Source: Clostridia bacterium
GTDB taxonomy: Bacteria > Bacillota > Clostridia > Oscillospirales > Acutalibacteraceae
DNA: 64,000 nucleotides
Assembly (NCBI GenBank): GCA_017452785.1
Contig: JAFTLT010000022.1
Coordinates: 1-64,000 of the forward strand
Direction: 5' to 3'
In this document: positions 1 through 64,000 of the stretch, piece by piece
Position numbering within the stretch: position 1 is the first letter of the stretch
Layout: each line of letters begins with the position of its first letter
Program-made: the position numbers and the translations under genes
The notes under the pieces: model-generated
What the model was told of the DNA's origin: nothing
Databases searched by the model: none
The model's input: the letters and a program-made list of their open reading frames with translations, nothing else

Positions 1-67
1 AATTTTATAACACAAATATCCCCAATATAATAAGCAAATCGCCTTAAGTTAATGATATTGCTCACAA

Positions 68-96
68 AAGAGTTGGTATTTGTTACCGACTCTCTT
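68..96. repeat. Stem-loop fragment of the GTGGTCGCA element family
   Basis: AAGAGTTGGTA pairs with TACCGACTCTCTT apart from a two-base bulge. The motif AGAGTTGGTATTTNTTAC recurs in the dispersed elements near 3949 and 56743 and in the hairpin at 28957, so this is probably a remnant of the same family. Confidence 0.45.
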
Positions 97-191
97 GATT
101 TACCTCTGAGTCAAGGCCACATAAATGTGTCCTTGCCACATCTCCTTTCAGGCGAGGCAAGAGTGCAGTAGCACCTATGGTGCAATTATAT

Positions 192-238
192 ACCTCATCC
201 GTCACTTCGTGACACCTTCCCCTTCAAAAGGGGAAGGC
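192..238 (-). repeat. Two-hairpin dispersed repeat, copy 1
   Basis: On the minus strand the order is a hairpin CCTTCCCC/GGGGAAGG, a second hairpin GTCAC gaag TGAC, then GGATGAGG, which could pair alternatively with the first arm. The copy at 50728-50770 has the same order with different sequences (CTCCCTC/GAGGGAG, GTCAGC/GCTGAC, then GAGGGAG). I recognise the architecture as a common intergenic repeat type of gut Clostridia, from general knowledge only. Confidence 0.6.
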
Positions 239-263
239 TGTTTCCTGCTTATCTGCCGTATAA

Positions 264-467
264 AATCTTATTATCTTATCAATATTTCTATAAATACAAA
301 TCTTTAATTAAGCAAAAAAATATAAATTACAAAAATATCATCAAATTAATAAGAAAATGCCTCTGAACCCTTATAAACTCTGGGTTTTTCATCTTATTAG
401 CATCTTATTAGCATCTTATTAGCATCTTATTAGCATCTTATTAGCGTCTTATTAGCATCTTATCAGC
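264..467. repeat. Tandem-unit module 1 (ATCTTATTAGC x7)
   Basis: Two 8-base units ATCTTATT/ATCTTATC (265-280) are followed by AT-rich spacer, a block at 350-389 (AAGAAAATGCCTCTGAACCC and onward), then seven 11-base units of ATCTTATTAGC from 391 to 467, two of them with one substitution. The order and the middle block match module 2 at 580-752. There are no spacers between units, so this is an iteron-like array and not CRISPR. Confidence 0.85.
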
Positions 468-531
468 ATTGATTTTCTGCCCGTTTATTTTGCTTATTCA
501 GGTGTTTTTTAATGACAATTCATAAAAAATT

Positions 532-569
532 CATCCGTCTTGACCGTAAAGGAATAGGCGGATGTTTTT
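532..569 (+). terminator. Hairpin followed by T run
   Basis: CATCCGTCT pairs with AGGCGGATG (one G-T pair) and is followed by TTTTTG. It resembles a rho-independent terminator on the plus strand, but no plus-strand gene precedes it in the window. Confidence 0.5.
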
Positions 570-579
570 GTAGAGACAA

Positions 580-752
580 AATCTTACTATCTTACCATCT
601 TACCAAGTTTTATATAAATATATAATATTAAAAAAATATAAAAAATATAAAATAACATAATCTTAGTAAGAAAATGCCTCTGAACCCTTATAAACTCTAG
701 GTTTTTTATCTTACCAACAATCTTACCGGTGTCTTACCAACATCTTACTAAC
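580..752. repeat. Tandem-unit module 2 (ATCTTACCAAC type)
   Basis: Paralogue of module 1: three 8-base units ATCTTAC(T/C) at 581-604, AT-rich spacer, a block at 669-707 nearly identical to 350-389, then four 11-base units near ATCTTACCAAC from 708 to 752. The TTATTAG of module 1 is consistently TTACCAA here, and TTGGTAAG follows at 759-766, the complement of the unit core. Such co-ordinated change suggests a binding or pairing function, which is inference. Confidence 0.8.
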
Positions 753-801
753 ACTTAGTTGGTAAGAAAATAAGCAGCGAATTGCATTAATTTGCGTATA
801 A

Positions 802-830
802 AAAAAGAATTGCACTAAGTGCGACTCTTT
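802..830 (-). terminator. Terminator of the PHP phosphatase gene
   Basis: Read on the minus strand, AAAGAGTCGCACT pairs with AGTGCAATTCTTT and is followed by a T run. It begins at the stop codon of the upstream minus-strand gene. Confidence 0.75.
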
Positions 831-1608
831 ATCTGAAAAACCTGATTCTTTCCACCGGTGTAAGACCGTATTTTTTCAGCTCATCATATCCGAGCCGGAA
901 AAGCTCTGCTTCTTTATATGCATCGGGATAGTGAGCGTCTATGCCCACAACTGCCTTGGGCTTCATCTCACTTGCTATTTCCCAAAATTTCGGGTGGGGG
1001 TAGCCGGGTCTGCCGTCTGCCATTGAGTATTTAACGCCCAAGAGATTAAACTCAAGGGGAGTGTCTGTTTCAATTGCTTTTGCAATAATATCCCGTGAGA
1101 TTTTTTCACGGTGATCGTCAAATTCATTGTAACCTTTCATAAAAAGGTCAGGGTGGGCAACATAGCTGAAAAGGCCTGTTTCCATAGCCTTGAGCACATC
1201 GTCACGGTAAGCGTAAATATCTTCGGGAGTGGTTATTGCACCGTTATAGACCCCCGTCTGTTCACTGCCACGGAAGTGATGACCGAGAATGATATAGTCA
1301 ATTTCCTGCTTTTCAATTTCGCTTTTAAGCCATGGAAGATGCTGTGGGAAATATTCACATTCAAGACCTAATTTTATGCTGATTTTATCTTTGTATTTTT
1401 CACGTAGTGACTTCACACTGTTGCAGTATTCTTCCAGCTCATTTTCGTGCATTCTCATATGAGAGACAAAGCCTTTATAGTTCCATGCCGTGTGGTCAGC
1501 AAAGCCTATTTCGTCAAAGCCTGCTTCAATGGCAGCGAGTACATATTCCTCATCGCTGCCTTTAGCGTGAAAGCAGCGTGAAGTGTGAGTGTGATAATTA
1601 TATTTCAT
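829..1608 (-). CDS. PHP-domain histidinol-phosphatase
   Basis: Probable histidinol-phosphatase of the HisK/HisJ PHP family, which removes phosphate from histidinol phosphate in histidine synthesis. The 259-residue length is normal for this family. Metal ligands are visible: HTHTSRC at residues 6-12, FADHT near 36-40, a conserved glutamate in GLECEYFPQH, LGHHF, VAHPD and GIDAHYPD near the end. It lies 27 bases downstream of the Na+ symporter gene on the same strand, so the two are probably co-transcribed, although no functional link is obvious. No other his genes are in the window, so a related PHP phosphoesterase role is possible. Confidence 0.85.
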   Translation of the reverse strand: MKYNYHTHTSRCFHAKGSDEEYVLAAIEAGFDEIGFADHTAWNYKGFVSHMRMHENELEEYCNSVKSLREKYKDKISIKLGLECEYFPQHLPWLKSEIEKQEIDYIILGHHFRGSEQTGVYNGAITTPEDIYAYRDDVLKAMETGLFSYVAHPDLFMKGYNEFDDHREKISRDIIAKAIETDTPLEFNLLGVKYSMADGRPGYPHPKFWEIASEMKPKAVVGIDAHYPDAYKEAELFRLGYDELKKYGLTPVERIRFFR

Positions 1609-1635
1609 TTAATCAGAACCTTTCCGAAGGGGAGT

Positions 1636-2964
1636 TTAGCCTATTCCGCCAAGAAGAGCACCTGCAATGAGAACGAGTACGCAGACACCGCAGAAAACAT
1701 ATTTTGCAAGGGGATAGAACCATTTGCCTATTGGTTTTATTCTGCCCTTGTTTACTTCACTTTCAACAAACTTTTTGCCAAGCACCCAGAAGAACATAAT
1801 GCCTGCAAGGCCTGCGCCGAGGGGACAGATGTAAATTGAGACAATGTCCATCCAGTCTGAAACAATGCCCTGAATGCAAATTGACACGCTAAGACCGATA
1901 ATTGCAATTATCAAACATGCAGGTACTCTGCCGAGGCCGAAGCGCTCCTGAATTGTTGCAATAGGTGTTTCATAAAGGTTAATCAGGGAAGTGATGCCTG
2001 CAAAGAAAACCGCTACGAAGAAGACTATTGCTATAATGCTTCCGCCTGGCATGCCCTTGAAAAGATTAGGCAGATAAATAAACATAAGTCCGGGGCCACC
2101 CTCGTCAAGCTTTGCGCCTGCAGTTGCCATGGCAGGAATAATTACAAATGAAGCAAGTACGGCAGCAAGAGTGTCAAAGAAAGCAACATTTCTTGCTGAT
2201 TTGGGAATATCCTCTTTATCAGAGAGATATGAGCCGTAAATGAGAGTGCCGTTGCCTGCCACTGAAAGTGAGAAGAAAGCCTGTCCGAGAGCGTAAATCC
2301 ATGTTTTAGGGTTAGCAAGAACGGTGAAATCAGGTGTTAAAATATATCTGATACCGTTTATGGCACCGTCCTGAAAAGCAATATAAACTGCAAGACCGAG
2401 GAAAAGGAAGAAGAAAAGAGGCATCATAATTTTGTTTGCCTTTTCAATGCCTGAGCCTATGCCGAATATAAGTATAATAAATGTAGCAACAAGGGCAACC
2501 ATCTGCCAGATATTGTTGCCGAAAGATGAAGCCATAGCACCGAAAGCAGCACCGAATTCTTCGGCAGAGTCCGCAATAAGTATAGAGCCCGTGAAGGCAC
2601 CAATCATATATCTGAGTATCCAGCCCATGACAACAGTGTAGCCTATTGCAAGAGCAAGTGAGCCCATAGCAGGAATAACACCGACCGTCTGTCCGACAGC
2701 TTTTTTGCCTTTGGTACCTGTGGCATAGCCGAAAGCATCAATAGGGCCTGAGCGTGTGCTTCTGCCGAAAGCCATTTCACCGATAACGCCTGTTGAGCCG
2801 ATGAGCACAACAAAAAGGAAATAGGGGATAAGGAAAGCTCCGCCGCCGAGCATTGAAACACGTGTTGGGAAAAGCCAGATATTACCCATGCCTACTGCCG
2901 AGCCGATGCAAGCCATAATAAATCCCCAACGGCTGGCAAAGGAGTCTCTTTTTTTATTTTCCAT
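1636..2964 (-). CDS. Sodium-dependent transporter (NSS/SNF family)
   Basis: Membrane symporter of the neurotransmitter:sodium symporter family, bacterial branch, that usually imports amino acids with Na+. The N-terminal GSAVGMGNIWLFPTRV is the family TM1 signature that lines the Na+ and substrate sites, and about eleven hydrophobic segments follow over 442 residues. I chose the start at MENKKRD because a GGGAGGG ribosome site lies just before it; a longer frame to 3030 has none. The substrate cannot be told from sequence. It leads a two-gene minus-strand unit with the PHP phosphatase and is divergent from the tetR gene. Confidence 0.9.
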   Translation of the reverse strand: MENKKRDSFASRWGFIMACIGSAVGMGNIWLFPTRVSMLGGGAFLIPYFLFVVLIGSTGVIGEMAFGRSTRSGPIDAFGYATGTKGKKAVGQTVGVIPAMGSLALAIGYTVVMGWILRYMIGAFTGSILIADSAEEFGAAFGAMASSFGNNIWQMVALVATFIILIFGIGSGIEKANKIMMPLFFFLFLGLAVYIAFQDGAINGIRYILTPDFTVLANPKTWIYALGQAFFSLSVAGNGTLIYGSYLSDKEDIPKSARNVAFFDTLAAVLASFVIIPAMATAGAKLDEGGPGLMFIYLPNLFKGMPGGSIIAIVFFVAVFFAGITSLINLYETPIATIQERFGLGRVPACLIIAIIGLSVSICIQGIVSDWMDIVSIYICPLGAGLAGIMFFWVLGKKFVESEVNKGRIKPIGKWFYPLAKYVFCGVCVLVLIAGALLGGIG

Positions 2965-3027
2965 ATTGTTAACCCTCCCGATAAAAATATGAGTTATGAT
3001 AGCATAAAAAAGGGGAGAAGTCAAATT

Positions 3028-3053
3028 CAATTAGCAATTAGTAATTAGCAATA
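3028..3053. repeat. Heptad tandem repeat (AATTAGC type)
   Basis: Units of TTAGCAA/TTAGTAA repeat between the divergent NSS and tetR genes. This is one of about a dozen such sites in the window; see findings. Confidence 0.75.
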
Positions 3054-3126
3054 ATTTTTGGGTGAGCACCACATTGATTGAAAGTTTGATATAAATAAAT
3101 CTTTATGTTAATTTTTCTACACGGTG

Positions 3127-3155
3127 TTGCATTTTGATTTTAAATGTTGTATAAT
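3127..3155 (+). promoter_or_regulatory. Sigma-A-type promoter of tetR-like gene
   Basis: TTGCAT, a 17-base spacer, then TATAAT, ending 31 bases before the chosen start. Confidence 0.75.
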
Positions 3156-3186
3156 AAACAAGAAACATGAAAAAGGAGGCTTTTTA

Positions 3187-3786
3187 ATGGAACAGCAAAA
3201 TGACGGCAGAAGAGTCAGGATGACAAAGATGCTTTTGAAAAGCAGTCTTATTGATATAATGAAAACTAAGTCTATACACACTATAAGCATAAAAGAAATC
3301 TGTGAGGGTGCTGACGTTAACAGAAGCACATTTTACCGCCACTATGACACTCAGTATGATCTTTATGATGATATAATTGAGGATATAGCTGCGGATATTG
3401 CTGCTATACATAATGACCCTGAGGTTAAAGATTACACAAGTATAGAGTTCCTGACCAAGGTGCTTGAATATATAGAGAATAACCGTGAAAAGTTTCTTGT
3501 TATACTCAGTGATAAGGGTAAAATAAGTCTCGGTGAGGCATTTACACGTTTCACCAACAGATTTATTGACCACGAAAGCATGAGTGATGTGGGCTTATAT
3601 GTCACTCAGTTTCTTGCTGCCGGTCTTACAAGCACTATGTGGACTTGGCTCAATAAAGAAATCCGACGCAGCCCAAGAGAGCTTGCTTCCCTTCTTTACA
3701 GCATTATAATGCACGGTCTCGGCAGAGCTATGAAATATTCTGCAAGTGTAAAGGAAGAGCTTGAGAAGAGAAGCAAAGAAAATTAG
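3187..3786 (+). CDS. TetR family regulator
   Basis: Transcription regulator of the TetR/AcrR fold, 199 residues. An N-terminal helix-turn-helix (about residues 12-58) includes ISIKEICEGADVNRSTFYRHYD, the typical TetR recognition region, followed by an all-helical ligand or dimer domain of the TetR_C type found in Clostridia (IIMHGLGRA near the end). The start at 3187 follows AAAAGGAGG; an upstream in-frame start at 3124 overlaps the promoter. Its stop TAG is part of a heptad repeat. The divergent NSS transporter and the convergent ABC exporter are possible targets, but nothing shows which. Confidence 0.88.
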   Translation: MEQQNDGRRVRMTKMLLKSSLIDIMKTKSIHTISIKEICEGADVNRSTFYRHYDTQYDLYDDIIEDIAADIAAIHNDPEVKDYTSIEFLTKVLEYIENNREKFLVILSDKGKISLGEAFTRFTNRFIDHESMSDVGLYVTQFLAAGLTSTMWTWLNKEIRRSPRELASLLYSIIMHGLGRAMKYSASVKEELEKRSKEN

Positions 3787-4047
3787 CAATTAGGAATTAG
3801 CAATTAGCAATTTCGGTCGCAGGTCTGCTTCTGCCTAGCCGTTAGTTACTACCCGCAGAGCAAAAGCTCAGAAGCTTAAAGTTTTATCAATCTTAAATAA
3901 ACGGCAGGTCACTTCCAAACGACAGTGACCTGCTTTTATAATCTGCATAGTTGGTATTTATTACTTACTCTATCTGTGGATGAAAACTTACTAATCAGTG
4001 AAAAGTGCATCCACGACTACAATTGCTAATTACTAATTGCTAATTGA
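3783..4047. repeat. GTGGTCGCA element, copy A
   Basis: Starts with AATTAGC heptads and CGGTCGCAGG, ends with CGACTACAATTG and heptads in inverse orientation. Between them are blocks shared with copies B (56588-56840) and C (25491-25740, inverted): ATCAATCTTAAATAAACGG, a GGTCACT/AGTGACC hairpin at 3903-3932 followed by TTTT, TTTATAATC, and TTGGTATTTATTAC. The element fills the whole space between two convergent genes and its heptads supply both stop codons. No coding capacity. Confidence 0.8.
3902..3937. terminator. Bidirectional terminator inside copy A
   Basis: GGCAGGTCACT pairs with AGTGACCTGC and is followed by TTTTAT. It lies between the convergent tetR-like gene and the ABC permease gene, where a terminator is expected. 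Confidence 0.7.
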
Positions 4048-5586
4048 AAGAGTGTTTCGGCAGCAAAATGCCAATACTGCGGCAACAACGATATTTACTG
4101 CACTCATAATAAAATATGCGGCAATAAAATAAAAGGGATAGAGCACAGATATGGTTACTGCTGTGAATATGCCGGGGGCGGAAAACAGAAGAATGAATAG
4201 GAAGTAAGCAATAAGTATAAGGAATTTTTTATCTGATGAGCCAAAAAGCCGCTGCAGCAGCAGGTTGACGCTTATAAACAGCAAACCGAAGCTTATTCTG
4301 CCTGCAATCATTCCGAGAGTCTCACTGATGTTGGTGTGTGCTATAAAATAAACAGGTATAAAGCAAAGTATACTCTCTGCAATGAGTGGCATAAACTCAC
4401 CTTTAATAGTGTACCACAGCTTGATGTGAGGTTTTTCGGGAATGAGATAGATATAGGGATAAGCAAGCTCCTTGCCCCATCTGCCTGCAGCTACGCCCAT
4501 TGTGAGCATATAAACATTCAGAACGAATATACCCACTGGCATATCTGAAAAAATGAAACAGCCCAAAACCGAAAAAGCAATCATAACAAGTGACATTGTG
4601 CTCAAGAGAAAGACCTTACTTCGTCTGTTTTCAATTTTATGCTTCTCGGCAATTACAGAGGCTCCGAAGCCTTTATTTATGCCGATTTTGCCCGTTTTGA
4701 CATTTCTTGGTGCATTCTCGGCAGCCTTGCCTTCTTTTCTTGCCTGAATGGCAGAATAGGAAACCTCAGTGCTCTGCAGCACGTCTTCATAATAGTCCGA
4801 ATTTATCAGCTTTATTGCAAGACGGTAAAGAAGCCAGAAGCCGATGCAGTAAGCAGCACCGCCTGCAATTTTCAGGGGCTCACCCTGAATGGCACCCTCC
4901 ACAGCAAGGGCTGTTATGCCGCTGACAGGAAAAAATCTCAGCACCATACTTCGTGAGGCGAGCACAAGATTTGCGATTGTGATGCCGCCGTCTTTATAAG
5001 CACTCAGTGCGGTGTAAGCCACAAAACATCCGACAAATATCATGCAGACCCACTTAAGTGCGGTCTTTTTTTTGTCACTGCATGAGGTCAGAGAGTAAAC
5101 AACCATAGCTGTCATCTGCGCCAGAAAAACTGTTACGCCGTAGCCTATCAGAATATAAATCAGAGCCGAAAAGCCAACGCCGTATGTGTCTCTGACGAGG
5201 GTGGACTGATAAAGAATAAAATAGCCGATGAGAAGGCTTCTGCCAAGCTGCTGAAACAGACCGAAGGACAGCACCTTGCTCTGATTAAGCGGGGCGGTGA
5301 AAATCATGTTGACATCAGCCATAGAAAACATTGATGCACCGTTATAAAAGCCGTTTTTGCTTATCATAACAAAAACTATGCTGTAAAGCAGCATCACAAT
5401 TGCATAAAGCTCATTGATGTCACGAAAGCCGTAGATATTTTCCTGCACCGCCTCGTTACCTGTTAAGGCTGTGAAAATCATAAATGCAGCGAGTATCAGA
5501 ACAAATATGAGCTTCGAGGGTGTTTTTAAAACAGAAAGTATATTGTTTTTTAACTTTCTCGTTAAAAGATAGGTCAGTGCGCTCAC
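4033..5586 (-). CDS. ABC exporter permease
   Basis: Membrane subunit of a putative ABC exporter, 517 residues, with roughly ten to twelve hydrophobic segments and a charged cytoplasmic loop in the middle (about residues 270-315). It matches my memory of the 'putative ABC exporter' family of Clostridia, which lacks well-defined substrates. The gene overlaps the ATPase gene by four bases (ATGA), so the two subunits are translationally coupled. Its last residues SISN and its TAG stop are encoded by the AATTAGC heptad repeat, hinting that the original C-terminus may have been altered. Confidence 0.8.
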   Translation of the reverse strand: MSALTYLLTRKLKNNILSVLKTPSKLIFVLILAAFMIFTALTGNEAVQENIYGFRDINELYAIVMLLYSIVFVMISKNGFYNGASMFSMADVNMIFTAPLNQSKVLSFGLFQQLGRSLLIGYFILYQSTLVRDTYGVGFSALIYILIGYGVTVFLAQMTAMVVYSLTSCSDKKKTALKWVCMIFVGCFVAYTALSAYKDGGITIANLVLASRSMVLRFFPVSGITALAVEGAIQGEPLKIAGGAAYCIGFWLLYRLAIKLINSDYYEDVLQSTEVSYSAIQARKEGKAAENAPRNVKTGKIGINKGFGASVIAEKHKIENRRSKVFLLSTMSLVMIAFSVLGCFIFSDMPVGIFVLNVYMLTMGVAAGRWGKELAYPYIYLIPEKPHIKLWYTIKGEFMPLIAESILCFIPVYFIAHTNISETLGMIAGRISFGLLFISVNLLLQRLFGSSDKKFLILIAYFLFILLFSAPGIFTAVTISVLYPFYFIAAYFIMSAVNIVVAAVLAFCCRNTLSISN

Positions 5587-6278
5587 TTCACATCACCGCT
5601 TTCGGTTATATTGAAAAAGAGCTCCTCAAGGCTGCCTGAGTTTTCACCCATTGTCTTTTTTGCCTGTACTCTGCCGCCGACCATAATATATGCCGTGTCC
5701 CAAAAATCCTCAACGCTGTCGAGCATATGCGTGCTTATGAGAACACTTGCGCCTTTTTTCTTCAGCTCGATAAAAATCTCCTTAAGCTGTTTAATGGCAT
5801 GAGGGTCAAGACCCACCATAGGTTCATCGAAAATAACAATTTCAGGCTTGTGCACAAGAGCACAGCAGATAGACAGCTTCTGCTGCATACCCTTTGAGAG
5901 CTCCTTGCCCAGCTTATCTTTTTTATCAAACAGCTCAAAGCGTCTGAGCAGCTCGTCACCGTAACCGTCGTCATCCATTTTATAGGCACGAAGAATAAAC
6001 TGAATATGTTCGCCAACGGTGAGCATATCATAAACTGCAGGCATTTCGGGAATATAGCCGAGAATACGCTTTGCTTCAACTGATTTGTTGCTGAGAGCCC
6101 CGAAGGTGATTTCACCCTTGAAGCGGAGCAGACCTGCAATACACTTGATTATTGTGCTTTTTCCTGCACCGTTGGGACCGAGCAGAACTGCTATCTCACC
6201 GCTTTTAACCTGAAAGCTTATATTATCGTTGGCAATGAGCTTGCCGTATTTTTTTGTAACATCTTTGACATTCAACAT
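5583..6278 (-). CDS. ABC transporter ATP-binding protein
   Basis: ATPase of the ABC exporter, 231 residues. Walker A GPNGAGKST is at about residues 34-42, the Q-loop near PEMPAV, the signature is the variant LSKGM, and Walker B reads IVIFDEPMVGLD followed by the switch histidine in STHML. This CcmA/BcrA-like architecture drives exporters that pair with a separate permease, here the downstream overlapping gene. A short palindrome GTGATA-TTT-TATCAC (6297-6312) lies just upstream and could be an operator; the regulator is unknown. Confidence 0.92.
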   Translation of the reverse strand: MLNVKDVTKKYGKLIANDNISFQVKSGEIAVLLGPNGAGKSTIIKCIAGLLRFKGEITFGALSNKSVEAKRILGYIPEMPAVYDMLTVGEHIQFILRAYKMDDDGYGDELLRRFELFDKKDKLGKELSKGMQQKLSICCALVHKPEIVIFDEPMVGLDPHAIKQLKEIFIELKKKGASVLISTHMLDSVEDFWDTAYIMVGGRVQAKKTMGENSGSLEELFFNITESGDVK

Positions 6279-6296
6279 TTATTTAGTCACCTCTTT

Positions 6297-6312
6297 GGTG
6301 ATATTTTATCAC
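6297..6312. promoter_or_regulatory. Palindrome upstream of the ABC genes
   Basis: GTGATATTTTATCAC has six-base perfect arms and lies directly before the ABC operon, with TAAAAT in it that could serve as a -10 on the minus strand. An operator is plausible but not shown. Confidence 0.35.
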
Positions 6313-6362
6313 AAATTGTCTCATTTGAATAGGTCAAATCTTAAATTTAGTCAATAAAAACA

Positions 6363-6391
6363 TTGAAAAACGTGAAGCAATGTGTTATTAT
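6363..6391 (+). promoter_or_regulatory. Promoter of nagB
   Basis: TTGAAA, a 17-base spacer, then TATTAT, about 54 bases before the nagB start. Confidence 0.65.
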
Positions 6392-6444
6392 TAATAAGAT
6401 GTTTATATTTGAAACAGGATTTTAACTTAAAGGAGACAATTAAG

Positions 6445-7185
6445 ATGAGAGTAATTATTAAAGACAATCCTATAGAAATTTCACATGAGGCTGCCGATAT
6501 TATCGTAAAGCAGATCAATAACTATCACGGCAGTGTTCTCGGCTTTGCAACAGGTGCATCACCCGTTGAAACCTATAAGAGAATTATCGAAAGATATGAA
6601 AAGGGCGAAGTCAGCCTTAAATACATAACAACCTTTAACCTTGACGAATATGTAGGTCTTTCAAGAGAGAATGTCAACAGCTACTTCTATTTTATGAAGG
6701 ATAACCTTTTCGGCAAAACAGATGTAGATTTTAACAGAGTCAATTTCCTTTCTGGTGAGGCTACAGACCTTGAAGCAGAATGTAAGAGATATTATGACCG
6801 TATCCGTGAGTGCGGCGGCATTGACATTCAGCTTCTCGGCATCGGTACCAACGGTCATATCGGCTTTAACGAGCCGGGTGATAAATTCGCTGACGGTCCC
6901 TTTGCAGTCAAGCTTACTCAGAGCACAATTGACTCAAATAAAAAGTATTTTGAGGCAGTGGGCGACACAATGCCCGAATATGCTCTTACAATGGGTATAG
7001 GCGACATTATGCGTGCAAGAAAGATAATTCTCATTGCAACAGGTGAAAGCAAGGCAAAGGCTGTTAAGGAGCTTGTTGAGGGTCAGGTTTCTCCCTCATG
7101 CCCTGCAACAATTCTGCAGATGCACGCAGATGTAACTATCTTCCTTGATAAGGCAGCAGCATCACTTTTAGGAGAGAAAAAATGA
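6445..7185 (+). CDS. nagB: Glucosamine-6-phosphate deaminase
   Basis: Converts glucosamine 6-phosphate to fructose 6-phosphate and ammonia in the cytoplasm, the last step of amino-sugar catabolism. At 246 residues it has the usual short Gram-positive NagB length. Visible are FATGASP (phosphate loop), NLDEYVGL with the catalytic aspartate, and GIGTNGHIGFNEPG with the active-site histidine and glutamate. The start is the ATG after AAAGGAG. NagA is not next to it; instead the stop overlaps the start of an FN3-repeat gene by four bases. Confidence 0.95.
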   Translation: MRVIIKDNPIEISHEAADIIVKQINNYHGSVLGFATGASPVETYKRIIERYEKGEVSLKYITTFNLDEYVGLSRENVNSYFYFMKDNLFGKTDVDFNRVNFLSGEATDLEAECKRYYDRIRECGGIDIQLLGIGTNGHIGFNEPGDKFADGPFAVKLTQSTIDSNKKYFEAVGDTMPEYALTMGIGDIMRARKIILIATGESKAKAVKELVEGQVSPSCPATILQMHADVTIFLDKAAASLLGEKK

Positions 7186-8054
7186 GTTTAGGCGCAGCTG
7201 AAAAATTAAAGGTCAGCCCGAAAATAAAAAGCATCAGCGTCACTGAGGATAAAAAGCTGCTTATAAAGTGGTCCAAGGTTGCAGGTGCCGAAAAGTACGC
7301 AGTGAAAAGAGCTGTTGACCCTTCAGGTGATTTTGAGCATCTGACATGGGTTAAAAAGTGTGAGTTCACAGATGAAACTGCCTTAGAGAACAGCGTGTAT
7401 TGGTACAAAATAACGGCATGGAAAAAGCTTGACGGCAAAAAGACCTCAACCAAAACAAGCGGTGTCAAGGCAGGAATTATTTCGGATATAAAGCCGCCTG
7501 AGAATGTGAGTGCCAAGGCTGAAAGCAAAAAAACTGCAATTACCCTTAACTGGAAGAATAGAGACGGGGCAGACGGCTGTGTTATCGGCAGACGAAATGA
7601 CTTCTTTTCACAGATTGTGCCCGTTGCCATTGTGGAAGGTGAGAGCTTTACCGATGAGGGTATTGTTACGGGTCAGCCCTATCATTATTCACTGCAATAT
7701 TTCAAAAAAGACGGTGACAGTGTTCTTTACGGCAATTTCAGCAATGAAGCTCACTGCATTCATCTTGATTGCGGCAGAATATTATCTGCAAAGTCCCTTC
7801 ACGGCAAAAGAGCTGAAATATCACTTCGACTTGTTGCAGGTGCTGACGGCTACATTATCGAAAGAAGCGAGTCACCTGACGGCGATTTTCAGGAGATAGG
7901 ACAAACCAAAGACGGTCTTGACCTGAGGTTTTATGATAAAGTGCCTAAGGCTTTCAAAGCGTATTATTATCGCTCAGTATCCTTTAAAACTGTTAATGAC
8001 ATTATTTTTAAGAGCGTACCCTCAAAAAAAGTGGTAGTAAAAAGCAAAATATAA
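7182..8054 (+). CDS. Intracellular FN3-repeat protein
   Basis: Unknown function. The 290 residues contain about three fibronectin type III-like repeats, each with an ISVTEDKKLLIKW or AITLNWKNRDGA type strand, a VKRA/IGRR/IERS turn and a YWYKITAW or YHYSLQYF strand (roughly residues 15-95, 105-195, 200-288). There is no signal peptide or membrane segment, unusual for FN3 proteins in Clostridia, which are mostly secreted. The ATGA overlap with nagB suggests translational coupling. A binding or scaffold role is a guess. Confidence 0.7.
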   Translation: MSLGAAEKLKVSPKIKSISVTEDKKLLIKWSKVAGAEKYAVKRAVDPSGDFEHLTWVKKCEFTDETALENSVYWYKITAWKKLDGKKTSTKTSGVKAGIISDIKPPENVSAKAESKKTAITLNWKNRDGADGCVIGRRNDFFSQIVPVAIVEGESFTDEGIVTGQPYHYSLQYFKKDGDSVLYGNFSNEAHCIHLDCGRILSAKSLHGKRAEISLRLVAGADGYIIERSESPDGDFQEIGQTKDGLDLRFYDKVPKAFKAYYYRSVSFKTVNDIIFKSVPSKKVVVKSKI

Positions 8055-8087
8055 GCCGCAAAACATAATTTTTTTGCAGGTTTTGTA

Positions 8088-8116
8088 TTGACTAATTGAT
8101 GCAAATAAGTTAGAAT
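8088..8116 (+). promoter_or_regulatory. Promoter of the 43-residue gene
   Basis: TTGACT, a 17-base spacer, then TAGAAT, 33 bases before the start codon. Confidence 0.75.
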
Positions 8117-8149
8117 AATATTAATAATAAATTAACGGAGGAAAATAAA

Positions 8150-8281
8150 ATGAACAACACAGAAGAAAACGTACACGTTGATCACCCTATGCTCTATGAG
8201 CTTTTTGCCCAGTATTTTATTGAAATTTACGAGTTCTTCAAGTACATTTTCCATGATGTATTTCTTGGTCTTGACCCCTGA
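8150..8281 (+). CDS. Small protein, 43 residues
   Basis: Unrecognised small protein beginning MNNTEENVHVDHPMLYELF and ending FLGLDP. The case for a real gene is the full set of signals: a promoter at 8088-8116, a GGAGG site eight bases before the ATG, and a hairpin terminator 19 bases after the stop, all confined to a 240-base interval. After an acidic N-terminus comes one aromatic amphipathic helix (LFAQYFIEIYEFFKYIF) that may sit on a membrane. It is transcribed on its own between the FN3 gene and the acyltransferase gene. Confidence 0.65.
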   Translation: MNNTEENVHVDHPMLYELFAQYFIEIYEFFKYIFHDVFLGLDP

Positions 8282-8299
8282 TAAAACCCATAATATTGA

Positions 8300-8326
8300 G
8301 CCGTAGCGAAAAGCTGCGGCTTTTTT
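8300..8326 (+). terminator. Terminator of the small gene
   Basis: GCCGTAGC pairs with GCTGCGGC around a GAAAA loop and is followed by six T. Confidence 0.85.
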
Positions 8327-8368
8327 ATATTTAATAATATATATTTTATATTTTTTTACTTTCTACCA

Positions 8369-8397
8369 TTGAAAGAATTTAAATAATATAGTATAAT
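8369..8397 (+). promoter_or_regulatory. Promoter of the acyltransferase gene
   Basis: TTGAAA, a 17-base spacer, then TATAAT, 31 bases before the start codon. Confidence 0.8.
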
Positions 8398-8428
8398 AAC
8401 AGTTAACTATTTTCATTTTGCGAGGTAA

Positions 8429-9706
8429 ATGTCAGTGAATAACGGTTCTTTTGAATGGTTTAAGTTAGACAATGCGGCTAAAATATTCCCCGGTCAGAAC
8501 TCAAGCTCATGGTCAAATGTTTTTCGCATAGGCATTCAGCTTAAAAAAGAGGTTGACCCGGTTTTGCTTGACAGGGCACTTGAAGCCACTCTCAAAAGAA
8601 TACCCTGCTTCAATGTCAGGATAAAGGCAGGCTTTTTCTGGCACTACTTTGAAAAAAATCCCGAAACTGCTCTGTCACGGCCTGATGTCAGAAATTATTG
8701 CTACAGAATTAAATTCAAAGAGGATAAGGGCTTTCTTTTCCGTCTGTTTTATCTTGGCAAGAGAGTGAGCATTGATGTTTATCATGCACTCAGTGACGGC
8801 TACGGTGCCACTGTGTTTATTTCAACTCTCATAGGTGAATATCTCAGACTCAGCGGCGAAAAAGTCAGCTATAACCAATATGTGCTTGACCCGTCTCAGC
8901 CGCCTAAGCTCTCTGAGGTTGAGGATTCATATAACCGCTACGCTGATTCAAAGGCTCCCTATGACCGCAAGGATAAATGGGTTTATCACGCTGTGGGTAC
9001 TGCTTTGCCAAAGCATATGTGCAATTATGTTATGGGTATTATGTCTTTCAGTCAGGTTCACGCCATATCAAAAAGCTACGGAGTTACGGTGACAGAATTT
9101 TTTGCCTCACTTCTTATATACATTCACTATAAAAAGCAACTCAGAGAAAATAAAAAGCAGCGTGAAATATGTGCTCAGATTCCCGTCAACCTTAGAAAGG
9201 CTTTTCCCAGTGATACTCTTCGCAATTTTGTGCTTTGTCTTCGTGTCAAGATTGACCCTAATCTTGGTGAATACACCTTTGAGGAAATACTTCGCAGTGT
9301 TTCACTTCAGCTGAAGCTTGCCAATGACCCGAAGCTGACAAATTCACTTATGACGCAGAATCTCAAACTCGAAAGAAACCCTGTAACAAAATATCTGCCT
9401 CTTTTTATCAAGGACCTTGGAGTCAACATCTCTTTTGTTATCACGGGTGAGCAGACCACATCGGCTCTGCTGTCAAATTTAGGCAGCATAGTTTTGCCTG
9501 AGGATATTGCAAAGCATATAGATTATTATACCTTCTTCACAGGTCCGGGCAAATTAAACGGTGCAAGATGCGGTGCCGTGACCCACGGAGATAAGTTGGT
9601 TTTCTCTTTTTCAAACTGCTATGAGGAAAGTGATATTGAAAGAGAGTTTTTCACAAGCCTTGTTAAAATGGGTGTTCATGTCAAAATTGAGAGCAACAGA
9701 AATTAG
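8429..9706 (+). CDS. Condensation-like acyltransferase
   Basis: 425-residue protein of the chloramphenicol-acetyltransferase/condensation fold, similar in layout to proteins annotated as alcohol acetyltransferases. The key site YHALSDGYG (about residues 117-125) corresponds to the HHxxxDG motif, with the second histidine acting as base and the first replaced by tyrosine. No carrier or adenylation domain is attached. The next gene, a zinc-ribbon membrane protein, begins 11 bases after the stop, so they form an operon. A role in acylating a lipid or alcohol is inference; a free ACP and acyl ligase lie at 59.9-61.7 kb. Confidence 0.7.
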   Translation: MSVNNGSFEWFKLDNAAKIFPGQNSSSWSNVFRIGIQLKKEVDPVLLDRALEATLKRIPCFNVRIKAGFFWHYFEKNPETALSRPDVRNYCYRIKFKEDKGFLFRLFYLGKRVSIDVYHALSDGYGATVFISTLIGEYLRLSGEKVSYNQYVLDPSQPPKLSEVEDSYNRYADSKAPYDRKDKWVYHAVGTALPKHMCNYVMGIMSFSQVHAISKSYGVTVTEFFASLLIYIHYKKQLRENKKQREICAQIPVNLRKAFPSDTLRNFVLCLRVKIDPNLGEYTFEEILRSVSLQLKLANDPKLTNSLMTQNLKLERNPVTKYLPLFIKDLGVNISFVITGEQTTSALLSNLGSIVLPEDIAKHIDYYTFFTGPGKLNGARCGAVTHGDKLVFSFSNCYEESDIEREFFTSLVKMGVHVKIESNRN

Positions 9707-9717
9707 GAGAAAATAAT

Positions 9718-10434
9718 ATGTCATACTGTGTTAATTGCGGTGTTGAGCTTGACAGCAGTGCTGAAAAATGCGCTCTTTGTGCAACACCGGTTATAAATCC
9801 CAATAAGCAGGGGGGGCGTGCTCCTCAGGAGCAGTCAACTTCCTTTGCAAAGGTGATGCATGTGCCTAAGGAAATACAAAAGCGTTTTGTGGCTATGATA
9901 GTGTCACTTGTTATGCTGATACCGAATATAGTCTGCTTTTTTGTCAATGCCTTTATTTTTTCAGGCAGCTTCTGGTCGGTATATGTGAGCGCAACCAGCT
10001 TTCTTGTCTGGATTGTATGTGTGCTTCCATTTTTCATAAAGAATTACCGTGCCTATTTTATGTGGGCTTTTGACACGGCTGCCGTGAGCCTTTATGTCTA
10101 TCTGTTTTATGTTATGGGCAGAGAGCTCGATAAGTGGTATAGCCAGTGTGCTTTGCCGATTATTCTGTTTTTGTCATTTCTTACCCTTTGCTATCTCATA
10201 TGGGTCAGGCATAAAAAAAGAAGCGTTTTGCTTAAGGCACTTGTTATATGCATAAACATTGCTCTTGCTTCATTCGTCTGCGGACTTATTCTCGGTGTTG
10301 GCGGCAATGTTGCTTATGCAGCGGAAATCGGTCTTGTGCTTTTTCTTTGCATTACGGCAGTTGTTGGCTTTCTCACCTATTGCTATAAGAGCAAAAATAT
10401 GCGTGAGTGGCTTTCAAAAAGGCTTTTTGCTTAA
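9718..10434 (+). CDS. Zinc-ribbon membrane protein (DUF6320-like)
   Basis: 238 residues. The N-terminus CVNCGVELDSSAEKCALC holds two CxxC pairs of a zinc ribbon, followed by a polar linker and about six hydrophobic segments starting near residue 58. From memory this arrangement fits the DUF6320 family, which often follows condensation-like acyltransferases in Clostridia. Function is unknown; pairing with the preceding gene suggests it helps localise that enzyme at the membrane. Confidence 0.65.
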   Translation: MSYCVNCGVELDSSAEKCALCATPVINPNKQGGRAPQEQSTSFAKVMHVPKEIQKRFVAMIVSLVMLIPNIVCFFVNAFIFSGSFWSVYVSATSFLVWIVCVLPFFIKNYRAYFMWAFDTAAVSLYVYLFYVMGRELDKWYSQCALPIILFLSFLTLCYLIWVRHKKRSVLLKALVICINIALASFVCGLILGVGGNVAYAAEIGLVLFLCITAVVGFLTYCYKSKNMREWLSKRLFA

Positions 10435-10444
10435 AAGGAAGGTC

Positions 10445-10720
10445 TAGGGTGACGAATATAATCCGAACCCGCCCAAAAGCGTGAATTTTCGCATCTTTTC
10501 GGTGTTTCGGATTTGAAAGGCGGCAGCCTGTCGGCATCCTCAACACACAAAAATCCATCAAAAATTCGCACTTTTGGGTCGTCAGATTTTATGCGAGGCG
10601 GATTTTTGTTATATCAAGGCGCAAAACGCAGTAAATCCTGCCGGATTTACGAGTATTTTAACGATGAGATGGCGGAAATCCGCCCGTAAAAAACGGGTTC
10701 GGATTATATTCGCCACCCTA
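10445..10720. mobile_element. MITE-like element with 25 bp terminal inverted repeats
   Basis: GGGTGACGAATATAATCCGA at the left and its inverse at the right (CGGATTATATTCGCCACCC) continue to 25 paired bases with one mismatch, and TA sits on each outer edge. Inside, CCCAAAAGCGTGAATTTT (10471-10488) pairs with 10561-10578, GGCGGATTT (about 10596) with AAATCCGCC (about 10675), and GTAAATCC with GGATTTAC at 10631-10650. No frame encodes a transposase. TA-flanked short inverted-repeat elements are typical of passengers of IS630/mariner-type transposases. It separates the zinc-ribbon gene and recQ. Confidence 0.75.
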
Positions 10721-10745
10721 AGGTTTAGTTTAAGAAGGTTTAGTT

Positions 10746-12554
10746 TTGGATAAATATCAGGTTTTAAAAAAATATTTCGGCTACAGTGAATTCAGAAACG
10801 GTCAGGCTGAAATTATAGATGCTATTGTCTCAGGCAAAGATGCAGTGGGAATTATGCCCACAGGCGGAGGCAAAAGCATATGCTTTCAGGTGCCGGCACT
10901 GATGTTTCAGGGTGTTTCAATTATCATTTCACCCCTCATTTCACTGATGAAGGATCAGGTCAATGCTCTTAAAGCCTGCGGTGTCAATGCAGCGTTTTTC
11001 AACTCAACACTCAATGAGTCTCAGATAAAGCGTGAAAGAGATAAGGTGCTTGAGGGCAAGTGCAAAATAATATATGTGGCTCCCGAAAGACTCTCGTCAC
11101 CATCGTTTAATGAGCTTTGCTCAAGGCTTGAAATTTCAATGGTCTGCATTGATGAGGCTCACTGTGTTTCCCAGTGGGGGCAGGATTTCAGACCGAGCTA
11201 TCTCGATATAAAAGATTTCATCCGTACTCTGCCGAAGAGGCCGGTTGTTGCTGCTTTCACAGCCACTGCAACCAAGAGAGTGCGTGAGGACATATGCTCG
11301 CTTTTAGGTCTCAATGAGCCTGAAGAGGTAGTTACCGGCTTTGCAAGAGATAATCTTTATTTTGAGGTGGTCAAAACTGCAGATAAATATACTGCACTCA
11401 AGCGTTACCTTGATTTATACTCTTCACAAAGCGGCATAGTTTACTGTGCCACAAAAAAGGCGGTTGATGAGGTCTGTTCACGCCTTAATGATGAGGGCTT
11501 CTCTGTTACAAGGTATCATGCAGGTCTGTCAAAGGCAGAAAGAACAGACAATCAGAATAAGTTTATTTATGACGAAAAGCAGATAGTTGTTGCAACAAAT
11601 GCTTTCGGTATGGGTATAGACAAATCAAATGTATCCTTTGTTATTCACTATAATATGCCCGGCGATATTGAAAGCTATTATCAGGAAGCCGGCAGAGCAG
11701 GCAGAGACGGCAGTGATGCCAACTGTGTTATTCTCTATTCACCTCAGGATGTCAGAATACAGAAATTCTTTATTGAAAACAGCGAATATAAGGGCGAGCT
11801 GACATTCAAGCAAAAAATGCAGCTGAAAAATCTAAGAATTGAAAAGCTGGAAAAGATGATATATTACTGTGAAAATGATGTTTGTCTTCGCAACTATATA
11901 CTACGGTATTTTGATGAAAACCCGACCTCAAAGTGCGGCAACTGCTCAAACTGCAAGGGAGTTACCCAGACAATTGATGTAACAGTGCCTGCACAGATGA
12001 TTTTTTCCTGTATTAAAAGGGTGGAGGAAAAAGAAAGTCTCAGTGTAATTGCCGATATACTTAAAGGTGAAAAAACGCCTTACATAGAGGAAAAAGACTA
12101 TGACAGCCTTTCAACCTTTGCAATAATGGCTGACAGTGCAAAAAGTGAAATTATAAAGCATATTGAATATTTTATTGAGCACTCTTTTGTCAGCAGAGGC
12201 TCTGACGGTACCCTTTATCTTGAAAAGAAAACCCGTGAGGTGCTCTTTAAAGGCAAAAAGGTCAGAAAGATTATAGAAAAACAGGCTATAAAGCAGGCTG
12301 CAGACATTATGAGCACAGACCTTCGCTTGCTTGTAAAGCTGAAGCTTATCAGAAAAATCGTTGCACGCTCGGCAGGTATGCCGGATTTCGTTATTTTTAC
12401 AGATAAGACCCTTGAGGCTATGGCAAAGTACAAGCCCAAGGACTTAAAGGAACTGCTGAAGCTGCCGGGCATAACAATGGGCAAGGCAGAAAAATACGGA
12501 AAGCATTTTATAGAAGCAATAAAAAAGAACTTAAGTGAAAATGTACAGAAATAA
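10746..12554 (+). CDS. recQ: ATP-dependent DNA helicase RecQ
   Basis: 3'-5' DNA helicase used in recombination and repair. The 602 residues show the full bacterial RecQ layout: helicase core with Walker A MPTGGGKS (about residues 37-44), DEAHCVSQWGQDFRPSY (about 135-150), motif VI in QEAGRAGRDG, a zinc cluster with four cysteines ending CGNCSNC (about 380-405), a winged helix, and an HRDC domain (about 515-590). The start is TTG with AAGAAGG upstream. It opens the repair and stringent-response block recQ-recJ-relA and sits right after the MITE-like element, which may influence its transcription. Confidence 0.95.
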   Translation: MDKYQVLKKYFGYSEFRNGQAEIIDAIVSGKDAVGIMPTGGGKSICFQVPALMFQGVSIIISPLISLMKDQVNALKACGVNAAFFNSTLNESQIKRERDKVLEGKCKIIYVAPERLSSPSFNELCSRLEISMVCIDEAHCVSQWGQDFRPSYLDIKDFIRTLPKRPVVAAFTATATKRVREDICSLLGLNEPEEVVTGFARDNLYFEVVKTADKYTALKRYLDLYSSQSGIVYCATKKAVDEVCSRLNDEGFSVTRYHAGLSKAERTDNQNKFIYDEKQIVVATNAFGMGIDKSNVSFVIHYNMPGDIESYYQEAGRAGRDGSDANCVILYSPQDVRIQKFFIENSEYKGELTFKQKMQLKNLRIEKLEKMIYYCENDVCLRNYILRYFDENPTSKCGNCSNCKGVTQTIDVTVPAQMIFSCIKRVEEKESLSVIADILKGEKTPYIEEKDYDSLSTFAIMADSAKSEIIKHIEYFIEHSFVSRGSDGTLYLEKKTREVLFKGKKVRKIIEKQAIKQAADIMSTDLRLLVKLKLIRKIVARSAGMPDFVIFTDKTLEAMAKYKPKDLKELLKLPGITMGKAEKYGKHFIEAIKKNLSENVQK

Positions 12555-12579
12555 ATTTTAAGGAAAGGAATGACATTAT

Positions 12580-14616
12580 ATGAAGCGTAAGCAATGGTTT
12601 GTTTTGCCGTCTGATAAGGAACTTACGGCAGATATAGCCGAACAATATGATATTGAGCCTTTCCTTGCTCATCTGCTTGTTTCAAGAGGCATAACAGATG
12701 ATATGGAAATTGAAGATTTCTGTTTTGGTGAAAGCATGCTCTCAGACCCCTTTGAGCTTCGTGATATGGATAAGGCTGTCAGCCGCATTAATGAGGCACT
12801 TCAAAAGGGTGAAAAAATTGCAATTTACGGTGACTATGATGCCGACGGTGTCACTGCTACGGCTCTGCTGAGTCTCTATTTCAAGTCGCTTGGTGTCACC
12901 GTCAGAAACTATATACCCGACAGAAATGCTGAGGGCTACGGTCTTAATATGAAAGCGATAAAGAGCCTTTGCGAAGAGGGTATACAGCTTATCATCACAG
13001 TTGATAACGGCATTTCAGCCTTTAAAGAAGCCGAATATATAAAAGAGCTCGGTATGGATTTAGTTATCACCGACCACCATAAAGCTACAAGGGAAATTCC
13101 CGAAGCAGTGGCAGTTGTCAACCCTCACAGACTCGACTGTGCGAGCAGCTATAAGGATTTCTGCGGTGTTGGTGTTGCCTTCAAGCTCATATGTGCCCTT
13201 TGCGGCGGTGATGACGAGGAAATGCTCTCACGCTATGCTGATATAGTTACAGTGGGCACCATAGGCGATGTTATGAATCTCACAGGAGAAAACAGAAAGA
13301 TTGTCAAGGCAGGTCTTTCTCTTATAAATAAGGGCAATAATATGGGTCTTCAGGCACTCAAAGAGGTCAGCGGCATGAACGGCAAGACTCTCAGCAGCAC
13401 CTCAGTGGCATTTTCTCTTGTGCCCAGAATAAACGCAGTGGGCAGAATGTCACATGCTGTCAAGGCTCTCGAACTGCTTTTGTGTGAAGACTATGAGGAT
13501 GCACTCTCTCTTGCAAGAGAAATTGATCTGAGCAATGCTTCAAGGCAGGAAAAAGAGCGAGAGATAATTTTTCAGGTGCAAAAGCAGATTGAGGAAAACC
13601 CTGAAATATTAAATGAACGCTTGCTTATTTTCAGCGGTGAAAACTGGCACGGCGGTGTTATAGGCATTGTTGCGGCAAGACTGGTGGGCGCTTACGGCAA
13701 GCCCTGCATGGTTATAACCGATGACGGAAAAGAGGCAAAGGGCAGTGCAAGAAGTATAGAAGGTTTTTCGCTTTATGATGCTGTCAGCTCAGCTGCGCCT
13801 CTTTTAGAGCATTACGGCGGTCATGTGCTTGCAGCCGGCTTCGGAATGAAAAGTGAAAATCTCAGTGCCTTTAAAGAGGCTATGTATGAATATGCAAAGA
13901 CAGTTGAAATGCCCTTTGCTCAGAATATAATTGACTGCAAGCTCAGAGCCGAGGTTATTGATGCGGATATACTGCCTCTGATAGCTTCACTTGAGCCCTT
14001 CGGTCAGGGCAATCCTCAGCCGGTTTTCGGTCTGTTTGCTGTTGAAATTACAGCAGTTCAGCCTATAGGCGGCGGAAAGCATTTAAGGCTTGGTATAAAG
14101 AAAAACGGCAGCAGCCTTTCAGCCGTGTTTTTCGGCGAGAGTGTCAGCGACTTCCCTTATCAGGTGGGGGATAAGGTTGACCTTGCTGTCAGACTCGAAA
14201 GAAATGAGTATATGTCTCAGGTCAAGGTGGGCATATATATTAAGGATATAAGAATGTCAGGTACCGATGACCTTCGCTATTTAAAGAGTGTGAGGCTTTA
14301 TGAAAAGCTCAGACGCAAAGAGGTGCTGACAAAAAAGCAGGCAGATTATCTGCAGATAACAAGGCAGGAGGTTGCCGAGGTTTATCGCTACATCAAAAAA
14401 TGCTCGGTGTATAAAGGTGACTATGACGTGCTGTGCTATCGATTAGGTGATGACGGTGCGGCAGCGTGTAAGATATTGCTTGCCACTGATATACTCGCAG
14501 AGCTTGGCATATTAAAAAAAGACAGAGACTCAATAAGCCTTGCAGACACTGAAAAGAAGGTTAATCTTGAAAATTCAGAGCTGCTGTCTTATGTCAGAGG
14601 TCTTGTCAGCGAATAA
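12580..14616 (+). CDS. recJ: Single-stranded-DNA exonuclease RecJ
   Basis: 5'-3' single-strand exonuclease working with RecQ in gap repair, 678 residues. DHH-family motifs are present: GDYDADGVTATAL, VDNGISA, TDHHKATREIPEAVAVVNPHR and, later, the DHHA1 region with GGHVLAAGFGM. The central OB-like region follows, and the C-terminal 130 residues (after about 545) form an extra helical domain as in Firmicutes RecJ. Ribosome site AAGGAAAGGA; 25 bases from recQ and 21 bases from relA, consistent with one operon. Confidence 0.95.
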   Translation: MKRKQWFVLPSDKELTADIAEQYDIEPFLAHLLVSRGITDDMEIEDFCFGESMLSDPFELRDMDKAVSRINEALQKGEKIAIYGDYDADGVTATALLSLYFKSLGVTVRNYIPDRNAEGYGLNMKAIKSLCEEGIQLIITVDNGISAFKEAEYIKELGMDLVITDHHKATREIPEAVAVVNPHRLDCASSYKDFCGVGVAFKLICALCGGDDEEMLSRYADIVTVGTIGDVMNLTGENRKIVKAGLSLINKGNNMGLQALKEVSGMNGKTLSSTSVAFSLVPRINAVGRMSHAVKALELLLCEDYEDALSLAREIDLSNASRQEKEREIIFQVQKQIEENPEILNERLLIFSGENWHGGVIGIVAARLVGAYGKPCMVITDDGKEAKGSARSIEGFSLYDAVSSAAPLLEHYGGHVLAAGFGMKSENLSAFKEAMYEYAKTVEMPFAQNIIDCKLRAEVIDADILPLIASLEPFGQGNPQPVFGLFAVEITAVQPIGGGKHLRLGIKKNGSSLSAVFFGESVSDFPYQVGDKVDLAVRLERNEYMSQVKVGIYIKDIRMSGTDDLRYLKSVRLYEKLRRKEVLTKKQADYLQITRQEVAEVYRYIKKCSVYKGDYDVLCYRLGDDGAAACKILLATDILAELGILKKDRDSISLADTEKKVNLENSELLSYVRGLVSE

Positions 14617-14637
14617 AAACGGAAAGGGGAGGACACT

Positions 14638-16836
14638 ATGTGTGAAGATTATGAAGCTCAGTTTAATTCACTTATCGATAAGGTAAAGGACAGCTTTTCA
14701 AAGGATGACATTGACAGAATAGAAAAGGCTTTCAGAATTGCAGACGAAGCCCACGAGGGTCAAAAGCGCAGAAGCGGTGAGCCCTATATCATTCATCCTG
14801 TTGCAGTTGCAACCATTCTTGCGGATATGGGAATGGATGCTGATTCAGTATGCGCCGCACTGCTTCACGATGTTGTTGAGGACACACCCACAACGGCAGA
14901 GGAGATAAGAAGTGTTTTCGGTGAGGATGTTGAGCATCTTGTTGACGGCGTGACAAAACTCGGTCAGATTCCTCTTTCTGCAAGCAAGGAAGAGGAGCAA
15001 AGCGAAAACATAAGAAAAATGTTCCTTGCAATGTCAAGGGACATCAGAGTTATAATCATCAAGCTTGCCGACAGAGTGCATAATATGCGTACTCTTAAGT
15101 TTATGCCTGAGGAAAAGCAGAGATATAAAGCCAGAGAAACTCTCGAAATTTACGCACCTCTTGCTCACAGACTCGGTATACGTGCCTTTAAAGAGGAGCT
15201 CGAAGATTTGGCAATCAGCTTCCTTGACCCTGTGGCATATAAGGAAATCGGCTCAACTCTTGAAAAGCAGGTTGAGTCAAGACATCACTTCCTTGAATCC
15301 ATTAAAGATAAAATCTCAGAGCGTGTCAAGCAGGAAGTGCCCAATGTTCACATTGCAGGCAGAATCAAGAGTGTTCACGGAATTTATCGTAAAACATATA
15401 TGCAAAACCGCACTATAGATGAAATCTATGATATTTATGCAGTGCGCCTTATAGTTGACTCAGTTTATGAGTGCTATTGCTGTCTGGGTGTTATTCACGA
15501 TATGTTCAATCCTATCCCCGGCAGATTTAAAGACTATATTTCAACTCCCAAGCCTAATATGTATCAGTCACTGCACACTACCGTTATCGGCAAAGAGGGC
15601 ATTCCCTTTGAAGTGCAGATTAGAACATGGGAAATGCATCATACGGCAGAGTACGGTATTGCGGCACACTGGAAATATAAGCAGGGCATGACCGGAAAGG
15701 TGAAGTTTGAAGAAAAGCTCTCTTGGATAAGACAGCTGCTTGAAACTCAGCAGGACTCCGACGATGTTGAGGATATTGTCAAGACAATCAAAACAGACTT
15801 CATCCCTGAGGAGGTATTTGCTTTCACACCTAAAGGTGATGTTATCTCACTGCCTATGGGCTCGTGCATTATCGACTTTGCCTATGCAATTCACTCAGCT
15901 GTTGGCAACAAGATGATAGGCGCCAAGGTTGACGGCAGAATATGCACCCTTGACAGAAAGGTCAACAACGGTGAAATTATTGAAATTCTCACCACCTCAC
16001 AGCAGGGCAAGGGACCGAGCCGTGACTGGCTTAAAATAGCAAAAACTGCCTCTGCAAGAAGCAAAATCAAGAGCTGGTTCAAAAAAGAAAAGCGTGAAGA
16101 AAATATCATCGAGGGCAGAAATGAGGTCGAAAGAGAATTCAAGCGTAACAACATAAGTCTGCCCGAAAAGCAGATGAATGAGTTCCTGCTTAAAATAGCT
16201 GAAAGACAGCACTGCAAAGATGTTGATGAATTCCTTGCTGCTATCGGCTACGGCGGTCTGAGCCTTAATAAGATAATGCCCCGAATTAAGGATGAATACA
16301 ACAAGCTCATTAAAGAAAATCAGCCTGAAGCAGTGCCTGATATTCCCCTGCAGGTGCAGCAGAAAAAGACGGTCAAAAGCGCTGAGGGTATTATAATTGA
16401 AGGCATAGATAACTGTCTTATCAAGTTTTCACGCTGCTGTGACCCTTTGCCCGGTGACGAGATTATCGGCTTTATCACAAGAGGTCACGGTGTGTCTATT
16501 CACACAAAAAAATGTTCAAATGTGCCTAAGGATATAAGCAAGGCGGCTGAGCCTGAAAGATGGATTAATGCTACATGGGATACCAAGGTACAGAATTCTT
16601 ACAGAGTTACTCTTGCAGTGACCTGTATGAACAGAGTGGGTATGCTTGCCGACACCTCGGCAGTTATAGCTAATATGCACGTTATGATACATTCAATTTT
16701 CACAAAAGACGGAAACGACGGCAGAAGTACCATTTATATGACAATAACCGTCAACGGTGCAGAGCACCTTAAGAGTGTCTGTGAAAAGCTCAGAAAGGTC
16801 AAAGGCGTGCTTTCAACTGAAAGGTCGGGACTTTAA
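14638..16836 (+). CDS. relA: Bifunctional (p)ppGpp synthase/hydrolase
   Basis: Makes and degrades the alarmone (p)ppGpp. The 732 residues contain the hydrolase HD domain (His53, LLHDVVEDT near 75-83), the synthetase domain with RFKDYISTPKPNMYQSLHT (about 290-310), a TGS domain (VFAFTPKGDVISLP, about 390-450), a zinc-finger/helical region with CCDPLPGDE, and a C-terminal ACT domain. Intact HD residues suggest both activities, so this is the long Rel enzyme typical of Firmicutes. It follows recJ with a strong AAAGGGGAGG site. Confidence 0.95.
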   Translation: MCEDYEAQFNSLIDKVKDSFSKDDIDRIEKAFRIADEAHEGQKRRSGEPYIIHPVAVATILADMGMDADSVCAALLHDVVEDTPTTAEEIRSVFGEDVEHLVDGVTKLGQIPLSASKEEEQSENIRKMFLAMSRDIRVIIIKLADRVHNMRTLKFMPEEKQRYKARETLEIYAPLAHRLGIRAFKEELEDLAISFLDPVAYKEIGSTLEKQVESRHHFLESIKDKISERVKQEVPNVHIAGRIKSVHGIYRKTYMQNRTIDEIYDIYAVRLIVDSVYECYCCLGVIHDMFNPIPGRFKDYISTPKPNMYQSLHTTVIGKEGIPFEVQIRTWEMHHTAEYGIAAHWKYKQGMTGKVKFEEKLSWIRQLLETQQDSDDVEDIVKTIKTDFIPEEVFAFTPKGDVISLPMGSCIIDFAYAIHSAVGNKMIGAKVDGRICTLDRKVNNGEIIEILTTSQQGKGPSRDWLKIAKTASARSKIKSWFKKEKREENIIEGRNEVEREFKRNNISLPEKQMNEFLLKIAERQHCKDVDEFLAAIGYGGLSLNKIMPRIKDEYNKLIKENQPEAVPDIPLQVQQKKTVKSAEGIIIEGIDNCLIKFSRCCDPLPGDEIIGFITRGHGVSIHTKKCSNVPKDISKAAEPERWINATWDTKVQNSYRVTLAVTCMNRVGMLADTSAVIANMHVMIHSIFTKDGNDGRSTIYMTITVNGAEHLKSVCEKLRKVKGVLSTERSGL

Positions 16837-16861
16837 GTCAATTATGAAATTCATAATTGAC
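16837..16861. repeat. Perfect palindrome after relA
   Basis: GTCAATTATGAA and TTCATAATTGAC are perfect inverse arms around one base, directly after the relA stop. The arms contain AATTATGAA, the same core as the heptad repeats, so it may be a head-to-head pair of that repeat. Confidence 0.65.
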
Positions 16862-16893
16862 TCTCGCTCAATTATTGAAAGGAAAATAAATTT

Positions 16894-17352
16894 ATGAAAG
16901 CAGTTATACAAAGAGTTACACATGCCAAGGTTACCGTTGAGGGTGAAATCACAGGTGAAATCGGGCAGGGCTTTCTTGTGCTTTTGGGTGTGCAGGAGGG
17001 TGACACTGAGGAGGATATGAAGCTGCTTGCAAAGAAGACGGCAGGCATCAGAATTTTCACCGACGAAAATGATAAGATGAATTTATCTCTCGATCAGATT
17101 GACGGTGAGGTTCTCGTTGTGTCACAGTTTACCCTTTGCGCCGACACTTCACACGGCAGACGCCCCAGCTTTATTTCATCGGCAAAGCCTGATATTGCAA
17201 ATGACCTTTATGAGAAATATTGCAGTGAGCTTAGCAATCTCGGTGTGAGAAAGGTAGCAACGGGAATATTTGGTGCCGATATGCAGGTCGAGCTGATAAA
17301 CGACGGCCCCGTAACCATAATAATGGACACAAACGAATGGAAAAAACACTAA
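16894..17352 (+). CDS. dtd: D-aminoacyl-tRNA deacylase
   Basis: Removes D-amino acids wrongly attached to tRNA. The 152-residue length is normal. It begins MKAVIQRVTHAKVTVEGE, and contains the SQFTL motif (about residues 77-81) and the NxGPxT-type motif as NDGPVT (about 138-143), the two DTD signatures. It lies in the usual Firmicutes order after the relA/spoT gene, 57 bases downstream of it. Confidence 0.96.
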   Translation: MKAVIQRVTHAKVTVEGEITGEIGQGFLVLLGVQEGDTEEDMKLLAKKTAGIRIFTDENDKMNLSLDQIDGEVLVVSQFTLCADTSHGRRPSFISSAKPDIANDLYEKYCSELSNLGVRKVATGIFGADMQVELINDGPVTIIMDTNEWKKH

Positions 17353-17365
17353 AAGGAGTTTTATT

Positions 17366-17998
17366 ATGGCTCTTAAAATAACACTTCTGACATTCCCCGG
17401 CTTTACAGCCAATTGCTATTTTGTTTTTGATGAGGAAACTAAAGAAAGCTTTCTCGTTGACCCCGGTGCATACGGCAAGAGGCATAGTGAATATATTAAG
17501 TCACAGGGGATAGAAAAGCTCAGCTATATTCTGCTGACACACGGCCACTTTGACCACATTATGGGTGTCAGCCAATTTAAAGAGGATTTAGGCGGACAGA
17601 TTGTTATTCACGAAAAGGATGCAGACTGTCTTTCAAGTCCCCTCAAAAGTCTTGCAATCACTCAGGGTCTTATGCTGCAAAAGACGCAGGCTGACATCAC
17701 TGTAAAAGACGGCGATACCCTTTCTTTTGCAGGTGGGGAAATCGAGGTTATACACACTCCCGGTCACACAAAGGGCTGTGTCTGCTATAAGCTCGGTGAG
17801 CTGCTCTTCACAGGTGATACCCTTTTCAGGGGCACCGTCGGCAGAACTGACTTTCCCGGTGGCTCTTACAGCGAGTTAAGTGAATCTATGAAAAAACTGA
17901 AAGCTCTTGAGGGTGACTATAAGGTTTATCCCGGTCACGAAGAGCTTACAACCTTAGAAAACGAAAGAAGAAACAATCCTCATATGGAAGGAAAATAA
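17366..17998 (+). CDS. MBL-fold hydrolase, glyoxalase II-like
   Basis: Metallo-beta-lactamase-fold hydrolase, 210 residues, of the small glyoxalase II-like group found next to dtd in Firmicutes. Metal ligands are visible: THGHFDHI (about residues 59-66), HTPGHTKG (about 130-137), FTGDTLF (about 150-156) and PGHEE near the end. It lacks the C-terminal substrate domain of true glyoxalase II, so the substrate is uncertain. It is 13 bases after dtd, and its own end carries the ribosome site of hemZ. Confidence 0.85.
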   Translation: MALKITLLTFPGFTANCYFVFDEETKESFLVDPGAYGKRHSEYIKSQGIEKLSYILLTHGHFDHIMGVSQFKEDLGGQIVIHEKDADCLSSPLKSLAITQGLMLQKTQADITVKDGDTLSFAGGEIEVIHTPGHTKGCVCYKLGELLFTGDTLFRGTVGRTDFPGGSYSELSESMKKLKALEGDYKVYPGHEELTTLENERRNNPHMEGK

Positions 17999-17999
17999 A

Positions 18000-19466
18000 A
18001 TGCAACTTATAAACAGAAACAATTCATTTCATTATGAGATGGAAAACCTCATAAGAGTCTTTTTGCCTGAAATAAAAATAATAAGGCAAGATGAGGTTTC
18101 AGAAGATGAAGACTACTGCCTTTTTAGTCTTGATGGCAGCAGAATTGACATAAAGCTCTCACTTGAGGGCAAAATCTATGAGGTGAGTGAGAGCTTTTTG
18201 CTTGCAGATAAGGTTTTCTCTGAAAGTGATGACAGCTTTTTTGAAAGAAAAATGGCAGTTATGCTTTTTGACCTCTTAGGTGACATTACAGGGTACGCAC
18301 CTCCGTGGGGCATACTCACAGGTGTCAGACCCGCCAAGCTGATGACAAAGCTTCGTGAAAAGCAGGGCGAAGAAAAGGCAGTGGACTACTTTATAAATGA
18401 GCTTAAGGTAAGTGAGGATAAAACTGCACTCGCTCTTATGGTGTCAAAGAATGAAACACCTATTATTGAGGGCTCAAAGCCTGACTCATTCTCACTTTAT
18501 GTTTCAGTGCCCTTTTGCCCCACAAGGTGTTCATATTGCTCATTTATTTCACACTCAAATGAGAGCGCTAAAAAGCTGATTCCTGCCTATGTTGAAAAGC
18601 TCTGTGAGGAAATAAAAATAACGGGCGAAATTGCCCGTGAGCAAAATCTCACTCTCGAAAGCGTATATATCGGCGGCGGTACGCCCACAGTGCTGACAGC
18701 TGAGCAGCTCAAAAGAGTGACAGATGAAATTGCTGACAATTTCGATTTAAGCGGAATTTGCGAATACACAATAGAGGCAGGCAGACCTGACAGCATAACT
18801 GAGGAAAAATTCCTTGTTATGAAAAACAGTGCCTGCACAAGAATAAGCATCAATCCCCAAACCTTCAGTGACAGTGTGCTTAAAGAGATAGGCAGAAATC
18901 ACACAAGCGAAGAAACTCTCTCAGCCTTCACTCTGGCAAGAGAAAAGGGCTTTGGCAATATAAATATGGATCTTATTGCAGGTCTGCCTACAGACACGCT
19001 TGAGAGCTTCAGTGACACTCTTGACACAGCAATAAGCCTGAAGCCTGAAAATATAACTGTGCATACTCTTGCCTTGAAACGCTCCAGCACGATTGTAACC
19101 GAGGGCAAGAGAACCAATTCGGCACTGCTGACAAAGGAAATGCTCTCTCTTGTGCAAAAAAAGCTGACCTCGGCAGGGTACGAGCCTTATTATATGTATC
19201 GTCAGAGCAAGAGTCTTGGCAATCTTGAAAATGTGGGCTGGGCTAAAAAAGGCTTTGAGGGCATATATAATGTTTATATGATGGAAGAATGTCACACAAT
19301 TTTATCTGTGGGTGCAGGTGCCGTTATAAAGCTGAAAGCTCCTCACGGCAGTGAAATAGAAAGAATTTACAACTATAAATACCCTTATGAATATATAGGG
19401 AATTTTGAGGAAATCATATCAAGAAAGAAGTACATAGGCGAGTTTTACACTAAATTTCCCATATAA
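18000..19466 (+). CDS. hemZ: Coproporphyrinogen dehydrogenase HemZ-like radical SAM protein
   Basis: Radical SAM protein of the HemZ branch of oxygen-independent coproporphyrinogen oxidases, 488 residues. An N-terminal domain of about 160 residues typical of HemZ precedes the radical SAM core, whose iron-sulfur motif is CPTRCSYCSF (about residues 176-185), followed by YIGGGTPTVL. The start codon is one base after the MBL stop, so translation is coupled. In anaerobes without other haem genes such proteins may do another reaction; no haem pathway genes are in this window. Confidence 0.85.
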   Translation: MQLINRNNSFHYEMENLIRVFLPEIKIIRQDEVSEDEDYCLFSLDGSRIDIKLSLEGKIYEVSESFLLADKVFSESDDSFFERKMAVMLFDLLGDITGYAPPWGILTGVRPAKLMTKLREKQGEEKAVDYFINELKVSEDKTALALMVSKNETPIIEGSKPDSFSLYVSVPFCPTRCSYCSFISHSNESAKKLIPAYVEKLCEEIKITGEIAREQNLTLESVYIGGGTPTVLTAEQLKRVTDEIADNFDLSGICEYTIEAGRPDSITEEKFLVMKNSACTRISINPQTFSDSVLKEIGRNHTSEETLSAFTLAREKGFGNINMDLIAGLPTDTLESFSDTLDTAISLKPENITVHTLALKRSSTIVTEGKRTNSALLTKEMLSLVQKKLTSAGYEPYYMYRQSKSLGNLENVGWAKKGFEGIYNVYMMEECHTILSVGAGAVIKLKAPHGSEIERIYNYKYPYEYIGNFEEIISRKKYIGEFYTKFPI

Positions 19467-19494
19467 TATTACTCTCTTAGAAAGGGTGAGTTAA

Positions 19495-20406
19495 ATGGCT
19501 TTTTTCAGCGTTTCTGATATTAATAAAAATGTCCTTGAAAATAAAAAAGACTTTATAACTAATTGTGAAAACGCATATAAAAATCAGCTTCTCTCTATAA
19601 CCGATGAAATCTGCCGAAAAAAGGGCAGACAGCTTGTTATGCTTGCAGGTCCTTCGTCTTCAGGCAAAACCACCACGGCAAGCCTGTTAAAAAGTGACTG
19701 CATAAAGAATTCACGCCACGCCTCGGTTATATCCCTTGACGATTTTTATCGCAATCAGGATGTGAGATATTATTTTGAAGATGGCACTGTTGATTATGAA
19801 ACAGTGAAAGCACTTGACACGGATTTAATTGCTGATTGTCTTAAGTCACTGCTTAATGATGGCAGGGCAGATATACCTCACTTTTCATTCACGACCAAAA
19901 AACGAGAAGGCTTCACCACACTTCAGGTGGCGGGGAATGAGATTATTATTGTTGAGGGCTTACACGCGCTTCATCCTATGATAACCGACTGTCTTGAGGG
20001 TGAGAACATGAAAAAGCTCTATGTCAGCGTTTCATCACGAATTTCTCAGGATAATAAGGTGCTGCTGACAAAAAGGGATATGCGTTTTATCAGAAGGCTT
20101 ATACGTGATTATCATTTCAGAGACAGTCAGGTGGAAAACACCTTTTATCTCTGGAAGGGTGTCAGAATGGGCGAGGACAGGTATCTTTTCCCATACAGTG
20201 GCAGAGCTGATGTCAGAATTGACTCTGTGCATCCTTATGAAGTCTGTATTTTTAAAGATATTGCAATAAAACTACTTGACCACGTGGGGGCAGATAGTAT
20301 ATACTATCCTTCGGCTTGTGAGCTTAAAGAAAAACTTTCACAGTTTATTTCTCTCACAGAAGGCGATGTGCCCGGTTCCTCACTGCTTAAAGAATTTATC
20401 GGATAA
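19495..20406 (+). CDS. Uridine kinase-like nucleoside kinase
   Basis: P-loop kinase of the uridine kinase/phosphoribulokinase family, 303 residues. Walker A AGPSSSGKTT is at about residues 51-60, and SLDDFYRNQD gives the catalytic aspartates near 81-90, followed by the lid region FTTKKREG. Many Clostridial relatives are about 550 residues with N-terminal TGS and threonyl-tRNA-synthetase-like domains; this one lacks them and starts only 50 residues before the P-loop. It is 15 bases from the flippase gene and ends the hemZ group. Confidence 0.8.
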   Translation: MAFFSVSDINKNVLENKKDFITNCENAYKNQLLSITDEICRKKGRQLVMLAGPSSSGKTTTASLLKSDCIKNSRHASVISLDDFYRNQDVRYYFEDGTVDYETVKALDTDLIADCLKSLLNDGRADIPHFSFTTKKREGFTTLQVAGNEIIIVEGLHALHPMITDCLEGENMKKLYVSVSSRISQDNKVLLTKRDMRFIRRLIRDYHFRDSQVENTFYLWKGVRMGEDRYLFPYSGRADVRIDSVHPYEVCIFKDIAIKLLDHVGADSIYYPSACELKEKLSQFISLTEGDVPGSSLLKEFIG

Positions 20407-20421
20407 AAGGAGATGACATTA

Positions 20422-22185
20422 ATGGCTGAAAGAAAAAAACAAAGTCTTCTTACAGGTGCAGGCGTTTTAGCTATAGCAACCGTTATCGTCAAACTTATAG
20501 GTGCAGTTTATAAAATACCTCTTACAAACCTTCTCACACCGGAAGGCTACGGCTATTTCACAGGTGCCTATGCAATTTATAACCCTCTTTATGCAATTTC
20601 AATGGCAGGGCTGCCTGTTGCAGTGTCAAAGATGGTGTCACAGAATGTGGAATTCGGCAGAATTAAAGATGCACAGCGCATTTTCCATGTGGCGCAAAAG
20701 CTCTTTTTCATTGTGGGTCTTACAGGTACCGTTATACTTATGTGCATAGCTTATCCCTATTCTGTTATGGTTAAGTCACCTATGAACTATATCAGTGTGC
20801 TTGTTGTTGCACCCTGCGTGCTTTTCTGCTGCATGATGTCCTCTTTCAGAGGCTATTATGAGGGCCTTAAGAATATGACTCCGACAGGTGTATCTCAGGT
20901 TATTGAGGCAGGTGTTAAGCTTGTTTTCGGCCTGAGTGCAACATATATCTGCTTTAACCGTTGGCTTTCTACATATCACAAAGAGGCTGTTGACGGTGCC
21001 GCAACTGTTTTCGGTCAGCAGGTTAAAAATGAGGCAGAGGCTCTCGCTGTCATGTACCCTTATGCTGCTGCAGTTGCCATTATGGGTGTTACACTCGGCT
21101 CAATGCTGGGCCTTCTCTATCTCTTTATAAAGTATAAGAGGCAGGGCTTCGGCTTCACCAGAGAAGAAATTGTCAATTCGCCTGCCCCCGAAAGTGACAA
21201 AACCCTCAGAAACAACCTTATTCGCATTGCTGCACCTATTGCTCTGAGCTCAATAGTGCTCAATATCAGCAATATGATAGATGACCTGACAATCAGAAAC
21301 CGCCTTGCCTATGCAATGGAGGTTGGTGCAGATGTCATAAAAGAAATGTACAGTGCTTCTCTTTCTGCAGCTCAGACACTGGATGAGGGCATTAATAACT
21401 ATCTTTACGGTACTCACGGCTCTGTGCTCAATATAAAAAATCTTATTCCCACAATAACACTTACTCTTGGCATCAGTGCAATCCCTGCTCTTTCATCAGC
21501 ATGGGCAGCCAAGGATAAAAAAGAAATAAAGGGCACAATTGAAACAGTTCTTCGTGTTACAATGATGATAGCAATGCCGGCAGGTCTCGGCATAGCAGCT
21601 ATACCGGGCCCCATTCTTGAAATCCTTTACTCCTCAAGCAGAGATATGATTCCCATAGCTGAGCCTATGCTTCGTGTTTACGGCCTTGGCATGTTCCTTT
21701 TTGCCGCAACATCACCTATGACAAATATGCTTCAGGCTGTGGGCAGAATGGATATCCCTATAAAGTCAATTGCCATAGGCTCATGTGCAAAGATACTGCT
21801 CAACTTCATTCTTATAGGTAACCCGAATATCAACATAAAGGGCGCACCTGTGAGCACGGCAGTTTGCTATATTATCATCTTTGCAATCAATCTTGGTTCA
21901 CTGCTTAAGGTAACTGATGTAAAGATAAATGTCATCTCAGTTTATCTCAAGCCCTTTATTTCAGCGGCACTTTGCGGCATTGCAGCATGGGGAGCGAACT
22001 ATATTATTGCTGAGAAGCTTATGATAGAAAGCCGTCTTGTAGGCATTGCTGCTATCGGTTTTGGCGGTGTAACTTATGCAATTTCAATGCTATTATTTAA
22101 AGGAATTGTAAAAGATGATGTTTTAATGCTTCCAAAAGGGGAAAAAATTGCAAAAGTCCTTGCAAAATTTGGATTATTAGGTTAA
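20422..22185 (+). CDS. SpoVB/MurJ-like lipid flippase
   Basis: Multi-membrane-spanning protein of the MOP superfamily (polysaccharide or lipid II flippase), 587 residues, about fourteen hydrophobic segments. The N-terminal GAGVLAIATVIVKLIGAVYKIPL is characteristic of SpoVB-type proteins, which move cell-wall or spore-cortex lipid precursors across the membrane. The ATG at 20422 is preferred since the AAAGGAG site leaves proper spacing; the ATG at 20413 lies right on that site. Sporulation or peptidoglycan use is inferred from the family. Confidence 0.87.
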   Translation: MAERKKQSLLTGAGVLAIATVIVKLIGAVYKIPLTNLLTPEGYGYFTGAYAIYNPLYAISMAGLPVAVSKMVSQNVEFGRIKDAQRIFHVAQKLFFIVGLTGTVILMCIAYPYSVMVKSPMNYISVLVVAPCVLFCCMMSSFRGYYEGLKNMTPTGVSQVIEAGVKLVFGLSATYICFNRWLSTYHKEAVDGAATVFGQQVKNEAEALAVMYPYAAAVAIMGVTLGSMLGLLYLFIKYKRQGFGFTREEIVNSPAPESDKTLRNNLIRIAAPIALSSIVLNISNMIDDLTIRNRLAYAMEVGADVIKEMYSASLSAAQTLDEGINNYLYGTHGSVLNIKNLIPTITLTLGISAIPALSSAWAAKDKKEIKGTIETVLRVTMMIAMPAGLGIAAIPGPILEILYSSSRDMIPIAEPMLRVYGLGMFLFAATSPMTNMLQAVGRMDIPIKSIAIGSCAKILLNFILIGNPNINIKGAPVSTAVCYIIIFAINLGSLLKVTDVKINVISVYLKPFISAALCGIAAWGANYIIAEKLMIESRLVGIAAIGFGGVTYAISMLLFKGIVKDDVLMLPKGEKIAKVLAKFGLLG

Positions 22186-22208
22186 AATGTATCTAATGAG
22201 GTTTTTGT

Positions 22209-23021
22209 ATGAATAACTTTAAATTTAAGGAAAAATACAATATCGACGATTTGCTTGAAATCATGGCAATTCTTCGTGCCCCTGGCGGTTGCCCCTGGGA
22301 TGCAGAGCAAGATCACGAAAGCATAAAAATGAATTTCATAGAGGAAACCTATGAGGTCATTGAGGCTATTAATCAGCAAAACCGTGAGCTTCTTTTAGAG
22401 GAGCTTGGCGATGTGCTGCTGCAGGTTGTTTTCCATGCTGAAATGGAAAAGGAAAAAGGCTCCTTCACTTTCAGTGATGTTGCAGACGGAATATGCAAAA
22501 AGCTTATTGAAAGACATCCTCATGTTTTCGGTGATGTGAAAGTCAGCGGTACCGATGAGGTTCTCTCTAACTGGGATGACATCAAGCGTAAATCAAAGGC
22601 TCAGAAAACTCAGGGCAGCTCAATGCTCAAGGTACCGAAAGAACTGCCAGCTCTTATGAGAGCTCAGAAAATACAGTCCAAGGCTAAAAAAGCAGGCTTT
22701 GACTGGGATGATATGTCAGGCGCTATCGCCGCTCTTGAAAGTGAAATAAAAGAGCTTAAAGAGGCTGTGTGCTCAAAGAGTCAGGACGAAATTGAAGATG
22801 AGCTTGGCGATGTGCTCTTTTCCTGTGTCAATGTTTCACGTTTTGTTGGTGTTGACTCTGAAACTGCTCTGACAAGAGCGAATGAGAAGTTTATTTCACG
22901 CTATCTGGTGGTTGAAAAGTTAGCCCAAGACAGAGGGATAAACATGAAAGAAACGCCTATTGATGAACTGGATAAGCTCTGGGATGAGGCGAAGGCAATA
23001 ATTAAATCCAATAGAGGGTAA
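22209..23021 (+). CDS. mazG: Nucleoside triphosphate pyrophosphohydrolase
   Basis: House-cleaning NTP pyrophosphatase that hydrolyses non-canonical NTPs to NMP and pyrophosphate. The 270 residues carry two MazG domains: the first with GGCPWDAEQDHES and EETYEVIEAI plus EELGDVLLQVVFHAEM (about residues 25-80), the second with EIKELKEAV and IEDELGDVLFS (about 180-205). This is the standard duplicated MazG. It is followed by the HU gene 37 bases on. Confidence 0.95.
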   Translation: MNNFKFKEKYNIDDLLEIMAILRAPGGCPWDAEQDHESIKMNFIEETYEVIEAINQQNRELLLEELGDVLLQVVFHAEMEKEKGSFTFSDVADGICKKLIERHPHVFGDVKVSGTDEVLSNWDDIKRKSKAQKTQGSSMLKVPKELPALMRAQKIQSKAKKAGFDWDDMSGAIAALESEIKELKEAVCSKSQDEIEDELGDVLFSCVNVSRFVGVDSETALTRANEKFISRYLVVEKLAQDRGINMKETPIDELDKLWDEAKAIIKSNRG

Positions 23022-23058
23022 CCTCTTGGAAATATAAATTTATTTGGAGGAAAAACAA

Positions 23059-23331
23059 ATGAATAAAACTGAATTAATCAATGCAGTTGCAGCTAAGGCT
23101 GAAATCTCAAAGAAGGACGCAGAGAAGGCTCTTGCAGCAGTTCTCGGTTCAATCGAAGACGCTCTCAAGGCAGGAGATAAGGTTCAGCTCATCGGCTTTG
23201 GTACATTCGAGGTTAAGGAAAGAGCTGCAAGAACAGGTCACAACCCCAAGACAGGCGAGTCAATCGAAATCGCTGCAGCAAAGGTTCCTTCATTCAAGGC
23301 AGGCGCTGCACTCAAAACAGCAGTAAAATAA
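23059..23331 (+). CDS. hup: HU family DNA-binding protein
   Basis: Small histone-like protein that bends DNA, 90 residues. [14 protein letters not shown] starts a classic HU N-terminus and [20 protein letters not shown] is the conserved DNA-clasping arm. The start at MNKTEL follows GGAGG at proper distance; a start five codons upstream overlaps that site. Codon use is strongly biased to a few codons, consistent with high expression. Confidence 0.97.
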
Positions 23332-23577
23332 AAAGATGCCGCCTTGAGGCACCTTCTGTAAGGAAGGTGCCTCAACTAAGTTTGCCCTTACGGGCAAGTG
23401 AAGTTGTCTTTGACAGTGAAGTTAATTCGTAGTTAAGTTTGCTTCGCAAGTTTTTTGTGGCAAACTTAACTTCATATGGACTCAAAGTCCATACTTCACT
23501 GCAAGTGAAACGAGCAACTTCACTTTTGCGTCAGCAAAAACTTCACTTACACTCGCTATAAGTATAAAGGAATATTT
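23332..23577. repeat. Multi-hairpin intergenic repeat
   Basis: A dense series of inverted repeats: TTGAGGCACCTTC/GAAGGTGCCTCAA (23344-23375), GCCC ttac GGGC, GCAAGTGAAGTTG pairing with CAACTTCAC and TTTTGC near the far end, AGTTAAGTTTG with CAAACTTAACT, and ATGGACT caa AGTCCAT. The element at 53129-53225 has the same layout with altered but still complementary stems. The first hairpin may also end hup transcription, though no T run follows. Confidence 0.7.
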
Positions 23578-23817
23578 ATGAGACTTGACAAATATTTAAA
23601 GGTTTCCCGCCTTATTAAGAGAAGAACTATTGCTAATGAGGTCTGCGATGCAAAGCATGTAACCGTTAACGGCAAAATTGCAAGAGCCTCCTATGATGTT
23701 AAGGTGGGGGATATAATTGAAATTCAGATGGGTGAAAATCTGATGAAGGCTGAGGTGCTTGTTGTCACCGAGCACGCAACTAAAAACGATGCAGGCCTTA
23801 TGTATAAAATGCTGTAA
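23578..23817 (+). CDS. rqcP: S4-domain ribosome quality control protein RqcP
   Basis: 79-residue S4 RNA-binding protein of the RqcP (YabO/Hsp15) family, which stabilises peptidyl-tRNA during alanine tailing on stalled 50S subunits. MRLDKYLKVSRLIKRRTIAN is the S4 fold start and VNGKIARASYDVKVGDIIEI the second half. Its position before yabP and yabQ is the conserved Firmicutes order. A terminator follows immediately, so yabPQ probably have their own promoter. Confidence 0.92.
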   Translation: MRLDKYLKVSRLIKRRTIANEVCDAKHVTVNGKIARASYDVKVGDIIEIQMGENLMKAEVLVVTEHATKNDAGLMYKML

Positions 23818-23847
23818 GAACAGAGGTTTTCTTCTGTTCTTTTTTTA
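23818..23847 (+). terminator. Terminator after rqcP
   Basis: GAACAGA pairs with TCTGTTC and is followed by eight T. Confidence 0.85.
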
Positions 23848-23885
23848 TTAGGGTTTTAATATGCTTTATTGAAGGAGTGTTTTTT

Positions 23886-24167
23886 ATGACTGATAATAAA
23901 GATAAAATTATTATGCCTCACAATGTTATAATGAAAGACAGGTCAGAGCTCACCTTAAGCGGAGTGACGGATGTGGACTCTTTTGACGAGAGCACAATTA
24001 TTGCCTACACTGATTATGGTGAGCTGACCATAACGGGCACGAATCTTCACATAAGCTCACTTAATATTGACAAGGGTGAGCTGAGCGTTGACGGCAGGAT
24101 ATCCGCCCTTTCATATGTTGACCAGCAACCCAATAAAGGCGGATTTTTCTCAAAGGTGTTCCGATGA
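23886..24167 (+). CDS. yabP: Sporulation protein YabP
   Basis: Spore-formation protein, 93 residues. It has the YabP/YqfC fold pattern: HNVIMKDRSELTLSGVTDVDSFDE, then TDYGELTITGTNLHISSLNIDKGELSVDGRI. In Bacillus it is made in the mother cell and is needed for sporulation with YabQ. The ATG at 23886 is chosen because the upstream GTG lies inside the AAGGAG site. It overlaps yabQ by four bases. Confidence 0.92.
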   Translation: MTDNKDKIIMPHNVIMKDRSELTLSGVTDVDSFDESTIIAYTDYGELTITGTNLHISSLNIDKGELSVDGRISALSYVDQQPNKGGFFSKVFR

Positions 24168-24640
24168 ATTACGCTGAGCCTCTTTCAAATCAGATAGTTG
24201 TCTTCATACGCAGTGTTGGCCTTGGGGTACTCCTCGGCTTTGTATATGAGATTTTTTCTGTGCTTCGCACACTGCTTTCTGACAAGAGGTGGGCATATAT
24301 TATATGTGACCTCTGTTTCTGTTTTTCAGCAACGCTCATGTCTTTTTTCTTTATGGTGCTTTATAACGGGGGCACGGTACGCCTGAACCTTATATTGGCT
24401 CAGGCAGCAGGCGGTGTTGCTTTTCACTTAAGTGTCGGAACTTATCTTGCAAGACCTCTGATGTTTATCTGCTGCATGCTGCGAAAGGCACTGCTGACGC
24501 TGTTTTATCCCGTAAGATTTATATCAAAAAAACTGCAAGAAGCAATCAAAAGACACCAAAAAGATAAGGGTGAAGATAAAAAGGTAAAAAAAGACAGGAA
24601 AAAAATTAAGAATATTATGAAAATACCCTTGAAAAAATGA
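24164..24640 (+). CDS. yabQ: Spore cortex protein YabQ
   Basis: Membrane protein needed for spore cortex formation, 158 residues. About four hydrophobic segments fill residues 12-105 (for example FIRSVGLGVLLGFVYEIF), followed by a strongly basic C-terminal tail rich in lysine (from about residue 125). Gene order yabP-yabQ-divIC is the conserved Firmicutes one. Confidence 0.9.
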   Translation: MNYAEPLSNQIVVFIRSVGLGVLLGFVYEIFSVLRTLLSDKRWAYIICDLCFCFSATLMSFFFMVLYNGGTVRLNLILAQAAGGVAFHLSVGTYLARPLMFICCMLRKALLTLFYPVRFISKKLQEAIKRHQKDKGEDKKVKKDRKKIKNIMKIPLKK

Positions 24641-24692
24641 AAAAAATGATTATACTAAAATGTGTATAATTTTTCAAAGGAGAGTGTTAGCT

Positions 24693-25016
24693 TTGGCTGT
24701 CAGAAATATAAATGAAGCAAAACCGAAAAAGAAAAAGTTTCGCAAAGTGCACTTTCTTTGGATTATTTTAGTTTTAGGTGCAGTGGTGTTTGTTTTTGCA
24801 AGTCTTGCACAAAATTTCATTGAATACGGTCAGCTCAAGGATGAAATTAATGACATCAATCAGGAAATTACTGAGCTTGACAAGGAAAGCAATGAAATTC
24901 AGGCAATTCTCGATGATGAAACACATGACGAATATTTTGAAAAAATTGCAAGAGAAGAATACGGCTACTGTAAACCGGGCGAGAAAGTTTATTACAACTC
25001 ATCATTCGGGGAATAA
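24693..25016 (+). CDS. FtsB/DivIC-type septum protein
   Basis: Small bitopic division protein, 107 residues: a basic N-terminus, one membrane segment (LWIILVLGAVVFVFASLA, about residues 20-38), then a coiled coil (YGQLKDEINDINQEITELDKESNEI) and the typical ending REEYGYCKPGEKVYY. It bridges septal peptidoglycan synthesis with FtsL/DIB. I prefer a TTG start at 24693, with AAAGGAG ten bases upstream; a longer frame to 24660 begins before that site. Confidence 0.85.
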   Translation: MAVRNINEAKPKKKKFRKVHFLWIILVLGAVVFVFASLAQNFIEYGQLKDEINDINQEITELDKESNEIQAILDDETHDEYFEKIAREEYGYCKPGEKVYYNSSFGE

Positions 25017-25040
25017 ATCTTAGGAGGACAACATCTTTTT

Positions 25041-25478
25041 ATGCTTGAAGTTGGAGCAATCGTTGAAGGTAAGGTAACAGGTTTAACGGCTTTTGGTGCG
25101 TTTGTCAGTTTGCCGGACGGAAAAAGCGGAATGGTACATATCTCTGAGGTATCCAATACTTTTGTTAAGGAAATTAAAGACTTCCTTAAAGAGGGTCAGG
25201 ATGTCAAGGTGAAGGTTGTTGCTATATCACCGGAGGGCAAAATCAGCCTCTCAATCAAAAAGGCAATGGAGCCTGAAAAGCAGTCATCACCCAAACCGAA
25301 AAGAAACGCCAGACCCAGAAACAACAATGTCTGGCAGGGTCAGCAAAAGCCTCAGGCAAACGAAAGTATGTCTTTTGAGGATATGATGGCACGCTTCAAG
25401 CAAGTCAGCGATGAAAAGATGACAGACCTGAAACGCTCCACAGACTCAAAGCACGGTGGATATTCCAGACGAAAGTAA
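25041..25478 (+). CDS. S1 RNA-binding protein
   Basis: 145-residue protein with one S1 domain at residues 1-75 (EVGAIVEGKVTGLTAFGAFVSLPDGKSGMVHISEVS), related to the YabR/general stress protein 13 group that sits after divIC in Firmicutes. The C-terminal half is basic and low complexity (PKPKRNARPRNNN) and ends with a helix. It probably binds RNA or ribosomes. Good GGAGG site. Confidence 0.9.
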   Translation: MLEVGAIVEGKVTGLTAFGAFVSLPDGKSGMVHISEVSNTFVKEIKDFLKEGQDVKVKVVAISPEGKISLSIKKAMEPEKQSSPKPKRNARPRNNNVWQGQQKPQANESMSFEDMMARFKQVSDEKMTDLKRSTDSKHGGYSRRK

Positions 25479-25490
25479 TGCGTGGCGCTT

Positions 25491-25740
25491 ATTGAATGCA
25501 GAATGCAGAATTGTGGTCGCAGGATAGTTTTCACTAATAATAAAGATTGCACCCGCAAAGAAAATAAAGATTAAATGCCTACTCTGTAGATTATAAAAGT
25601 TCAGCAGGTCACTACCGATTTGGAAGTGACCTTCCTTTGATTTAAGATTGATGAAATTACCGTTTTTGAGCTTCTTCTACGCTGGAAAAGGCTTTGAGTG
25701 CGGTGGGCTATGTCGCAACCGCAATTGCTAATTTTAAAAT
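25491..25740. repeat. GTGGTCGCA element, copy C (inverted)
   Basis: Left end: GAATGCAGAATGCAGAATT then GTGGTCGCAGG; right end: GTCGCAACCGCAATTGC. Read on the minus strand it aligns with copy B: ATCAATCTTAAATCAAAGG, GGTCACTTCC and AGTGACCTGCTGAA around a hairpin, then TTTTATAATC and TTTGCGGGTGCAATCTT. It accounts for most of the 359 bases between the S1 gene and the secreted hydrolase. Confidence 0.8.
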
Positions 25741-25766
25741 TGTCTTTGGCTTTTTTTCTCTCTCTA

Positions 25767-25796
25767 TTGAAAATTATACCTGAAATGGTGTATTAT
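25767..25796 (+). promoter_or_regulatory. Promoter of secreted hydrolase
   Basis: TTGAAA, an 18-base spacer, then TATTAT, 41 bases before the start codon. Confidence 0.6.
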
Positions 25797-25837
25797 ATTT
25801 GCAGTGAAAGCAATAATATTATAAGGAGGATATTCCT

Positions 25838-26758
25838 ATGAAAAAATTTGCAGCTCTTATTATGAGTCTTATCCTTATTTTCAGCTTTGTGCCTCTTAGC
25901 CTTGCCGCAGACAGCGATAAGCCCTTTGATAACAGCAATTTCTTCACTTATGGTGATTACACAATTCACTACAGAACCTATGACAGCAGTGAAAACAAAA
26001 ATCAGATTATGCTTATTCACGGCTTCTGCCTTTCAACTGCATCCTTAGAGGGTATTGCGGCAGAGTACCAAAAAGCAGGCTATGATGTTGTGACAGTTGA
26101 CGTGCCCAATTTTGGTTATTCATCAAGAGAAACAAGTGACACTGAGTTTCTTTCAAGAGAGGAAGTCATCGGTGCACTTATGGCTGAGCTTGGCGGCACT
26201 TGGATAGTTGGCGGTCACTCAATGGGTGGCGGCATTGCAATCAACCTTGCGTGCGATTATAGTGATATAGTTACAGGCCTTGTGCTTTTTGCACCTCAGA
26301 CCTCAAATGAAGCCTCAGGCTTTATGGCAAAGTTCAGTGCATCCTGCATTGCTCAGGCTATGTATAATATGATTTTGGCTGTGGCACTTCGTATGCCCTT
26401 TATGGTCAGAATGCTTGTTGATATGAGCTTTAGTAGTAGTGAATATGCAAAGGCATATGACCTGACAAGAATCTCTGCCCCTCTTTCTCTTGAGGGTACC
26501 GGTGCAGGCATAACAATTATGACCTCACACACAAGAGGCAGCGACCTTAGCAAGCTTTCAGCTCTTGACATTCCCTGTGCTATTATAACAGCTGCCAACG
26601 ACAAGGTTGCTATGGCTGATAACCTTCAGGCAATTATTGACAATGCTCCCGAAGGCTATTACACCTATGAATTCAGTGAGGGCGGTCATATGATGATGGA
26701 ATATGCACCTGAAGCTGTGGCAGAGCATACCCTGCCCATAATCGCAAAATGCAAATGA
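25838..26758 (+). CDS. Secreted alpha/beta hydrolase
   Basis: Exported hydrolase of 306 residues. A signal peptide (MKKFAALIMSLILIFSFVPL, cleavage likely after SLAA) precedes an alpha/beta-hydrolase domain with the oxyanion HGF in LIHGFCLS, the nucleophile elbow GGHSMGGG (about residues 125-132), a later acid in ITAANDKVAM and the histidine in SEGGHMMM. An esterase or lipase activity on the cell surface is likely; substrate unknown. It has its own promoter and terminator. Confidence 0.87.
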   Translation: MKKFAALIMSLILIFSFVPLSLAADSDKPFDNSNFFTYGDYTIHYRTYDSSENKNQIMLIHGFCLSTASLEGIAAEYQKAGYDVVTVDVPNFGYSSRETSDTEFLSREEVIGALMAELGGTWIVGGHSMGGGIAINLACDYSDIVTGLVLFAPQTSNEASGFMAKFSASCIAQAMYNMILAVALRMPFMVRMLVDMSFSSSEYAKAYDLTRISAPLSLEGTGAGITIMTSHTRGSDLSKLSALDIPCAIITAANDKVAMADNLQAIIDNAPEGYYTYEFSEGGHMMMEYAPEAVAEHTLPIIAKCK

Positions 26759-26783
26759 TGTTAAATTGAAGCAAACGGTTAAA

Positions 26784-26833
26784 TCCGCTCTGTGATGTCA
26801 AAAGAAACTGACAGGCAGGGCGGAGACTTTTTT
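26784..26833 (+). terminator. Terminator after secreted hydrolase
   Basis: TCCGCTCTG pairs with CAGGGCGGA, with an inner GTCA/TGAC pair, and is followed by six T. Confidence 0.85.
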
Positions 26834-26835
26834 AT

Positions 26836-26857
26836 AATTACTAATTGTTAATTGATA
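26836..26857. repeat. Heptad-like repeat overlapping a gene start
   Basis: ATTACTAATTGTTAATTGATAG is a degenerate minus-strand copy of the AATTAGC-type heptad and overlaps the possible TTG start of the next gene. Confidence 0.5.
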
Positions 26858-27532
26858 GTTGGGGTGGTTTTAATTTTTGATATTCGTGATTATTGCTCTT
26901 TGGAGCATAGCCTTGCAGGGGACTATATTTTATCTTTCAGTGAACCGTGGCAGTGCCTTAAGGGTCTGAGGGAGTATATCATATCTTTGGGCGAAAGCCT
27001 TTGCAGAGATGAATATGACAAATACGGAAAAGATGTGTGGATACACAAAAATACTTTGATTTACCCCACGGCATTTGTCAAGGGCCCGTGCATAATAGGG
27101 CAGGGCAGTGAGGTGCGTCACGGAGCTTTCATAAGGGGCAGTGCTCTCATAGGCAGAAACTGCGTTGTCGGCAATTCAACCGAAATTAAAAACTCCATTC
27201 TCTTTGACAGGGCTCAGGTACCTCATTTCAATTATGTGGGAGACAGCATTCTCGGCTATAGAGCCCATCTTGGTGCAGGAGCTATAACATCAAATGTCAG
27301 AAGTGACAAGGGTGAGATTTTTGCTTTTTCTGGTACTCAGAGAGTCTCTACAGGTCTTAGAAAATTCGGAGCTGTTATAGGTGACGAGGTGGAAATAGGC
27401 TGTGGCAGTGTGCTGTGTCCGGGAACGGTAATAGGCAGAAAATCTATGGTTTATCCCTTAGTGCGTCTGAGGGGGACTGTGGAAAGTGACAGCATAGTAA
27501 AAGAAAACAACATCACAGTCAGGAGGGGCTGA
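26852..27532 (+). CDS. LbH nucleotidyl/acetyltransferase-like protein
   Basis: About 220-226 residues, dominated by a left-handed beta-helix of hexapeptide repeats (IYPTAFVKGPCIIGQGSEVRH and onward, about residues 70-220), resembling the C-terminal acetyltransferase half of GlmU-type sugar nucleotide enzymes. A pyrophosphorylase domain is absent. The start is uncertain: no in-frame ATG exists, the GGGGTGG site lies at 26861, and candidates are TTG 26852, GTG 26864 or ATT 26873. The next gene is glmM, four bases on, so a role in UDP-GlcNAc supply is likely. Confidence 0.75.
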   Translation: MIVGVVLIFDIRDYCSLEHSLAGDYILSFSEPWQCLKGLREYIISLGESLCRDEYDKYGKDVWIHKNTLIYPTAFVKGPCIIGQGSEVRHGAFIRGSALIGRNCVVGNSTEIKNSILFDRAQVPHFNYVGDSILGYRAHLGAGAITSNVRSDKGEIFAFSGTQRVSTGLRKFGAVIGDEVEIGCGSVLCPGTVIGRKSMVYPLVRLRGTVESDSIVKENNITVRRG

Positions 27533-27536
27533 TTAT

Positions 27537-28886
27537 ATGGCAAAATATTTCGGAACAGACGGCTTCAGAGGAGAAGCTAATGTTAATTTAACCGCTGACC
27601 ATGCTTATAAAACGGGCAGGTTTTTAGGCGCTTATTTCAAAGAAAAGCATGAAAAAGACGGTGACAGATTTCCGCCGAGGGTGGTTATCGGCAAAGACAC
27701 ACGCCGTTCAAGCTATATGCTCGAATATTGCCTTGCAGGTGGACTCACAGCCTCAGGGTGTGACTGCTATTTGCTGCATGTGACAACAACGCCCTGTGTT
27801 GCCTATATAACCAGAACCGATGAATTTGACTGCGGAATTATGATTTCTGCAAGTCATAACCCATATTATGACAACGGAATAAAGCTCATTAACTCTCAGG
27901 GCGAAAAAATGGGTGAGAATATTATTGCAAAGCTCGAAGCGTTCCTTGACGGCAAAAGCGCAGAAGTACCCTTTGCAAAGCGTGATAAGATTGCAAAAAC
28001 AGTTGACTATGTTTCAGGCAGAAACCGCTATATAGGCTATCTTATTTCCCTTGGAATGTATTCTTTCAAAGGCATGAGAATAGGTCTTGACTGTGCCAAC
28101 GGCAGTGCATGGAATATTGCAAGATGCGTTTTTGAGGCTCTGGGGGCAAGCGTCTATATGATAGGTGCCGAGCCGAACGGTACAAACATAAACTATATGA
28201 CGGGCTCAACCTATATGGATGAACTGAGTGAATTTGTGAAAGCCAAGCGTCTTGATGTAGGATTTGCCTATGACGGTGATGCTGACAGATGCCTTTGCAC
28301 TGACGAAAAAGGCAATGTTGTTGACGGTGATAAGATACTCTATATCTCAGCTAAATATATGAAAGATAAAGACCTTCTCAGCGGCAACACTGTTGTGACA
28401 ACTGTTATGTCAAATCTCGGACTTTATAAAGGACTTGATAAGCTCGGCATAGAATACATCAAAACAGATGTAGGTGACAGATTTGTTTATGAGGCAATAA
28501 AAAGCAGCGGATATAAATTGGGTGGTGAGCAGTCAGGACATATTATCTATTCAAAATATGCAACAACGGGTGACGGAATACTCACAAGCCTGATGATTAT
28601 GGAAATAATGCTGTCAACCAAAAGAAAGCTGAGTGATCTTGCCTCGGAGATGAAGACCTATCCTCAATGCCTTATAAATGTCCCTGTGGATAATAAGGCA
28701 CAAGTAATGGAGCGAAGCGATGTCAAGGATGCTCTCAGGCAGGCTCAGACACTTTTAGGCAGTGAGGGAAGAATACTTCTTCGTCCTTCGGGCACTGAAC
28801 CGATGATAAGAGTAATGGCAGAGGCAAGCAGTCAGCAGCTATGCAATCAGGTGGCTGAGATGGTGGCGCAGGCGGTCAGAAATTAG
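27537..28886 (+). CDS. glmM: Phosphoglucosamine mutase
   Basis: Interconverts glucosamine 6-phosphate and glucosamine 1-phosphate on the way to UDP-GlcNAc and peptidoglycan. 449 residues, the usual size. FGTDGFRGEAN opens the protein, the phosphoserine loop is ISASHNPYYDNGIK (about residues 100-113), the metal site YDGDADRC (about 241-248), and the phosphate-binding loop RPSGTEPMIR (about 418-427). Its stop TAG comes from an AATTAGC heptad. NagB, upstream at 6.4 kb, works on the same metabolite. Confidence 0.96.
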   Translation: MAKYFGTDGFRGEANVNLTADHAYKTGRFLGAYFKEKHEKDGDRFPPRVVIGKDTRRSSYMLEYCLAGGLTASGCDCYLLHVTTTPCVAYITRTDEFDCGIMISASHNPYYDNGIKLINSQGEKMGENIIAKLEAFLDGKSAEVPFAKRDKIAKTVDYVSGRNRYIGYLISLGMYSFKGMRIGLDCANGSAWNIARCVFEALGASVYMIGAEPNGTNINYMTGSTYMDELSEFVKAKRLDVGFAYDGDADRCLCTDEKGNVVDGDKILYISAKYMKDKDLLSGNTVVTTVMSNLGLYKGLDKLGIEYIKTDVGDRFVYEAIKSSGYKLGGEQSGHIIYSKYATTGDGILTSLMIMEIMLSTKRKLSDLASEMKTYPQCLINVPVDNKAQVMERSDVKDALRQAQTLLGSEGRILLRPSGTEPMIRVMAEASSQQLCNQVAEMVAQAVRN

Positions 28887-28994
28887 CAATGAGTAATTAG
28901 CAATTGTGGTCGCAGGTTTTCTTGCCGCTGATAAATAAGCTTATAGCCGCAAAGAGAGTTGGTAGAAGATACCAACTCTCTTTGAAAATTATTT
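28883..28994. repeat. Partial GTGGTCGCA element D with hairpin
   Basis: Starts with AATTAGC heptads and GTGGTCGCAGG, then a perfect hairpin AGAGAGTTGGTA/TACCAACTCTCT at 28956-28984 followed by TTTG. It lacks the far inverted end. It lies between convergent glmM and yifB and can terminate both. Confidence 0.7.
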
Positions 28995-29013
28995 TTTAAT
29001 TAAAGCAGCACTC

Positions 29014-30546
29014 TTAATTATTCCAGAATTTCCTGTCAAGGGATCTGTATTGCACTGCTTCTGTCACATGCTGCAGCTCAATGGTTTCGCTTTCATCAAG
29101 GTCTGCAATAGTGCGTGCAATGCGAAGAATTTTATCATAGGCTCTTGCTGAAAGTCCCATAGTTTCAAAGCAGCGCTCAAGCATCTTTTTGCTTGCTTCG
29201 CCGAGCGTGCATATGCTTCTTGTCATAGCAGGTGTCATTTTTGCGTTGCAGGTTATGCCTGTGTCCCCAAAGCGTTTTGTCTGAACGGCTCTTGCTTTGT
29301 TGACACGCTTTTTAATTTCAGCAGAGCTTTCACCTTTTTCCTCAGCTGAGAGCTTCTGAAAGTCAACCTGAGGCACCTCTATATGAATGTCAAGTCTGTC
29401 AAGCAGAGGGCCGCTGACCTTGGCAAGGTACTTCTGAGGTGCACCCTTGGAGCAGGTGCATTCCTTTGTGGGGTGACCGTAAAAGCCGCAAGGACACGGA
29501 TTCATGGCACACACAAGCATAACCTCACACGGATAAGTGAGACTGCCTGACACACGGGAAACCGTGATTACACCGTCTTCAACAGGCTGGCGCATTGCCT
29601 CCATTGAAACTCTCGGAAATTCGGGAAGCTCGTCGAGGAAAAGCACACCGTGGTGCGAAAGGCTCAGTTCACCCGGTCTTGGTATTCTGCCGCCGCCTGA
29701 AAGTGCTGCAGCTGAAATGGTGTGATGAGGCGAGCGGAAAGGTCTTGACCTTATAAGGGATATGTTTTCCGGCAAAGCGCCTGCAATGGAATAGAGCTTT
29801 GTCACCTCAAGGCTTTCCTGAAAAGTCATATCGGGGAGTATTGACGGAAGGCGCTTGGCAAGCATACTCTTTCCTGAGCCGGGCGGGCCAATCATCAGAG
29901 CATTGTGTCCGCCTGCCGCTGCAATTTCCAAAGCACGCTTGACCTGATACTGACCTTTGACATCGGCAAAATCGAGCATAGTGTCAATAGGCTCTATATA
30001 TTCGCTGAAGGTGTCGGGATCGACCTTTTCAATTTTTTTCTTTCCTATGAGATGTGCGTAAAGCTCAATAACATTTGTAACAGGGTAAATTTCAATATCC
30101 TTGACAACGCTGCTTTCGCCTGCATTTTCTTTTGGCAGATATATCTGCTTGATGCCAAGCTCTCTGGCTTTTATAACCATTGGCAGCGCACCTGTTATTT
30201 TTCTTACTTCGCCGCTTAAAGACAGCTCGCCTATAAAAGCACAGCTCTCAGTGTCAGCTTTAAGCTGACCTGTTGCAAGCAATAAAGCAATGAAAACGGG
30301 CAGGTCATATACACTGCCTTCTTTTCTTATGTCAGCAGGAGTCAGGTTGACAGTCATTCTTGCCTCAGGAAAGTCAAAGCCGTTATTTTTTATGGCAGAA
30401 TAAACTCTGTTACGGCTTTCGCTTACAGCTGCATCAGGCAGACCAACCATGTCAAAGCGTGACATGCCTCTTGAAAATGAACACTCCACGCCCACCTCAT
30501 AGGCGTTCATGCCAAAAAGTCCTATGCTTTTAACTTTAGCGAACAT
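29014..30546 (-). CDS. YifB-type Mg-chelatase-like AAA ATPase
   Basis: 510-residue protein of the YifB/ComM family. An N-terminal Lon-protease-like fold (CSFSRGMSRFDMVGLPDAAV) precedes a Mg-chelatase type AAA+ module with Walker A GPPGSGKSMLAKRLPSILP, Walker B GVLFLDELPEF and a C-terminal part with a small zinc-like CPCGFYG...CTC stretch. ComM in other bacteria helps branch migration in transformation. The start at MFAKVKS follows AAAGGAC; the longer frame to 30588 overlaps the neighbouring gene's end. It is transcribed after spoIID. Confidence 0.88.
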   Translation of the reverse strand: MFAKVKSIGLFGMNAYEVGVECSFSRGMSRFDMVGLPDAAVSESRNRVYSAIKNNGFDFPEARMTVNLTPADIRKEGSVYDLPVFIALLLATGQLKADTESCAFIGELSLSGEVRKITGALPMVIKARELGIKQIYLPKENAGESSVVKDIEIYPVTNVIELYAHLIGKKKIEKVDPDTFSEYIEPIDTMLDFADVKGQYQVKRALEIAAAGGHNALMIGPPGSGKSMLAKRLPSILPDMTFQESLEVTKLYSIAGALPENISLIRSRPFRSPHHTISAAALSGGGRIPRPGELSLSHHGVLFLDELPEFPRVSMEAMRQPVEDGVITVSRVSGSLTYPCEVMLVCAMNPCPCGFYGHPTKECTCSKGAPQKYLAKVSGPLLDRLDIHIEVPQVDFQKLSAEEKGESSAEIKKRVNKARAVQTKRFGDTGITCNAKMTPAMTRSICTLGEASKKMLERCFETMGLSARAYDKILRIARTIADLDESETIELQHVTEAVQYRSLDRKFWNN

Positions 30547-30588
30547 AATATCAGTCCTTTGGTTTGCTTTTTTTACATTATATACCAA

Positions 30589-31527
30589 TCATAAAATTTT
30601 ATCAATATATGTGTCCTTATAAAAATGGACAAGAATTTCTTTATAGGTGCTTCCCTGCCTTGCCATATAGTCAGCACTGTATTGGCTCATGCCCACACCG
30701 TGACCGTAGCCTTTGACTGAAAAGACATATTTTCCGTTTTTGTACTCTGCCGAAAAGGTGGGGCTTCTGAGTCCGAGCAGTGAAGCAAGCTCACTTCCGC
30801 TGTAACTTTTTTCGCCGATAGTTATTTTGCTGACGTAGCCGCTGTCAGTGGTATCAATTGTTTTAATAAGGTTGTCGCCCGTGTCTTTAAGAGATAATGT
30901 GCTTATAAGCTCTTCAGGTGTATATTCTGCCAAAGAGTCAAAGTCGGGTGAGAGTGTATCGCCGACTGTCGATGTGCTCACAAGATAAGGCAGTGCTTCA
31001 CCAAAGACATCTGAGGCGCTATGCGTCTTACCGGATGATATGGCGTGAAATGCGGCAAATATGGGCTCGTTCTCATACATTATGCATTCGCCCATAACGC
31101 TCATAACAGCATTCTCAATTTTCTGTTTGTAGCTGTCGTATTTATCGCCCCACTTCTCTTTCAGCTGCTCATCTGACAAGTACCCCTGATGGGCTTTGCT
31201 GTCGTCGCTTATGTCATAGTCAGCATTGTCAGCATTTTCTTTAAGCCACCTGTAATATGTATATGATGCAACGGCCTGAGCCTTGAGAGCTTCAGTGCTG
31301 TAAGAGGCAGGCATTTCGGCAGCAACAGCGCCGATAATATAGTCCTTGGCACTGATTTCTACAACCTTACCTGAAAGAGTCTGAAGAAGGTTTACATCAG
31401 TATCCGTGTTATCTGTAGACTCTATGTGAGACTCTGTGTTTATATATTTGCCGGCTCCGACACATATAAGAGGGCAAAATATCATAATAAGGCAAAGCAA
31501 ACCTGTTAAAAGTGCATATATTTTCAT
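30589..31527 (-). CDS. spoIID: SpoIID/LytB-domain protein
   Basis: Lytic transglycosylase-type protein that digests peptidoglycan during engulfment in sporulation, 312 residues. An N-terminal membrane anchor (LLTGLLCLIMIFCPLICVGA) is followed by the SpoIID domain: GAVAAEMPASYSTEALKAQAVASYTYYRW with the catalytic glutamate, and the later GYGHGVGMSQYSA. Located 42 bases upstream of yifB. SpoIIID, SpoIIP and SpoIIM are not in the window, so assignment as SpoIID proper rests on the domain. Confidence 0.88.
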   Translation of the reverse strand: MKIYALLTGLLCLIMIFCPLICVGAGKYINTESHIESTDNTDTDVNLLQTLSGKVVEISAKDYIIGAVAAEMPASYSTEALKAQAVASYTYYRWLKENADNADYDISDDSKAHQGYLSDEQLKEKWGDKYDSYKQKIENAVMSVMGECIMYENEPIFAAFHAISSGKTHSASDVFGEALPYLVSTSTVGDTLSPDFDSLAEYTPEELISTLSLKDTGDNLIKTIDTTDSGYVSKITIGEKSYSGSELASLLGLRSPTFSAEYKNGKYVFSVKGYGHGVGMSQYSADYMARQGSTYKEILVHFYKDTYIDKIL

Positions 31528-31569
31528 TAAAAAATACCCTTCCTTTCTGCTTATTTTAAGTTAATTTTA

Positions 31570-31598
31570 TTGACTTTACAATTACTATGTTATAAAAT
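31570..31598 (+). promoter_or_regulatory. Promoter of citrate synthase
   Basis: TTGACT, a 17-base spacer, then TAAAAT; 58 bases before the start codon. Confidence 0.75.
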
Positions 31599-31656
31599 AT
31601 ACTTTAATGATATTTTATAATCTATAACTATAACTATTTTTACCGGAGGTAAGAAG

Positions 31657-33090
31657 ATGTACGATAAAATAAACCCTATTTCGCCCGAACTGCTTGAGAA
31701 AATGAGCGAAAAAATTGAAAAGAAAAGCCAAATTGACCATGAAGCCTTCTGGAAATACGGTGTTAAAAGAGGTCTGAGAAACCCTGACGGCACAGGTGTT
31801 ATGGCAGGTCTGACAAATGTCTGCAGTGTTGACGGCTATTATATGGAAGACGGTGAAAGAGTGCCCAAGCAGGGTGTGCTCAAATACAGAGGCATCAACA
31901 TCAACGATATAGTTGAAGCCTGTGAAAGAGAAGACCGTTTCGGCTTTGAGGAGGTTGCTTACCTTCTGCTTTTCGGTTCGCTGCCCACAAAAGAGCAGGT
32001 TGACCTTTTTAAGGATACTATAGGCACCTGCCGCTTTTTGCCCGAAACATATATTGAAGATGTGCTGATGAAAAATGCTTCAATTGATATAATGAATAAG
32101 CTTGCAAGATGCATACTTATTTCCTATTCCTTTGACGAAAACCCCGATGATATTTCAATTGAAAACGTGCTTCGTCAGTCAGTGCAGATTATGTCACAGC
32201 TGCCCGTTATGATGTGCTATGCATATCAGGTTAAAAGAAAGAAATTCTATAACAAGAGTATGTATTTCCACCCTGAAAAGAAGGAGCTTTCAACTGCTGA
32301 AACCATTCTTCGCTCACTTCGTGCCGACAGAAAATATACTGACGAAGAGGCAAAGCTCCTTGATATATGCCTTATGCTTCATGCAGAGCACGGCGGCGGT
32401 AACAACTCAACCTTTGCAGACAGAGTGCTCACCTCAAGCGGCACCGATACCTATTCTGCTTTTGCTGCAGCTATTGGCTCACTCAAGGGTTCACGCCACG
32501 GCGGTGCAAACATCAAGGTCAGCCGTATGCTCGACGAAATAAGAGAAAATGTTTCCGACCCCACAAACGAAGATGAAATTGCCGCTTATCTTGAAAAGAT
32601 TATCAGAAAGCAGGCTGGTGACGGCAGCGGTCTTGTTTACGGTATGGGTCACGCTGTTTATACACTCTCTGACCCAAGAGCAGTTATCCTCAAGAGAAAG
32701 GCGAGAGATTTTGCTTATAAATACGGCTTTGAAAAGGATTTCGAGCTTATCAATAATGTTGAAAAGCTAACTCCTGAGGTTTTCAGACGTGTCAAGGGCA
32801 AAAACAAGATTATGTGCGCCAATGTTGACCTTTATTCAGGTCTTATCTATAAAATGCTTCGCATTCCCGAAGACCTTTACACTCCCATATTTGCAGTGGC
32901 ACGAATAGTCGGCTGGTCTGCTCACAGACTTGAAGAGCTTATCTCAGGCGGCAGAATTATTCGCCCTGCGTATAAGAATATTGCTCTTCCCAAAAAGTAT
33001 GTTCCTATTGCAGAAAGAGTTGAAAACTATAAGTCTGTGAGTGAATACATACCATCTGACCAGAGAGTTTATGATAAGGAGGAAGACTGA
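31657..33090 (+). CDS. Citrate synthase
   Basis: Condenses oxaloacetate and acetyl-CoA to citrate, likely to supply 2-oxoglutarate for glutamate in an anaerobe. 477 residues. Catalytic regions are visible: LHAEHGGGNNSTF (His, about residue 247), KGSRHGGANIKVSRML, and GMGHAVYTLSDPRA with the second histidine, then an aspartate region. An extra N-terminal part of about 50 residues is typical of the Clostridial type. Strong CGGAGG site. No aconitase or isocitrate dehydrogenase follows; the stop overlaps the next gene by one base. Confidence 0.93.
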   Translation: MYDKINPISPELLEKMSEKIEKKSQIDHEAFWKYGVKRGLRNPDGTGVMAGLTNVCSVDGYYMEDGERVPKQGVLKYRGININDIVEACEREDRFGFEEVAYLLLFGSLPTKEQVDLFKDTIGTCRFLPETYIEDVLMKNASIDIMNKLARCILISYSFDENPDDISIENVLRQSVQIMSQLPVMMCYAYQVKRKKFYNKSMYFHPEKKELSTAETILRSLRADRKYTDEEAKLLDICLMLHAEHGGGNNSTFADRVLTSSGTDTYSAFAAAIGSLKGSRHGGANIKVSRMLDEIRENVSDPTNEDEIAAYLEKIIRKQAGDGSGLVYGMGHAVYTLSDPRAVILKRKARDFAYKYGFEKDFELINNVEKLTPEVFRRVKGKNKIMCANVDLYSGLIYKMLRIPEDLYTPIFAVARIVGWSAHRLEELISGGRIIRPAYKNIALPKKYVPIAERVENYKSVSEYIPSDQRVYDKEED

Positions 33091-34067
33091 TGAAGGAAAA
33101 TCTTAGTCCTGAAGCAAAGGATAATAACACAAAGAAGAATAAAAAGACAAAACGAGAGCCGAAATTCAAAGAGAAGATGAATGTCAGCTTAAAGAGCCTT
33201 CCTATGCTCTTTTTCTGTGCAGGTCTTGTCTGCGTTGTGCTCAGAACTCTGCAGACAGCAAAATATATTGACCCTGAAACAGGCTTTTATCTCGGCGGCG
33301 AAGCAGTAAAAGCTGTGATTTATGCAGTTTTATTGCTGTCAGGAATTATCTTCTGTCTTATGTCGTTTTTCAGCCGTGAGTCCGCATCTCTGAGCTTTTA
33401 TAAAACTAAAAATAAGGCAATGGGCTTTGCCGCAGCAGCAATGGGCTTTACTTTTATCTTTGACAGTGCAGATAATTTCTTCAGCACCTTCGGCAGTGCT
33501 GCTCAAATTAACTCTGCAAATTACACCGAGTTTATGACATCGGGCACTATCCCCATGCTTATTCAGAGCTTCTTTGCTCTTTTGAGTGCAGTTTATTTCT
33601 TCATTCTTGCAAAAGATATGCTTAAGGGTACTGCTTCAGCATCAAAAAGATATTTTCTTGCAACAGCTCCCGTCTGGTGGGCAGGTGCAAGACTTATGCA
33701 CCGCTTTGTAAGACAAATCAGCTTCGTTGAGGTTTCTGACCTGTTTTTAGAGCTGATTGAAATTGCATTGATGTTGGTTTTCTTTATGTCGCTGGCTCAG
33801 GTGGTCACAGGTGTTTATTCAGACGGCTTCCGCTGGAGAATATTCGGTCTTGGCTACAGTGCTTCACTTCTTGCTCTGACTATGAGCATTCCCCGTCTTA
33901 TCTTCTCTTTTGTTAAAGACGGTGCTTTTATCAATCCCTCACATCCATTCTATTTATGTGACCTTATGTTTGCAATTTTTGCACTGACGGTTATTCTTTG
34001 CCATAAGAAAGAAAAAGAGGACATGGTCTCTCAATCGGCAGCGGTACCCGAAATAAAGGCTGAGTAA
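33090..34067 (+). CDS. Unknown membrane protein
   Basis: I do not recognise this protein. 325 residues: a charged, lysine-rich N-terminus of about 35 residues (KDNNTKKNKKTKREPKFKEK), then about eight hydrophobic segments starting with LPMLFFCAGLVCVVLRTL, and a short polar C-terminus. It shares TGATG with the citrate synthase stop, so it is probably translated after it and before the AEC transporter. No motif suggests a catalytic role; a transport or sensor role is a guess. Confidence 0.7.
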   Translation: MKENLSPEAKDNNTKKNKKTKREPKFKEKMNVSLKSLPMLFFCAGLVCVVLRTLQTAKYIDPETGFYLGGEAVKAVIYAVLLLSGIIFCLMSFFSRESASLSFYKTKNKAMGFAAAAMGFTFIFDSADNFFSTFGSAAQINSANYTEFMTSGTIPMLIQSFFALLSAVYFFILAKDMLKGTASASKRYFLATAPVWWAGARLMHRFVRQISFVEVSDLFLELIEIALMLVFFMSLAQVVTGVYSDGFRWRIFGLGYSASLLALTMSIPRLIFSFVKDGAFINPSHPFYLCDLMFAIFALTVILCHKKEKEDMVSQSAAVPEIKAE

Positions 34068-34070
34068 TAT

Positions 34071-35009
34071 ATGGAATTATTTTTGTCTAATCTTTTCACT
34101 GCAGCAACTAATGTGGCTGTGCTTTACATTATGGTTGCAGTGGGCTTTATTTCAGATAAGGTGGGCATTTTCACTGAGGAAACAGCAAAAAAGGTGGTTA
34201 CATTTCTGCTTTATGTTGTTGCCTCCTGCACTCTTGTCAATTCATTTATAAAAATAGATGCAACACCTGACACAGTGAGCAAATTTTTCACTGCTTTCGG
34301 TCTTTCAGTTGCAACTCACACTATTGCAATACTGCTCAATACTCTCACATTCAGAAATAAAAAGGATGAGAGAAATCCCGTTTATAAGTTCGCTTCAATT
34401 TACGGCAATGTTGCCTTTATGGCACTGCCTCTTGCTCAGGCAGTCTTAGGCGATGAGGGTGTTCTTTACTGTGCGGGCGGTGCGGTGGTGTTTAACCTCT
34501 TCACCTTCACTCACGGTGTGAAACTTATGAGCAGGCAGGGTGAAAAGTTAGATATTAAAAAGATTATCGTAAATCCGGGCGTTATTGCGGTTGTTATAGG
34601 TTTGCCGATTTTCCTTTCAGGCATAGAGGTGCCATATCTAATCAGTCAGCCTATTGAAAGTCTTGCAGCACTTAACTCACCTGTCGCAATGCTTGTTTTC
34701 GGCACCTATCTTTCCCGTACTGACCTTAAGTCAATGCTTTTTGATAAAAAGATTTATCTCACAGCGGCTATGAAGCTGCTTGTGTTGCCTCTTATATGCA
34801 TAGGTGTTTATTATCTTTGCGGACTTCGTGGTGCAGTGCTCACAGCTTCAATTATAACTGCAAGTGTACCCTCGGCAAATAACACTTTTATGTTTTCTTC
34901 AATTTACGGCAGAGATGCTGCATTGGCTTCAAAAACAGTGGCACTTGTCAGCTTTCTGTCAATAATCACAATGCCCGTTATGATAGCCATAACGCAGCTC
35001 ACTTGGTAG
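34071..35009 (+). CDS. AEC family transporter
   Basis: Auxin efflux carrier-type permease, 312 residues, about ten hydrophobic segments arranged as two halves, with the typical NPGVIAVVIGLPIF in the middle and FGTYLSRTD before the second half. In bacteria such permeases often carry malate, malonate or citrate-like acids, which would fit its position behind citrate synthase, but that is inference. Three bases separate it from the preceding gene. Confidence 0.85.
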   Translation: MELFLSNLFTAATNVAVLYIMVAVGFISDKVGIFTEETAKKVVTFLLYVVASCTLVNSFIKIDATPDTVSKFFTAFGLSVATHTIAILLNTLTFRNKKDERNPVYKFASIYGNVAFMALPLAQAVLGDEGVLYCAGGAVVFNLFTFTHGVKLMSRQGEKLDIKKIIVNPGVIAVVIGLPIFLSGIEVPYLISQPIESLAALNSPVAMLVFGTYLSRTDLKSMLFDKKIYLTAAMKLLVLPLICIGVYYLCGLRGAVLTASIITASVPSANNTFMFSSIYGRDAALASKTVALVSFLSIITMPVMIAITQLTW

Positions 35010-35018
35010 GTGTATAAT

Positions 35019-36056
35019 ATGGATACAGTTTTAGTTAAATTTGCAGGCATAGCTCAGGAGTTTACTGTTTCAAAGGTGCTCGATTTAGGCTTTACTGAGG
35101 TTCGTTGGTACGGAGCAATAATAGCTTTTGGTTTTTTGCTTGCAGTGCTTTTCGGCGGCAGAATTGCCTATGTATGGGAAATTAATCTTGATAAAATGAT
35201 TGATGTTTTGCTTTTCGGCACTATGGGAGCTATTGTGGGTGCAAGACTTTATTATGTTGCCTTTAAGTGGGATTACTACTCACAGCATCTCAGCGAAATA
35301 CCAAAGATATGGGAAGGCGGTCTTGCCATTTACGGCGGTATCATCGGTGGTCTGCTGCTGGCTTTTATAGTCTGCAAGGTGGAAAAAATTAATGTGCCAA
35401 ACCTGCTGGATTTAGTTGGTATGAGTCTTCTTATCGGTCAGGGCATCGGCAGATGGGGCAACTATGCCAATCAGGAGGCGTTCGGCACCTTCACATATAA
35501 AAACTGGGGCATGATGAGTGACACGGTTATTGACTATATTGAAGCTAACCCTGCTTCCTTTGGTCTTGAAGGTGTCAGCGACATAGCTTCATATATAGCA
35601 GAAAACAATCTTTATGTGCATCCAACTTTCTTTTATGAAAGCGTATGGTGCTTGCTCGGCTTCTTAATTCTTTATATCATACTCAAAAAGTTCCGCAAAT
35701 TCAGCGGTCAGCTTTTCCTCACCTACGGTGTCTGGTACGGCCTTGAAAGAATGATAGTTGAAGGCATGAGAACAGACAGCCTTTATATAGGTGACACAAA
35801 CATCCGTGTTTCTCAGGCTCTGTCTTTCGGTATAGTTCTTGTCTGTGGTGTACTGCTTACAGCTTTGCTCATTAAATACACCAAGAACCCCAAACCGATT
35901 GAGGGCGTGGATTTTTACGGCCCCATGACAGAAAAGGAATGGGCTTTGCACGAAAGAAAATTAGCAAGAAGGAAAAGAGCAAAAGATTGGAGAGCTAAAA
36001 CAAAAGAACGCATAACAGCAAGATTCAAAAAAAGCAAGGTGAGTGAAAATGTATAA
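35019..36056 (+). CDS. lgt: Prolipoprotein diacylglyceryl transferase
   Basis: Membrane enzyme that transfers diacylglycerol to the cysteine of prolipoproteins. 345 residues. VRWYGAIIAFGFLLAV (N-terminal segment), MGAIVGARLYYV, and the signature GQGIGRWGNYANQEAFG (about residues 145-161) are present, and an extended loop follows before HPTFFYES. A basic C-terminal tail of about 50 residues is longer than average. The ATG at 35019 fits the TAGGTG site better than the GTG at 35010. Its end overlaps folD. Confidence 0.95.
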   Translation: MDTVLVKFAGIAQEFTVSKVLDLGFTEVRWYGAIIAFGFLLAVLFGGRIAYVWEINLDKMIDVLLFGTMGAIVGARLYYVAFKWDYYSQHLSEIPKIWEGGLAIYGGIIGGLLLAFIVCKVEKINVPNLLDLVGMSLLIGQGIGRWGNYANQEAFGTFTYKNWGMMSDTVIDYIEANPASFGLEGVSDIASYIAENNLYVHPTFFYESVWCLLGFLILYIILKKFRKFSGQLFLTYGVWYGLERMIVEGMRTDSLYIGDTNIRVSQALSFGIVLVCGVLLTALLIKYTKNPKPIEGVDFYGPMTEKEWALHERKLARRKRAKDWRAKTKERITARFKKSKVSENV

Positions 36057-36918
36057 GATTATAGACGGCAAAGAGGTTTCCTCTTATGTTAAACAGCAGG
36101 TGAAGTTGCAGACAGACAGCCTTAAGCAGCAGGGCACCACGCCTTGCCTTGCAGTTATAATTGTTGAGGGCGACCCTGCCTCAAGAGTATATGTCAACAA
36201 CAAAAAGAAGGCGTGTGAATTCTGCGGCATTAAGTCACTTGAATATGCATTCCCGAATGACGTGAGCGAAGAAGAGCTTCTTTCACTTATAGAAAATCTC
36301 AATAATGACAGCAGTGTCCACGGCATACTTTGTCAGCTGCCTGTGCCCAAGCACATAGATGAAAAGAAGGTTATTGATGCTATCAGCCCCGAAAAGGATG
36401 TTGACGGCTTTTCAGAAATTAATGTGGGAAAAATATGGCTCGGAGATTACAGCATTTCACCCTGCACCCCCATGGGCGTTATTGAGCTTCTTGACTATTA
36501 TAAAATAGATGTGCAGGGCAAAAACTGTGTTATTGTCGGCAGAAGTAATATTGTTGGCAAGCCTATGGCTGCACTGCTTCTTGAGCGAAACGCAACTGTC
36601 ACTGTCTGCCACAGCAAAACCAAAGACTTAGCCTCTTTCACAAAAAATGCTGATATAATAGTTGCTGCAGTTGGCAGAGCGAATTTCATAACAGCTAGTA
36701 TGGTGAGGGACGGAGCTGTCGTTATTGATGTCGGAATAAATCGTCTTGAAAACGGCAAGCTTGCAGGAGATGTTGACTTCGATGCTGTTAAAGAAAAGGC
36801 AAGCTATATCACTCCCGTGCCCGGTGGCTGCGGACCGATGACAATAGCAGTGCTGATGAAAAACACAATTGCGGCAGCAAAAACACAGAATAATTATAAA
36901 ATAAAGGAGAAACCGTAA
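36049..36918 (+). CDS. folD: Methylenetetrahydrofolate dehydrogenase/cyclohydrolase
   Basis: Bifunctional one-carbon enzyme, 289 residues. The catalytic lysine lies in SRVYVNNKKKACEFCGI (about residue 55), followed by LCQLPVPKHID, the NADP site VIVGRSNIVGKPMA (about 164-177) and PVPGGCGPMTIAVL near the end. The start is set at MYKIIDG after AAGGTGAG, eight bases inside the lgt gene. Confidence 0.96.
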   Translation: MYKIIDGKEVSSYVKQQVKLQTDSLKQQGTTPCLAVIIVEGDPASRVYVNNKKKACEFCGIKSLEYAFPNDVSEEELLSLIENLNNDSSVHGILCQLPVPKHIDEKKVIDAISPEKDVDGFSEINVGKIWLGDYSISPCTPMGVIELLDYYKIDVQGKNCVIVGRSNIVGKPMAALLLERNATVTVCHSKTKDLASFTKNADIIVAAVGRANFITASMVRDGAVVIDVGINRLENGKLAGDVDFDAVKEKASYITPVPGGCGPMTIAVLMKNTIAAAKTQNNYKIKEKP

Positions 36919-37337
36919 TGAAAAAATTATACTTAAGTCCCGATAAAAAGTTTTTAGGCATTTGCGGCGGCATTGCAGATTATCTCAATGTTGACCCTAC
37001 ACTTATCAGAATTGCAGTGGTGTGTCTTGCTCTTATCACAGCAATTTTGCCAGTAACAATTGCATATGTTGTGCTGGGCCTTGTTTTCCCGGCTGCCCCC
37101 GATGACTATGTGCCGTGCACATCAGCTAAAAAGCTGACAAAGGGCAGTGATAAAAAGCTTGCAGGTGTCTGCTCAGGTCTTGCAAACTACTTCGGCATTG
37201 ACCCCACAATTGTAAGACTCGTTTTTGCACTTTTTACCCTGTTTATAGGCTACGGCGTTATGACATATATCGTCTGCCTTATTATGATGCCCTCTGACCC
37301 TGTGCAGGTTGTTACTGACAATAAATATGAAAACTGA
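36918..37337 (+). CDS. Tandem PspC-domain protein
   Basis: 139-residue membrane protein built of two PspC domains in a row: LYLSPDKKFLGICGGIADYLNVDPTLIR with one membrane segment, then LTKGSDKKLAGVCSGLANYFGIDPTIVR with another. PspC proteins sense envelope stress at the membrane; no PspA, LiaR or other partner is next to it. Its ATG overlaps the folD stop (TAATG), and the next gene starts inside its end. Confidence 0.9.
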   Translation: MKKLYLSPDKKFLGICGGIADYLNVDPTLIRIAVVCLALITAILPVTIAYVVLGLVFPAAPDDYVPCTSAKKLTKGSDKKLAGVCSGLANYFGIDPTIVRLVFALFTLFIGYGVMTYIVCLIMMPSDPVQVVTDNKYEN

Positions 37338-37947
37338 GGTTTATCTTATTGATATTACAGCTTACAGCGATGAATTCGTTAAGGCTGAATATGAAAAGAT
37401 CAGCTCTCACTTTATCAGTACAGACGGCGAAAGGCTCTCAAAAAGAAAAGAGAGTCTGCTGTCAAAAATCCTTTTATGCCGTACTCTTGAAAAAAGCGGT
37501 GTAAGAGAGTTTCAGGTGCATTATAAAGATAGCGAAAAGCCACGGCTTATAAGTAGCAGTAATATGTTTTTTAATATAAGCCACAGTGGCAGGTTTGTTG
37601 CAGTGGCACTGTCAGACAGTGAGGTTGGCTGTGATATTCAGGAAATAAAACCTTATAACCCTAAGGTTGCAAAAAGGAATTATTGCCGTGAGGAAACAGC
37701 TCTCATTGAAAATGCCGAAGATAAAGACAGCATCTTTATAAAATTGTGGGCGCTGAAGGAAAGTGTGCTGAAATACACGGGCAAAGGCATTTCGGGCGGA
37801 CTTGCCACCTATGATTTTTCAGCCTTTGCAGATGAAGTGAAATTCACTGCCTATGGCTATGAGTTTTATACATTCAGATTGGAAGACACATTTTTTGCTC
37901 TTTGCTATGAGGGCGGAAATGTTGAAATAATAAAAACCGAAGTGTAA
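37327..37947 (+). CDS. 4'-Phosphopantetheinyl transferase
   Basis: Sfp-type enzyme that attaches phosphopantetheine to carrier proteins, 206 residues. Motifs GCDIQEIKPYN (Mg ligand aspartate, about residue 101) and FIKLWALKESVLKYTGKGI (Glu and Lys, about 138-157) are intact, and FNISHSG precedes them. This longer Sfp form usually serves NRPS/PKS or special ACPs. The ATG at 37327 is preferred over a TTG at 37309, but the ribosome site is weak for either. It could act on the ACP at 61.5 kb. Confidence 0.88.
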   Translation: MKTEVYLIDITAYSDEFVKAEYEKISSHFISTDGERLSKRKESLLSKILLCRTLEKSGVREFQVHYKDSEKPRLISSSNMFFNISHSGRFVAVALSDSEVGCDIQEIKPYNPKVAKRNYCREETALIENAEDKDSIFIKLWALKESVLKYTGKGISGGLATYDFSAFADEVKFTAYGYEFYTFRLEDTFFALCYEGGNVEIIKTEV

Positions 37948-37964
37948 GTTGAAAGGAGAAAAAA

Positions 37965-39380
37965 ATGAACTCACTCAAGTACATCAAAAGTAAAATCGGC
38001 TACGGTGTAGGCGCAATAGGTCTTGACCTTAGCTACGGAATGTTTTACAGCTTTCTTGCAAAATATCTCACTGATGTTTTAGGCATGAAGGCATCATTCC
38101 TTCTTATACTCACACCTATTGCAAGACTCTGGGATGGCATCAACGACCCGATGATGGGCACTATTGTTGATAACACCCACACAAAAATGGGCAAATATCG
38201 TCCTTGGATTCTCAGAGGTTCAATCCTCAACGCTATTGTACTTATTTTCTTGTTTTCAAACCCCTTTAAGCTGACAGGCGCAGCGCTTATGGCTTATGTT
38301 GCTGTTATGTATGTTGGTTGGGGTATGAGTAACACACTGGCTGATATTCCCTATTGGTCAATGGTGCCTTCATTCACAAGTGACCCTGAGGAAAGAAGCC
38401 TTGTTTCAACTATTGCAAGAGTTTTCTCAGGTCTGGGTCAGGGTATAGTTTCAATCCTTGCTCCCGTTGTTATGACAGCAGTGAGCGTTACAACTGCTCT
38501 TGATGAAAACGGCGAACTGGTTAAGGTTCACGATGCAAGAAGTTATTTTATCTGTGCTGTTGTTTGTGCTATTGCTCTTATTTTCTTCTCAAGTGTCAGT
38601 GTTGCCACCACAAAAGAGACACAGCAGACTCAGGCGGGTGAAAAGTTCTCATTCAAGCGTACTCTTGAAATTATCAAGTCAAATGACCAGCTTCTTGTGT
38701 TTATGCTTTTTGCAATGATTTCAAATGCAGGCTGGTACCTGACATCAGGTGTTGCAACCTATTATTTCGACGTTGTTGTGGGTGACCCAAATAAGCAGGC
38801 TACCTTCTCAACAAGTCAGGCTGTTGGCTCAGTTGTGGGTCTTCTTGTGCTTCCCATACTCACAAAGGTTATGTCAAAGCGCAAGGCTTATCAGACATCA
38901 CTTATTCTTTGCGCAATAGGCTACACCGGCATGGCAGTGGGTGCATTCACAGAAACCTTCATTCTTATGAATATCTGCTACTGCATAGGTGCTATCGGTA
39001 TGTCATCAATGTTTATTGCTCAGACTATCTTCCTTGCAGACGTTGTTGACTACGGTGAAGTTAAAATGGGCTTCAGAGCTGAGTCAATCACCTTCTCGAT
39101 GAAGGGCTTCCTGCAGAAAATGGCATACACCATTCAGACAATTATTCTCTTTGTTTCTCTGGGTGTATCAAAATATGACGGCAGCCTTCACAACGCAAAC
39201 CCTGAAAGTGCAAAGCTTGCAATCACAGTTATGCTGACGGTTATTCCTCCCGTGCTGTTTGTGATTTCACTTATCATCTTCACGACAAAATTCAAGCTCC
39301 ATGGCGAGTTTATGGATAACGTTACAAAGATAGTTACAGAAAACAGAGCAAAGAGAGAAGCTGCTGCAGGCGAAAACTAA
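37965..39380 (+). CDS. GPH family sugar:cation symporter
   Basis: Glycoside-pentoside-hexuronide family permease of 471 residues with twelve hydrophobic segments. The N-terminal KSKIGYGVGAIGLDLSYGMFYSF and RLWDGINDPMMGTIVDNTHTKMGKYRPWI are family hallmarks, the latter with the Na+ or H+-binding aspartates. The sugar is unknown. Strong AAAGGAG site; it ends with a terminator, making it the last gene of the lgt group or a separate unit. Confidence 0.9.
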   Translation: MNSLKYIKSKIGYGVGAIGLDLSYGMFYSFLAKYLTDVLGMKASFLLILTPIARLWDGINDPMMGTIVDNTHTKMGKYRPWILRGSILNAIVLIFLFSNPFKLTGAALMAYVAVMYVGWGMSNTLADIPYWSMVPSFTSDPEERSLVSTIARVFSGLGQGIVSILAPVVMTAVSVTTALDENGELVKVHDARSYFICAVVCAIALIFFSSVSVATTKETQQTQAGEKFSFKRTLEIIKSNDQLLVFMLFAMISNAGWYLTSGVATYYFDVVVGDPNKQATFSTSQAVGSVVGLLVLPILTKVMSKRKAYQTSLILCAIGYTGMAVGAFTETFILMNICYCIGAIGMSSMFIAQTIFLADVVDYGEVKMGFRAESITFSMKGFLQKMAYTIQTIILFVSLGVSKYDGSLHNANPESAKLAITVMLTVIPPVLFVISLIIFTTKFKLHGEFMDNVTKIVTENRAKREAAAGEN

Positions 39381-39390
39381 TTGAATATAA

Positions 39391-39426
39391 AATGCTAAAT
39401 GCAAAGTTTGTGTTTAGCATTTTTCA
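39391..39426 (+). terminator. Terminator after GPH symporter
   Basis: AAATGCTAAAT pairs with GTTTAGCATTT and ends in a T run. Confidence 0.75.
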
Positions 39427-39530
39427 TTTTTTATGGGGACTTTTCACTTAAATTTCACATTGGTATAATATAATAGTTAAAAAATACAGCAGTTTTATGT
39501 TATAATAAAGCTGAAATGTGAGGTGTAAAT

Positions 39531-40211
39531 ATGGGAAAGATATTAGTTGTTGATGACGATAAAAGAATAAATGAGCTTATGGTTGATATTTTCACTATGG
39601 AAGGCTTTGATGTGCTTTATGCTTTTGACGGTGATGAAGCTATCGAAATACTTGAGCAGGTCAGTGATATTGAGGTTGTAATTCTCGATATTATGATGCC
39701 CAGAATTGACGGCTGGGATTCTCTTGCCTACATAAAAATGCATTTTGATGTCAAGGTTATAATGCTCACAGCTCTTGACGATGAAGAGTATGAGGTCAGA
39801 GGCATAAGAAGCGGTGCAGATGACTATATCACAAAGCCTTTCAAGCGTGCTGTTCTTTTAGAGCGTGTAAAGCGCCTTTTAAGCAGCTATAAGGACAGAA
39901 CGGACACCAAATATATCAGCGGACCTCTCACATTGATAAAAAGTGAATGCAGAGCTTATGTTGACGGGGTACCCATAAAACTGACAACAAAAGAGTTTCA
40001 GCTGCTTATGCTGCTTATGAAAAACGGCAGACACGCTCTTTCAAGAGAAACAATACTTGCTAAGGTGTGGGGCTATGAATATGACGGCAATGACAGAACA
40101 ATTGACACCCACATAAAAATGCTGCGACACGCTTTAGGCGATTACGGATATGTTATAAGAACAATCAGAGGCACAGGCTACAGCTTTGATGCAGAGGTAA
40201 TTGAAAAATGA
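39531..40211 (+). CDS. OmpR-type response regulator
   Basis: DNA-binding response regulator, 226 residues. Receiver domain residues 1-118 with acidic pocket DDDK (about 7-10), phospho-acceptor aspartate in VILDIMMPRIDGW, TALDD and KPF; a winged-helix domain follows at about 130-222 (LTTKEFQLLMLLM, RTIDTHIKMLRHAL, IRGTGYSF). The histidine kinase gene overlaps its stop by four bases. A D,D-carboxypeptidase follows, so cell-wall state may be the signal. Confidence 0.95.
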   Translation: MGKILVVDDDKRINELMVDIFTMEGFDVLYAFDGDEAIEILEQVSDIEVVILDIMMPRIDGWDSLAYIKMHFDVKVIMLTALDDEEYEVRGIRSGADDYITKPFKRAVLLERVKRLLSSYKDRTDTKYISGPLTLIKSECRAYVDGVPIKLTTKEFQLLMLLMKNGRHALSRETILAKVWGYEYDGNDRTIDTHIKMLRHALGDYGYVIRTIRGTGYSFDAEVIEK

Positions 40212-41617
40212 TAAAGAGCTTTCGTTTAAAAGTAATTTTCTCTTTTACTGTTGCTATTCTGTTTTGCATTGCACTGCTTATAACAAGCTGCAAGTTTATG
40301 CTAAGGCCTATATTTATCTATGACACAAAAAACAGCCTTGAAAATTATGCTCAGCTTATTGCAGATGCCTATGCAGGCGGCTCGGTTACGGTCAGAAGTC
40401 TTATTGATAAATTGGATTCGTCACACGACATACAGTCTGCATTAGTGACAGAGAATATTGACATAATAGTCAACAGCGGCGAAGAGATATTTCCTGCTTC
40501 ATATAAGGTGACACAGCTCAGGCAATGGGTAGATATTTATGAAAAGGATAAAAACAAAGACGGCGTATACTGCAATGAAATAATTGACTCAACAGATAAT
40601 CTTGCAAGAGTGGTTTATGTTGAGCGTATAGATGACAGCAGCTATATATGCATGAGCAAGGTTGTCAGAGGCATTGACCAGGAGGTGAGAATTGCAACCT
40701 ATGTTATATCGGGAATAGGCATAATGGTTATTCTTATGGGTGCAGTTATTTGGAGTGTGCTGACAAGACCCTTCACAAAGCATATGGAAAAAATGAGTGA
40801 AGTGACGAAGAAAATGTCGCAGCTTGAGTTTGACGAAAAAATTAATTACAAGAGCAGTGATGAAATAGGTCTTCTGGCTAAAAGCATTGACGAAATGAGC
40901 GGTGAGTTGAAAAAGAGTATTGAGAAGCTTCAGAAGGATGTTGACAGAAGAAAACGGCTTATAAGAGATATTTCTCACGAGCTGAAAACTCCCGTAACAA
41001 CAGTAAGAGGCTACACAGAGAATATAGAGATAGTTGCAGGTGATAACGAAAGAATAAAGCGTTACTGCAGCATAATGCTTGAAGAGTGTGATGTTATAGA
41101 GTCTTTGTTAAGTGAGCTGCTTCATATGTCAAAGTTGGAGGATGAGGGCTATGAGTGCCGTATGGAGATAATAGACACCTGCGGTCTTGAAAACAAAATA
41201 AAAGCAAGGCTCAGAAATGAATTCGGCGAAAAGGATATAGATGTCAGCTTTGAAAAGGCAGTGATTTGTGCGAATGAAACTCTCACTGAAAGAGCAGTTT
41301 TCAATTATATATCAAATGCCGTGAAATACAGAACTCCTGACACGCCCATAACTGTTAAAGGCTACTGTGAAAAAGACGGTTACACCTTTACTGTCAGCAA
41401 CCACGGCAATGAAATCAGCCCGGAAGACAGAGAGCTTATGTGGGATGTATTTTATAAGAGTGACAAATCACGCAGTAGAAGCACAAAGGGTCATGGCATC
41501 GGGCTGACAATGGTTAAGCAAATTGCCCTGCTTCATGGCGGTGAAGTTGCAATTGAAAGCGAAAACGGAATAAACACGTTTATTATCCGGTTTCCTAATC
41601 AGCAAAATAAAGCCTGA
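40208..41617 (+). CDS. HAMP-domain sensor histidine kinase
   Basis: Membrane sensor kinase, 469 residues. Two membrane segments (about residues 7-28 and 162-182) enclose a sensor domain of about 130 residues; then HAMP (about 185-240), the DHp helix with the phospho-histidine in RDISHELKTPVTTVRG, and the ATPase with NYISNAVKY and HGIGLTMVKQIALLHGG. Partner of the preceding regulator. Confidence 0.95.
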   Translation: MIKSFRLKVIFSFTVAILFCIALLITSCKFMLRPIFIYDTKNSLENYAQLIADAYAGGSVTVRSLIDKLDSSHDIQSALVTENIDIIVNSGEEIFPASYKVTQLRQWVDIYEKDKNKDGVYCNEIIDSTDNLARVVYVERIDDSSYICMSKVVRGIDQEVRIATYVISGIGIMVILMGAVIWSVLTRPFTKHMEKMSEVTKKMSQLEFDEKINYKSSDEIGLLAKSIDEMSGELKKSIEKLQKDVDRRKRLIRDISHELKTPVTTVRGYTENIEIVAGDNERIKRYCSIMLEECDVIESLLSELLHMSKLEDEGYECRMEIIDTCGLENKIKARLRNEFGEKDIDVSFEKAVICANETLTERAVFNYISNAVKYRTPDTPITVKGYCEKDGYTFTVSNHGNEISPEDRELMWDVFYKSDKSRSRSTKGHGIGLTMVKQIALLHGGEVAIESENGINTFIIRFPNQQNKA

Positions 41618-41684
41618 GTGTACGTGTCATAGTTTTGCTATAGACGAAACACTTTCCCACTCTTAACAGATGCAAAATCAAATT

Positions 41685-41714
41685 AATCCGTCTGATAAAA
41701 ATTTCAGGCGGATT
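41685..41714 (+). terminator. Terminator after the two-component genes
   Basis: AATCCGTCTGA pairs with TCAGGCGGATT, followed by a T-rich run. It separates the kinase from the carboxypeptidase gene. Confidence 0.7.
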
Positions 41715-41793
41715 TTACATTTTTTCTATTGCGTTTTTTATCTTTTAGGTATAGTATTATACTTACCACAACAAACAGAAAGAGGACGATCAG

Positions 41794-42837
41794 GTGAGAA
41801 ATAAAGCAATTGGCTGTTTGATAATATTTCTTGCAGCTTTGATAGTAGGTCTTTACTTTGTCGGACCAAGTGTAAGAGATAAGCTTTTCACAACTCAGGT
41901 TGCAAGCGAGGATACAATTACCACTACTCGGCAGAGTACAACCAACGAAACAACAACAGCTGCCACAACGGTTTCGCAGACACAGACTACCACTCATATT
42001 CAGCAGGTGGTTACAACCACTGCACCTCAGAACAGCGTTTACACCGAAAAAGAGGAAAATGTCTGGGCAACGAGAGATGTCAATATCAGGGCAAAGCCTA
42101 CCACTAATTCAAAACAAGTGGGCAAGCTCCATGAGGGCAACAAAATTCTCAGACTTGCCAAGGGTACTGACGGCTGGAGCCGTGTTATGTTTGAGGGTGA
42201 GGTCTGCTATATTTACAGCGAATATCTCACAACAACCGAACCTTTTAAGGTCAGCAGCAACAGAACAGTTATTGACCCCACGGGGGAGGACTGGAATCTT
42301 GTTGTCGTCAACACCAAAAGAGAAATTCCTGCCGACTATGTGCCGAAGCTGGCTGAAGTTGCATCATCGGGAGTATATATGGATTACCGTGTTGCACCGT
42401 ATTATAACGCAATGTATGAGGCGGCTAAAAAAGACGGCATAATTCTCACACCTTATTCAGGTTACCGTTCATACGCAAGGCAGCAGCGAAACTATAATAA
42501 CCTGACACAGCAGTATATGACACAGTATTCTCTTTCTAAAGAGGATGCAGCAGCAAAGGCCGCAACGGTTATTCTGCCACCGGGAACAAGTGAACATAAC
42601 TTGGGTCTTGCTATGGATATATGCAACACTAACTCAACCTTTAAAAATCAGAAGGAATATAAGTGGCTCACAGAGCACGCCCATGAATACGGCTTTATTC
42701 TCAGGTACACTGCCGAAAAGCAACCTATAACAGGAATTATCCCTGAGCCGTGGCACTGGAGATTTGTGGGAGTGGAATATGCTGAAAAAATCAAAAACAG
42801 CGGACTTTGCCTTGAAGAATATCTCGGAATTGAATAA
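41794..42837 (+). CDS. VanY-type D-Ala-D-Ala carboxypeptidase with SH3 domain
   Basis: Exported peptidoglycan carboxypeptidase, 347 residues. A membrane anchor (GCLIIFLAALIVGLYFVG), a Thr-rich linker (about residues 45-85), a bacterial SH3 domain (RDVNIRAKPTTNSKQVGKL, about 92-150), then the VanY domain with YSGYRSYARQQ, zinc ligands in GTSEHNLGLAMDI and the EPWHWRF motif. The start is GTG after GAGGA. It probably trims stem peptides; no VanH, VanA or VanX genes are present, so this is not a resistance operon. Confidence 0.92.
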   Translation: MRNKAIGCLIIFLAALIVGLYFVGPSVRDKLFTTQVASEDTITTTRQSTTNETTTAATTVSQTQTTTHIQQVVTTTAPQNSVYTEKEENVWATRDVNIRAKPTTNSKQVGKLHEGNKILRLAKGTDGWSRVMFEGEVCYIYSEYLTTTEPFKVSSNRTVIDPTGEDWNLVVVNTKREIPADYVPKLAEVASSGVYMDYRVAPYYNAMYEAAKKDGIILTPYSGYRSYARQQRNYNNLTQQYMTQYSLSKEDAAAKAATVILPPGTSEHNLGLAMDICNTNSTFKNQKEYKWLTEHAHEYGFILRYTAEKQPITGIIPEPWHWRFVGVEYAEKIKNSGLCLEEYLGIE

Positions 42838-42841
42838 AACA

Positions 42842-42877
42842 AAAGAGGACTGTATCAGCGAAGTGTACAGTCCCTTT
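42842..42877. terminator. Bidirectional terminator
   Basis: AAAAGAGGACTGTA pairs with TACAGTCCCTTTT, between convergent vanY-like and rpmB genes; A and T runs flank both sides. Confidence 0.85.
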
Positions 42878-42936
42878 TATATAATGAAAAAGAACCTCTC
42901 TTTAAGAGAAGTTCTGTAATCATCAATATCCTATAA

Positions 42937-43125
42937 TCAGATAGCGCGAGTAACCTTGCCTGAGCGTAAGCAACGAGTGCAAGCGTGAACTCTCTTAGGA
43001 GAGCCGTTAACGATAGCCTTTACGCGCTTTACGTTGGGTTTCCATGTTCTGTTTGAACGTCTGTGTGAGTGGGATACTTTGATGCCGAAGGATACATCCT
43101 TGCCGCAGAAATCACATTTTGCCAT
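42937..43125 (-). CDS. rpmB: 50S ribosomal protein L28
   Basis: Large-subunit ribosomal protein, 62 residues. MAKCDFCGKDVSFGIKVSHS with a CxxC, and CTRCLR near the end supply four cysteines, so this is the zinc-binding (C+) form. The start at MAKCDF follows AAGGAGGTGCG; the frame three codons longer lies on that site. It is transcribed alone from its own promoter. Confidence 0.97.
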   Translation of the reverse strand: MAKCDFCGKDVSFGIKVSHSHRRSNRTWKPNVKRVKAIVNGSPKRVHACTRCLRSGKVTRAI

Positions 43126-43169
43126 GTGTCGCACCTCCTTAAATATATTAAACTACATAAGCAGGGAAT

Positions 43170-43198
43170 ATAATAACAGAAATCAAAATAAAATGCAA
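43170..43198 (-). promoter_or_regulatory. Promoter of rpmB
   Basis: On the minus strand TTGCAT, a 17-base spacer, then TATTAT, 45 bases before the start. Confidence 0.75.
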
Positions 43199-43229
43199 GT
43201 CTTTTTTGAGAATTTCTTTATAAAAACTG

Positions 43230-43258
43230 TTGATTTTTTTATTTAATTGTAGTATAAT
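43230..43258 (+). promoter_or_regulatory. Promoter of recA
   Basis: TTGATT, a 17-base spacer, then TATAAT, ten bases before the SOS box. Confidence 0.85.
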
Positions 43259-43267
43259 GCTATCAAA

Positions 43268-43281
43268 CGAACATTTGTACG
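43268..43281 (+). promoter_or_regulatory. LexA (SOS) box of recA
   Basis: CGAACATTTGTACG matches the Gram-positive LexA consensus CGAACATATGTTCG except for two positions. It lies just after the -10 hexamer, where LexA binding would block transcription. Confidence 0.88.
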
Positions 43282-43299
43282 ATTGGGAGGACAAAATCC

Positions 43300-44424
43300 A
43301 TGGCAGATAAAAGCAGTGCACTCAATGCAGCTCTGGCGCAGATTGAAAAGCAATACGGCAAGGGAGCAGTTATGCGTCTTGGTCAGAACACGGAAATGAA
43401 TGTTGAAGCAATTTCAACAGGCTCACTTTCACTTGACCTTGCAACAGGCATAGGCGGGCTTCCGAAGGGAAGAATAGTTGAAATCTACGGCCCCGAATCA
43501 TCAGGTAAAACAACTCTTGCACTTCACTGTATTGCCGAAGCTCAAAAGGCAGGCGGCGAGGCAGCCTTTATTGATGCTGAGCACGCACTTGACCCTGTTT
43601 ATGCAAGGGGCATAGGTGTTGATGTTGATTCACTTCTTGTTTCACAGCCGGATAACGGTGAAGATGCCCTTTCAATCACAGAGGCTCTTGCACGTTCAGG
43701 TGCTCTTGATATAATTGTTGTTGACTCTGTTGCTGCTCTTGTTCCCAGAGCAGAAATCGAGGGTGAAATGGGTGACAGTCATGTTGGTTTGCATGCAAGA
43801 CTTATGTCACAGGCACTCAGAAAGCTCACAGCAGTTATTGCTAAGTCAAATACTCTTGTTATTTTCATTAATCAGCTTCGTGAAAAGGTTGGTGTTATCT
43901 ACGGCAACCCTGAGGTTACCACAGGCGGTCGTGCACTTAAATTCTATTCTTCAATGAGAATTGATGTCAGAAAAATTGAGCAGCTCAAGGCTTCAGGCAA
44001 TGAGTTCATCGGTGCAAGAACAAGAGCAAAAATCGTTAAGAATAAGGTTTCACCTCCGTTTAAAGAGGGTGAATTCGATATTATGTACGGCACAGGCATA
44101 TCCCGTGAGGGTGAAATAGTTGACCTTGCTGTTAAGTTTGATATTATCAACAAGAGCGGTGCATGGTTCTCTTACGGTGAAACAAGACTCGGTCAGGGCA
44201 GAGATAACGTTAAAGCTCTTTTAAAGAAAGAGGATTCTCTGCGTGAGGAAATTGACAGGAAGGTCAGAGAACGCTTTATGGAAGAAAAGGCTGCAGGTCA
44301 GGGCAAGGGCAAAGCTGAGGAAGCCAAGGCTCCTGCCGCAGAAGAAAAGAAGCCTGCCGTGAGAAGAACTGCAAGCTCAGTCAGAGCAAAAATAGACATT
44401 CTTGTTGACGATGATGACGAATAA
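43300..44424 (+). CDS. recA: Recombinase RecA
   Basis: Strand-exchange protein and LexA co-protease, 374 residues. Walker [12 protein letters not shown] (about residues 66-76), [24 protein letters not shown], and the L2 region [26 protein letters not shown] are intact. The C-terminal 45 residues are unusually rich in Lys, Ala and Glu ([16 protein letters not shown]) before an acidic end DDDDE. It is under the SOS box and shares TAATG with recX. Confidence 0.98.
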
Positions 44425-45053
44425 TGAAACTGACATATAAAAAAGGAAAACAGGATAAAATTCACATTTCAGTCGACGGTGAGTATAGCTTTACCGTCGA
44501 CGAAGCATATTTTCTGTCTTTAGGCATTTATAACGGAAAAGAGATAGGCATAGAAGAACTGAGTGAGCTTAAGGAAAATGTAAACATAAGACGTGCCTAT
44601 AACTATGCAGTGTCGCTTCTTGCAAGGCGTGACCACAGTGAGAGAGAACTGAAAGACAAGCTCTCACTAAAAGGGTACAAAGAAGGTGCTGAAGAAGCTG
44701 TTGAAAAGCTTAAAAAGGGCGGCTATGTTGATGACAGCCGTTTTGCAAGGCTCTATGTCAGAGAATTGCAGACTCTCAAAAAGTACGGCAAAAGGCGCAT
44801 AGAGCAGGAGCTTTTCAGAAAAGGTGTTGACAGGGATATAATAAGAGAGGTTTTAGACGAAACGGAGTTTGACGAAGATGAGCTCGTCAGGCTAATTGAG
44901 CGAAAATATGCCCGTTATCTCGGTGACGAAAAGGGTGTAAAAAAGACAATTAATGCCCTTCTCAGACTTGGCTACAGCTATAGTGAAATCCGTGACGCAC
45001 TGCGGCAAATCAGTGAAAACACAGAATTGGACGATGAGGTTTTTTATGAGTAA
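44424..45053 (+). CDS. recX: RecA regulator RecX
   Basis: Modulates RecA filaments; 209 residues. Three-helix RecX repeats are visible: YNYAVSLLARRDHSERELKDKLSLKGY, then FARLYVRELQTLKKYGKRRIEQELFRKGV, then a third near INALLRLGYSYSEIRDAL. Its ATG overlaps the recA stop, so production is coupled to RecA. The rimO start lies in its last codons. Confidence 0.95.
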   Translation: MKLTYKKGKQDKIHISVDGEYSFTVDEAYFLSLGIYNGKEIGIEELSELKENVNIRRAYNYAVSLLARRDHSERELKDKLSLKGYKEGAEEAVEKLKKGGYVDDSRFARLYVRELQTLKKYGKRRIEQELFRKGVDRDIIREVLDETEFDEDELVRLIERKYARYLGDEKGVKKTINALLRLGYSYSEIRDALRQISENTELDDEVFYE

Positions 45054-46377
45054 AGTTGGAATGATATCTTTAGGTTGCCCAAAAAATCAGGTTGATGCAG
45101 AAATGCTGCTCTCACGCCTTAATGATTCTGGCTTTGAGATAGTCGGTGATGTTGAGGCTGATATTGTTATTATCAACACTTGCGGTTTTATAGGCGATGC
45201 AAAAAAAGAGGCAATTGACACTATTCTGGAAATTTGTCAGCTCAAGGACGAGGGCATTGTGGGTGCTGTTGTTGTCACAGGCTGTCTTGCTCAGCGTTAT
45301 AAAGAGGAGATAATGAAGGAAATCCCTGAGGTTGATGCAGTTGTGGGCATCGGCGGTAACATTGACATTGTGTCCGTATGTCGCGATGTGCTTAGAAATA
45401 AAAAGGTAAATTTTTTCCCGCCGAAGCTGTTACTGCCATTAGAGGGTGACAGAATGCTGACCACACCTGCGCACTATGCTTATCTTAAAATTGCAGAGGG
45501 ATGCTCCAACTGCTGCACTTACTGTGCTATACCTAAAATAAGAGGCAAATTCCGCAGCCGTGAAATGGAAAATATTATAGCCGAAGCAAAGTCTCTTGCT
45601 GCAAACGGAGTTAAAGAGCTCATTGTTGTGGCACAGGATACCACAAAATACGGCATAGATTTATACGGTGAGCTGAAGCTTTCCGAGCTTCTTCGTGAGC
45701 TTTGCAGAATAGACGGCATTGAGTGGATACGCACCCTTTACTGCTATCCTGAATCAATAACCGATGAGCTTATTGACACCATGGCAAGTGAAAGCAAAAT
45801 CTGCAAATATATTGATATACCCCTTCAGCACTGTGACGGCAGTGTGCTGGGAAGAATGAACCGTAAAGGTGACAGAGAAAGTCTCACGGCACTTATCTGT
45901 AAGCTCCGTGAGAGAATTCCCGGCATTATTATCAGAACAACCTTTATTGTGGGATTTCCCGGGGAAACAGAGAAAAGCTTCGAGAGCTTATGCGAATTCG
46001 CTGACGAAATGAAGTTTGACCGCTACGGCTGTTTTGCCTATTCTGCCGAGGAGGACACTCCGGCGGCACTGATGGAAAATCAGATAGACGAGGATATAAA
46101 AGCAGAGCGTGCAGGCATAATGAATTCTCAGCAGCAGCGCATTTTTGAGGATAAGCTTGAAGCACTTCTCGGCAAAGAGCTGACAGTTATAGTTGACGGC
46201 TTTGATGAGGAAGAAATGCTTTATTTTGGCAGAAGCTATATGGATGCTCCCGATATTGACACTGTGGTTATTATCTCAAGCGAAGAGGAGCTGACGGCAG
46301 GTCAGTTTGTCATGGGCACTGTTAAGGGCAGCCTTAACGGGGAACTCATTGTGGAAATTATGAATGAGGAATTATGA
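45046..46377 (+). CDS. rimO: Ribosomal protein S12 methylthiotransferase
   Basis: Radical SAM enzyme that methylthiolates Asp88 of ribosomal protein S12. 443 residues with the three MTTase parts: UPF0004 domain (SLGCPKNQVDAE, INTCGFI, VTGCLAQRY), radical SAM core with CSNCCTYCAIPKIRG (about residues 150-164) and a C-terminal TRAM domain. The start at MSKVGM follows GAGG. Its end, IMNEEL and TGA, is written by AATTATG-type heptads, the same ending as the GNAT protein at 56.8 kb. Confidence 0.95.
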   Translation: MSKVGMISLGCPKNQVDAEMLLSRLNDSGFEIVGDVEADIVIINTCGFIGDAKKEAIDTILEICQLKDEGIVGAVVVTGCLAQRYKEEIMKEIPEVDAVVGIGGNIDIVSVCRDVLRNKKVNFFPPKLLLPLEGDRMLTTPAHYAYLKIAEGCSNCCTYCAIPKIRGKFRSREMENIIAEAKSLAANGVKELIVVAQDTTKYGIDLYGELKLSELLRELCRIDGIEWIRTLYCYPESITDELIDTMASESKICKYIDIPLQHCDGSVLGRMNRKGDRESLTALICKLRERIPGIIIRTTFIVGFPGETEKSFESLCEFADEMKFDRYGCFAYSAEEDTPAALMENQIDEDIKAERAGIMNSQQQRIFEDKLEALLGKELTVIVDGFDEEEMLYFGRSYMDAPDIDTVVIISSEEELTAGQFVMGTVKGSLNGELIVEIMNEEL

Positions 46378-46389
46378 ATTATGAATGAG
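46366..46389. repeat. Heptad repeat at the rimO end
   Basis: GGAATTATGAATTATGAATG: units of AATTATG that contain the rimO stop codon and continue past it. Confidence 0.8.
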
Positions 46390-46409
46390 ACAAATTGGAG
46401 CAATAATCA

Positions 46410-47297
46410 ATGATTTACTTAAACACTTTTCATTTTCCGTCACCGGAGCAGGAGGAAGATTATTTTTTCTCTTTTAATCCGAAAAACGCCCGCACCTGTT
46501 ACACAACCAAATATCCTTTCGGTATGTTCCGTCAAAGAGGTTTGCCTGAGGATTTTGAGTTTGACGATATAACAGTTTTCTGCGGTAATAACGGAAGCGG
46601 TAAAAGCACGATGCTTAATGTTATTGCGGAAAAACTGAATCTCAAGCGCAATTCACCTTTTAACAGAAGTGATTTTTTCAGCGATTATGTGGAGCTTTGC
46701 GACTATGAATTAGACAAAACGCTGTCTTTAAATAGCTGCGTTATTACCAGTGATGATGTGTTTGATCGAGTGCTTGATATACGGCGTGTTAATAACGGAA
46801 TAGATGATAAAAGAGAGGATTTGCTCAGAGAGTGGCTTGACAGTAACAGTGATAATGCTGATACTACACTTCACGGACTGGATGATTATGAACGTTGGAA
46901 AAGAGTATCCGATGCCCGTAACAAAAGGAAATCTCAATCACAGTTTTTGCGTTCCCGTTTAATCAGAAATATTCAGGAACGTTCCAACGGTGAAAGTTCA
47001 TTAGCTCTTTTTGTCGACAGTATAGCGGATGATGCCTTATATCTGCTTGATGAACCTGAAAACAGCCTTTCACCACATAATCAGCTTGAACTGAAATATT
47101 TTATTGAGGACTGTGTAAGAAATCACGGCTGTCAGTTTATCATATCCACTCATTCTCCGTTTCTGCTTTCGCTTAAAGGTGCAAGGATATATGATATCGA
47201 CTCCAATCCTGTGAAAATGTGCAAATGGACAGACCTCCTGTGTGTGAGAGTATATCAGGAGTTCTTTAAGGAGAATGAAGATAAGTTTGCGAAATAA
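46410..47297 (+). CDS. AAA/ABC-type ATPase, orphan
   Basis: 295-residue soluble ATPase of the SMC/ABC-like AAA_21/AAA_23 type. Walker A GNNGSGKSTML (about residues 60-70), Walker B YLLDEPENSLSP (about 211-222), and STHSPFLLSLKGARIYD with the switch histidine. Such ATPases occur in OLD/RecF-like or anti-phage pairs, but no nuclease or partner gene is attached here. Base composition is more AT rich than in rimO or cysS, suggesting transfer. It stands before the T-box promoter. Confidence 0.78.
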   Translation: MIYLNTFHFPSPEQEEDYFFSFNPKNARTCYTTKYPFGMFRQRGLPEDFEFDDITVFCGNNGSGKSTMLNVIAEKLNLKRNSPFNRSDFFSDYVELCDYELDKTLSLNSCVITSDDVFDRVLDIRRVNNGIDDKREDLLREWLDSNSDNADTTLHGLDDYERWKRVSDARNKRKSQSQFLRSRLIRNIQERSNGESSLALFVDSIADDALYLLDEPENSLSPHNQLELKYFIEDCVRNHGCQFIISTHSPFLLSLKGARIYDIDSNPVKMCKWTDLLCVRVYQEFFKENEDKFAK

Positions 47298-47300
47298 CCA

Positions 47301-47329
47301 TTGACATTTCACCTGAAACTGTATATAAT
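47301..47329 (+). promoter_or_regulatory. Promoter of the T-box leader
   Basis: TTGACA, a 17-base spacer, then TATAAT: both hexamers match the consensus exactly. Confidence 0.9.
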
Positions 47330-47344
47330 ATACTATAATATCGA

Positions 47345-47585
47345 AATGCGATAAAAGGGAGAAGTAATCACATTCTCTTCTTCTCAGAGAGAGGCAGTAA
47401 GGTGAAAGTGCCTCGTTGAAGACGTGATGAAATGCACCCTGTAGCACCCGTGGGGAAAGATATCGAGTATCTTCGGGCGTATACCGGCGTTAACGGTAGG
47501 GCAATAATTAAGTTGCCTTGAGTTATAAATCAGAGTGGAACCGCGTTACACGCCTCTGGTGCTTTAGGGCACAGGAGGCGTTTTT
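47345..47585 (+). ncRNA. Cysteine T-box leader
   Basis: tRNA-sensing leader. Stem I contains GAGAAGTAATCA, the GGTGAAAG distal motif and the likely specifier codon TGC at 47433-47435 (context GATGAAATGCACC), which calls for tRNA-Cys. The T-box sequence AGAGTGGAACCGCG is at 47532-47545, followed by a terminator at 47551-47585. Uncharged tRNA-Cys should open the terminator. The expected targets cysE and cysS lie 1 kb further on, behind two unrelated genes. Confidence 0.93.
47551..47585 (+). terminator. T-box terminator
   Basis: CGCCTCTGGTGC pairs with GCACAGGAGGCG and is followed by five T; its 5' arm competes with the antiterminator of the T-box. Confidence 0.9.
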
Positions 47586-47593
47586 AATTATGA

Positions 47594-47645
47594 ATTGCAG
47601 GGAACTTTTGCTGAGATGGTGAGGTTCTTCCCGCAGAGTGAAGTT
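47594..47645. repeat. Direct repeat, first copy
   Basis: ATTGCAGGGAACTTTTGCTG and onward to GAAGTT; about 49 of 52 positions match the copy at 48167-48217. It has imperfect arms GGGAAC/GTTCTTCCC. The two copies flank the gene at 47670-48137. Confidence 0.85.
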
Positions 47646-47669
47646 TAGAAAAAATGAGGATTTGGCCTG

Positions 47670-48137
47670 ATGAAAAGAGTATATTCAAAGTATGATTTTA
47701 AAAATTATACTATGTTGAAACAAGTATTATCTGATTTGAATTTGCTAGACAAAAACTATTTATGGTTAATAAGTGATGTCGAAGCATATCCAACAAAAAA
47801 GGAGTATCAGGAGATTTTAGAAAACGACTATCTTCTGATAAGCACAAGCGAACTAGTCAAAATATTGGAAAACGACGATTTTCAGTGGATATGGGCAGTG
47901 TTTTCTGCTATTCCTTCAACATACAAAAAAGAAGATATACTCGGTTTCAATTTGCCATGTGTTCAAAGTATAGATGATGGAATGTATGATCCTCATAACG
48001 ATGTGCCAAGAGTTCAACATCCATATTCAGCGTTTGAAATATATGCAGTTGATAGCTCTTACATGTTTATTATTTCAGATGATGAAGAACTAATAAACAG
48101 ATTTAAAGAAAGTTATCCTTTATATATTGAAGAGTAA
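47670..48137 (+). CDS. Unrecognised small acidic protein
   Basis: 155 residues, no signal or membrane segment. It reads as a globular acidic protein, with LWLISDVEAYPTKKEY, ILENDDFQWIWAVFSAIP and VDSSYMFIISDDEELINRF. The pattern faintly recalls DUF2691 or SMI1-like immunity-type proteins, which I cannot confirm. It is far more AT rich than cysE/cysS and flanked by direct repeats, so it may be a captured gene. It is the first frame behind the cysteine T-box, and a weak AUG-proximal site (GAGGATTTGGCCTG) precedes it. Confidence 0.6.
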   Translation: MKRVYSKYDFKNYTMLKQVLSDLNLLDKNYLWLISDVEAYPTKKEYQEILENDYLLISTSELVKILENDDFQWIWAVFSAIPSTYKKEDILGFNLPCVQSIDDGMYDPHNDVPRVQHPYSAFEIYAVDSSYMFIISDDEELINRFKESYPLYIEE

Positions 48138-48166
48138 AAATTTTCAATATATATAATTTTTTATCT

Positions 48167-48217
48167 ATTGCAGAGAACTTTGCTGAGATGGTGAGGTTCT
48201 TCCCGCAGGGTGAAGTT
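48167..48217. repeat. Direct repeat, second copy
   Basis: Matches 47594-47645 with two substitutions and a one-base gap. It also carries the AGGGTGA ribosome site of the following gene. Confidence 0.85.
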
Positions 48218-48223
48218 GATATA

Positions 48224-48583
48224 ATGAAAATTTATGAAGGTGATATTGTGGCTAAAGATAAAAGAATACCCGACGATAAATATCGCATTATAAAAATTGG
48301 TAAAGAAGCCCTATTTGAATTAATATGTGAGGCATTTAAAGAAAGTGAAGAAGCATTTTTTGATGTTTCAGATGCAACAACAATAGTTAAAAGCTTTTCT
48401 ATAGATTGGGAAAAAGGTGAATTTATCTGTGTTGCCAGAAATGAACTTCCCCAAGAAGAGGAGCATCTGCAGTTTGATTTTGACACTCATAAGCTTATAT
48501 CAAAAATTGAAGACACAACCGATACTCTCTTTGCACCGAACAGATATATTGAGGTGTTAAAGTCTGATATAGACAATTTGTAA
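48224..48583 (+). CDS. Unrecognised small acidic protein
   Basis: 119 residues, soluble and acidic (many Glu and Asp; ESEEAFFDVSDATTIVKSF, ELPQEEEHLQFDFDTHKL). No family recognised; the size and acidity suit an immunity or binding protein, which is a guess. The ATG at 48224 fits the ribosome site in the direct repeat; the frame is open to 48188 through that repeat. Lies 21 bases before cysE and should share the T-box transcript. Confidence 0.6.
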   Translation: MKIYEGDIVAKDKRIPDDKYRIIKIGKEALFELICEAFKESEEAFFDVSDATTIVKSFSIDWEKGEFICVARNELPQEEEHLQFDFDTHKLISKIEDTTDTLFAPNRYIEVLKSDIDNL

Positions 48584-48604
48584 TTTACTATAAGGTGATA
48601 TAAT

Positions 48605-49243
48605 ATGTTTGAACGCTTAAAAGAAGATCTGCAGTGTGTCAAAGACCGTGACCCTGCAGCAAGAAGCAATTTAGAGATTATGCTGCTTTATCCCGGTTAT
48701 AAGGCAGTCAGAGCTCACAGAAGAGCCCACTGGTGCTATGAGCACAGGCTGTTTTTCCTTGCAAGAGCAATTTCACAGCACTGTGTTAAACAGACCAATA
48801 TTGAAATACATCCCGGTGCCGAAATCGGCAGACGTTTTTTCATCGACCACGGTACGGGTGTAGTTATCGGTGAGACGGCAATTATCGGTGATGACTGCAC
48901 TGTTTATCAGGGCGTCACTCTCGGCGGTACGGGTAAGGACCACGGCAAAAGACACCCGACCCTTGGCAATAATGTGCTTGTGGGTGCAGGTGCAAAGGTC
49001 CTCGGTCCCTTTAAAATAGGTGATAACTCAAATGTAGCCGCAGGCTCGGTGGTACTCAATGAAATTCCCGAAAACTGCACAGCTGTCGGCTCACCTGCAA
49101 GAGTTGTCAAGCAAAACGGTAAAAAAGTTGACAGGCTCGACCATATTCATATGCCTGACCCCATATCTCAGGAGCTTTGCCGACTTCAATATAAAATTCA
49201 GAAATTAGAAAGCAAAATAAAAGAATTGGAGGAAAATTCATGA
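48605..49243 (+). CDS. cysE: Serine O-acetyltransferase
   Basis: Makes O-acetylserine, the cysteine precursor. 212 residues: an N-terminal helical part with RDPAARSNLEIMLLYPGYKAVRAHR, then the left-handed beta-helix with IHPGAEIGRRFFIDHGTGVVIGET (catalytic His in FIDHG), GVTLGGTG and HPTLGNNVLVGAGAKVLG. The four-base overlap with cysS and the T-box upstream fit cysteine control. Confidence 0.96.
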   Translation: MFERLKEDLQCVKDRDPAARSNLEIMLLYPGYKAVRAHRRAHWCYEHRLFFLARAISQHCVKQTNIEIHPGAEIGRRFFIDHGTGVVIGETAIIGDDCTVYQGVTLGGTGKDHGKRHPTLGNNVLVGAGAKVLGPFKIGDNSNVAAGSVVLNEIPENCTAVGSPARVVKQNGKKVDRLDHIHMPDPISQELCRLQYKIQKLESKIKELEENS

Positions 49244-50640
49244 GAATTTTTAACACACTTTCAAGAGAAAAAGAGGAGCTTATCCCCATTACTCCGGGCG
49301 AATTCAAAATCTATGCCTGCGGTCCTACAGTTTATAACTTTATTCATATCGGTAACGCAAGACCTCTCTGCGTTTTTGATGTAATGCGCCGTTACCTTGA
49401 ATACAGAGGCAACAAGGTTAACTTCGTTCAGAATTTCACAGATATTGACGATAAGATTATCCGACGTGCAAATGAAGAGGGTGTAACCTTCAAGGATATC
49501 AGTGAAAAGTATATCGAAGAATTCTGGGTAGATGCCAAGGGTATGAATATTCGTGAAGCTACTACGCACCCCAAAGCAACAGAAAACATCGGTGAGATTA
49601 TCGACATCGTTTCAACACTTATTGAAAAAGGCTATGCTTACGAAGCAAACGGAGATGTTTATTTCAGCACAAAGAAATTTACAGAATACGGCAAGCTTTC
49701 ACATCAGCCTCTTGAAGACCTTGAAGCAGGTGCAAGAATCAACGTCGGTGAAGTAAAAAGAGAGCCTATGGATTTCGCTCTGTGGAAGAGTGCAAAGCCC
49801 GGTGAGCCCTATTGGGAATCACCTTGGGGTCACGGCAGACCCGGTTGGCATATTGAGTGCTCAGCTATGGTCAGACATTATCTCGGTGAAACTATCGATA
49901 TTCACTGTGGCGGTCAGGATCTCATCTTCCCTCACCACGAAAATGAAATAGCTCAGAGTGAATGCTGCAACGGTGCTGCTTTCTCAAGATACTGGATGCA
50001 CAACGGCTTTATCACTGTTGACAAGGTTAAGATGTCAAAGTCACTTGGCAACTTCTTCACAGTTCGTGATGTTGCAAATCAGTATGGCTATGAGCCCATT
50101 CGTTACCTTATGATTTCCTGCCAGTACAGAAGCCCCATCAACTACAGCTTTGATGCTATTGAGCAGTGCAAGGCTTCACTTGAAAGACTTTACACCTGCC
50201 GCAACAATATGGACTTTGCCCTTCAGAACGCAGTAGAAGAAGCAGGCGAAAAGGATGCAGAAATCATTGCTGCTATCGATGCAAAGAAAGATAAGTTCAT
50301 TGAAGCAATGGAAGACGACCTCAACACAGGTGAGGCTCTCGGTGCTGTTTTCGAGCTTGTAAGAGAAATCAACTCAAATGTAAATGACGGCGTTCAGTCC
50401 AAGGCACTCGTTGAATATGCTATCAAGGTCTTTGACGAGCTTATGGATGTTCTCGGTCTTCTTTATAACAGAAATGCTGAAAAGAGCCTTGACGACGAAA
50501 TTGAAGCTCTTATTCAGGCTCGTAACGATGCAAGAAAGGCTAAAAATTGGGCAGAGGCTGACCGCATCCGTGACGAACTCAAAGCACAGGGCATTGTGCT
50601 TGAGGATACACCTCAGGGCGTTAAGTGGCACAGAGCGTAA
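49240..50640 (+). CDS. cysS: Cysteinyl-tRNA synthetase
   Basis: Charges tRNA-Cys. 466 residues, class I: ACGPTVYNFIHIGNARP carries the HIGH-like HIGN motif (about residues 32-35 in context), zinc ligands C, C, H, E lie in the core (GWHIECSAM, HHENEIAQSE), and KMSKSLGNFFTV is the KMSKS loop (about 265). Translationally coupled to cysE and expected target of the cysteine T-box. Confidence 0.97.
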   Translation: MRIFNTLSREKEELIPITPGEFKIYACGPTVYNFIHIGNARPLCVFDVMRRYLEYRGNKVNFVQNFTDIDDKIIRRANEEGVTFKDISEKYIEEFWVDAKGMNIREATTHPKATENIGEIIDIVSTLIEKGYAYEANGDVYFSTKKFTEYGKLSHQPLEDLEAGARINVGEVKREPMDFALWKSAKPGEPYWESPWGHGRPGWHIECSAMVRHYLGETIDIHCGGQDLIFPHHENEIAQSECCNGAAFSRYWMHNGFITVDKVKMSKSLGNFFTVRDVANQYGYEPIRYLMISCQYRSPINYSFDAIEQCKASLERLYTCRNNMDFALQNAVEEAGEKDAEIIAAIDAKKDKFIEAMEDDLNTGEALGAVFELVREINSNVNDGVQSKALVEYAIKVFDELMDVLGLLYNRNAEKSLDDEIEALIQARNDARKAKNWAEADRIRDELKAQGIVLEDTPQGVKWHRA

Positions 50641-50663
50641 GCTAATTATGAATTATGAATCGC
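50641..50663. repeat. Heptad repeat after cysS
   Basis: AATTATGAATTATGAATCGC directly after the cysS stop, followed by an imperfect inverted repeat GCGGGGGAGAC/GTCTTTTCCCGC to about 50692. Confidence 0.7.
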
Positions 50664-50727
50664 GGGGGAGACCCGTCGAGGCAACAAGTCTTTTCCCGCC
50701 GATAATATTCTCTATGTTTGTTCGGCT

Positions 50728-50770
50728 CCCTCTTTGAGGGAGCTGTCAGCGTTAGCTGACTGAGGGAGTT
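50728..50770 (+). repeat. Two-hairpin dispersed repeat, copy 2
   Basis: CTCCCTC ttt GAGGGAG, then GTCAGC gtta GCTGAC, then GAGGGAG, which can pair alternatively with the first arm. Same layout as 192-238 with different stem sequences. Confidence 0.75.
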
Positions 50771-50778
50771 ATTACTAT

Positions 50779-51564
50779 ATGAAGAATATTAACATTAAGA
50801 TGCCAAAAGATAAATATGAGTATTATGATATAATTGCTAAGGCTGCTGAAACTGATGAATTGAAAGATATTGGTGTAGAGACAAAGCATAGAAAAACAGC
50901 CAACAAGAATAAACTTTACACTTTCCGCAAAATTCATCGAGAACTAAAGGATAAATATGATCTCTTGGATATAGCCGGGTCGGACGGGGATTTATCAAAA
51001 GCTGTAAATATCATGTCATGGCTTAGAAATAATACTTATTATTGCGGAATGTCTACTAATATTACGGCTGACAACGGTCTGGATATATTAGATACATGTT
51101 TTGGTAAAGATTTTGATAAAGCAATTAACTGCCGTTTTACAGCCATTGCTTTTGCTGATTGTCTTGTTGCTGTTGGTATAAAAGCATATCCTGTAGCTCT
51201 GTTGTCTTATAAGGATAAAGAAAATGGTGGTTTTGCCTGTCATTTGATGACTCATGTTTTTCTTCCTGAAATGAATAAATGGTGTTTGTTCGATCCGTCC
51301 TTTAATGTTTATTTTTGCAATGAGAAGGGCAGTTTGTTAAATGTGTTTGAATTAAGAAAGTTATTTCTTAATGGACAGCATCCCATTGTTCAAGGTTACA
51401 GTTTTAATGGAGAAGACATACATAAAGATATGTATGTTGATATATTTGTAAAGCAGTGTCTTACAAATATATCAACATGGCATGATAATTCTATGATTGG
51501 ACGCACATATTCAAGAATGAATTTTGCCTTCAGAAAGAAGTTTAATTGTAAACTTCCTGAATAA
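50779..51564 (+). CDS. Transglutaminase-like protein
   Basis: 261 residues, soluble. A Cys-His-Asp pattern of the transglutaminase-like fold is visible: NCRFTAIAFADCLVAVGIKA (Cys near residue 114), HLMTHVFLPEMNKWCLFDPS (His near 157, Asp near 172). The rest is unrecognised. It is notably AT rich next to cysS and murI, which suggests transfer. It could be a peptidase or a degenerate relative; substrate unknown. It begins nine bases after the two-hairpin repeat, without a clear promoter. Confidence 0.65.
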   Translation: MKNINIKMPKDKYEYYDIIAKAAETDELKDIGVETKHRKTANKNKLYTFRKIHRELKDKYDLLDIAGSDGDLSKAVNIMSWLRNNTYYCGMSTNITADNGLDILDTCFGKDFDKAINCRFTAIAFADCLVAVGIKAYPVALLSYKDKENGGFACHLMTHVFLPEMNKWCLFDPSFNVYFCNEKGSLLNVFELRKLFLNGQHPIVQGYSFNGEDIHKDMYVDIFVKQCLTNISTWHDNSMIGRTYSRMNFAFRKKFNCKLPE

Positions 51565-51576
51565 AAGGAGTAAACT

Positions 51577-52353
51577 ATGATAACTAAAACAAGTCCCATT
51601 GCTGTTGTTGATTCGGGCATGGGTGGCATAACGGTGCTGAAAAAGCTTCACCGCATTATGCCAAATGAAAACTATATATATTTCGGCGATTCAGCCAATT
51701 CTCCCTATGGCACCAAAACAAAGGAGCAGATAAGAGAAATCACTGTCGCTCTTGTTGAGCGTATGATGAAAAGGGGAGCAAAGAGCGTTGTTATTGCCTG
51801 CAACACGGCTACAAGTGCAGCGGCAGAGTACCTGAGAGAAAAATATCCCGACTACCCCTTTGTTGGTCTTGAGCCTGCGCTGAAGCCTGCGGCGCTTTCA
51901 TCAAAGTGGCCGAGAGTGCTTGTGCTTGCTACACCTCTGACTTTGAGGGAAGAGAAATTCAATAAGCTCATGGCTCGATTCGAGGGTGAAGCTGAGTTTA
52001 TTAAGCTGCCTGCCCCCGAGCTTGTTGGTTTTGTGGAAAGAGGCGAGGTTGAAACTCAGCAGTGCACTGAATATCTTGAGAGAATACTTGAGCCATATGC
52101 TGACCACAAGGTTGATGCAGTTGTTTTGGGCTGCACGCACTTTCCTTTTGCAAGAAAGCCTGTTCAGCAGATTTTAGGTGAAGAAGTTCTCGTGTTTGAG
52201 GGTTCAATGGGAGCTGCAAAGCAGTGTCAGCGCTTGCTTGAGGCAAGGGGACTGCTCAATGACAGTCAGCAAGAGGGGATAATTTCCTTTGAAAACAGTG
52301 ACGACAGTAAAATTGAGCAGTGCATAGCAATGTTTGGCTGCGGTGATGTGTGA
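51577..52353 (+). CDS. murI: Glutamate racemase
   Basis: Makes D-glutamate for peptidoglycan. 258 residues. The two catalytic cysteines lie in VIACNTATSAA (about residue 72) and VLGCTHFPF (about 184), and the N-terminal DSGMGGITVLKKL is the substrate loop. AAAGGAG site; 9 bases before the queG-like gene. Confidence 0.97.
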   Translation: MITKTSPIAVVDSGMGGITVLKKLHRIMPNENYIYFGDSANSPYGTKTKEQIREITVALVERMMKRGAKSVVIACNTATSAAAEYLREKYPDYPFVGLEPALKPAALSSKWPRVLVLATPLTLREEKFNKLMARFEGEAEFIKLPAPELVGFVERGEVETQQCTEYLERILEPYADHKVDAVVLGCTHFPFARKPVQQILGEEVLVFEGSMGAAKQCQRLLEARGLLNDSQQEGIISFENSDDSKIEQCIAMFGCGDV

Positions 52354-52362
52354 GGTGTTACA

Positions 52363-53031
52363 GTGAGTATTAAGGATGAGCTTAAAGAGTACCTTTTATC
52401 TCAGGGTGCAAGCGATGTGGGCTTTTGCAAAATCCCCGACGGAGATTTTGGTGAGTGCAGATATGGCATAAGCATAATTGTGCGTCTGTCTGGTGATATT
52501 GTGGATGAAATAGGTGCTGAACCGACTCACACCTATTTCAATCATTACAGAAGTGTAAATGCTTTTATTGATTCACTTCTTCTTAAGGCAGGTCTTTTCC
52601 TTCAGAATAAAGGCTACAGATATATTACCGTTGCCGCTTCACAAAGCATAAATAAAGACGGATGGAACTATAAGGGCAGATATTCTCATAAAAAGGTAGC
52701 CACCCTTGCAGGGCTTGGCTCTATAGGCAAAAGCTCAATGTTTCTTCATAAAGACTACGGAGCAAATGTGCGTCTTGGCAGCATTTTCACAGATTGTGAG
52801 TTTGATGTCAGTGATGTTGTACCGCTCGACCTTTGCAATGCCTGTGACAAATGTGTTAAGGCTTGTCCCAGCGGAGCAATATCGGGAAATGTGTGGTATG
52901 AAGGCTGCAAAAGAGAGTATATGTTTGACCCTGAAAAGTGCAGCAATTATATGAAAAATCACTTTAAACACATCGGCAGGGGAGCAGTATGCGGCATCTG
53001 CATGAAGGTGTGTCCTTATGGAAAATTATGA
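52363..53031 (+). CDS. QueG-like 4Fe-4S protein
   Basis: Iron-sulfur protein of the epoxyqueuosine reductase-like group, 222 residues, shorter than true QueG (about 340-380) and without the HEAT repeats. Two clusters are shown by CNACDKCVKACPSGA and CGICMKVCPYGK. The N-terminal half has GLGSIGKSSMFLHKDYGANVRLGSIFT, similar to the cobalamin-binding part of QueG. GTG start with GAGGTG. Its last two residues and stop come from the AATTATG heptad (GKL, TGA). Confidence 0.8.
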   Translation: MSIKDELKEYLLSQGASDVGFCKIPDGDFGECRYGISIIVRLSGDIVDEIGAEPTHTYFNHYRSVNAFIDSLLLKAGLFLQNKGYRYITVAASQSINKDGWNYKGRYSHKKVATLAGLGSIGKSSMFLHKDYGANVRLGSIFTDCEFDVSDVVPLDLCNACDKCVKACPSGAISGNVWYEGCKREYMFDPEKCSNYMKNHFKHIGRGAVCGICMKVCPYGKL

Positions 53032-53045
53032 ATTATGAATTATCG
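53023..53045. repeat. Heptad repeat at the queG-like gene end
   Basis: AATTATGAATTATGAATTAT overlaps the stop codon and is followed by CGTGGCCGCAG, a close relative of the GTGGTCGCAGG end of the dispersed element. Confidence 0.75.
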
Positions 53046-53093
53046 TGGCCGCAGATCATTTCATCAAAAAGAGACTAAAACCCTTCAGGGATT

Positions 53094-53127
53094 TGCCGAG
53101 TGTTCTAAGGACACTCGGCAGTTTTAT
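53094..53127 (+). terminator. Terminator after the queG-like gene
   Basis: TGCCGAGTGT pairs with ACACTCGGCA and is followed by GTTTTATT. Confidence 0.8.
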
Positions 53128-53128
53128 T

Positions 53129-53225
53129 CGCCTTATGGCGAGTGATATTGCTTTGCAGTGATATTATACCATGCATAGTTATATTGCTCTTCGGTCAGTT
53201 TTGGTGAATAAAATATCACTTGCTA
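53129..53225. repeat. Multi-hairpin repeat, short copy
   Basis: CGCC ttat GGCG, then GAGTGATATT (twice, about 53140 and 53157) with AATATCACTTGC near the far end. Layout matches 23332-23577, where the units read AAGTGAAGTT and AACTTCAC; pairing is preserved while sequence differs. Confidence 0.6.
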
Positions 53226-53280
53226 TTCGGAAATGAAAGGTGTATTTGCTCACTACCAAAGGTTAAAGTGTAAAAAAATG

Positions 53281-53318
53281 AGAGGCAATACGGTTTTGTC
53301 CGCATTGCCTCTTTTTGT
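53281..53318 (+). terminator. Plus-strand terminator hairpin
   Basis: GAGGCAATACGG pairs with CCGCATTGCCTC (one mismatch) and is followed by TTTTTG. Confidence 0.75.
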
Positions 53319-53362
53319 ATCGTAAAACCACGCATCTAATGCGTGGTTTTACGATACAAAAA
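53312..53362. repeat. Perfect 24 bp palindrome
   Basis: The arms TTTTTGTATCGTAAAACCAC-GCAT and the exact inverse surround a three-base loop CTA. It joins the plus-strand terminator and the tRNA terminator, each of which uses one arm as its T run. Confidence 0.9.
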
Positions 53363-53364
53363 GG

Positions 53365-53396
53365 ATGCGTGTTCAAATTCCTTATGAACACGCATC
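53365..53396 (-). terminator. Terminator of tRNA-Leu
   Basis: On the minus strand GATGCGTGTTC pairs with GAACACGCATC and CTTTTTG follows at 53356-53363. Confidence 0.85.
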
Positions 53397-53397
53397 A

Positions 53398-53482
53398 TGG
53401 TGCGAGAGACGGGACTTGAACCCGTACGAGCTGCCCCACACGCCCCTCAAACGTGCGCGTCTGCCGATTCCGCCACTCTCGC
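53398..53482 (-). tRNA. tRNA-Leu (anticodon GAG)
   Basis: Minus-strand gene of 85 bases. Acceptor arms GCGAGAG/CTCTCGC, long variable arm typical of leucine tRNAs, anticodon loop TTGAGGG with GAG, T arm GGGTTCAAGTCCC, discriminator A and encoded CCA. It reads CUC and CUU codons. Confidence 0.95.
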
Positions 53483-53513
53483 ATATTCACTTCACTCCCT
53501 CGAGTGCTTGTAT

Positions 53514-53542
53514 ACTATATCACTTTTGTTTTCACTTGTCAA
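53514..53542 (-). promoter_or_regulatory. Promoter of tRNA-Leu
   Basis: On the minus strand TTGACA, a 17-base spacer, then TATAGT, 32 bases before the tRNA. Confidence 0.85.
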
Positions 53543-53680
53543 GACTTTTTTTGAAGTTTTTTCGTGATTTTTGTCTTTTATTTTATTTTACTGCTGATTT
53601 TGTAAATATTGCCATGCAAACTCTTTATTTTAGTGACGTCTTATGCTATAATCTGTAAAAAATAACTAAGGAGAACGCAT

Positions 53681-54628
53681 ATGCATTTAATAAAGGCAGA
53701 TAAGACTCACTATCAAGGGCAAGCTGACCCGTACATATTAAAAAGCGGTGGCAGATATTATATTTATGTAACAGGACACGATGCTGTTTATGCCTATGAA
53801 TCGGATAATCTTTTTGATGGCTGGAGCTATTACGGTAAGGTTATGACTATGGAAGATCACAGCTCTTTCTGGGCACCGAGTGTAATTGAGCTTGACGGCA
53901 AGTTTTATATGTATAATTCAATTGAAATCTATAATGATACTCCCGATAAAGGGGGCCATAGGGGAGCGATGCATGTCAGTGTTGCTGATAATCCTTTAGG
54001 GCCTTTTATGGGTACTAAGCAGATTCTGCATCCCTTTTCAATTGATTCACACATTGTTAAGAATGAAGCAGGTCTTTTTCTCTTTTATTCGGCTAACAGA
54101 TTTGAAGGGGAGCGTATCGGTACCTGTATATATGTTGATAAAATGCTTGATCCCTACACTCCGGCGGGGGAGCCTGTGCTTGTTGTTGAGCCTACTCTTG
54201 ATGAAGACATCTACAGACGTGACCGTTATAAAAAGGGTCAGCACTGGCATACAATTGAGGGCGCCTTCTATTTTAAAGAGGGTGACTGGCAATATCTTAT
54301 GTATTCCGGTAACTGCTTTGAGCAGCCCACATATTATATCGGATACGCAAGAGCAAAAACAGATGAAACTGACCTGACAAAAATTAAATTCGAGAAGTAT
54401 CCCGATGATAACACCTATCACCCGGTGCTCAGCGCCAATGAATTTGAAGAGGGAACAGGTCACCATTCCATGATCAAAGAGGACGGTCAGTGGTACGCAG
54501 TTTATCATGCCCGTGACTATGATAATGATGACGGAGCTAGTGCTTTTGATGCACGAAATGCCCGAATCTGTAAGCTGAATGTCAGTGACGGCATAATCAC
54601 TGCCGAGCGCTATAAAGATCATATATAA
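53681..54628 (+). CDS. GH43-type glycosidase
   Basis: Five-bladed propeller glycosidase of family GH43, 315 residues, without a signal peptide, so likely acting on imported oligosaccharides. The catalytic base Asp is in GQADPYIL (about residue 17), the pKa-modulating Asp in SIDSHIVKN (about 124), and the acid Glu in HTIEGAFYFKEG (about 189). Arabinosidase or xylosidase activity is usual in the family; the exact one is unknown. GPH symporters at 38 and 62 kb could supply substrate. Confidence 0.88.
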   Translation: MHLIKADKTHYQGQADPYILKSGGRYYIYVTGHDAVYAYESDNLFDGWSYYGKVMTMEDHSSFWAPSVIELDGKFYMYNSIEIYNDTPDKGGHRGAMHVSVADNPLGPFMGTKQILHPFSIDSHIVKNEAGLFLFYSANRFEGERIGTCIYVDKMLDPYTPAGEPVLVVEPTLDEDIYRRDRYKKGQHWHTIEGAFYFKEGDWQYLMYSGNCFEQPTYYIGYARAKTDETDLTKIKFEKYPDDNTYHPVLSANEFEEGTGHHSMIKEDGQWYAVYHARDYDNDDGASAFDARNARICKLNVSDGIITAERYKDHI

Positions 54629-54630
54629 TT

Positions 54631-54685
54631 AAAAGGGGACCGGTTCTCTGTGCATATTACACAGATGCAACCTGCCCTTTTAAAT
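54631..54685 (+). terminator. Nested hairpin after GH43 gene
   Basis: AAAAGGG pairs with CCCTTTT, inside it CCGGTT with AACC, and inside that CTGTG with CACAG. Probably a terminator with an unusual stacked stem. Confidence 0.6.
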
Positions 54686-54746
54686 GTAATGTTATCAATG
54701 ACCTGATAAAAAACTCTTAATATTTATTCAAAATTCCCGTAAACTA

Positions 54747-54775
54747 TTGATAAAATTTGAGTAATGGTATAAAAT
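54747..54775 (+). promoter_or_regulatory. Promoter of lipase-like gene
   Basis: TTGATA, a 17-base spacer, then TAAAAT, 30 bases before the start. Confidence 0.65.
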
Positions 54776-54805
54776 GGTTGCATAAAAATTAAAGGAGAAA
54801 TCAAA

Positions 54806-56587
54806 ATGAAAAAAATCAAACAAACCATTTGTCTCATTCTTGCGGTGATTATGGTTATGTCATCGTGTATGCTCGTGTCATCTGCTGCAGATGAAAAGAC
54901 TGCTTATGTGGCTGACTATGACACAGAAACTCCCGTAGTTATTGTTCACGGTATGAGCCAGAATAACACCTATCTCGTTGACGAAAACGGCAACTGGGCA
55001 AAAGATGATGACGGCAAATATATTACTGCATGGCCTCTTAAGATAGAGATTTCAGCACTGCTTAAAAATGCTCTGCTTCCTCTTCTCGGTGCTATCGTTA
55101 CAAGAAAAGACTGTGGTCTTGCTGCAGCTCTTGATAAGTCAGCACGTGAGGCTCTTTGGGTTATTGAAAAGGATAATAAGGGTAACTATGTTAAAAATAT
55201 TGAAGTGCCCTGCTATGAGTGCCCCATGAGTGAGCTCAGCCCCGAAGTGAAGGAAGAATACTATAAATTCCTTCCTATTCAGGAGCTCAGCCAGATTGTC
55301 GGTGAAGATAATGTATTCTACTTCGGTTATGATTCACTGGGTGATGTTAATGCAATTACTGAGCATCTCAACTACTACATTCATAATGTTGTTATGCCTC
55401 AGACAGGTGCAAAGCAGGTTAAAATCTGCTCGATCAGCCTTGGTGGTACCATCGCAATCAAATATCTTGAAGATTATCCCGAAGATTATAATCTTATAAA
55501 GAAGGTTGTTTTTGTTGAACCTGCACTTGACGGCTCAAACATTATCGGTGACCTTTTCATTGATAACCTCAGCTTCTATTCAGATGAAGATCTTTATGAA
55601 AATGTGCTTGTAGGTCTTTTTGGTGAAACTCCCGTTGCTTACCTTCTTAATATGGTGCTTCGCATTCTTCCCAGAGATGTGCTTATGAATGCTCTTAGAG
55701 GTCTTGCAACAGGTCTTGTTGACCATGCACTGCGTCCTTCAACAATTCTTTGGGCTCTTTGTCCCACTGCTTATTATGAAGAAGCGAGAGCTAAGTGGCT
55801 TATGGATGAGGAGTATAAGGAAATCAGAGAACAGGTTGACGAATTCATGGCTGCAAGAGCAAACTTCAAGGATAACCTCTTTGAGCTTATGGAAACAGGC
55901 TGTGTTGTTGCTGACGTTGCTTGCTATGATGTTAACCTCTTCCCCGTCTGTAAGGACTATAAGACAACAAACGCTGACAGAGTTATCCATGCCGCTTCAA
56001 CCACAATGGGCGCAACCTTTGCAGATCTTGGCACAACTCTCGGTGAAAACTACAAGGCAGCCGGCACATACTGCAGCAACCCTGCTCATAACCACCTTTC
56101 ACCCGACGGCGTTGTTGACGCAACAACAGGTTACATTCCCTGCTCAACATGGTACTTCAAGGGTCAGGCACATGAGCTTCTTCCTCACAATGACGTTGCT
56201 CTTAAGCTTGCTATACGCATTATGACAGACAACAATATGGTTGATGTTTATTCAAACCCCGAAGCATATCCTCAGTTTAACAACGGCAGACTTACACGTG
56301 ATATCAATGCAAATCTTCTGGCTTGGGATGAAGCAGACAAGAGTAAGGTTTCAGCTGAAGATAAGGCTGCAATTGAAGCAGCTATAGCTGATGTAAATGC
56401 ACTTCTCAACGAAACTGTTGTTGATGTTGAGGCTTGGGCTGCAGCTGAAGAAAACCTTGAAAACGCTCTTGCAGCAGCAGGCGTTATTGAAGATCCCGAT
56501 CCTACTGTTATTGATAACACTCTCACAAGCATTCTCAGAAGCATGAACAGAGGTGTAAACAAGGTTTACGGCGCATTCCAGAAATAA
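54806..56587 (+). CDS. Secreted lipase-like alpha/beta hydrolase
   Basis: Exported protein of 593 residues with a signal peptide (KQTICLILAVIMVMSSCMLV, cleavage near SSAA). The N-terminal part has the VVIVHGMSQNN oxyanion loop and the nucleophile elbow CSISLGGT (about residues 212-219), where the usual first glycine is serine (SxSxGG). A later histidine lies in GQAHELLPHNDV. The last 120 residues are helical and alanine rich (DKAAIEAAIADVNALLNE). A lipase or esterase at the surface is likely; substrate unknown. Confidence 0.8.
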   Translation: MKKIKQTICLILAVIMVMSSCMLVSSAADEKTAYVADYDTETPVVIVHGMSQNNTYLVDENGNWAKDDDGKYITAWPLKIEISALLKNALLPLLGAIVTRKDCGLAAALDKSAREALWVIEKDNKGNYVKNIEVPCYECPMSELSPEVKEEYYKFLPIQELSQIVGEDNVFYFGYDSLGDVNAITEHLNYYIHNVVMPQTGAKQVKICSISLGGTIAIKYLEDYPEDYNLIKKVVFVEPALDGSNIIGDLFIDNLSFYSDEDLYENVLVGLFGETPVAYLLNMVLRILPRDVLMNALRGLATGLVDHALRPSTILWALCPTAYYEEARAKWLMDEEYKEIREQVDEFMAARANFKDNLFELMETGCVVADVACYDVNLFPVCKDYKTTNADRVIHAASTTMGATFADLGTTLGENYKAAGTYCSNPAHNHLSPDGVVDATTGYIPCSTWYFKGQAHELLPHNDVALKLAIRIMTDNNMVDVYSNPEAYPQFNNGRLTRDINANLLAWDEADKSKVSAEDKAAIEAAIADVNALLNETVVDVEAWAAAEENLENALAAAGVIEDPDPTVIDNTLTSILRSMNRGVNKVYGAFQK

Positions 56588-56840
56588 TTGGGAATTAGCA
56601 ATGAGCAATTGTGGTTGCGGATATACAGCTGACTAACAGCAAGGCTCTATCCGTAGAGCAAAAGCTTGAAGATTATCAATCTTAAATAAACGGCAGGTCA
56701 CTACCGAATCGGTAGTGACCTGCTGAATTTTATAATCGAGAGAGTTGATATTTATTCTTTACTTTTTTGCGAGTGAAATCTTACTTATAAGCAAATAGTG
56801 AATTGCGACCACAATTCATAATTCATCATTCATAATTAAC
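56588..56840. repeat. GTGGTCGCA element, copy B
   Basis: Starts GGAATTAGCAATGAGCAATT and GTGGTTGCGG, ends TGCGACCACAATT and AATTATG-type heptads in inverse orientation. Central hairpin GGTCACTACCG/CGGTAGTGACC at 56692-56722, blocks ATCAATCTTAAATAAACGG and GAGAGTTGATATTTATT shared with copy A. It fills the space between the convergent lipase and GNAT genes. Confidence 0.85.
56690..56724. terminator. Hairpin inside copy B
   Basis: GCAGGTCACTACCG pairs with CGGTAGTGACCTGC, a perfect 14-base stem around ATC-like loop sequence, between convergent genes. Confidence 0.7.
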
Positions 56841-57412
56841 ATATAGTAGTTATCAATATTTTCTCTTTCCCAATGCTCATGCTTGATAACCTTAAAGCCC
56901 AGTTTCTCGTAAAAAGCCACATTGACAGGATTTTGTGCTTCAAGACCTACGTTATATCCCTGAGCCATAATATCAGCAATGCCTTGCTTTATGAGCTTTG
57001 TGGCAATACCCTTGCCCTGATGTTCGGGAGAAACAAAAACAGGTGAGATAATATATGTGTTTTCAGGAAAAACTTTAACATCAAGGTGAGAATATGCCAT
57101 AAGTGTTCTTATTGTGTTGGGCCAGTAAAAGGAAAGAAAGACCCAGTTGGGGCAGAGCATAAAATCAAAGAATGTATATTCATTATGAGCTCTGCGCCAG
57201 ACGCAAATGCCCCTGTTTTCTTCGTCAACATAGATAAAATCATCCTGCCTGTTTGAGGTGGCAAGCCTTTCGAGCTGAAAATGATAGACATATTTTTTTC
57301 TTATCTTTTCATTTTTTGTTGCATAAGAATGGACAGGATCATTAACATAGCTTTCTGCTGCCATTCGGGCAAAGTATTTGAGTTCTTTTCGTGTCAGTTT
57401 CTTTTTATTCAT
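56816..57412 (-). CDS. GNAT acetyltransferase
   Basis: 198 residues. The acetyl-CoA motif A is SPEHQGKGIATKLIKQG (about residues 130-146) and motif B is NPVNVAFYEKLGFKVI. The N-terminal 100 residues are typical of GNATs acting on small molecules. Its last residues, IMNDEL with TGA, are written by heptads of the dispersed element, like those of RimO. It overlaps the preceding kinase-like gene by four bases. Confidence 0.85.
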   Translation of the reverse strand: MNKKKLTRKELKYFARMAAESYVNDPVHSYATKNEKIRKKYVYHFQLERLATSNRQDDFIYVDEENRGICVWRRAHNEYTFFDFMLCPNWVFLSFYWPNTIRTLMAYSHLDVKVFPENTYIISPVFVSPEHQGKGIATKLIKQGIADIMAQGYNVGLEAQNPVNVAFYEKLGFKVIKHEHWERENIDNYYMLIMNDEL

Positions 57413-58320
57413 AGCAATTTCTCCATATAATAATTTAATTTATCTGTTTGCTTTTTAACGAGCATATTCTTAATAGGGTGCCCTGATTTATAATAGTGCT
57501 CAATTTCTGTGAAAAGCTCATAAAAAGCCATTTTTTCAAGGCAGTTTTCGCTTAGTTGCTTCTTTCGGGCATACACTTCAAAAAGGTGCAGATGTTTTCC
57601 GTTAGCGTTATTAAGCTGATATAAATCATATTCGCTGTCAGCCCACATACAGCCGCAAGGGTCTATTACGGCTGTGACCTTGCACCGCTGTTTATTAACC
57701 ATAATATTCCACATGTTATAGTCACCGTGAATTAAGCATGCCTCTGTAATGGGGAGGTAAAATATTTTATCAAACTGTGTTACAGCCTTTTGCATAATGT
57801 TATAAGCGTACTCGGAAAGCTCGCCTTTATTTTTTAATTGCAGAGCCATATCAAGAATGGTTGCTGCTTTTTCTTTGTAGTATTCGTTCCATACTTCATA
57901 GCGTTTCTTACTGCCAACTTCACCGAAGCCGTCGGGACTTTTAACACTGTGAAAGGCAATAAGATTATCAATTACCTGATTTGCCAGCCTTTCTCTTTTA
58001 GCTTTTGAGAGATAAAATATATTTCCGCCGTTTTCACCCTCAAGATAATTCATAATGATAAAATCTTTGTCATATTCTTTGTTGGCTAAGTGGGAAAACA
58101 AAACCTTTGGCATGGGAAACAAAGAGTGCCTACCGAGAAGCTCAATTTGTGATATTTCACTTTGCATTACACCAGCGGATTTATAAACCTTAACTATTAT
58201 AGGTTCACTGTTTTGATAGTCAAATTTATACACATCGGCGTAATAACCGCCGCCTATGCGCTTGACAGAGTGGGGGAGCGAGCCGATTTCTTTATGTATA
58301 ATGTTTTTTAACACTTCCAC
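57409..58320 (-). CDS. APH/choline-kinase-like phosphotransferase
   Basis: 303-residue protein-kinase-like small-molecule phosphotransferase. The catalytic loop CLIHGDYNMWNIMVN (about residues 196-210) and the metal motif IDPCGCMWADSEYDL follow the APH order, and the N-terminal lobe has IVKVYKSAG. The DPG/DFG-like site is odd (DPCG). GTG start after AGGAGTGG. Coupled to a GNAT gene. Substrate unknown; it is probably a fructosamine or sugar kinase rather than antibiotic resistance. Confidence 0.8.
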   Translation of the reverse strand: MEVLKNIIHKEIGSLPHSVKRIGGGYYADVYKFDYQNSEPIIVKVYKSAGVMQSEISQIELLGRHSLFPMPKVLFSHLANKEYDKDFIIMNYLEGENGGNIFYLSKAKRERLANQVIDNLIAFHSVKSPDGFGEVGSKKRYEVWNEYYKEKAATILDMALQLKNKGELSEYAYNIMQKAVTQFDKIFYLPITEACLIHGDYNMWNIMVNKQRCKVTAVIDPCGCMWADSEYDLYQLNNANGKHLHLFEVYARKKQLSENCLEKMAFYELFTEIEHYYKSGHPIKNMLVKKQTDKLNYYMEKLL

Positions 58321-58426
58321 CTTTTACCACTCCTTGTATTGCTTTATATTTACACTATTGTATCATTAACATTATATTTTGTAAAGAAAAAATCAAAGCC
58401 GCCTTCTTTTGAAAGCGGCTGCAGCA

Positions 58427-59584
58427 TTAAACTAATTTTCCGTCTTTATAATAAAGTCTTGCAACTCTCTTTGTGAAATTGCAGATAACCTCATAATTAA
58501 AGCTGTTACTCATTTCGCCAAGCTCCTCGGCGGTGATGGTGCTTGAATTGCTTACACCCATAATTACGGCACGTTCTCCCACGCGTACACCGTCAATATC
58601 TGTAACATCCACCATTATCTGATCCATGCATACCTTGCCCACAACAGGAGCTTTTTTGCCTTTGATAAGCACATAGCCCTTGCCGGTGCAGCTTCTGCTG
58701 TAGCCGTCAGCATAGCCTATGGAAACAGTGGCAATAACTCTCTCTGAGGGAGCCTCATAAATATGACCGTAGCCTATCTTATAGCCTGCGGGAACAGTTT
58801 TGACATGAACCACGTGGCTGATAATTTCCATAGCAGGGATAAGGTTCAGCTTTGATTTATCCACTTCATCAGAGGGATAAAGTCCGTAAAGAAGCACACC
58901 CACACGGCACATATCATATTGCTTGCTCAAGGAAATTGTGCCTGCACTGTTGCAGATATGCTTTATAGGGGGATTAACGCCTCTTTCGCTGAGAAGATCT
59001 ATAAACTTGTCAAAAAGTGCTGTTTGCAGGGCAGCGTCGCTTTTATCTGCAGAGTCAGCACAGGCATAGTGGCTGAAAACGCCCTCAACAAAAATATTTT
59101 TAAGCTGTGCAATTTTCTTTGCCGTGTCAGCTCCTTTTTTATCGGGAGTCAGTCCTATCCTGCCCATACCGGTGTCAACTGCAATGTGCACCGAGGCTGT
59201 TTTGCCCTTTTCGGCAGCAGCCTTGCTCAGAAGCTCAGCATCACCAAGGTCATAGACAGTGGCAGTTATATCATTGTCGACCACATCTGAAAAACGGCGG
59301 GGGGGAATATAGGAAAGAGCGAGCACGGGCTTTGTAATGCCTTCACGTCTTACTTCGATTGCCTCATCAATGCTCGTAACACCGAAATAATCAATGTGAT
59401 CTTCAATTGTTTTTGATACGGGTACACTGCCGTGACCGTAGCTGTCTGCCTTGATAACGGCAAGCATCTTAACACCGTCAGAAAGGCATTTTTTTATTTC
59501 AAAAAGATTATGACTGATTGCGCTGAGGTTAATTTTTGCAACGCATCTGTAATAACTCTCGTTAATGATAGGGGATAATGTCAT
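58427..59584 (-). CDS. alr: Alanine racemase
   Basis: PLP enzyme that makes D-alanine for the cell wall, 385 residues. The PLP lysine is in AVIKADSYGHGSV (about residue 44), the partner tyrosine in GYADGYSR (about 275-282), CRVGVLLYGLYP and VCMDQIMVDVT follow. It has a consensus promoter and no operon partners. Confidence 0.96.
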   Translation of the reverse strand: MTLSPIINESYYRCVAKINLSAISHNLFEIKKCLSDGVKMLAVIKADSYGHGSVPVSKTIEDHIDYFGVTSIDEAIEVRREGITKPVLALSYIPPRRFSDVVDNDITATVYDLGDAELLSKAAAEKGKTASVHIAVDTGMGRIGLTPDKKGADTAKKIAQLKNIFVEGVFSHYACADSADKSDAALQTALFDKFIDLLSERGVNPPIKHICNSAGTISLSKQYDMCRVGVLLYGLYPSDEVDKSKLNLIPAMEIISHVVHVKTVPAGYKIGYGHIYEAPSERVIATVSIGYADGYSRSCTGKGYVLIKGKKAPVVGKVCMDQIMVDVTDIDGVRVGERAVIMGVSNSSTITAEELGEMSNSFNYEVICNFTKRVARLYYKDGKLV

Positions 59585-59919
59585 TATATTTACGACCTTT
59601 CGGAATTAGCTGTAACTATATTATTAGCATACAGTTTGATTATACTATTGCAAGATTGAATTGTCAAATGATATGGAAAAAATATATAATTATTTATTGT
59701 TTAATTCAGTGTACAGTTTATTGTTTATCCTGAATGTGGTATATGATGTTGGATTTTTAGCAAATGCAATACGAATGTTTTATTTTTACAGAATATTAAT
59801 ATTGTTTTATTATTCGCTTAACAACTGAAAGGCTCATTTTGTTTATCATTATATTATGTGAAATTTAGGTAATTTTAGCAATAAATTTACTGTATATAGA
59901 TTTTTATGGAGGTAATTTT
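59585..59919. other. Gene-free interval
   Basis: 335 AT-rich bases between divergent alr and the acyl-ligase gene. It holds the alr promoter; no clear plus-strand promoter, hairpin or repeat was found in the rest. Confidence 0.6.
59639..59667 (-). promoter_or_regulatory. Promoter of alr
   Basis: On the minus strand TTGACA, a 17-base spacer, then TATAAT, both exact, 54 bases before the start. Confidence 0.9.
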
Positions 59920-61524
59920 GTGACAAAAAAGATTAAATACTATCCTCATGAAGAAGTCAATTCAATTGTTGAAATTGCAGAGCGCTCAAAAAGACTTTAC
60001 GGTGACTCAGTTGCGTACATATATAAAGAGAAAAAACAAAGAGTAGAAAAGACATATAATGATCTCGTTTCCGACAGCAAAAAGCTTGCGCAGTTTCTTA
60101 TGAGACATAATTTAAAAACGGGTCATATTGCTCTTATCGGCAGCTCAAGCTATCAGTATGTTGTCAGCTACTATGCTGCTATGTATGCAGGTCTGGTTAT
60201 TGTACCTCTTGATAAAGAGTTGGTATTTGAAGATGTCTATGAGCAGATGGAAAGAGCAGATGTTGACTTCCTGCTCTACGATAAGAATTACAGTGATTAC
60301 GCTGAGCTTGTAAGCGAAAAAACAAATGGAGCTATGGGTATGTTCTGCATCAATGACCCCGTAGTTATCGAAGGTGAAGACCTTCCCTTGCCTGAAGTTG
60401 ACCCTGACAAGCTTTCAACTATAATATTCACCTCAGGCACCACAGGTAAGGGTAAGGGCGTAATGCTCACTCAGAGAAATATTGCCAGAAATGCTCTCGT
60501 AGGTGTGTCTCACGTAAAAGGCTATCACGAAAGTGATGTGTCTTTGTCAGTTCTTCCTATGAATCACGCCTATGAATGTATCGGTAACCTTTTTGTTATG
60601 GTGTACTTTGGTATTCCCGTATGCATCAGCAGTGGTATCAGACATATTGCTAAAGAGCTGAAGGAGTATAAACCGACAGCACTTTTTGTGGTTCCTCTTA
60701 TTCCGCAGATGCTTATTGACAGAGTCTGGTCAACAGCAAAAAAAGACGGCAAAGAGAAGAAGCTGAAAACCGGCATTAAGATTTGTAACTTTCTTAAGAA
60801 ATTCGGTATTGACCTTACAGATAAGATTTTGGGTGAAGTCAAGGCTGCTTTTGGCGGCAGACTCAGAATTTTAATTGCAGGCGGTGCACCGGTGTCTCCC
60901 TCACTTGTGAAATCATGCGAAGATCTTGGTATAAAGCTGGTTCAGGGATACGGACTTTCGGAATGCTCTCCCATTCTTGCAGTTAACTTCGATTATTTCC
61001 AGAAACCAAATTCTGTGGGCAAAATTGCAGAAGGCTGCGAAATGAAGGTAGTTGACGGTGAACTCTGGGCAAGAGGCGTTTCAGTGTCAACAGGATATTA
61101 TAATGACCCTGAAAACACTGCTGAAAATTTTGTTGACGGTTGGTTCAGAACCGGTGATATGGGTTATATTGACGAAGACGGATTTGTTTACATAACAGGC
61201 AGAAAGAAAAACCTTATTATTCTTGCAAACGGTAAAAATGTTGCACCTGAAGAAATAGAGGAGCTCATTTATCAAAAAATGCCATATGTCAGTGAGGTTA
61301 TTGTTTCTGCAAACGGGGATAAACTGCAGGCTGAACTCTACCTTAACGAGGAAATGCCTGAATACGATGAAAAAACGGCTAACGCAGATATAGCAAAGCT
61401 AAATTCGGAAATAGCTTTCTATAAAAATATTTCAGTTGTCACTTTCAGGAATGAGCCATTCCCGAAGACAACTACAAAAAAAATTATAAGAAGTGGGGCA
61501 AAAGAAGCATGTTTGAAAAATTAG
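59920..61524 (+). CDS. AMP-forming acyl-CoA/ACP ligase
   Basis: Adenylate-forming acyl ligase, 534 residues. P-loop FTSGTTGKGKGVMLTQRN (about residues 171-188), QGYGLSECSP (about 343-352), DGWFRTGDMGYIDEDGFVYITGRKKN (about 405-430) and the C-terminal catalytic lysine in FPKTTTKKIIR are present. GTG start after GGAGG. The acyl carrier protein gene overlaps its end by 16 bases, so it likely loads fatty acids onto that ACP rather than CoA. Confidence 0.9.
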   Translation: MTKKIKYYPHEEVNSIVEIAERSKRLYGDSVAYIYKEKKQRVEKTYNDLVSDSKKLAQFLMRHNLKTGHIALIGSSSYQYVVSYYAAMYAGLVIVPLDKELVFEDVYEQMERADVDFLLYDKNYSDYAELVSEKTNGAMGMFCINDPVVIEGEDLPLPEVDPDKLSTIIFTSGTTGKGKGVMLTQRNIARNALVGVSHVKGYHESDVSLSVLPMNHAYECIGNLFVMVYFGIPVCISSGIRHIAKELKEYKPTALFVVPLIPQMLIDRVWSTAKKDGKEKKLKTGIKICNFLKKFGIDLTDKILGEVKAAFGGRLRILIAGGAPVSPSLVKSCEDLGIKLVQGYGLSECSPILAVNFDYFQKPNSVGKIAEGCEMKVVDGELWARGVSVSTGYYNDPENTAENFVDGWFRTGDMGYIDEDGFVYITGRKKNLIILANGKNVAPEEIEELIYQKMPYVSEVIVSANGDKLQAELYLNEEMPEYDEKTANADIAKLNSEIAFYKNISVVTFRNEPFPKTTTKKIIRSGAKEACLKN

Positions 61525-61736
61525 TAGAAATTGTAAAAGACTATGTTGATATAGATGTGTCAACGGTTACACTTGAAAGCAATTTTATGATGGATTTCGG
61601 TGTTGATTCTTTCACACTTTCAGAAATTGCCTGTGCAATTGAAGATGAGTTTGATGTTGAAATTCCCGACCGTAAGGTTCACGAGCTTAAGACTGTTGGT
61701 GATGTTGTAAAGTTCCTTGAGGAAATCACAGAATAA
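61509..61736 (+). CDS. Acyl carrier protein
   Basis: 75-residue carrier protein. The phosphopantetheine serine lies in DFGVDSFTLSEI (about residue 36), slightly unlike the DSLD of the housekeeping AcpP. It overlaps the ligase gene, so the two are coupled. The Sfp-type transferase at 37.3 kb may modify it. It probably serves a dedicated acylation route and not general fatty acid synthesis. Confidence 0.92.
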   Translation: MFEKLVEIVKDYVDIDVSTVTLESNFMMDFGVDSFTLSEIACAIEDEFDVEIPDRKVHELKTVGDVVKFLEEITE

Positions 61737-61748
61737 AATAAAATTATC

Positions 61749-61780
61749 TGAGGCGGCAAAAGTCGCCTCTTAATTTTGTT
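61749..61780 (+). terminator. Terminator after ACP
   Basis: GAGGCGgc-aaaa-gtCGCCTC hairpin followed by TTAATTTTGTTTT. Confidence 0.8.
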
Positions 61781-61785
61781 TTGCC

Positions 61786-61814
61786 TTGACTTTACACCGA
61801 TAAAATGTTAAAGT
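61786..61814 (+). promoter_or_regulatory. Promoter of transporter gene
   Basis: TTGACT, a 17-base spacer, then TAAAGT, 29 bases before the chosen start. Confidence 0.7.
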
Positions 61815-61843
61815 ATATATACATATTAAAAAGGAGCGTTAAA

Positions 61844-63601
61844 ATGGAACAGAAAATTCTTAAGCTGCTGGGGGTCAAAGGTACTTTCAAAAAAGACGTA
61901 ATGCCTATGATCAACTACAGCAGTGCAAACATTACAACATCAGGCTCAGGTTATGTCATAAGCCTTTATTTCACTCTTTTCCTGACAGGTGTTGTTGACC
62001 TTGAGCCCGAATATGCGGCAATCGTTACATTCATTGCAGGTATATGGGATGCAGTTATCGATCCGTTTATCGGCATTATAACTGACAGAACCCGATCAAA
62101 ATACGGCAGACACAGACGATATATTCTCTGGGCAATGCCACTTTACTCTGTCAGCTTTGCTTTGCTATGGAACTCCTACGGTCTTAACGGCAGAGAAAGA
62201 CCGATGCAGGCTGTTGTATACTTCACCATAGTATACGTGCTTTATAAAACAGCTTACTCCTTTGTCGATGTTCCCCATGTCGCAATGCTTCCTGAGCTTG
62301 CACCGGATTATGATTTAAGAACACAGTATAACTCTGTGGGATATATATTCAACTCCTTTGGTATGTTCCCCTCGTTCTTCCTTGCTATGGCTATTCTCGG
62401 TGTTTTCGGCTTCAGTGACCCTGAAAGCGGCGCAGAATTCCCGATGCTTCTTGTTGGTATTATCCTTGCATTAGTATACGCTGTGTGCCTTGTCCATACC
62501 TTCAGAAAAACAAGAGAAAAGCCATCGCTCGATATGGTGCTGCAAAAATTCGATTTCAAATATTTCTTGCAGGAGTATGCACTCGTTATTAAGAATAAGG
62601 CCTTCAGACAGTATTTTACTATGAGCCTTTCTTATAATATCGCATGTAATTTCTACCGTTCATCACTTGTATTTTACATAAGATATATTGCACGTCTCAT
62701 TAAGCTTTACGGTCTTTTCACTACAATTGAAGGTGTATTTGAGGCCTCAGCCTTCCCCTTTAACTACGCTATAACAATGAAGCACGGCAAGAAAAAGTGT
62801 GCTAATATTGTTACACCGCTTATGATTTTAGGCTTTGCTATATGCCTGTTTATGAACCCCACCGATGAAAACAGCGACTCAATTATATGGGTTATCATTC
62901 TTATGCTTACCGCTGTGTTCTATCCCTTCGGTAAATCAGGTATCGGTTATACCGCAACAAACATTTTTCCTGATATTTCCGACATCGATGAGGCAATTAC
63001 AGGCAGAAGACGTGAAGGCGTTATCGGTACCTTCAACACCCTTATAAAGACCTGTGTTTCAACTACTGTTCAGAGCCTTGTGCTTGTTATTCTCGGTGTG
63101 TTTGGTCTTGAAACCGGCAGTGAGGTCACAGAATATGAAAAGACCACCGGTTTACTCTTTGACCAGCCCGACAGCGCACTTTTAGGTGTACGACTTTGCG
63201 TTGTTATTGTACCTATTGCTTTTACCCTTCTTTCACTTTTCCTTCTTCATAAGTTCCAGATGAATAAGAGTGATCACAGACTTATTTGTGCCGCAATTGC
63301 CACAAAACACAAGTACGGCAATGTTACTCTCACTGCTGAGCAGATTAAGGTTGTTGAACAGATTTCCGGTCAGAAGTATGAAAAAATGTGGCTCGGTCAA
63401 AACAACGAAGGTGAACCGCATACAGTTGAAGTGAACGAAAACGGTGAGTACGATATCCTTATTGAAAAAGAAGCAGAAATGGCTGCTATAAGAAATTCAA
63501 AAGAAGGCAAAACCGAAACATCTAAGGCCACAGAAGACACTAACAGTGATTATAATGAATCACTTGAAAGAGTAAAAAAAGCCCTTGGCGAAGATGAATA
63601 A
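61844..63601 (+). CDS. GPH/MFS transporter with long C-terminal tail
   Basis: 585 residues: about twelve hydrophobic segments with the GPH hallmark GIWDAVIDPFIGIITDRTRSKYGRHRRYI, then a soluble tail of about 130 residues (from RLICAAIATKHKYGN) that ends in acidic, serine-rich sequence. The tail is unlike ordinary GPH sugar symporters and may regulate or tether. The start at MEQKILK follows AAAGGAG; a frame 13 codons longer covers that site. Followed 15 bases later by a membrane protein gene. Confidence 0.85.
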   Translation: MEQKILKLLGVKGTFKKDVMPMINYSSANITTSGSGYVISLYFTLFLTGVVDLEPEYAAIVTFIAGIWDAVIDPFIGIITDRTRSKYGRHRRYILWAMPLYSVSFALLWNSYGLNGRERPMQAVVYFTIVYVLYKTAYSFVDVPHVAMLPELAPDYDLRTQYNSVGYIFNSFGMFPSFFLAMAILGVFGFSDPESGAEFPMLLVGIILALVYAVCLVHTFRKTREKPSLDMVLQKFDFKYFLQEYALVIKNKAFRQYFTMSLSYNIACNFYRSSLVFYIRYIARLIKLYGLFTTIEGVFEASAFPFNYAITMKHGKKKCANIVTPLMILGFAICLFMNPTDENSDSIIWVIILMLTAVFYPFGKSGIGYTATNIFPDISDIDEAITGRRREGVIGTFNTLIKTCVSTTVQSLVLVILGVFGLETGSEVTEYEKTTGLLFDQPDSALLGVRLCVVIVPIAFTLLSLFLLHKFQMNKSDHRLICAAIATKHKYGNVTLTAEQIKVVEQISGQKYEKMWLGQNNEGEPHTVEVNENGEYDILIEKEAEMAAIRNSKEGKTETSKATEDTNSDYNESLERVKKALGEDE

Positions 63602-63616
63602 AAGGAGATAAGAATT

Positions 63617-64000
63617 ATGAGTAGGATTGATATTTCAGTAAAAGAACCCCCTAAAAAGAAGAAATGCTGGCAGCAGAGTCTTAAGGATTTTCTGTTTATG
63701 TTTGTGCAGTGGACATGGGGATTTTGCGTAAACATTGTTGGCTGGATTGCATTTACAATCTGCACAAAGATAATGGGTTATCGTTGGCAGCATTTCGGCT
63801 ATGCTAAGATAGTTTATGTGCCTTGGAAGGGCGGCGGACTTTCAATGGGTCTTTTCATCTTTATTAAAGATAACCATAAGAGCAAGGAATGGACATATAA
63901 CTGCCGCATCCATGAATACGGTCACACATGGCAGTGCCTTCTCTTAGGACCTCTTTATTACATCGTCATTGCACTTCCCTCAGTTATCTGGTGCAACTGC
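63617..64000 (+). CDS. Membrane protein with HEYGH motif (truncated by window end)
   Basis: First 128 residues of an open frame that runs off the window. MSRIDISVKEPPKKKKCWQQ opens it, followed by hydrophobic segments and the motif HEYGHTWQ near residue 101, with LLLGPLYYIVIAL right after it. HExxH-like motifs inside or beside membrane helices mark zinc metalloproteases, but the partner ligand would be beyond the window. AAAGGAG site; same transcript as the GPH-like gene. Confidence 0.7.
   Translation, partial: MSRIDISVKEPPKKKKCWQQSLKDFLFMFVQWTWGFCVNIVGWIAFTICTKIMGYRWQHFGYAKIVYVPWKGGGLSMGLFIFIKDNHKSKEWTYNCRIHEYGHTWQCLLLGPLYYIVIALPSVIWCNC

What the first reader, a model, noticed from the sequence alone, without database searches (positions are those of the whole stretch)
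3783..56840. Heptad repeats supply stop codons and C-terminal tails of at least six genes
Tandem 7-base units (AATTAGC, AATTATG, GAATGCA types) run across gene ends. The TAG of the tetR-like gene and glmM and the SISN-TAG end of the ABC permease come from AATTAGC units; the TGA of rimO, the queG-like gene and the GNAT gene come from AATTATG units, giving IMNEEL, GKL and IMNDEL tails. Two unrelated proteins thus end in nearly the same residues because of DNA repeats. This looks like a mobile or expanding short repeat that settles at stop codons.
Basis: seen in the sequence. Interest (0 to 1): 0.8.

Follow-up and report, generated by a model that had tools for sequence, protein, structure and literature searches.

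The report
Heptad-capped mobile elements at gene ends
The seven-base repeats at these gene ends look like the two inverted ends of a small movable DNA element, of the same kind that carries the little-understood "23S rRNA intervening sequence protein" gene in several bacterial phyla, and they create new stop codons simply where such an element has landed at the end of a gene.

Summary
In detail: all six named stop codons lie inside heptad arrays. The heptads are not free microsatellites. Most look like inverted end caps of a dispersed element, commonly 160-560 bp; window 3760-4060 gives 66 BLAST matches in its own genome, many of them cap-only or counted on both strands. Between sister species, whole elements differ in presence, arrays differ by whole units, and cap types differ. 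Some copies elsewhere carry a PF05635 gene (23S rRNA intervening-sequence protein, IVP). Of 92 IVP loci from five phyla and two phages, 54 have period-7 arrays on both sides within 250 bp, against 0 of 29 control S21 loci. The unit differs from locus to locus, but left and right arrays tend to match as inverted copies. Two IVP genes lie in 23S rRNA and one in RNase P RNA. So the window probably holds gene-less relatives of IVP/IVS elements. AATTAGC and AATTATG arrays contain stops in every frame, and insertions near gene ends are over-represented (26 of 92 stop boundaries overlapped, 4 of 56 starts). How they move, and why seven, is not shown.

The parts
3781..4046 (.). Complete element without a recognised gene between convergent TetR-like and ABC exporter genes; left cap 3781-3812, right cap 4021-4046 (inverted)
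   Evidence: TRF; matches in own genome; caps pair when folded, MFE -86.2 against 200 shuffles -52.4 +- 4.2
3781..3812 (+). Left cap, AATTAGC type; supplies TAG of TetR-like ORF 3124-3786
4021..4046 (-). Right cap, inverted AATTAGC type; supplies TAG of ABC exporter ORF 4033-5586
3028..3052 (.). Lone AATTAGC/AATTAGT array; the sister genome has a longer element with heptad caps at the same place (L216 1170-1504)
16840..16858 (.). Palindrome AATTATGAAATTCATAATT, like two caps without a body, where L009 has a full heptad-capped element
25494..25733 (.). Element with GAATGCA left cap and a short AATTAGC-type right end; absent at this place in L009, which has a terminator-like sequence there
26835..26861 (.). 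Degenerate AATTACT/AATTGTT array between ORFs; no sister sequence found for comparison
28878..28977 (+). Cap plus partial body; supplies TAG of glmM-like ORF 27537-28886
46356..46386 (+). AATTATG/AATGAGG array at the end of RimO ORF 44953-46377; shared with the sister genome at the same length
50644..50660 (+). AATTATG array 3 nt after ORF 49240-50640; two units longer in the sister genome
53024..53043 (+). AATTATG array supplying TGA of the QueG-like ORF 52363-53031; one unit shorter in the sister genome
56586..56837 (.). Element between ORF 54806-56587 (own TAA stop just before the cap) and the GNAT ORF 56816-57412; AATTAGC/AATGAGC left cap 56593-56610, AATTATG-type right cap 56810-56837 supplies TGA of GNAT

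Best explanation
The heptad arrays are the two inverted end caps of a dispersed mobile element. The copies in this window carry no protein gene that I recognised (MITE-like). Some copies elsewhere in the genome, one with the same AATTAGC caps, carry a PF05635 gene (23S rRNA intervening-sequence protein, IVP / four-helix bundle), the gene known from 23S rRNA intervening sequences (IVS). Shown by comparison: presence and absence between sister species, changes by whole heptads, cap sequences that differ between genomes and between elements while the period stays 7 in most, and inverted matching of the caps. Inferred: the caps are selected to pair with each other as an RNA (or DNA) hairpin, so that an element is tolerated at the end of a gene or in a loop of a structural RNA; slippage in steps of seven and copying between the arms make and change the arrays; the IVP or a host enzyme helps in moving. 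Stop codons inside caps are a by-product: AATTAGC and AATTATG arrays have a stop in all frames, and insertions survive mainly at 3' ends.
For: Inverted pairing: 22 neighbour pairs in +- order against 1 in -+ in 848 kb of G000 (with 7 ++ and 2 --); 17 against 2 in 302 kb of G127. Gene-bearing copy with the same AATTAGC caps at G000 C56:19952-21168, whose two ends match the window element at 78-80%; 607-bp IVP element in L160. IVP loci: 54 of 92 with lag-7 arrays on both sides, 13 on one; at other lags from 5 to 15 at most 2 of 92 on both sides except 14 (36 of 92); S21 control 0 of 29 on both, 1 on one. Nearest left unit equals the inverted right unit in 22 of 57 pairs against 0.6% of cross-locus comparisons; 46 distinct left units. 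After merging genes at least 85% alike, 47 of 84 clusters have a two-sided member. IVP in 23S rRNA (L262 with arrays on both sides, L270 on one) and RNase P RNA (L273, both). Insertion differences and unit changes against G127. Cap turnover: AAAATGC type 125.6 per Mb in G127 against 10.6 in G000 (sampled stretches). Folding: caps pair, z -8.0 (200 shuffles) and -5.5 (20 shuffles).
Against: No movement was observed and no target duplication defined. The window elements hold no recognised IVP gene, and G000 has only 7 IVP matches against many heptad elements, so IVP may be a passenger. 25 of 92 IVP loci have no lag-7 array at the chosen cut-off: some have 8- or 11-base units or units of a core plus a small hairpin (read by eye), some nothing that I recognised (L256, L257, L265, L274); 0 of 2 phage loci had period-7 arrays. 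In 4 of 57 pairs the nearest units match in direct orientation instead. The genome-level link of IVP presence with heptads is weak: 13 of 35 neighbourhood loci from IVP+ genomes against 1 of 15 from IVP- (Fisher p 0.039), lag-8 arrays show a similar split (7 against 0), and the IVP- genome of L049 has clear cap pairs. At the GNAT site the bodies in the two species are not closer (75%) than paralogous bodies (78-85%), so shared ancestry of that insertion is unproven.
Confidence: 0.75

Rival explanations
1. The heptad pairs are TIR-like ends of an ordinary MITE family moved by an unrelated DNA transposase; the IVP gene is one of several passengers that recombine between caps. (Partly compatible with the best explanation, which leaves the role of IVP open, so the odds overlap.)
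For: Most copies have no IVP; cap types can differ between the two ends of one element; the C56 copy also carries an HTH gene.
Against: IVP genes in at least five phyla sit between arrays with locus-specific units that mostly match as inverted copies; a TIR bound by one transposase should keep its sequence, not only its period.
Confidence: 0.25
2. Free heptad microsatellites expand by polymerase slippage and are tolerated at stop codons (the first reader's view, and the slippage idea for bacterial heptads cited in PMC4692102 and PMC4679880).
For: Unit-number differences of exactly 7 and 14 nt between sister species; long arrays beside IVP genes on plasmids, such as L219, L220 and L222.
Against: Inverted pairing around a related body, presence and absence of whole elements, and the tie to one gene family.
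Confidence: 0.07
3. The elements are host regulatory hairpins (terminators or mRNA-end protectors, in the manner of BOX or REP sequences) kept at 3' ends by selection; spread is incidental.
For: Strong folding; excess near stops and in convergent gaps, 23 of 74 against 73 of 457 gaps.
Against: Sites differ between sister species and cap sequence turns over; the position excess also follows from selection against insertions elsewhere.
Confidence: 0.12

Closest known systems
23S rRNA intervening sequences (IVS) with an S23p/IVP ORF, as in Coxiella burnetii (PMC4990558, passages read)
   Same: IVP gene between inverted terminal repeats that form a long stem (28 bp there); three tandem heptamers before the ORF, number differing between strains, RNase III site at the first repeat; called selfish, once proposed to be mobile. 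L262 and L270 here are IVP genes inside 23S rRNA.
   Different: Here mostly outside rRNA, at ends of protein genes, inside defence operons on plasmids and once in RNase P RNA; the window copies lack the gene.
Heptanucleotide STRR and GGGAATC-type repeats of cyanobacteria and Xanthomonas (PMC4692102, passages read)
   Same: Intergenic heptads over-represented in the genome; convergent (inverted) pairs noted in Xanthomonas.
   Different: That paper, in the passages read, treats them as G-quadruplex SSRs; IVP genes or element bodies do not appear in those passages.
TAACTGA repeats of Beggiatoaceae (PMC4679880, passages read)
   Same: Heptads, stops in all forward frames, 13 ORFs with overlap of the stop, mobility considered.
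   Different: Mostly direct repeats before start codons; a term search of the text for S23 and four helix found nothing.
REPIN / MITE-type miniature elements (PMC3116915, search listing and abstract start only)
   Same: Small, dispersed, intergenic (features partly recalled).
   Different: Ends here are tandem 7-mers whose sequence is free to vary.
Avd protein of diversity-generating retroelements (PMC10053308, passages read)
   Same: That paper reports PF05635 as resembling Avd (4DWL, 2GSC).
   Different: No reverse transcriptase was sought beside these elements.

Membership tests
IVS / IVP (PF05635) element | Encodes IVP between inverted repeats | tested here: not met
   The PF05635 search of the own genome has no match on the window's contig C30; gene-bearing copies, one with the same caps, are elsewhere in the genome. 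So the window copies share ends with such elements but are at most non-autonomous relatives.
IVS / IVP (PF05635) element | Ends form a stem | tested here: met
   Caps pair in predicted folds (for the window copy, for L160); in L273 they continue a stem of RNase P RNA
IVS / IVP (PF05635) element | Insertion in 23S rRNA | tested here: not met
   Window copies lie between protein genes; L262 and L270 do lie in 23S rRNA
IVS / IVP (PF05635) element | Excision of the RNA by RNase III | not testable with these tools
   Needs RNA data
MITE | Short, dispersed, no recognised ORF, terminal inverted repeats | tested here: met
MITE | Defined target-site duplication and partner transposase | tested here: inconclusive
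   Site comparisons with one sister genome showed no consistent duplication by eye; no transposase search was made
Simple microsatellite | Array alone changes, no linked body | tested here: not met
   Many arrays pair around related bodies; some lone arrays exist (3028, 46356, 50644)

The most novel reading that the evidence does not exclude
IVP (S23p) genes define a widespread class of mobile elements with sequence-free, period-7, self-complementary ends; the long-known excess of heptanucleotide repeats in bacterial genomes, the 23S rRNA intervening sequences and the repeats inside cyanobacterial RNase P RNA are all traces of it, and IVP takes part in making the seven-base arrays.
Probability: 0.35. 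Interest if true: 0.88.

Novelty: new variant of a known kind. Interest (0 to 1): 0.74.

Why it matters
It would join three separate puzzles: why bacterial simple repeats favour a unit of seven, what rRNA intervening sequences and their protein are, and why unrelated genes share odd C-termini. It could also explain why IVP genes turn up beside CRISPR and other defence genes: a 2023 survey names 23S rRNA IVP in the legend of a figure on CRISPR-linked proteins (PMC10910872, that passage only), and here IVP genes with heptad arrays sit between cas2 and cas1, hsdS and hsdR, and drmD and pglX, as insertions would.

Tried and rejected
Considered a chance effect of AT richness: rejected by lag and reversed-pattern controls. 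Considered a target duplication of 7 bp repeated by insertion: rejected as a simple model because the two caps are inverted, not direct. Alignment of the 26835 and 28878 sites with the sister genome gave nothing in the one stretch tried, L307. Rfam scans: L159-L178 (20 loci) had no IVP inside a structural RNA (tRNAs and one Gut-1 RNA lie nearby); 20 of the 30 phylum loci, chosen by me, gave the three cases; the other 54 of 94 IVP loci were not scanned. Rows dropped before counts: L168 and L176 (gene not located by my tblastn; both have arrays) from 94 IVP loci; L292 from 30 S21 loci, 27 arrays of class 'other' of 134, and of 86 elements 8 inside ORF calls and 4 without two usable neighbours. 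The span 25494-26861 wrongly joins an element to another array; I reset it by hand. IVP loci from the genome search are the best-scoring ones, not a random draw. Relative orientation of bodies between species rests on BLAST matches; global alignments hardly differ between strands. Paper searches on a link of IVP genes and heptad repeats (open PMC papers only) showed in their listings none beyond the Coxiella IVS paper.
Full report
What is there. The window lies on a 101,552-base contig of a 2.44-Mb draft genome in 74 contigs whose named relatives are mostly Oscillospiraceae/Clostridia metagenome assemblies from animal guts. Heptad arrays lie at 3028-3052, 3781-3812, 4021-4046, 25494-25511, 26835-26861, 28878-28905, 46356-46386, 50644-50660, 53024-53043 and 56810-56837.

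The arrays are ends of something. At 3781-4046 a left array of AATTAGC units is matched by the same units inverted at the right, with a body of about 208 bp between. BLAST of window 3760-4060 gives 66 matches in the genome; many are short cap matches and a cap can match on both strands, so this is not a count of elements. The same plan holds at 25494-25733 and 56586-56837, with a different unit at each end. In 848 kb of the genome (the window and 40 stretches; contigs were picked from those seen, so density may be raised) there are 134 arrays at the looser cut-off, 107 of them in six named unit classes; neighbours within 1.5 kb are in cap order +- 22 times, ++ 7, -- 2 and -+ once; in 302 kb of the sister G127, +- 17, -- 2, -+ 2, ++ 1. 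The 22 spans run from 69 to 1368 bp, 19 of them from 164 to 556; the longest wrongly joins the 25494 element to the array at 26835. Folded as RNA, the 3781-4046 element closes with its caps (-86.2 kcal/mol; shuffles -52.4 +- 4.2).

Comparison with the sister species G127. This is very likely isolate RGIG1937, since its contig C84 has the same length as the contig of L009 and matches the same window stretch. DNA identity is about 82-87%. Site by site: 3028: lone array here, an element with caps there. 3781: capped sequence in both, split there over two contigs, with different heptads (AATTAGC here, AAAATGC/AAAGTGC there) and, by BLAST strand, opposite orientation, though global alignments hardly separate the strands; C-termini KRSKEN* and RNTLSISN* here, KRNMNNQ* and RNVLQETK* there. 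16836: a bare palindrome here, an element there; 23331: a different repeat (units of GTGAAGT plus small hairpins) here, a heptad element there; 25494: element here, none there. RimO: array of the same length, tail IMNEEL* here, VMNKEL* there; 50644: two units longer there; 53024: one unit shorter there, GKL* in both; GNAT site: element in both, caps of GGAGTTA type there. So whole elements differ in presence, arrays differ by whole units, and cap sequences differ at the same place. At the GNAT site the bodies are 75% alike, against 78-85% for two paralogous window bodies, so I cannot tell an inherited insertion with exchanged caps from two insertions at one place.

The gene. One capped element of this genome, C56:19952-21168, with AATTAGC caps like those of the window copy, carries a gene of PF05635, 23S rRNA-intervening sequence protein (E 2.1e-29), and an HTH gene. 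Of 7 PF05635 matches in the genome, none on the window's contig, 1 has period-7 arrays within 250 bp on both sides, 3 on one side (C56, whose left cap is farther off, and two genes cut at contig starts), and 3 have none but show, on one or both sides, arrays of a short core plus mini-hairpins. In 20 other genomes of the family there are 33 matches in 10 genomes; at the looser cut-off 15 of 28 located loci are two-sided, 6 one-sided. On plasmids there are 25 records, from Cyanobacteriota, Bacteroidota, Spirochaetota, Chloroflexota and Bacillota, 24 of them two-sided; phages 2 records, neither; of 299 phylum genomes 51 have a match over the cut-off, and of the 30 best loci 17 are two-sided, 3 one-sided.

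Numbers. With 92 of 94 fetched IVP loci and score 10 or more, 54 have lag-7 arrays on both sides, 13 on one, 25 on neither; other lags from 5 to 15: both sides in 0-2, except lag 14 (36; harmonic). Control: ribosomal S21 genes from the same phylum sample, 0 of 29 on both sides, 1 on one. Array density falls from 31% of bases within 100 bp of the plasmid IVP genes to 0.4% beyond 700 bp. Of 57 two-sided loci (cut-off 8), the nearest left unit equals the inverted right unit, rotation free, in 22 and is one letter off in 10; between loci identity occurs in 0.6%; direct identity in 4 of 57. There are 46 distinct left units. So many elements have their own heptad, held in common by the two ends. Merging near-identical genes leaves 84 clusters, 47 with a two-sided member. 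At genome level the link is weak: 13 of 35 neighbourhood loci from IVP+ genomes hold arrays against 1 of 15 IVP- (p 0.039; lag 8 gives 7 arrays against 0; 50 of the 80 genomes were examined, each by one locus of 7-22 kb).

Structural RNAs. Among 20 of the 30 phylum loci scanned with Rfam, L262 and L270 lie inside 23S rRNA and L273 inside RNase P RNA. In L273 the insert of some 430 nt sits in the apical loop of one stem, with heptads continuing the stem; I name this P12 from recall of the RNase P structure. In L262 it follows about position 1218 of the LSU model, which I take to be helix 45 from recall, the classic IVS place. L270 has a period-7 array on one side only. The Coxiella IVS paper (PMC4990558, passages read) reports three tandem heptamers before the S23p ORF, differing in number between strains, at the RNase III site, and a 28-bp stem. 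STRR sequences inside cyanobacterial RNase P RNA are the subject of a paper by Vioque (1997), of which I saw only the title in a reference list.

Stops. AATTAGC and AATTATG arrays hit a stop in every frame on either strand; GAATGCA and AAAATGC arrays hit none. With crude ORF calls, elements or arrays overlap 26 of 92 stop boundaries and 4 of 56 start boundaries; within 5 nt, 39 of 92 against 20.7 +- 2.9 under uniform placement, and 6 of 56 against 7.6 +- 2.3 for starts; 23 of 74 lie between convergent genes against 73 of 457 gaps. Part of this excess is made by the insertion itself, since a cap that reaches into a gene's last codons brings the new stop. Selection against insertions elsewhere may be enough to explain it.

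How it works (inferred). Caps free in sequence but matched to each other and kept in inverted order point to selection on pairing, not on a protein-binding sequence. A paired cap lets an element sit in an RNA loop or behind a gene with little harm. Unit steps point to slippage; likeness of the two ends, to copying between arms. Whether IVP moves the element, shapes the arrays or rides along is open. Novelty: the known kind is the IVS; new, as far as I could search, are the caps as a general mark of IVP genes in several phyla, the gene-less dispersed relatives, the RNase P insertion with its gene, and the account of the stop codons. I found none of this joined in the listings of the open papers searched, which leave out most subscription journals.

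Noticed in passing
window 23350-23578; L161, L162, L163, L182, L187, L190, L192: A second cap style: a 7-8 base core (GTGAAGT, TGAATTG, TGATATC, TGAAATC) alternating with small variable hairpins, also beside PF05635 genes; in the window it occupies a site where the sister species has a heptad element.
   Followed up: partly
L218, L234, L235, L236, L238, L239, L240, L241: IVP genes with heptad arrays lie inside or beside plasmid defence or modification genes (hsdS/hsdR, cas2/cas1, cas1, drmD/pglX, drmD/MmeI, DUF1156/Swt1).
   Followed up: no
window 10448-10720: A palindromic insertion of about 280 bp with inverted ends (GGGTGACGAATATAATCCGAACCCG) is absent in L009, where the flanks lie next to each other: probably another miniature element.
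   Followed up: no
window 390-469, 581-605, 708-757: Arrays with period 11 or 8 (CATCTTATTAG, ATCTTACC); two IVP loci, L269 and L272, also have period-11 arrays.
   Followed up: no
L247, L249, L252: IVP genes beside units that look 8 bases long rather than 7 (read by eye).
   Followed up: partly
L262 424-453: A second heptad array inside the same 23S rRNA gene, away from the IVP insert.
   Followed up: no
G000 C16:1 and C38:1 (L164, L165): Two contigs begin inside near-identical IVP genes, so assembly seems to break at this repeat and copy numbers may be undercounted.
   Followed up: no
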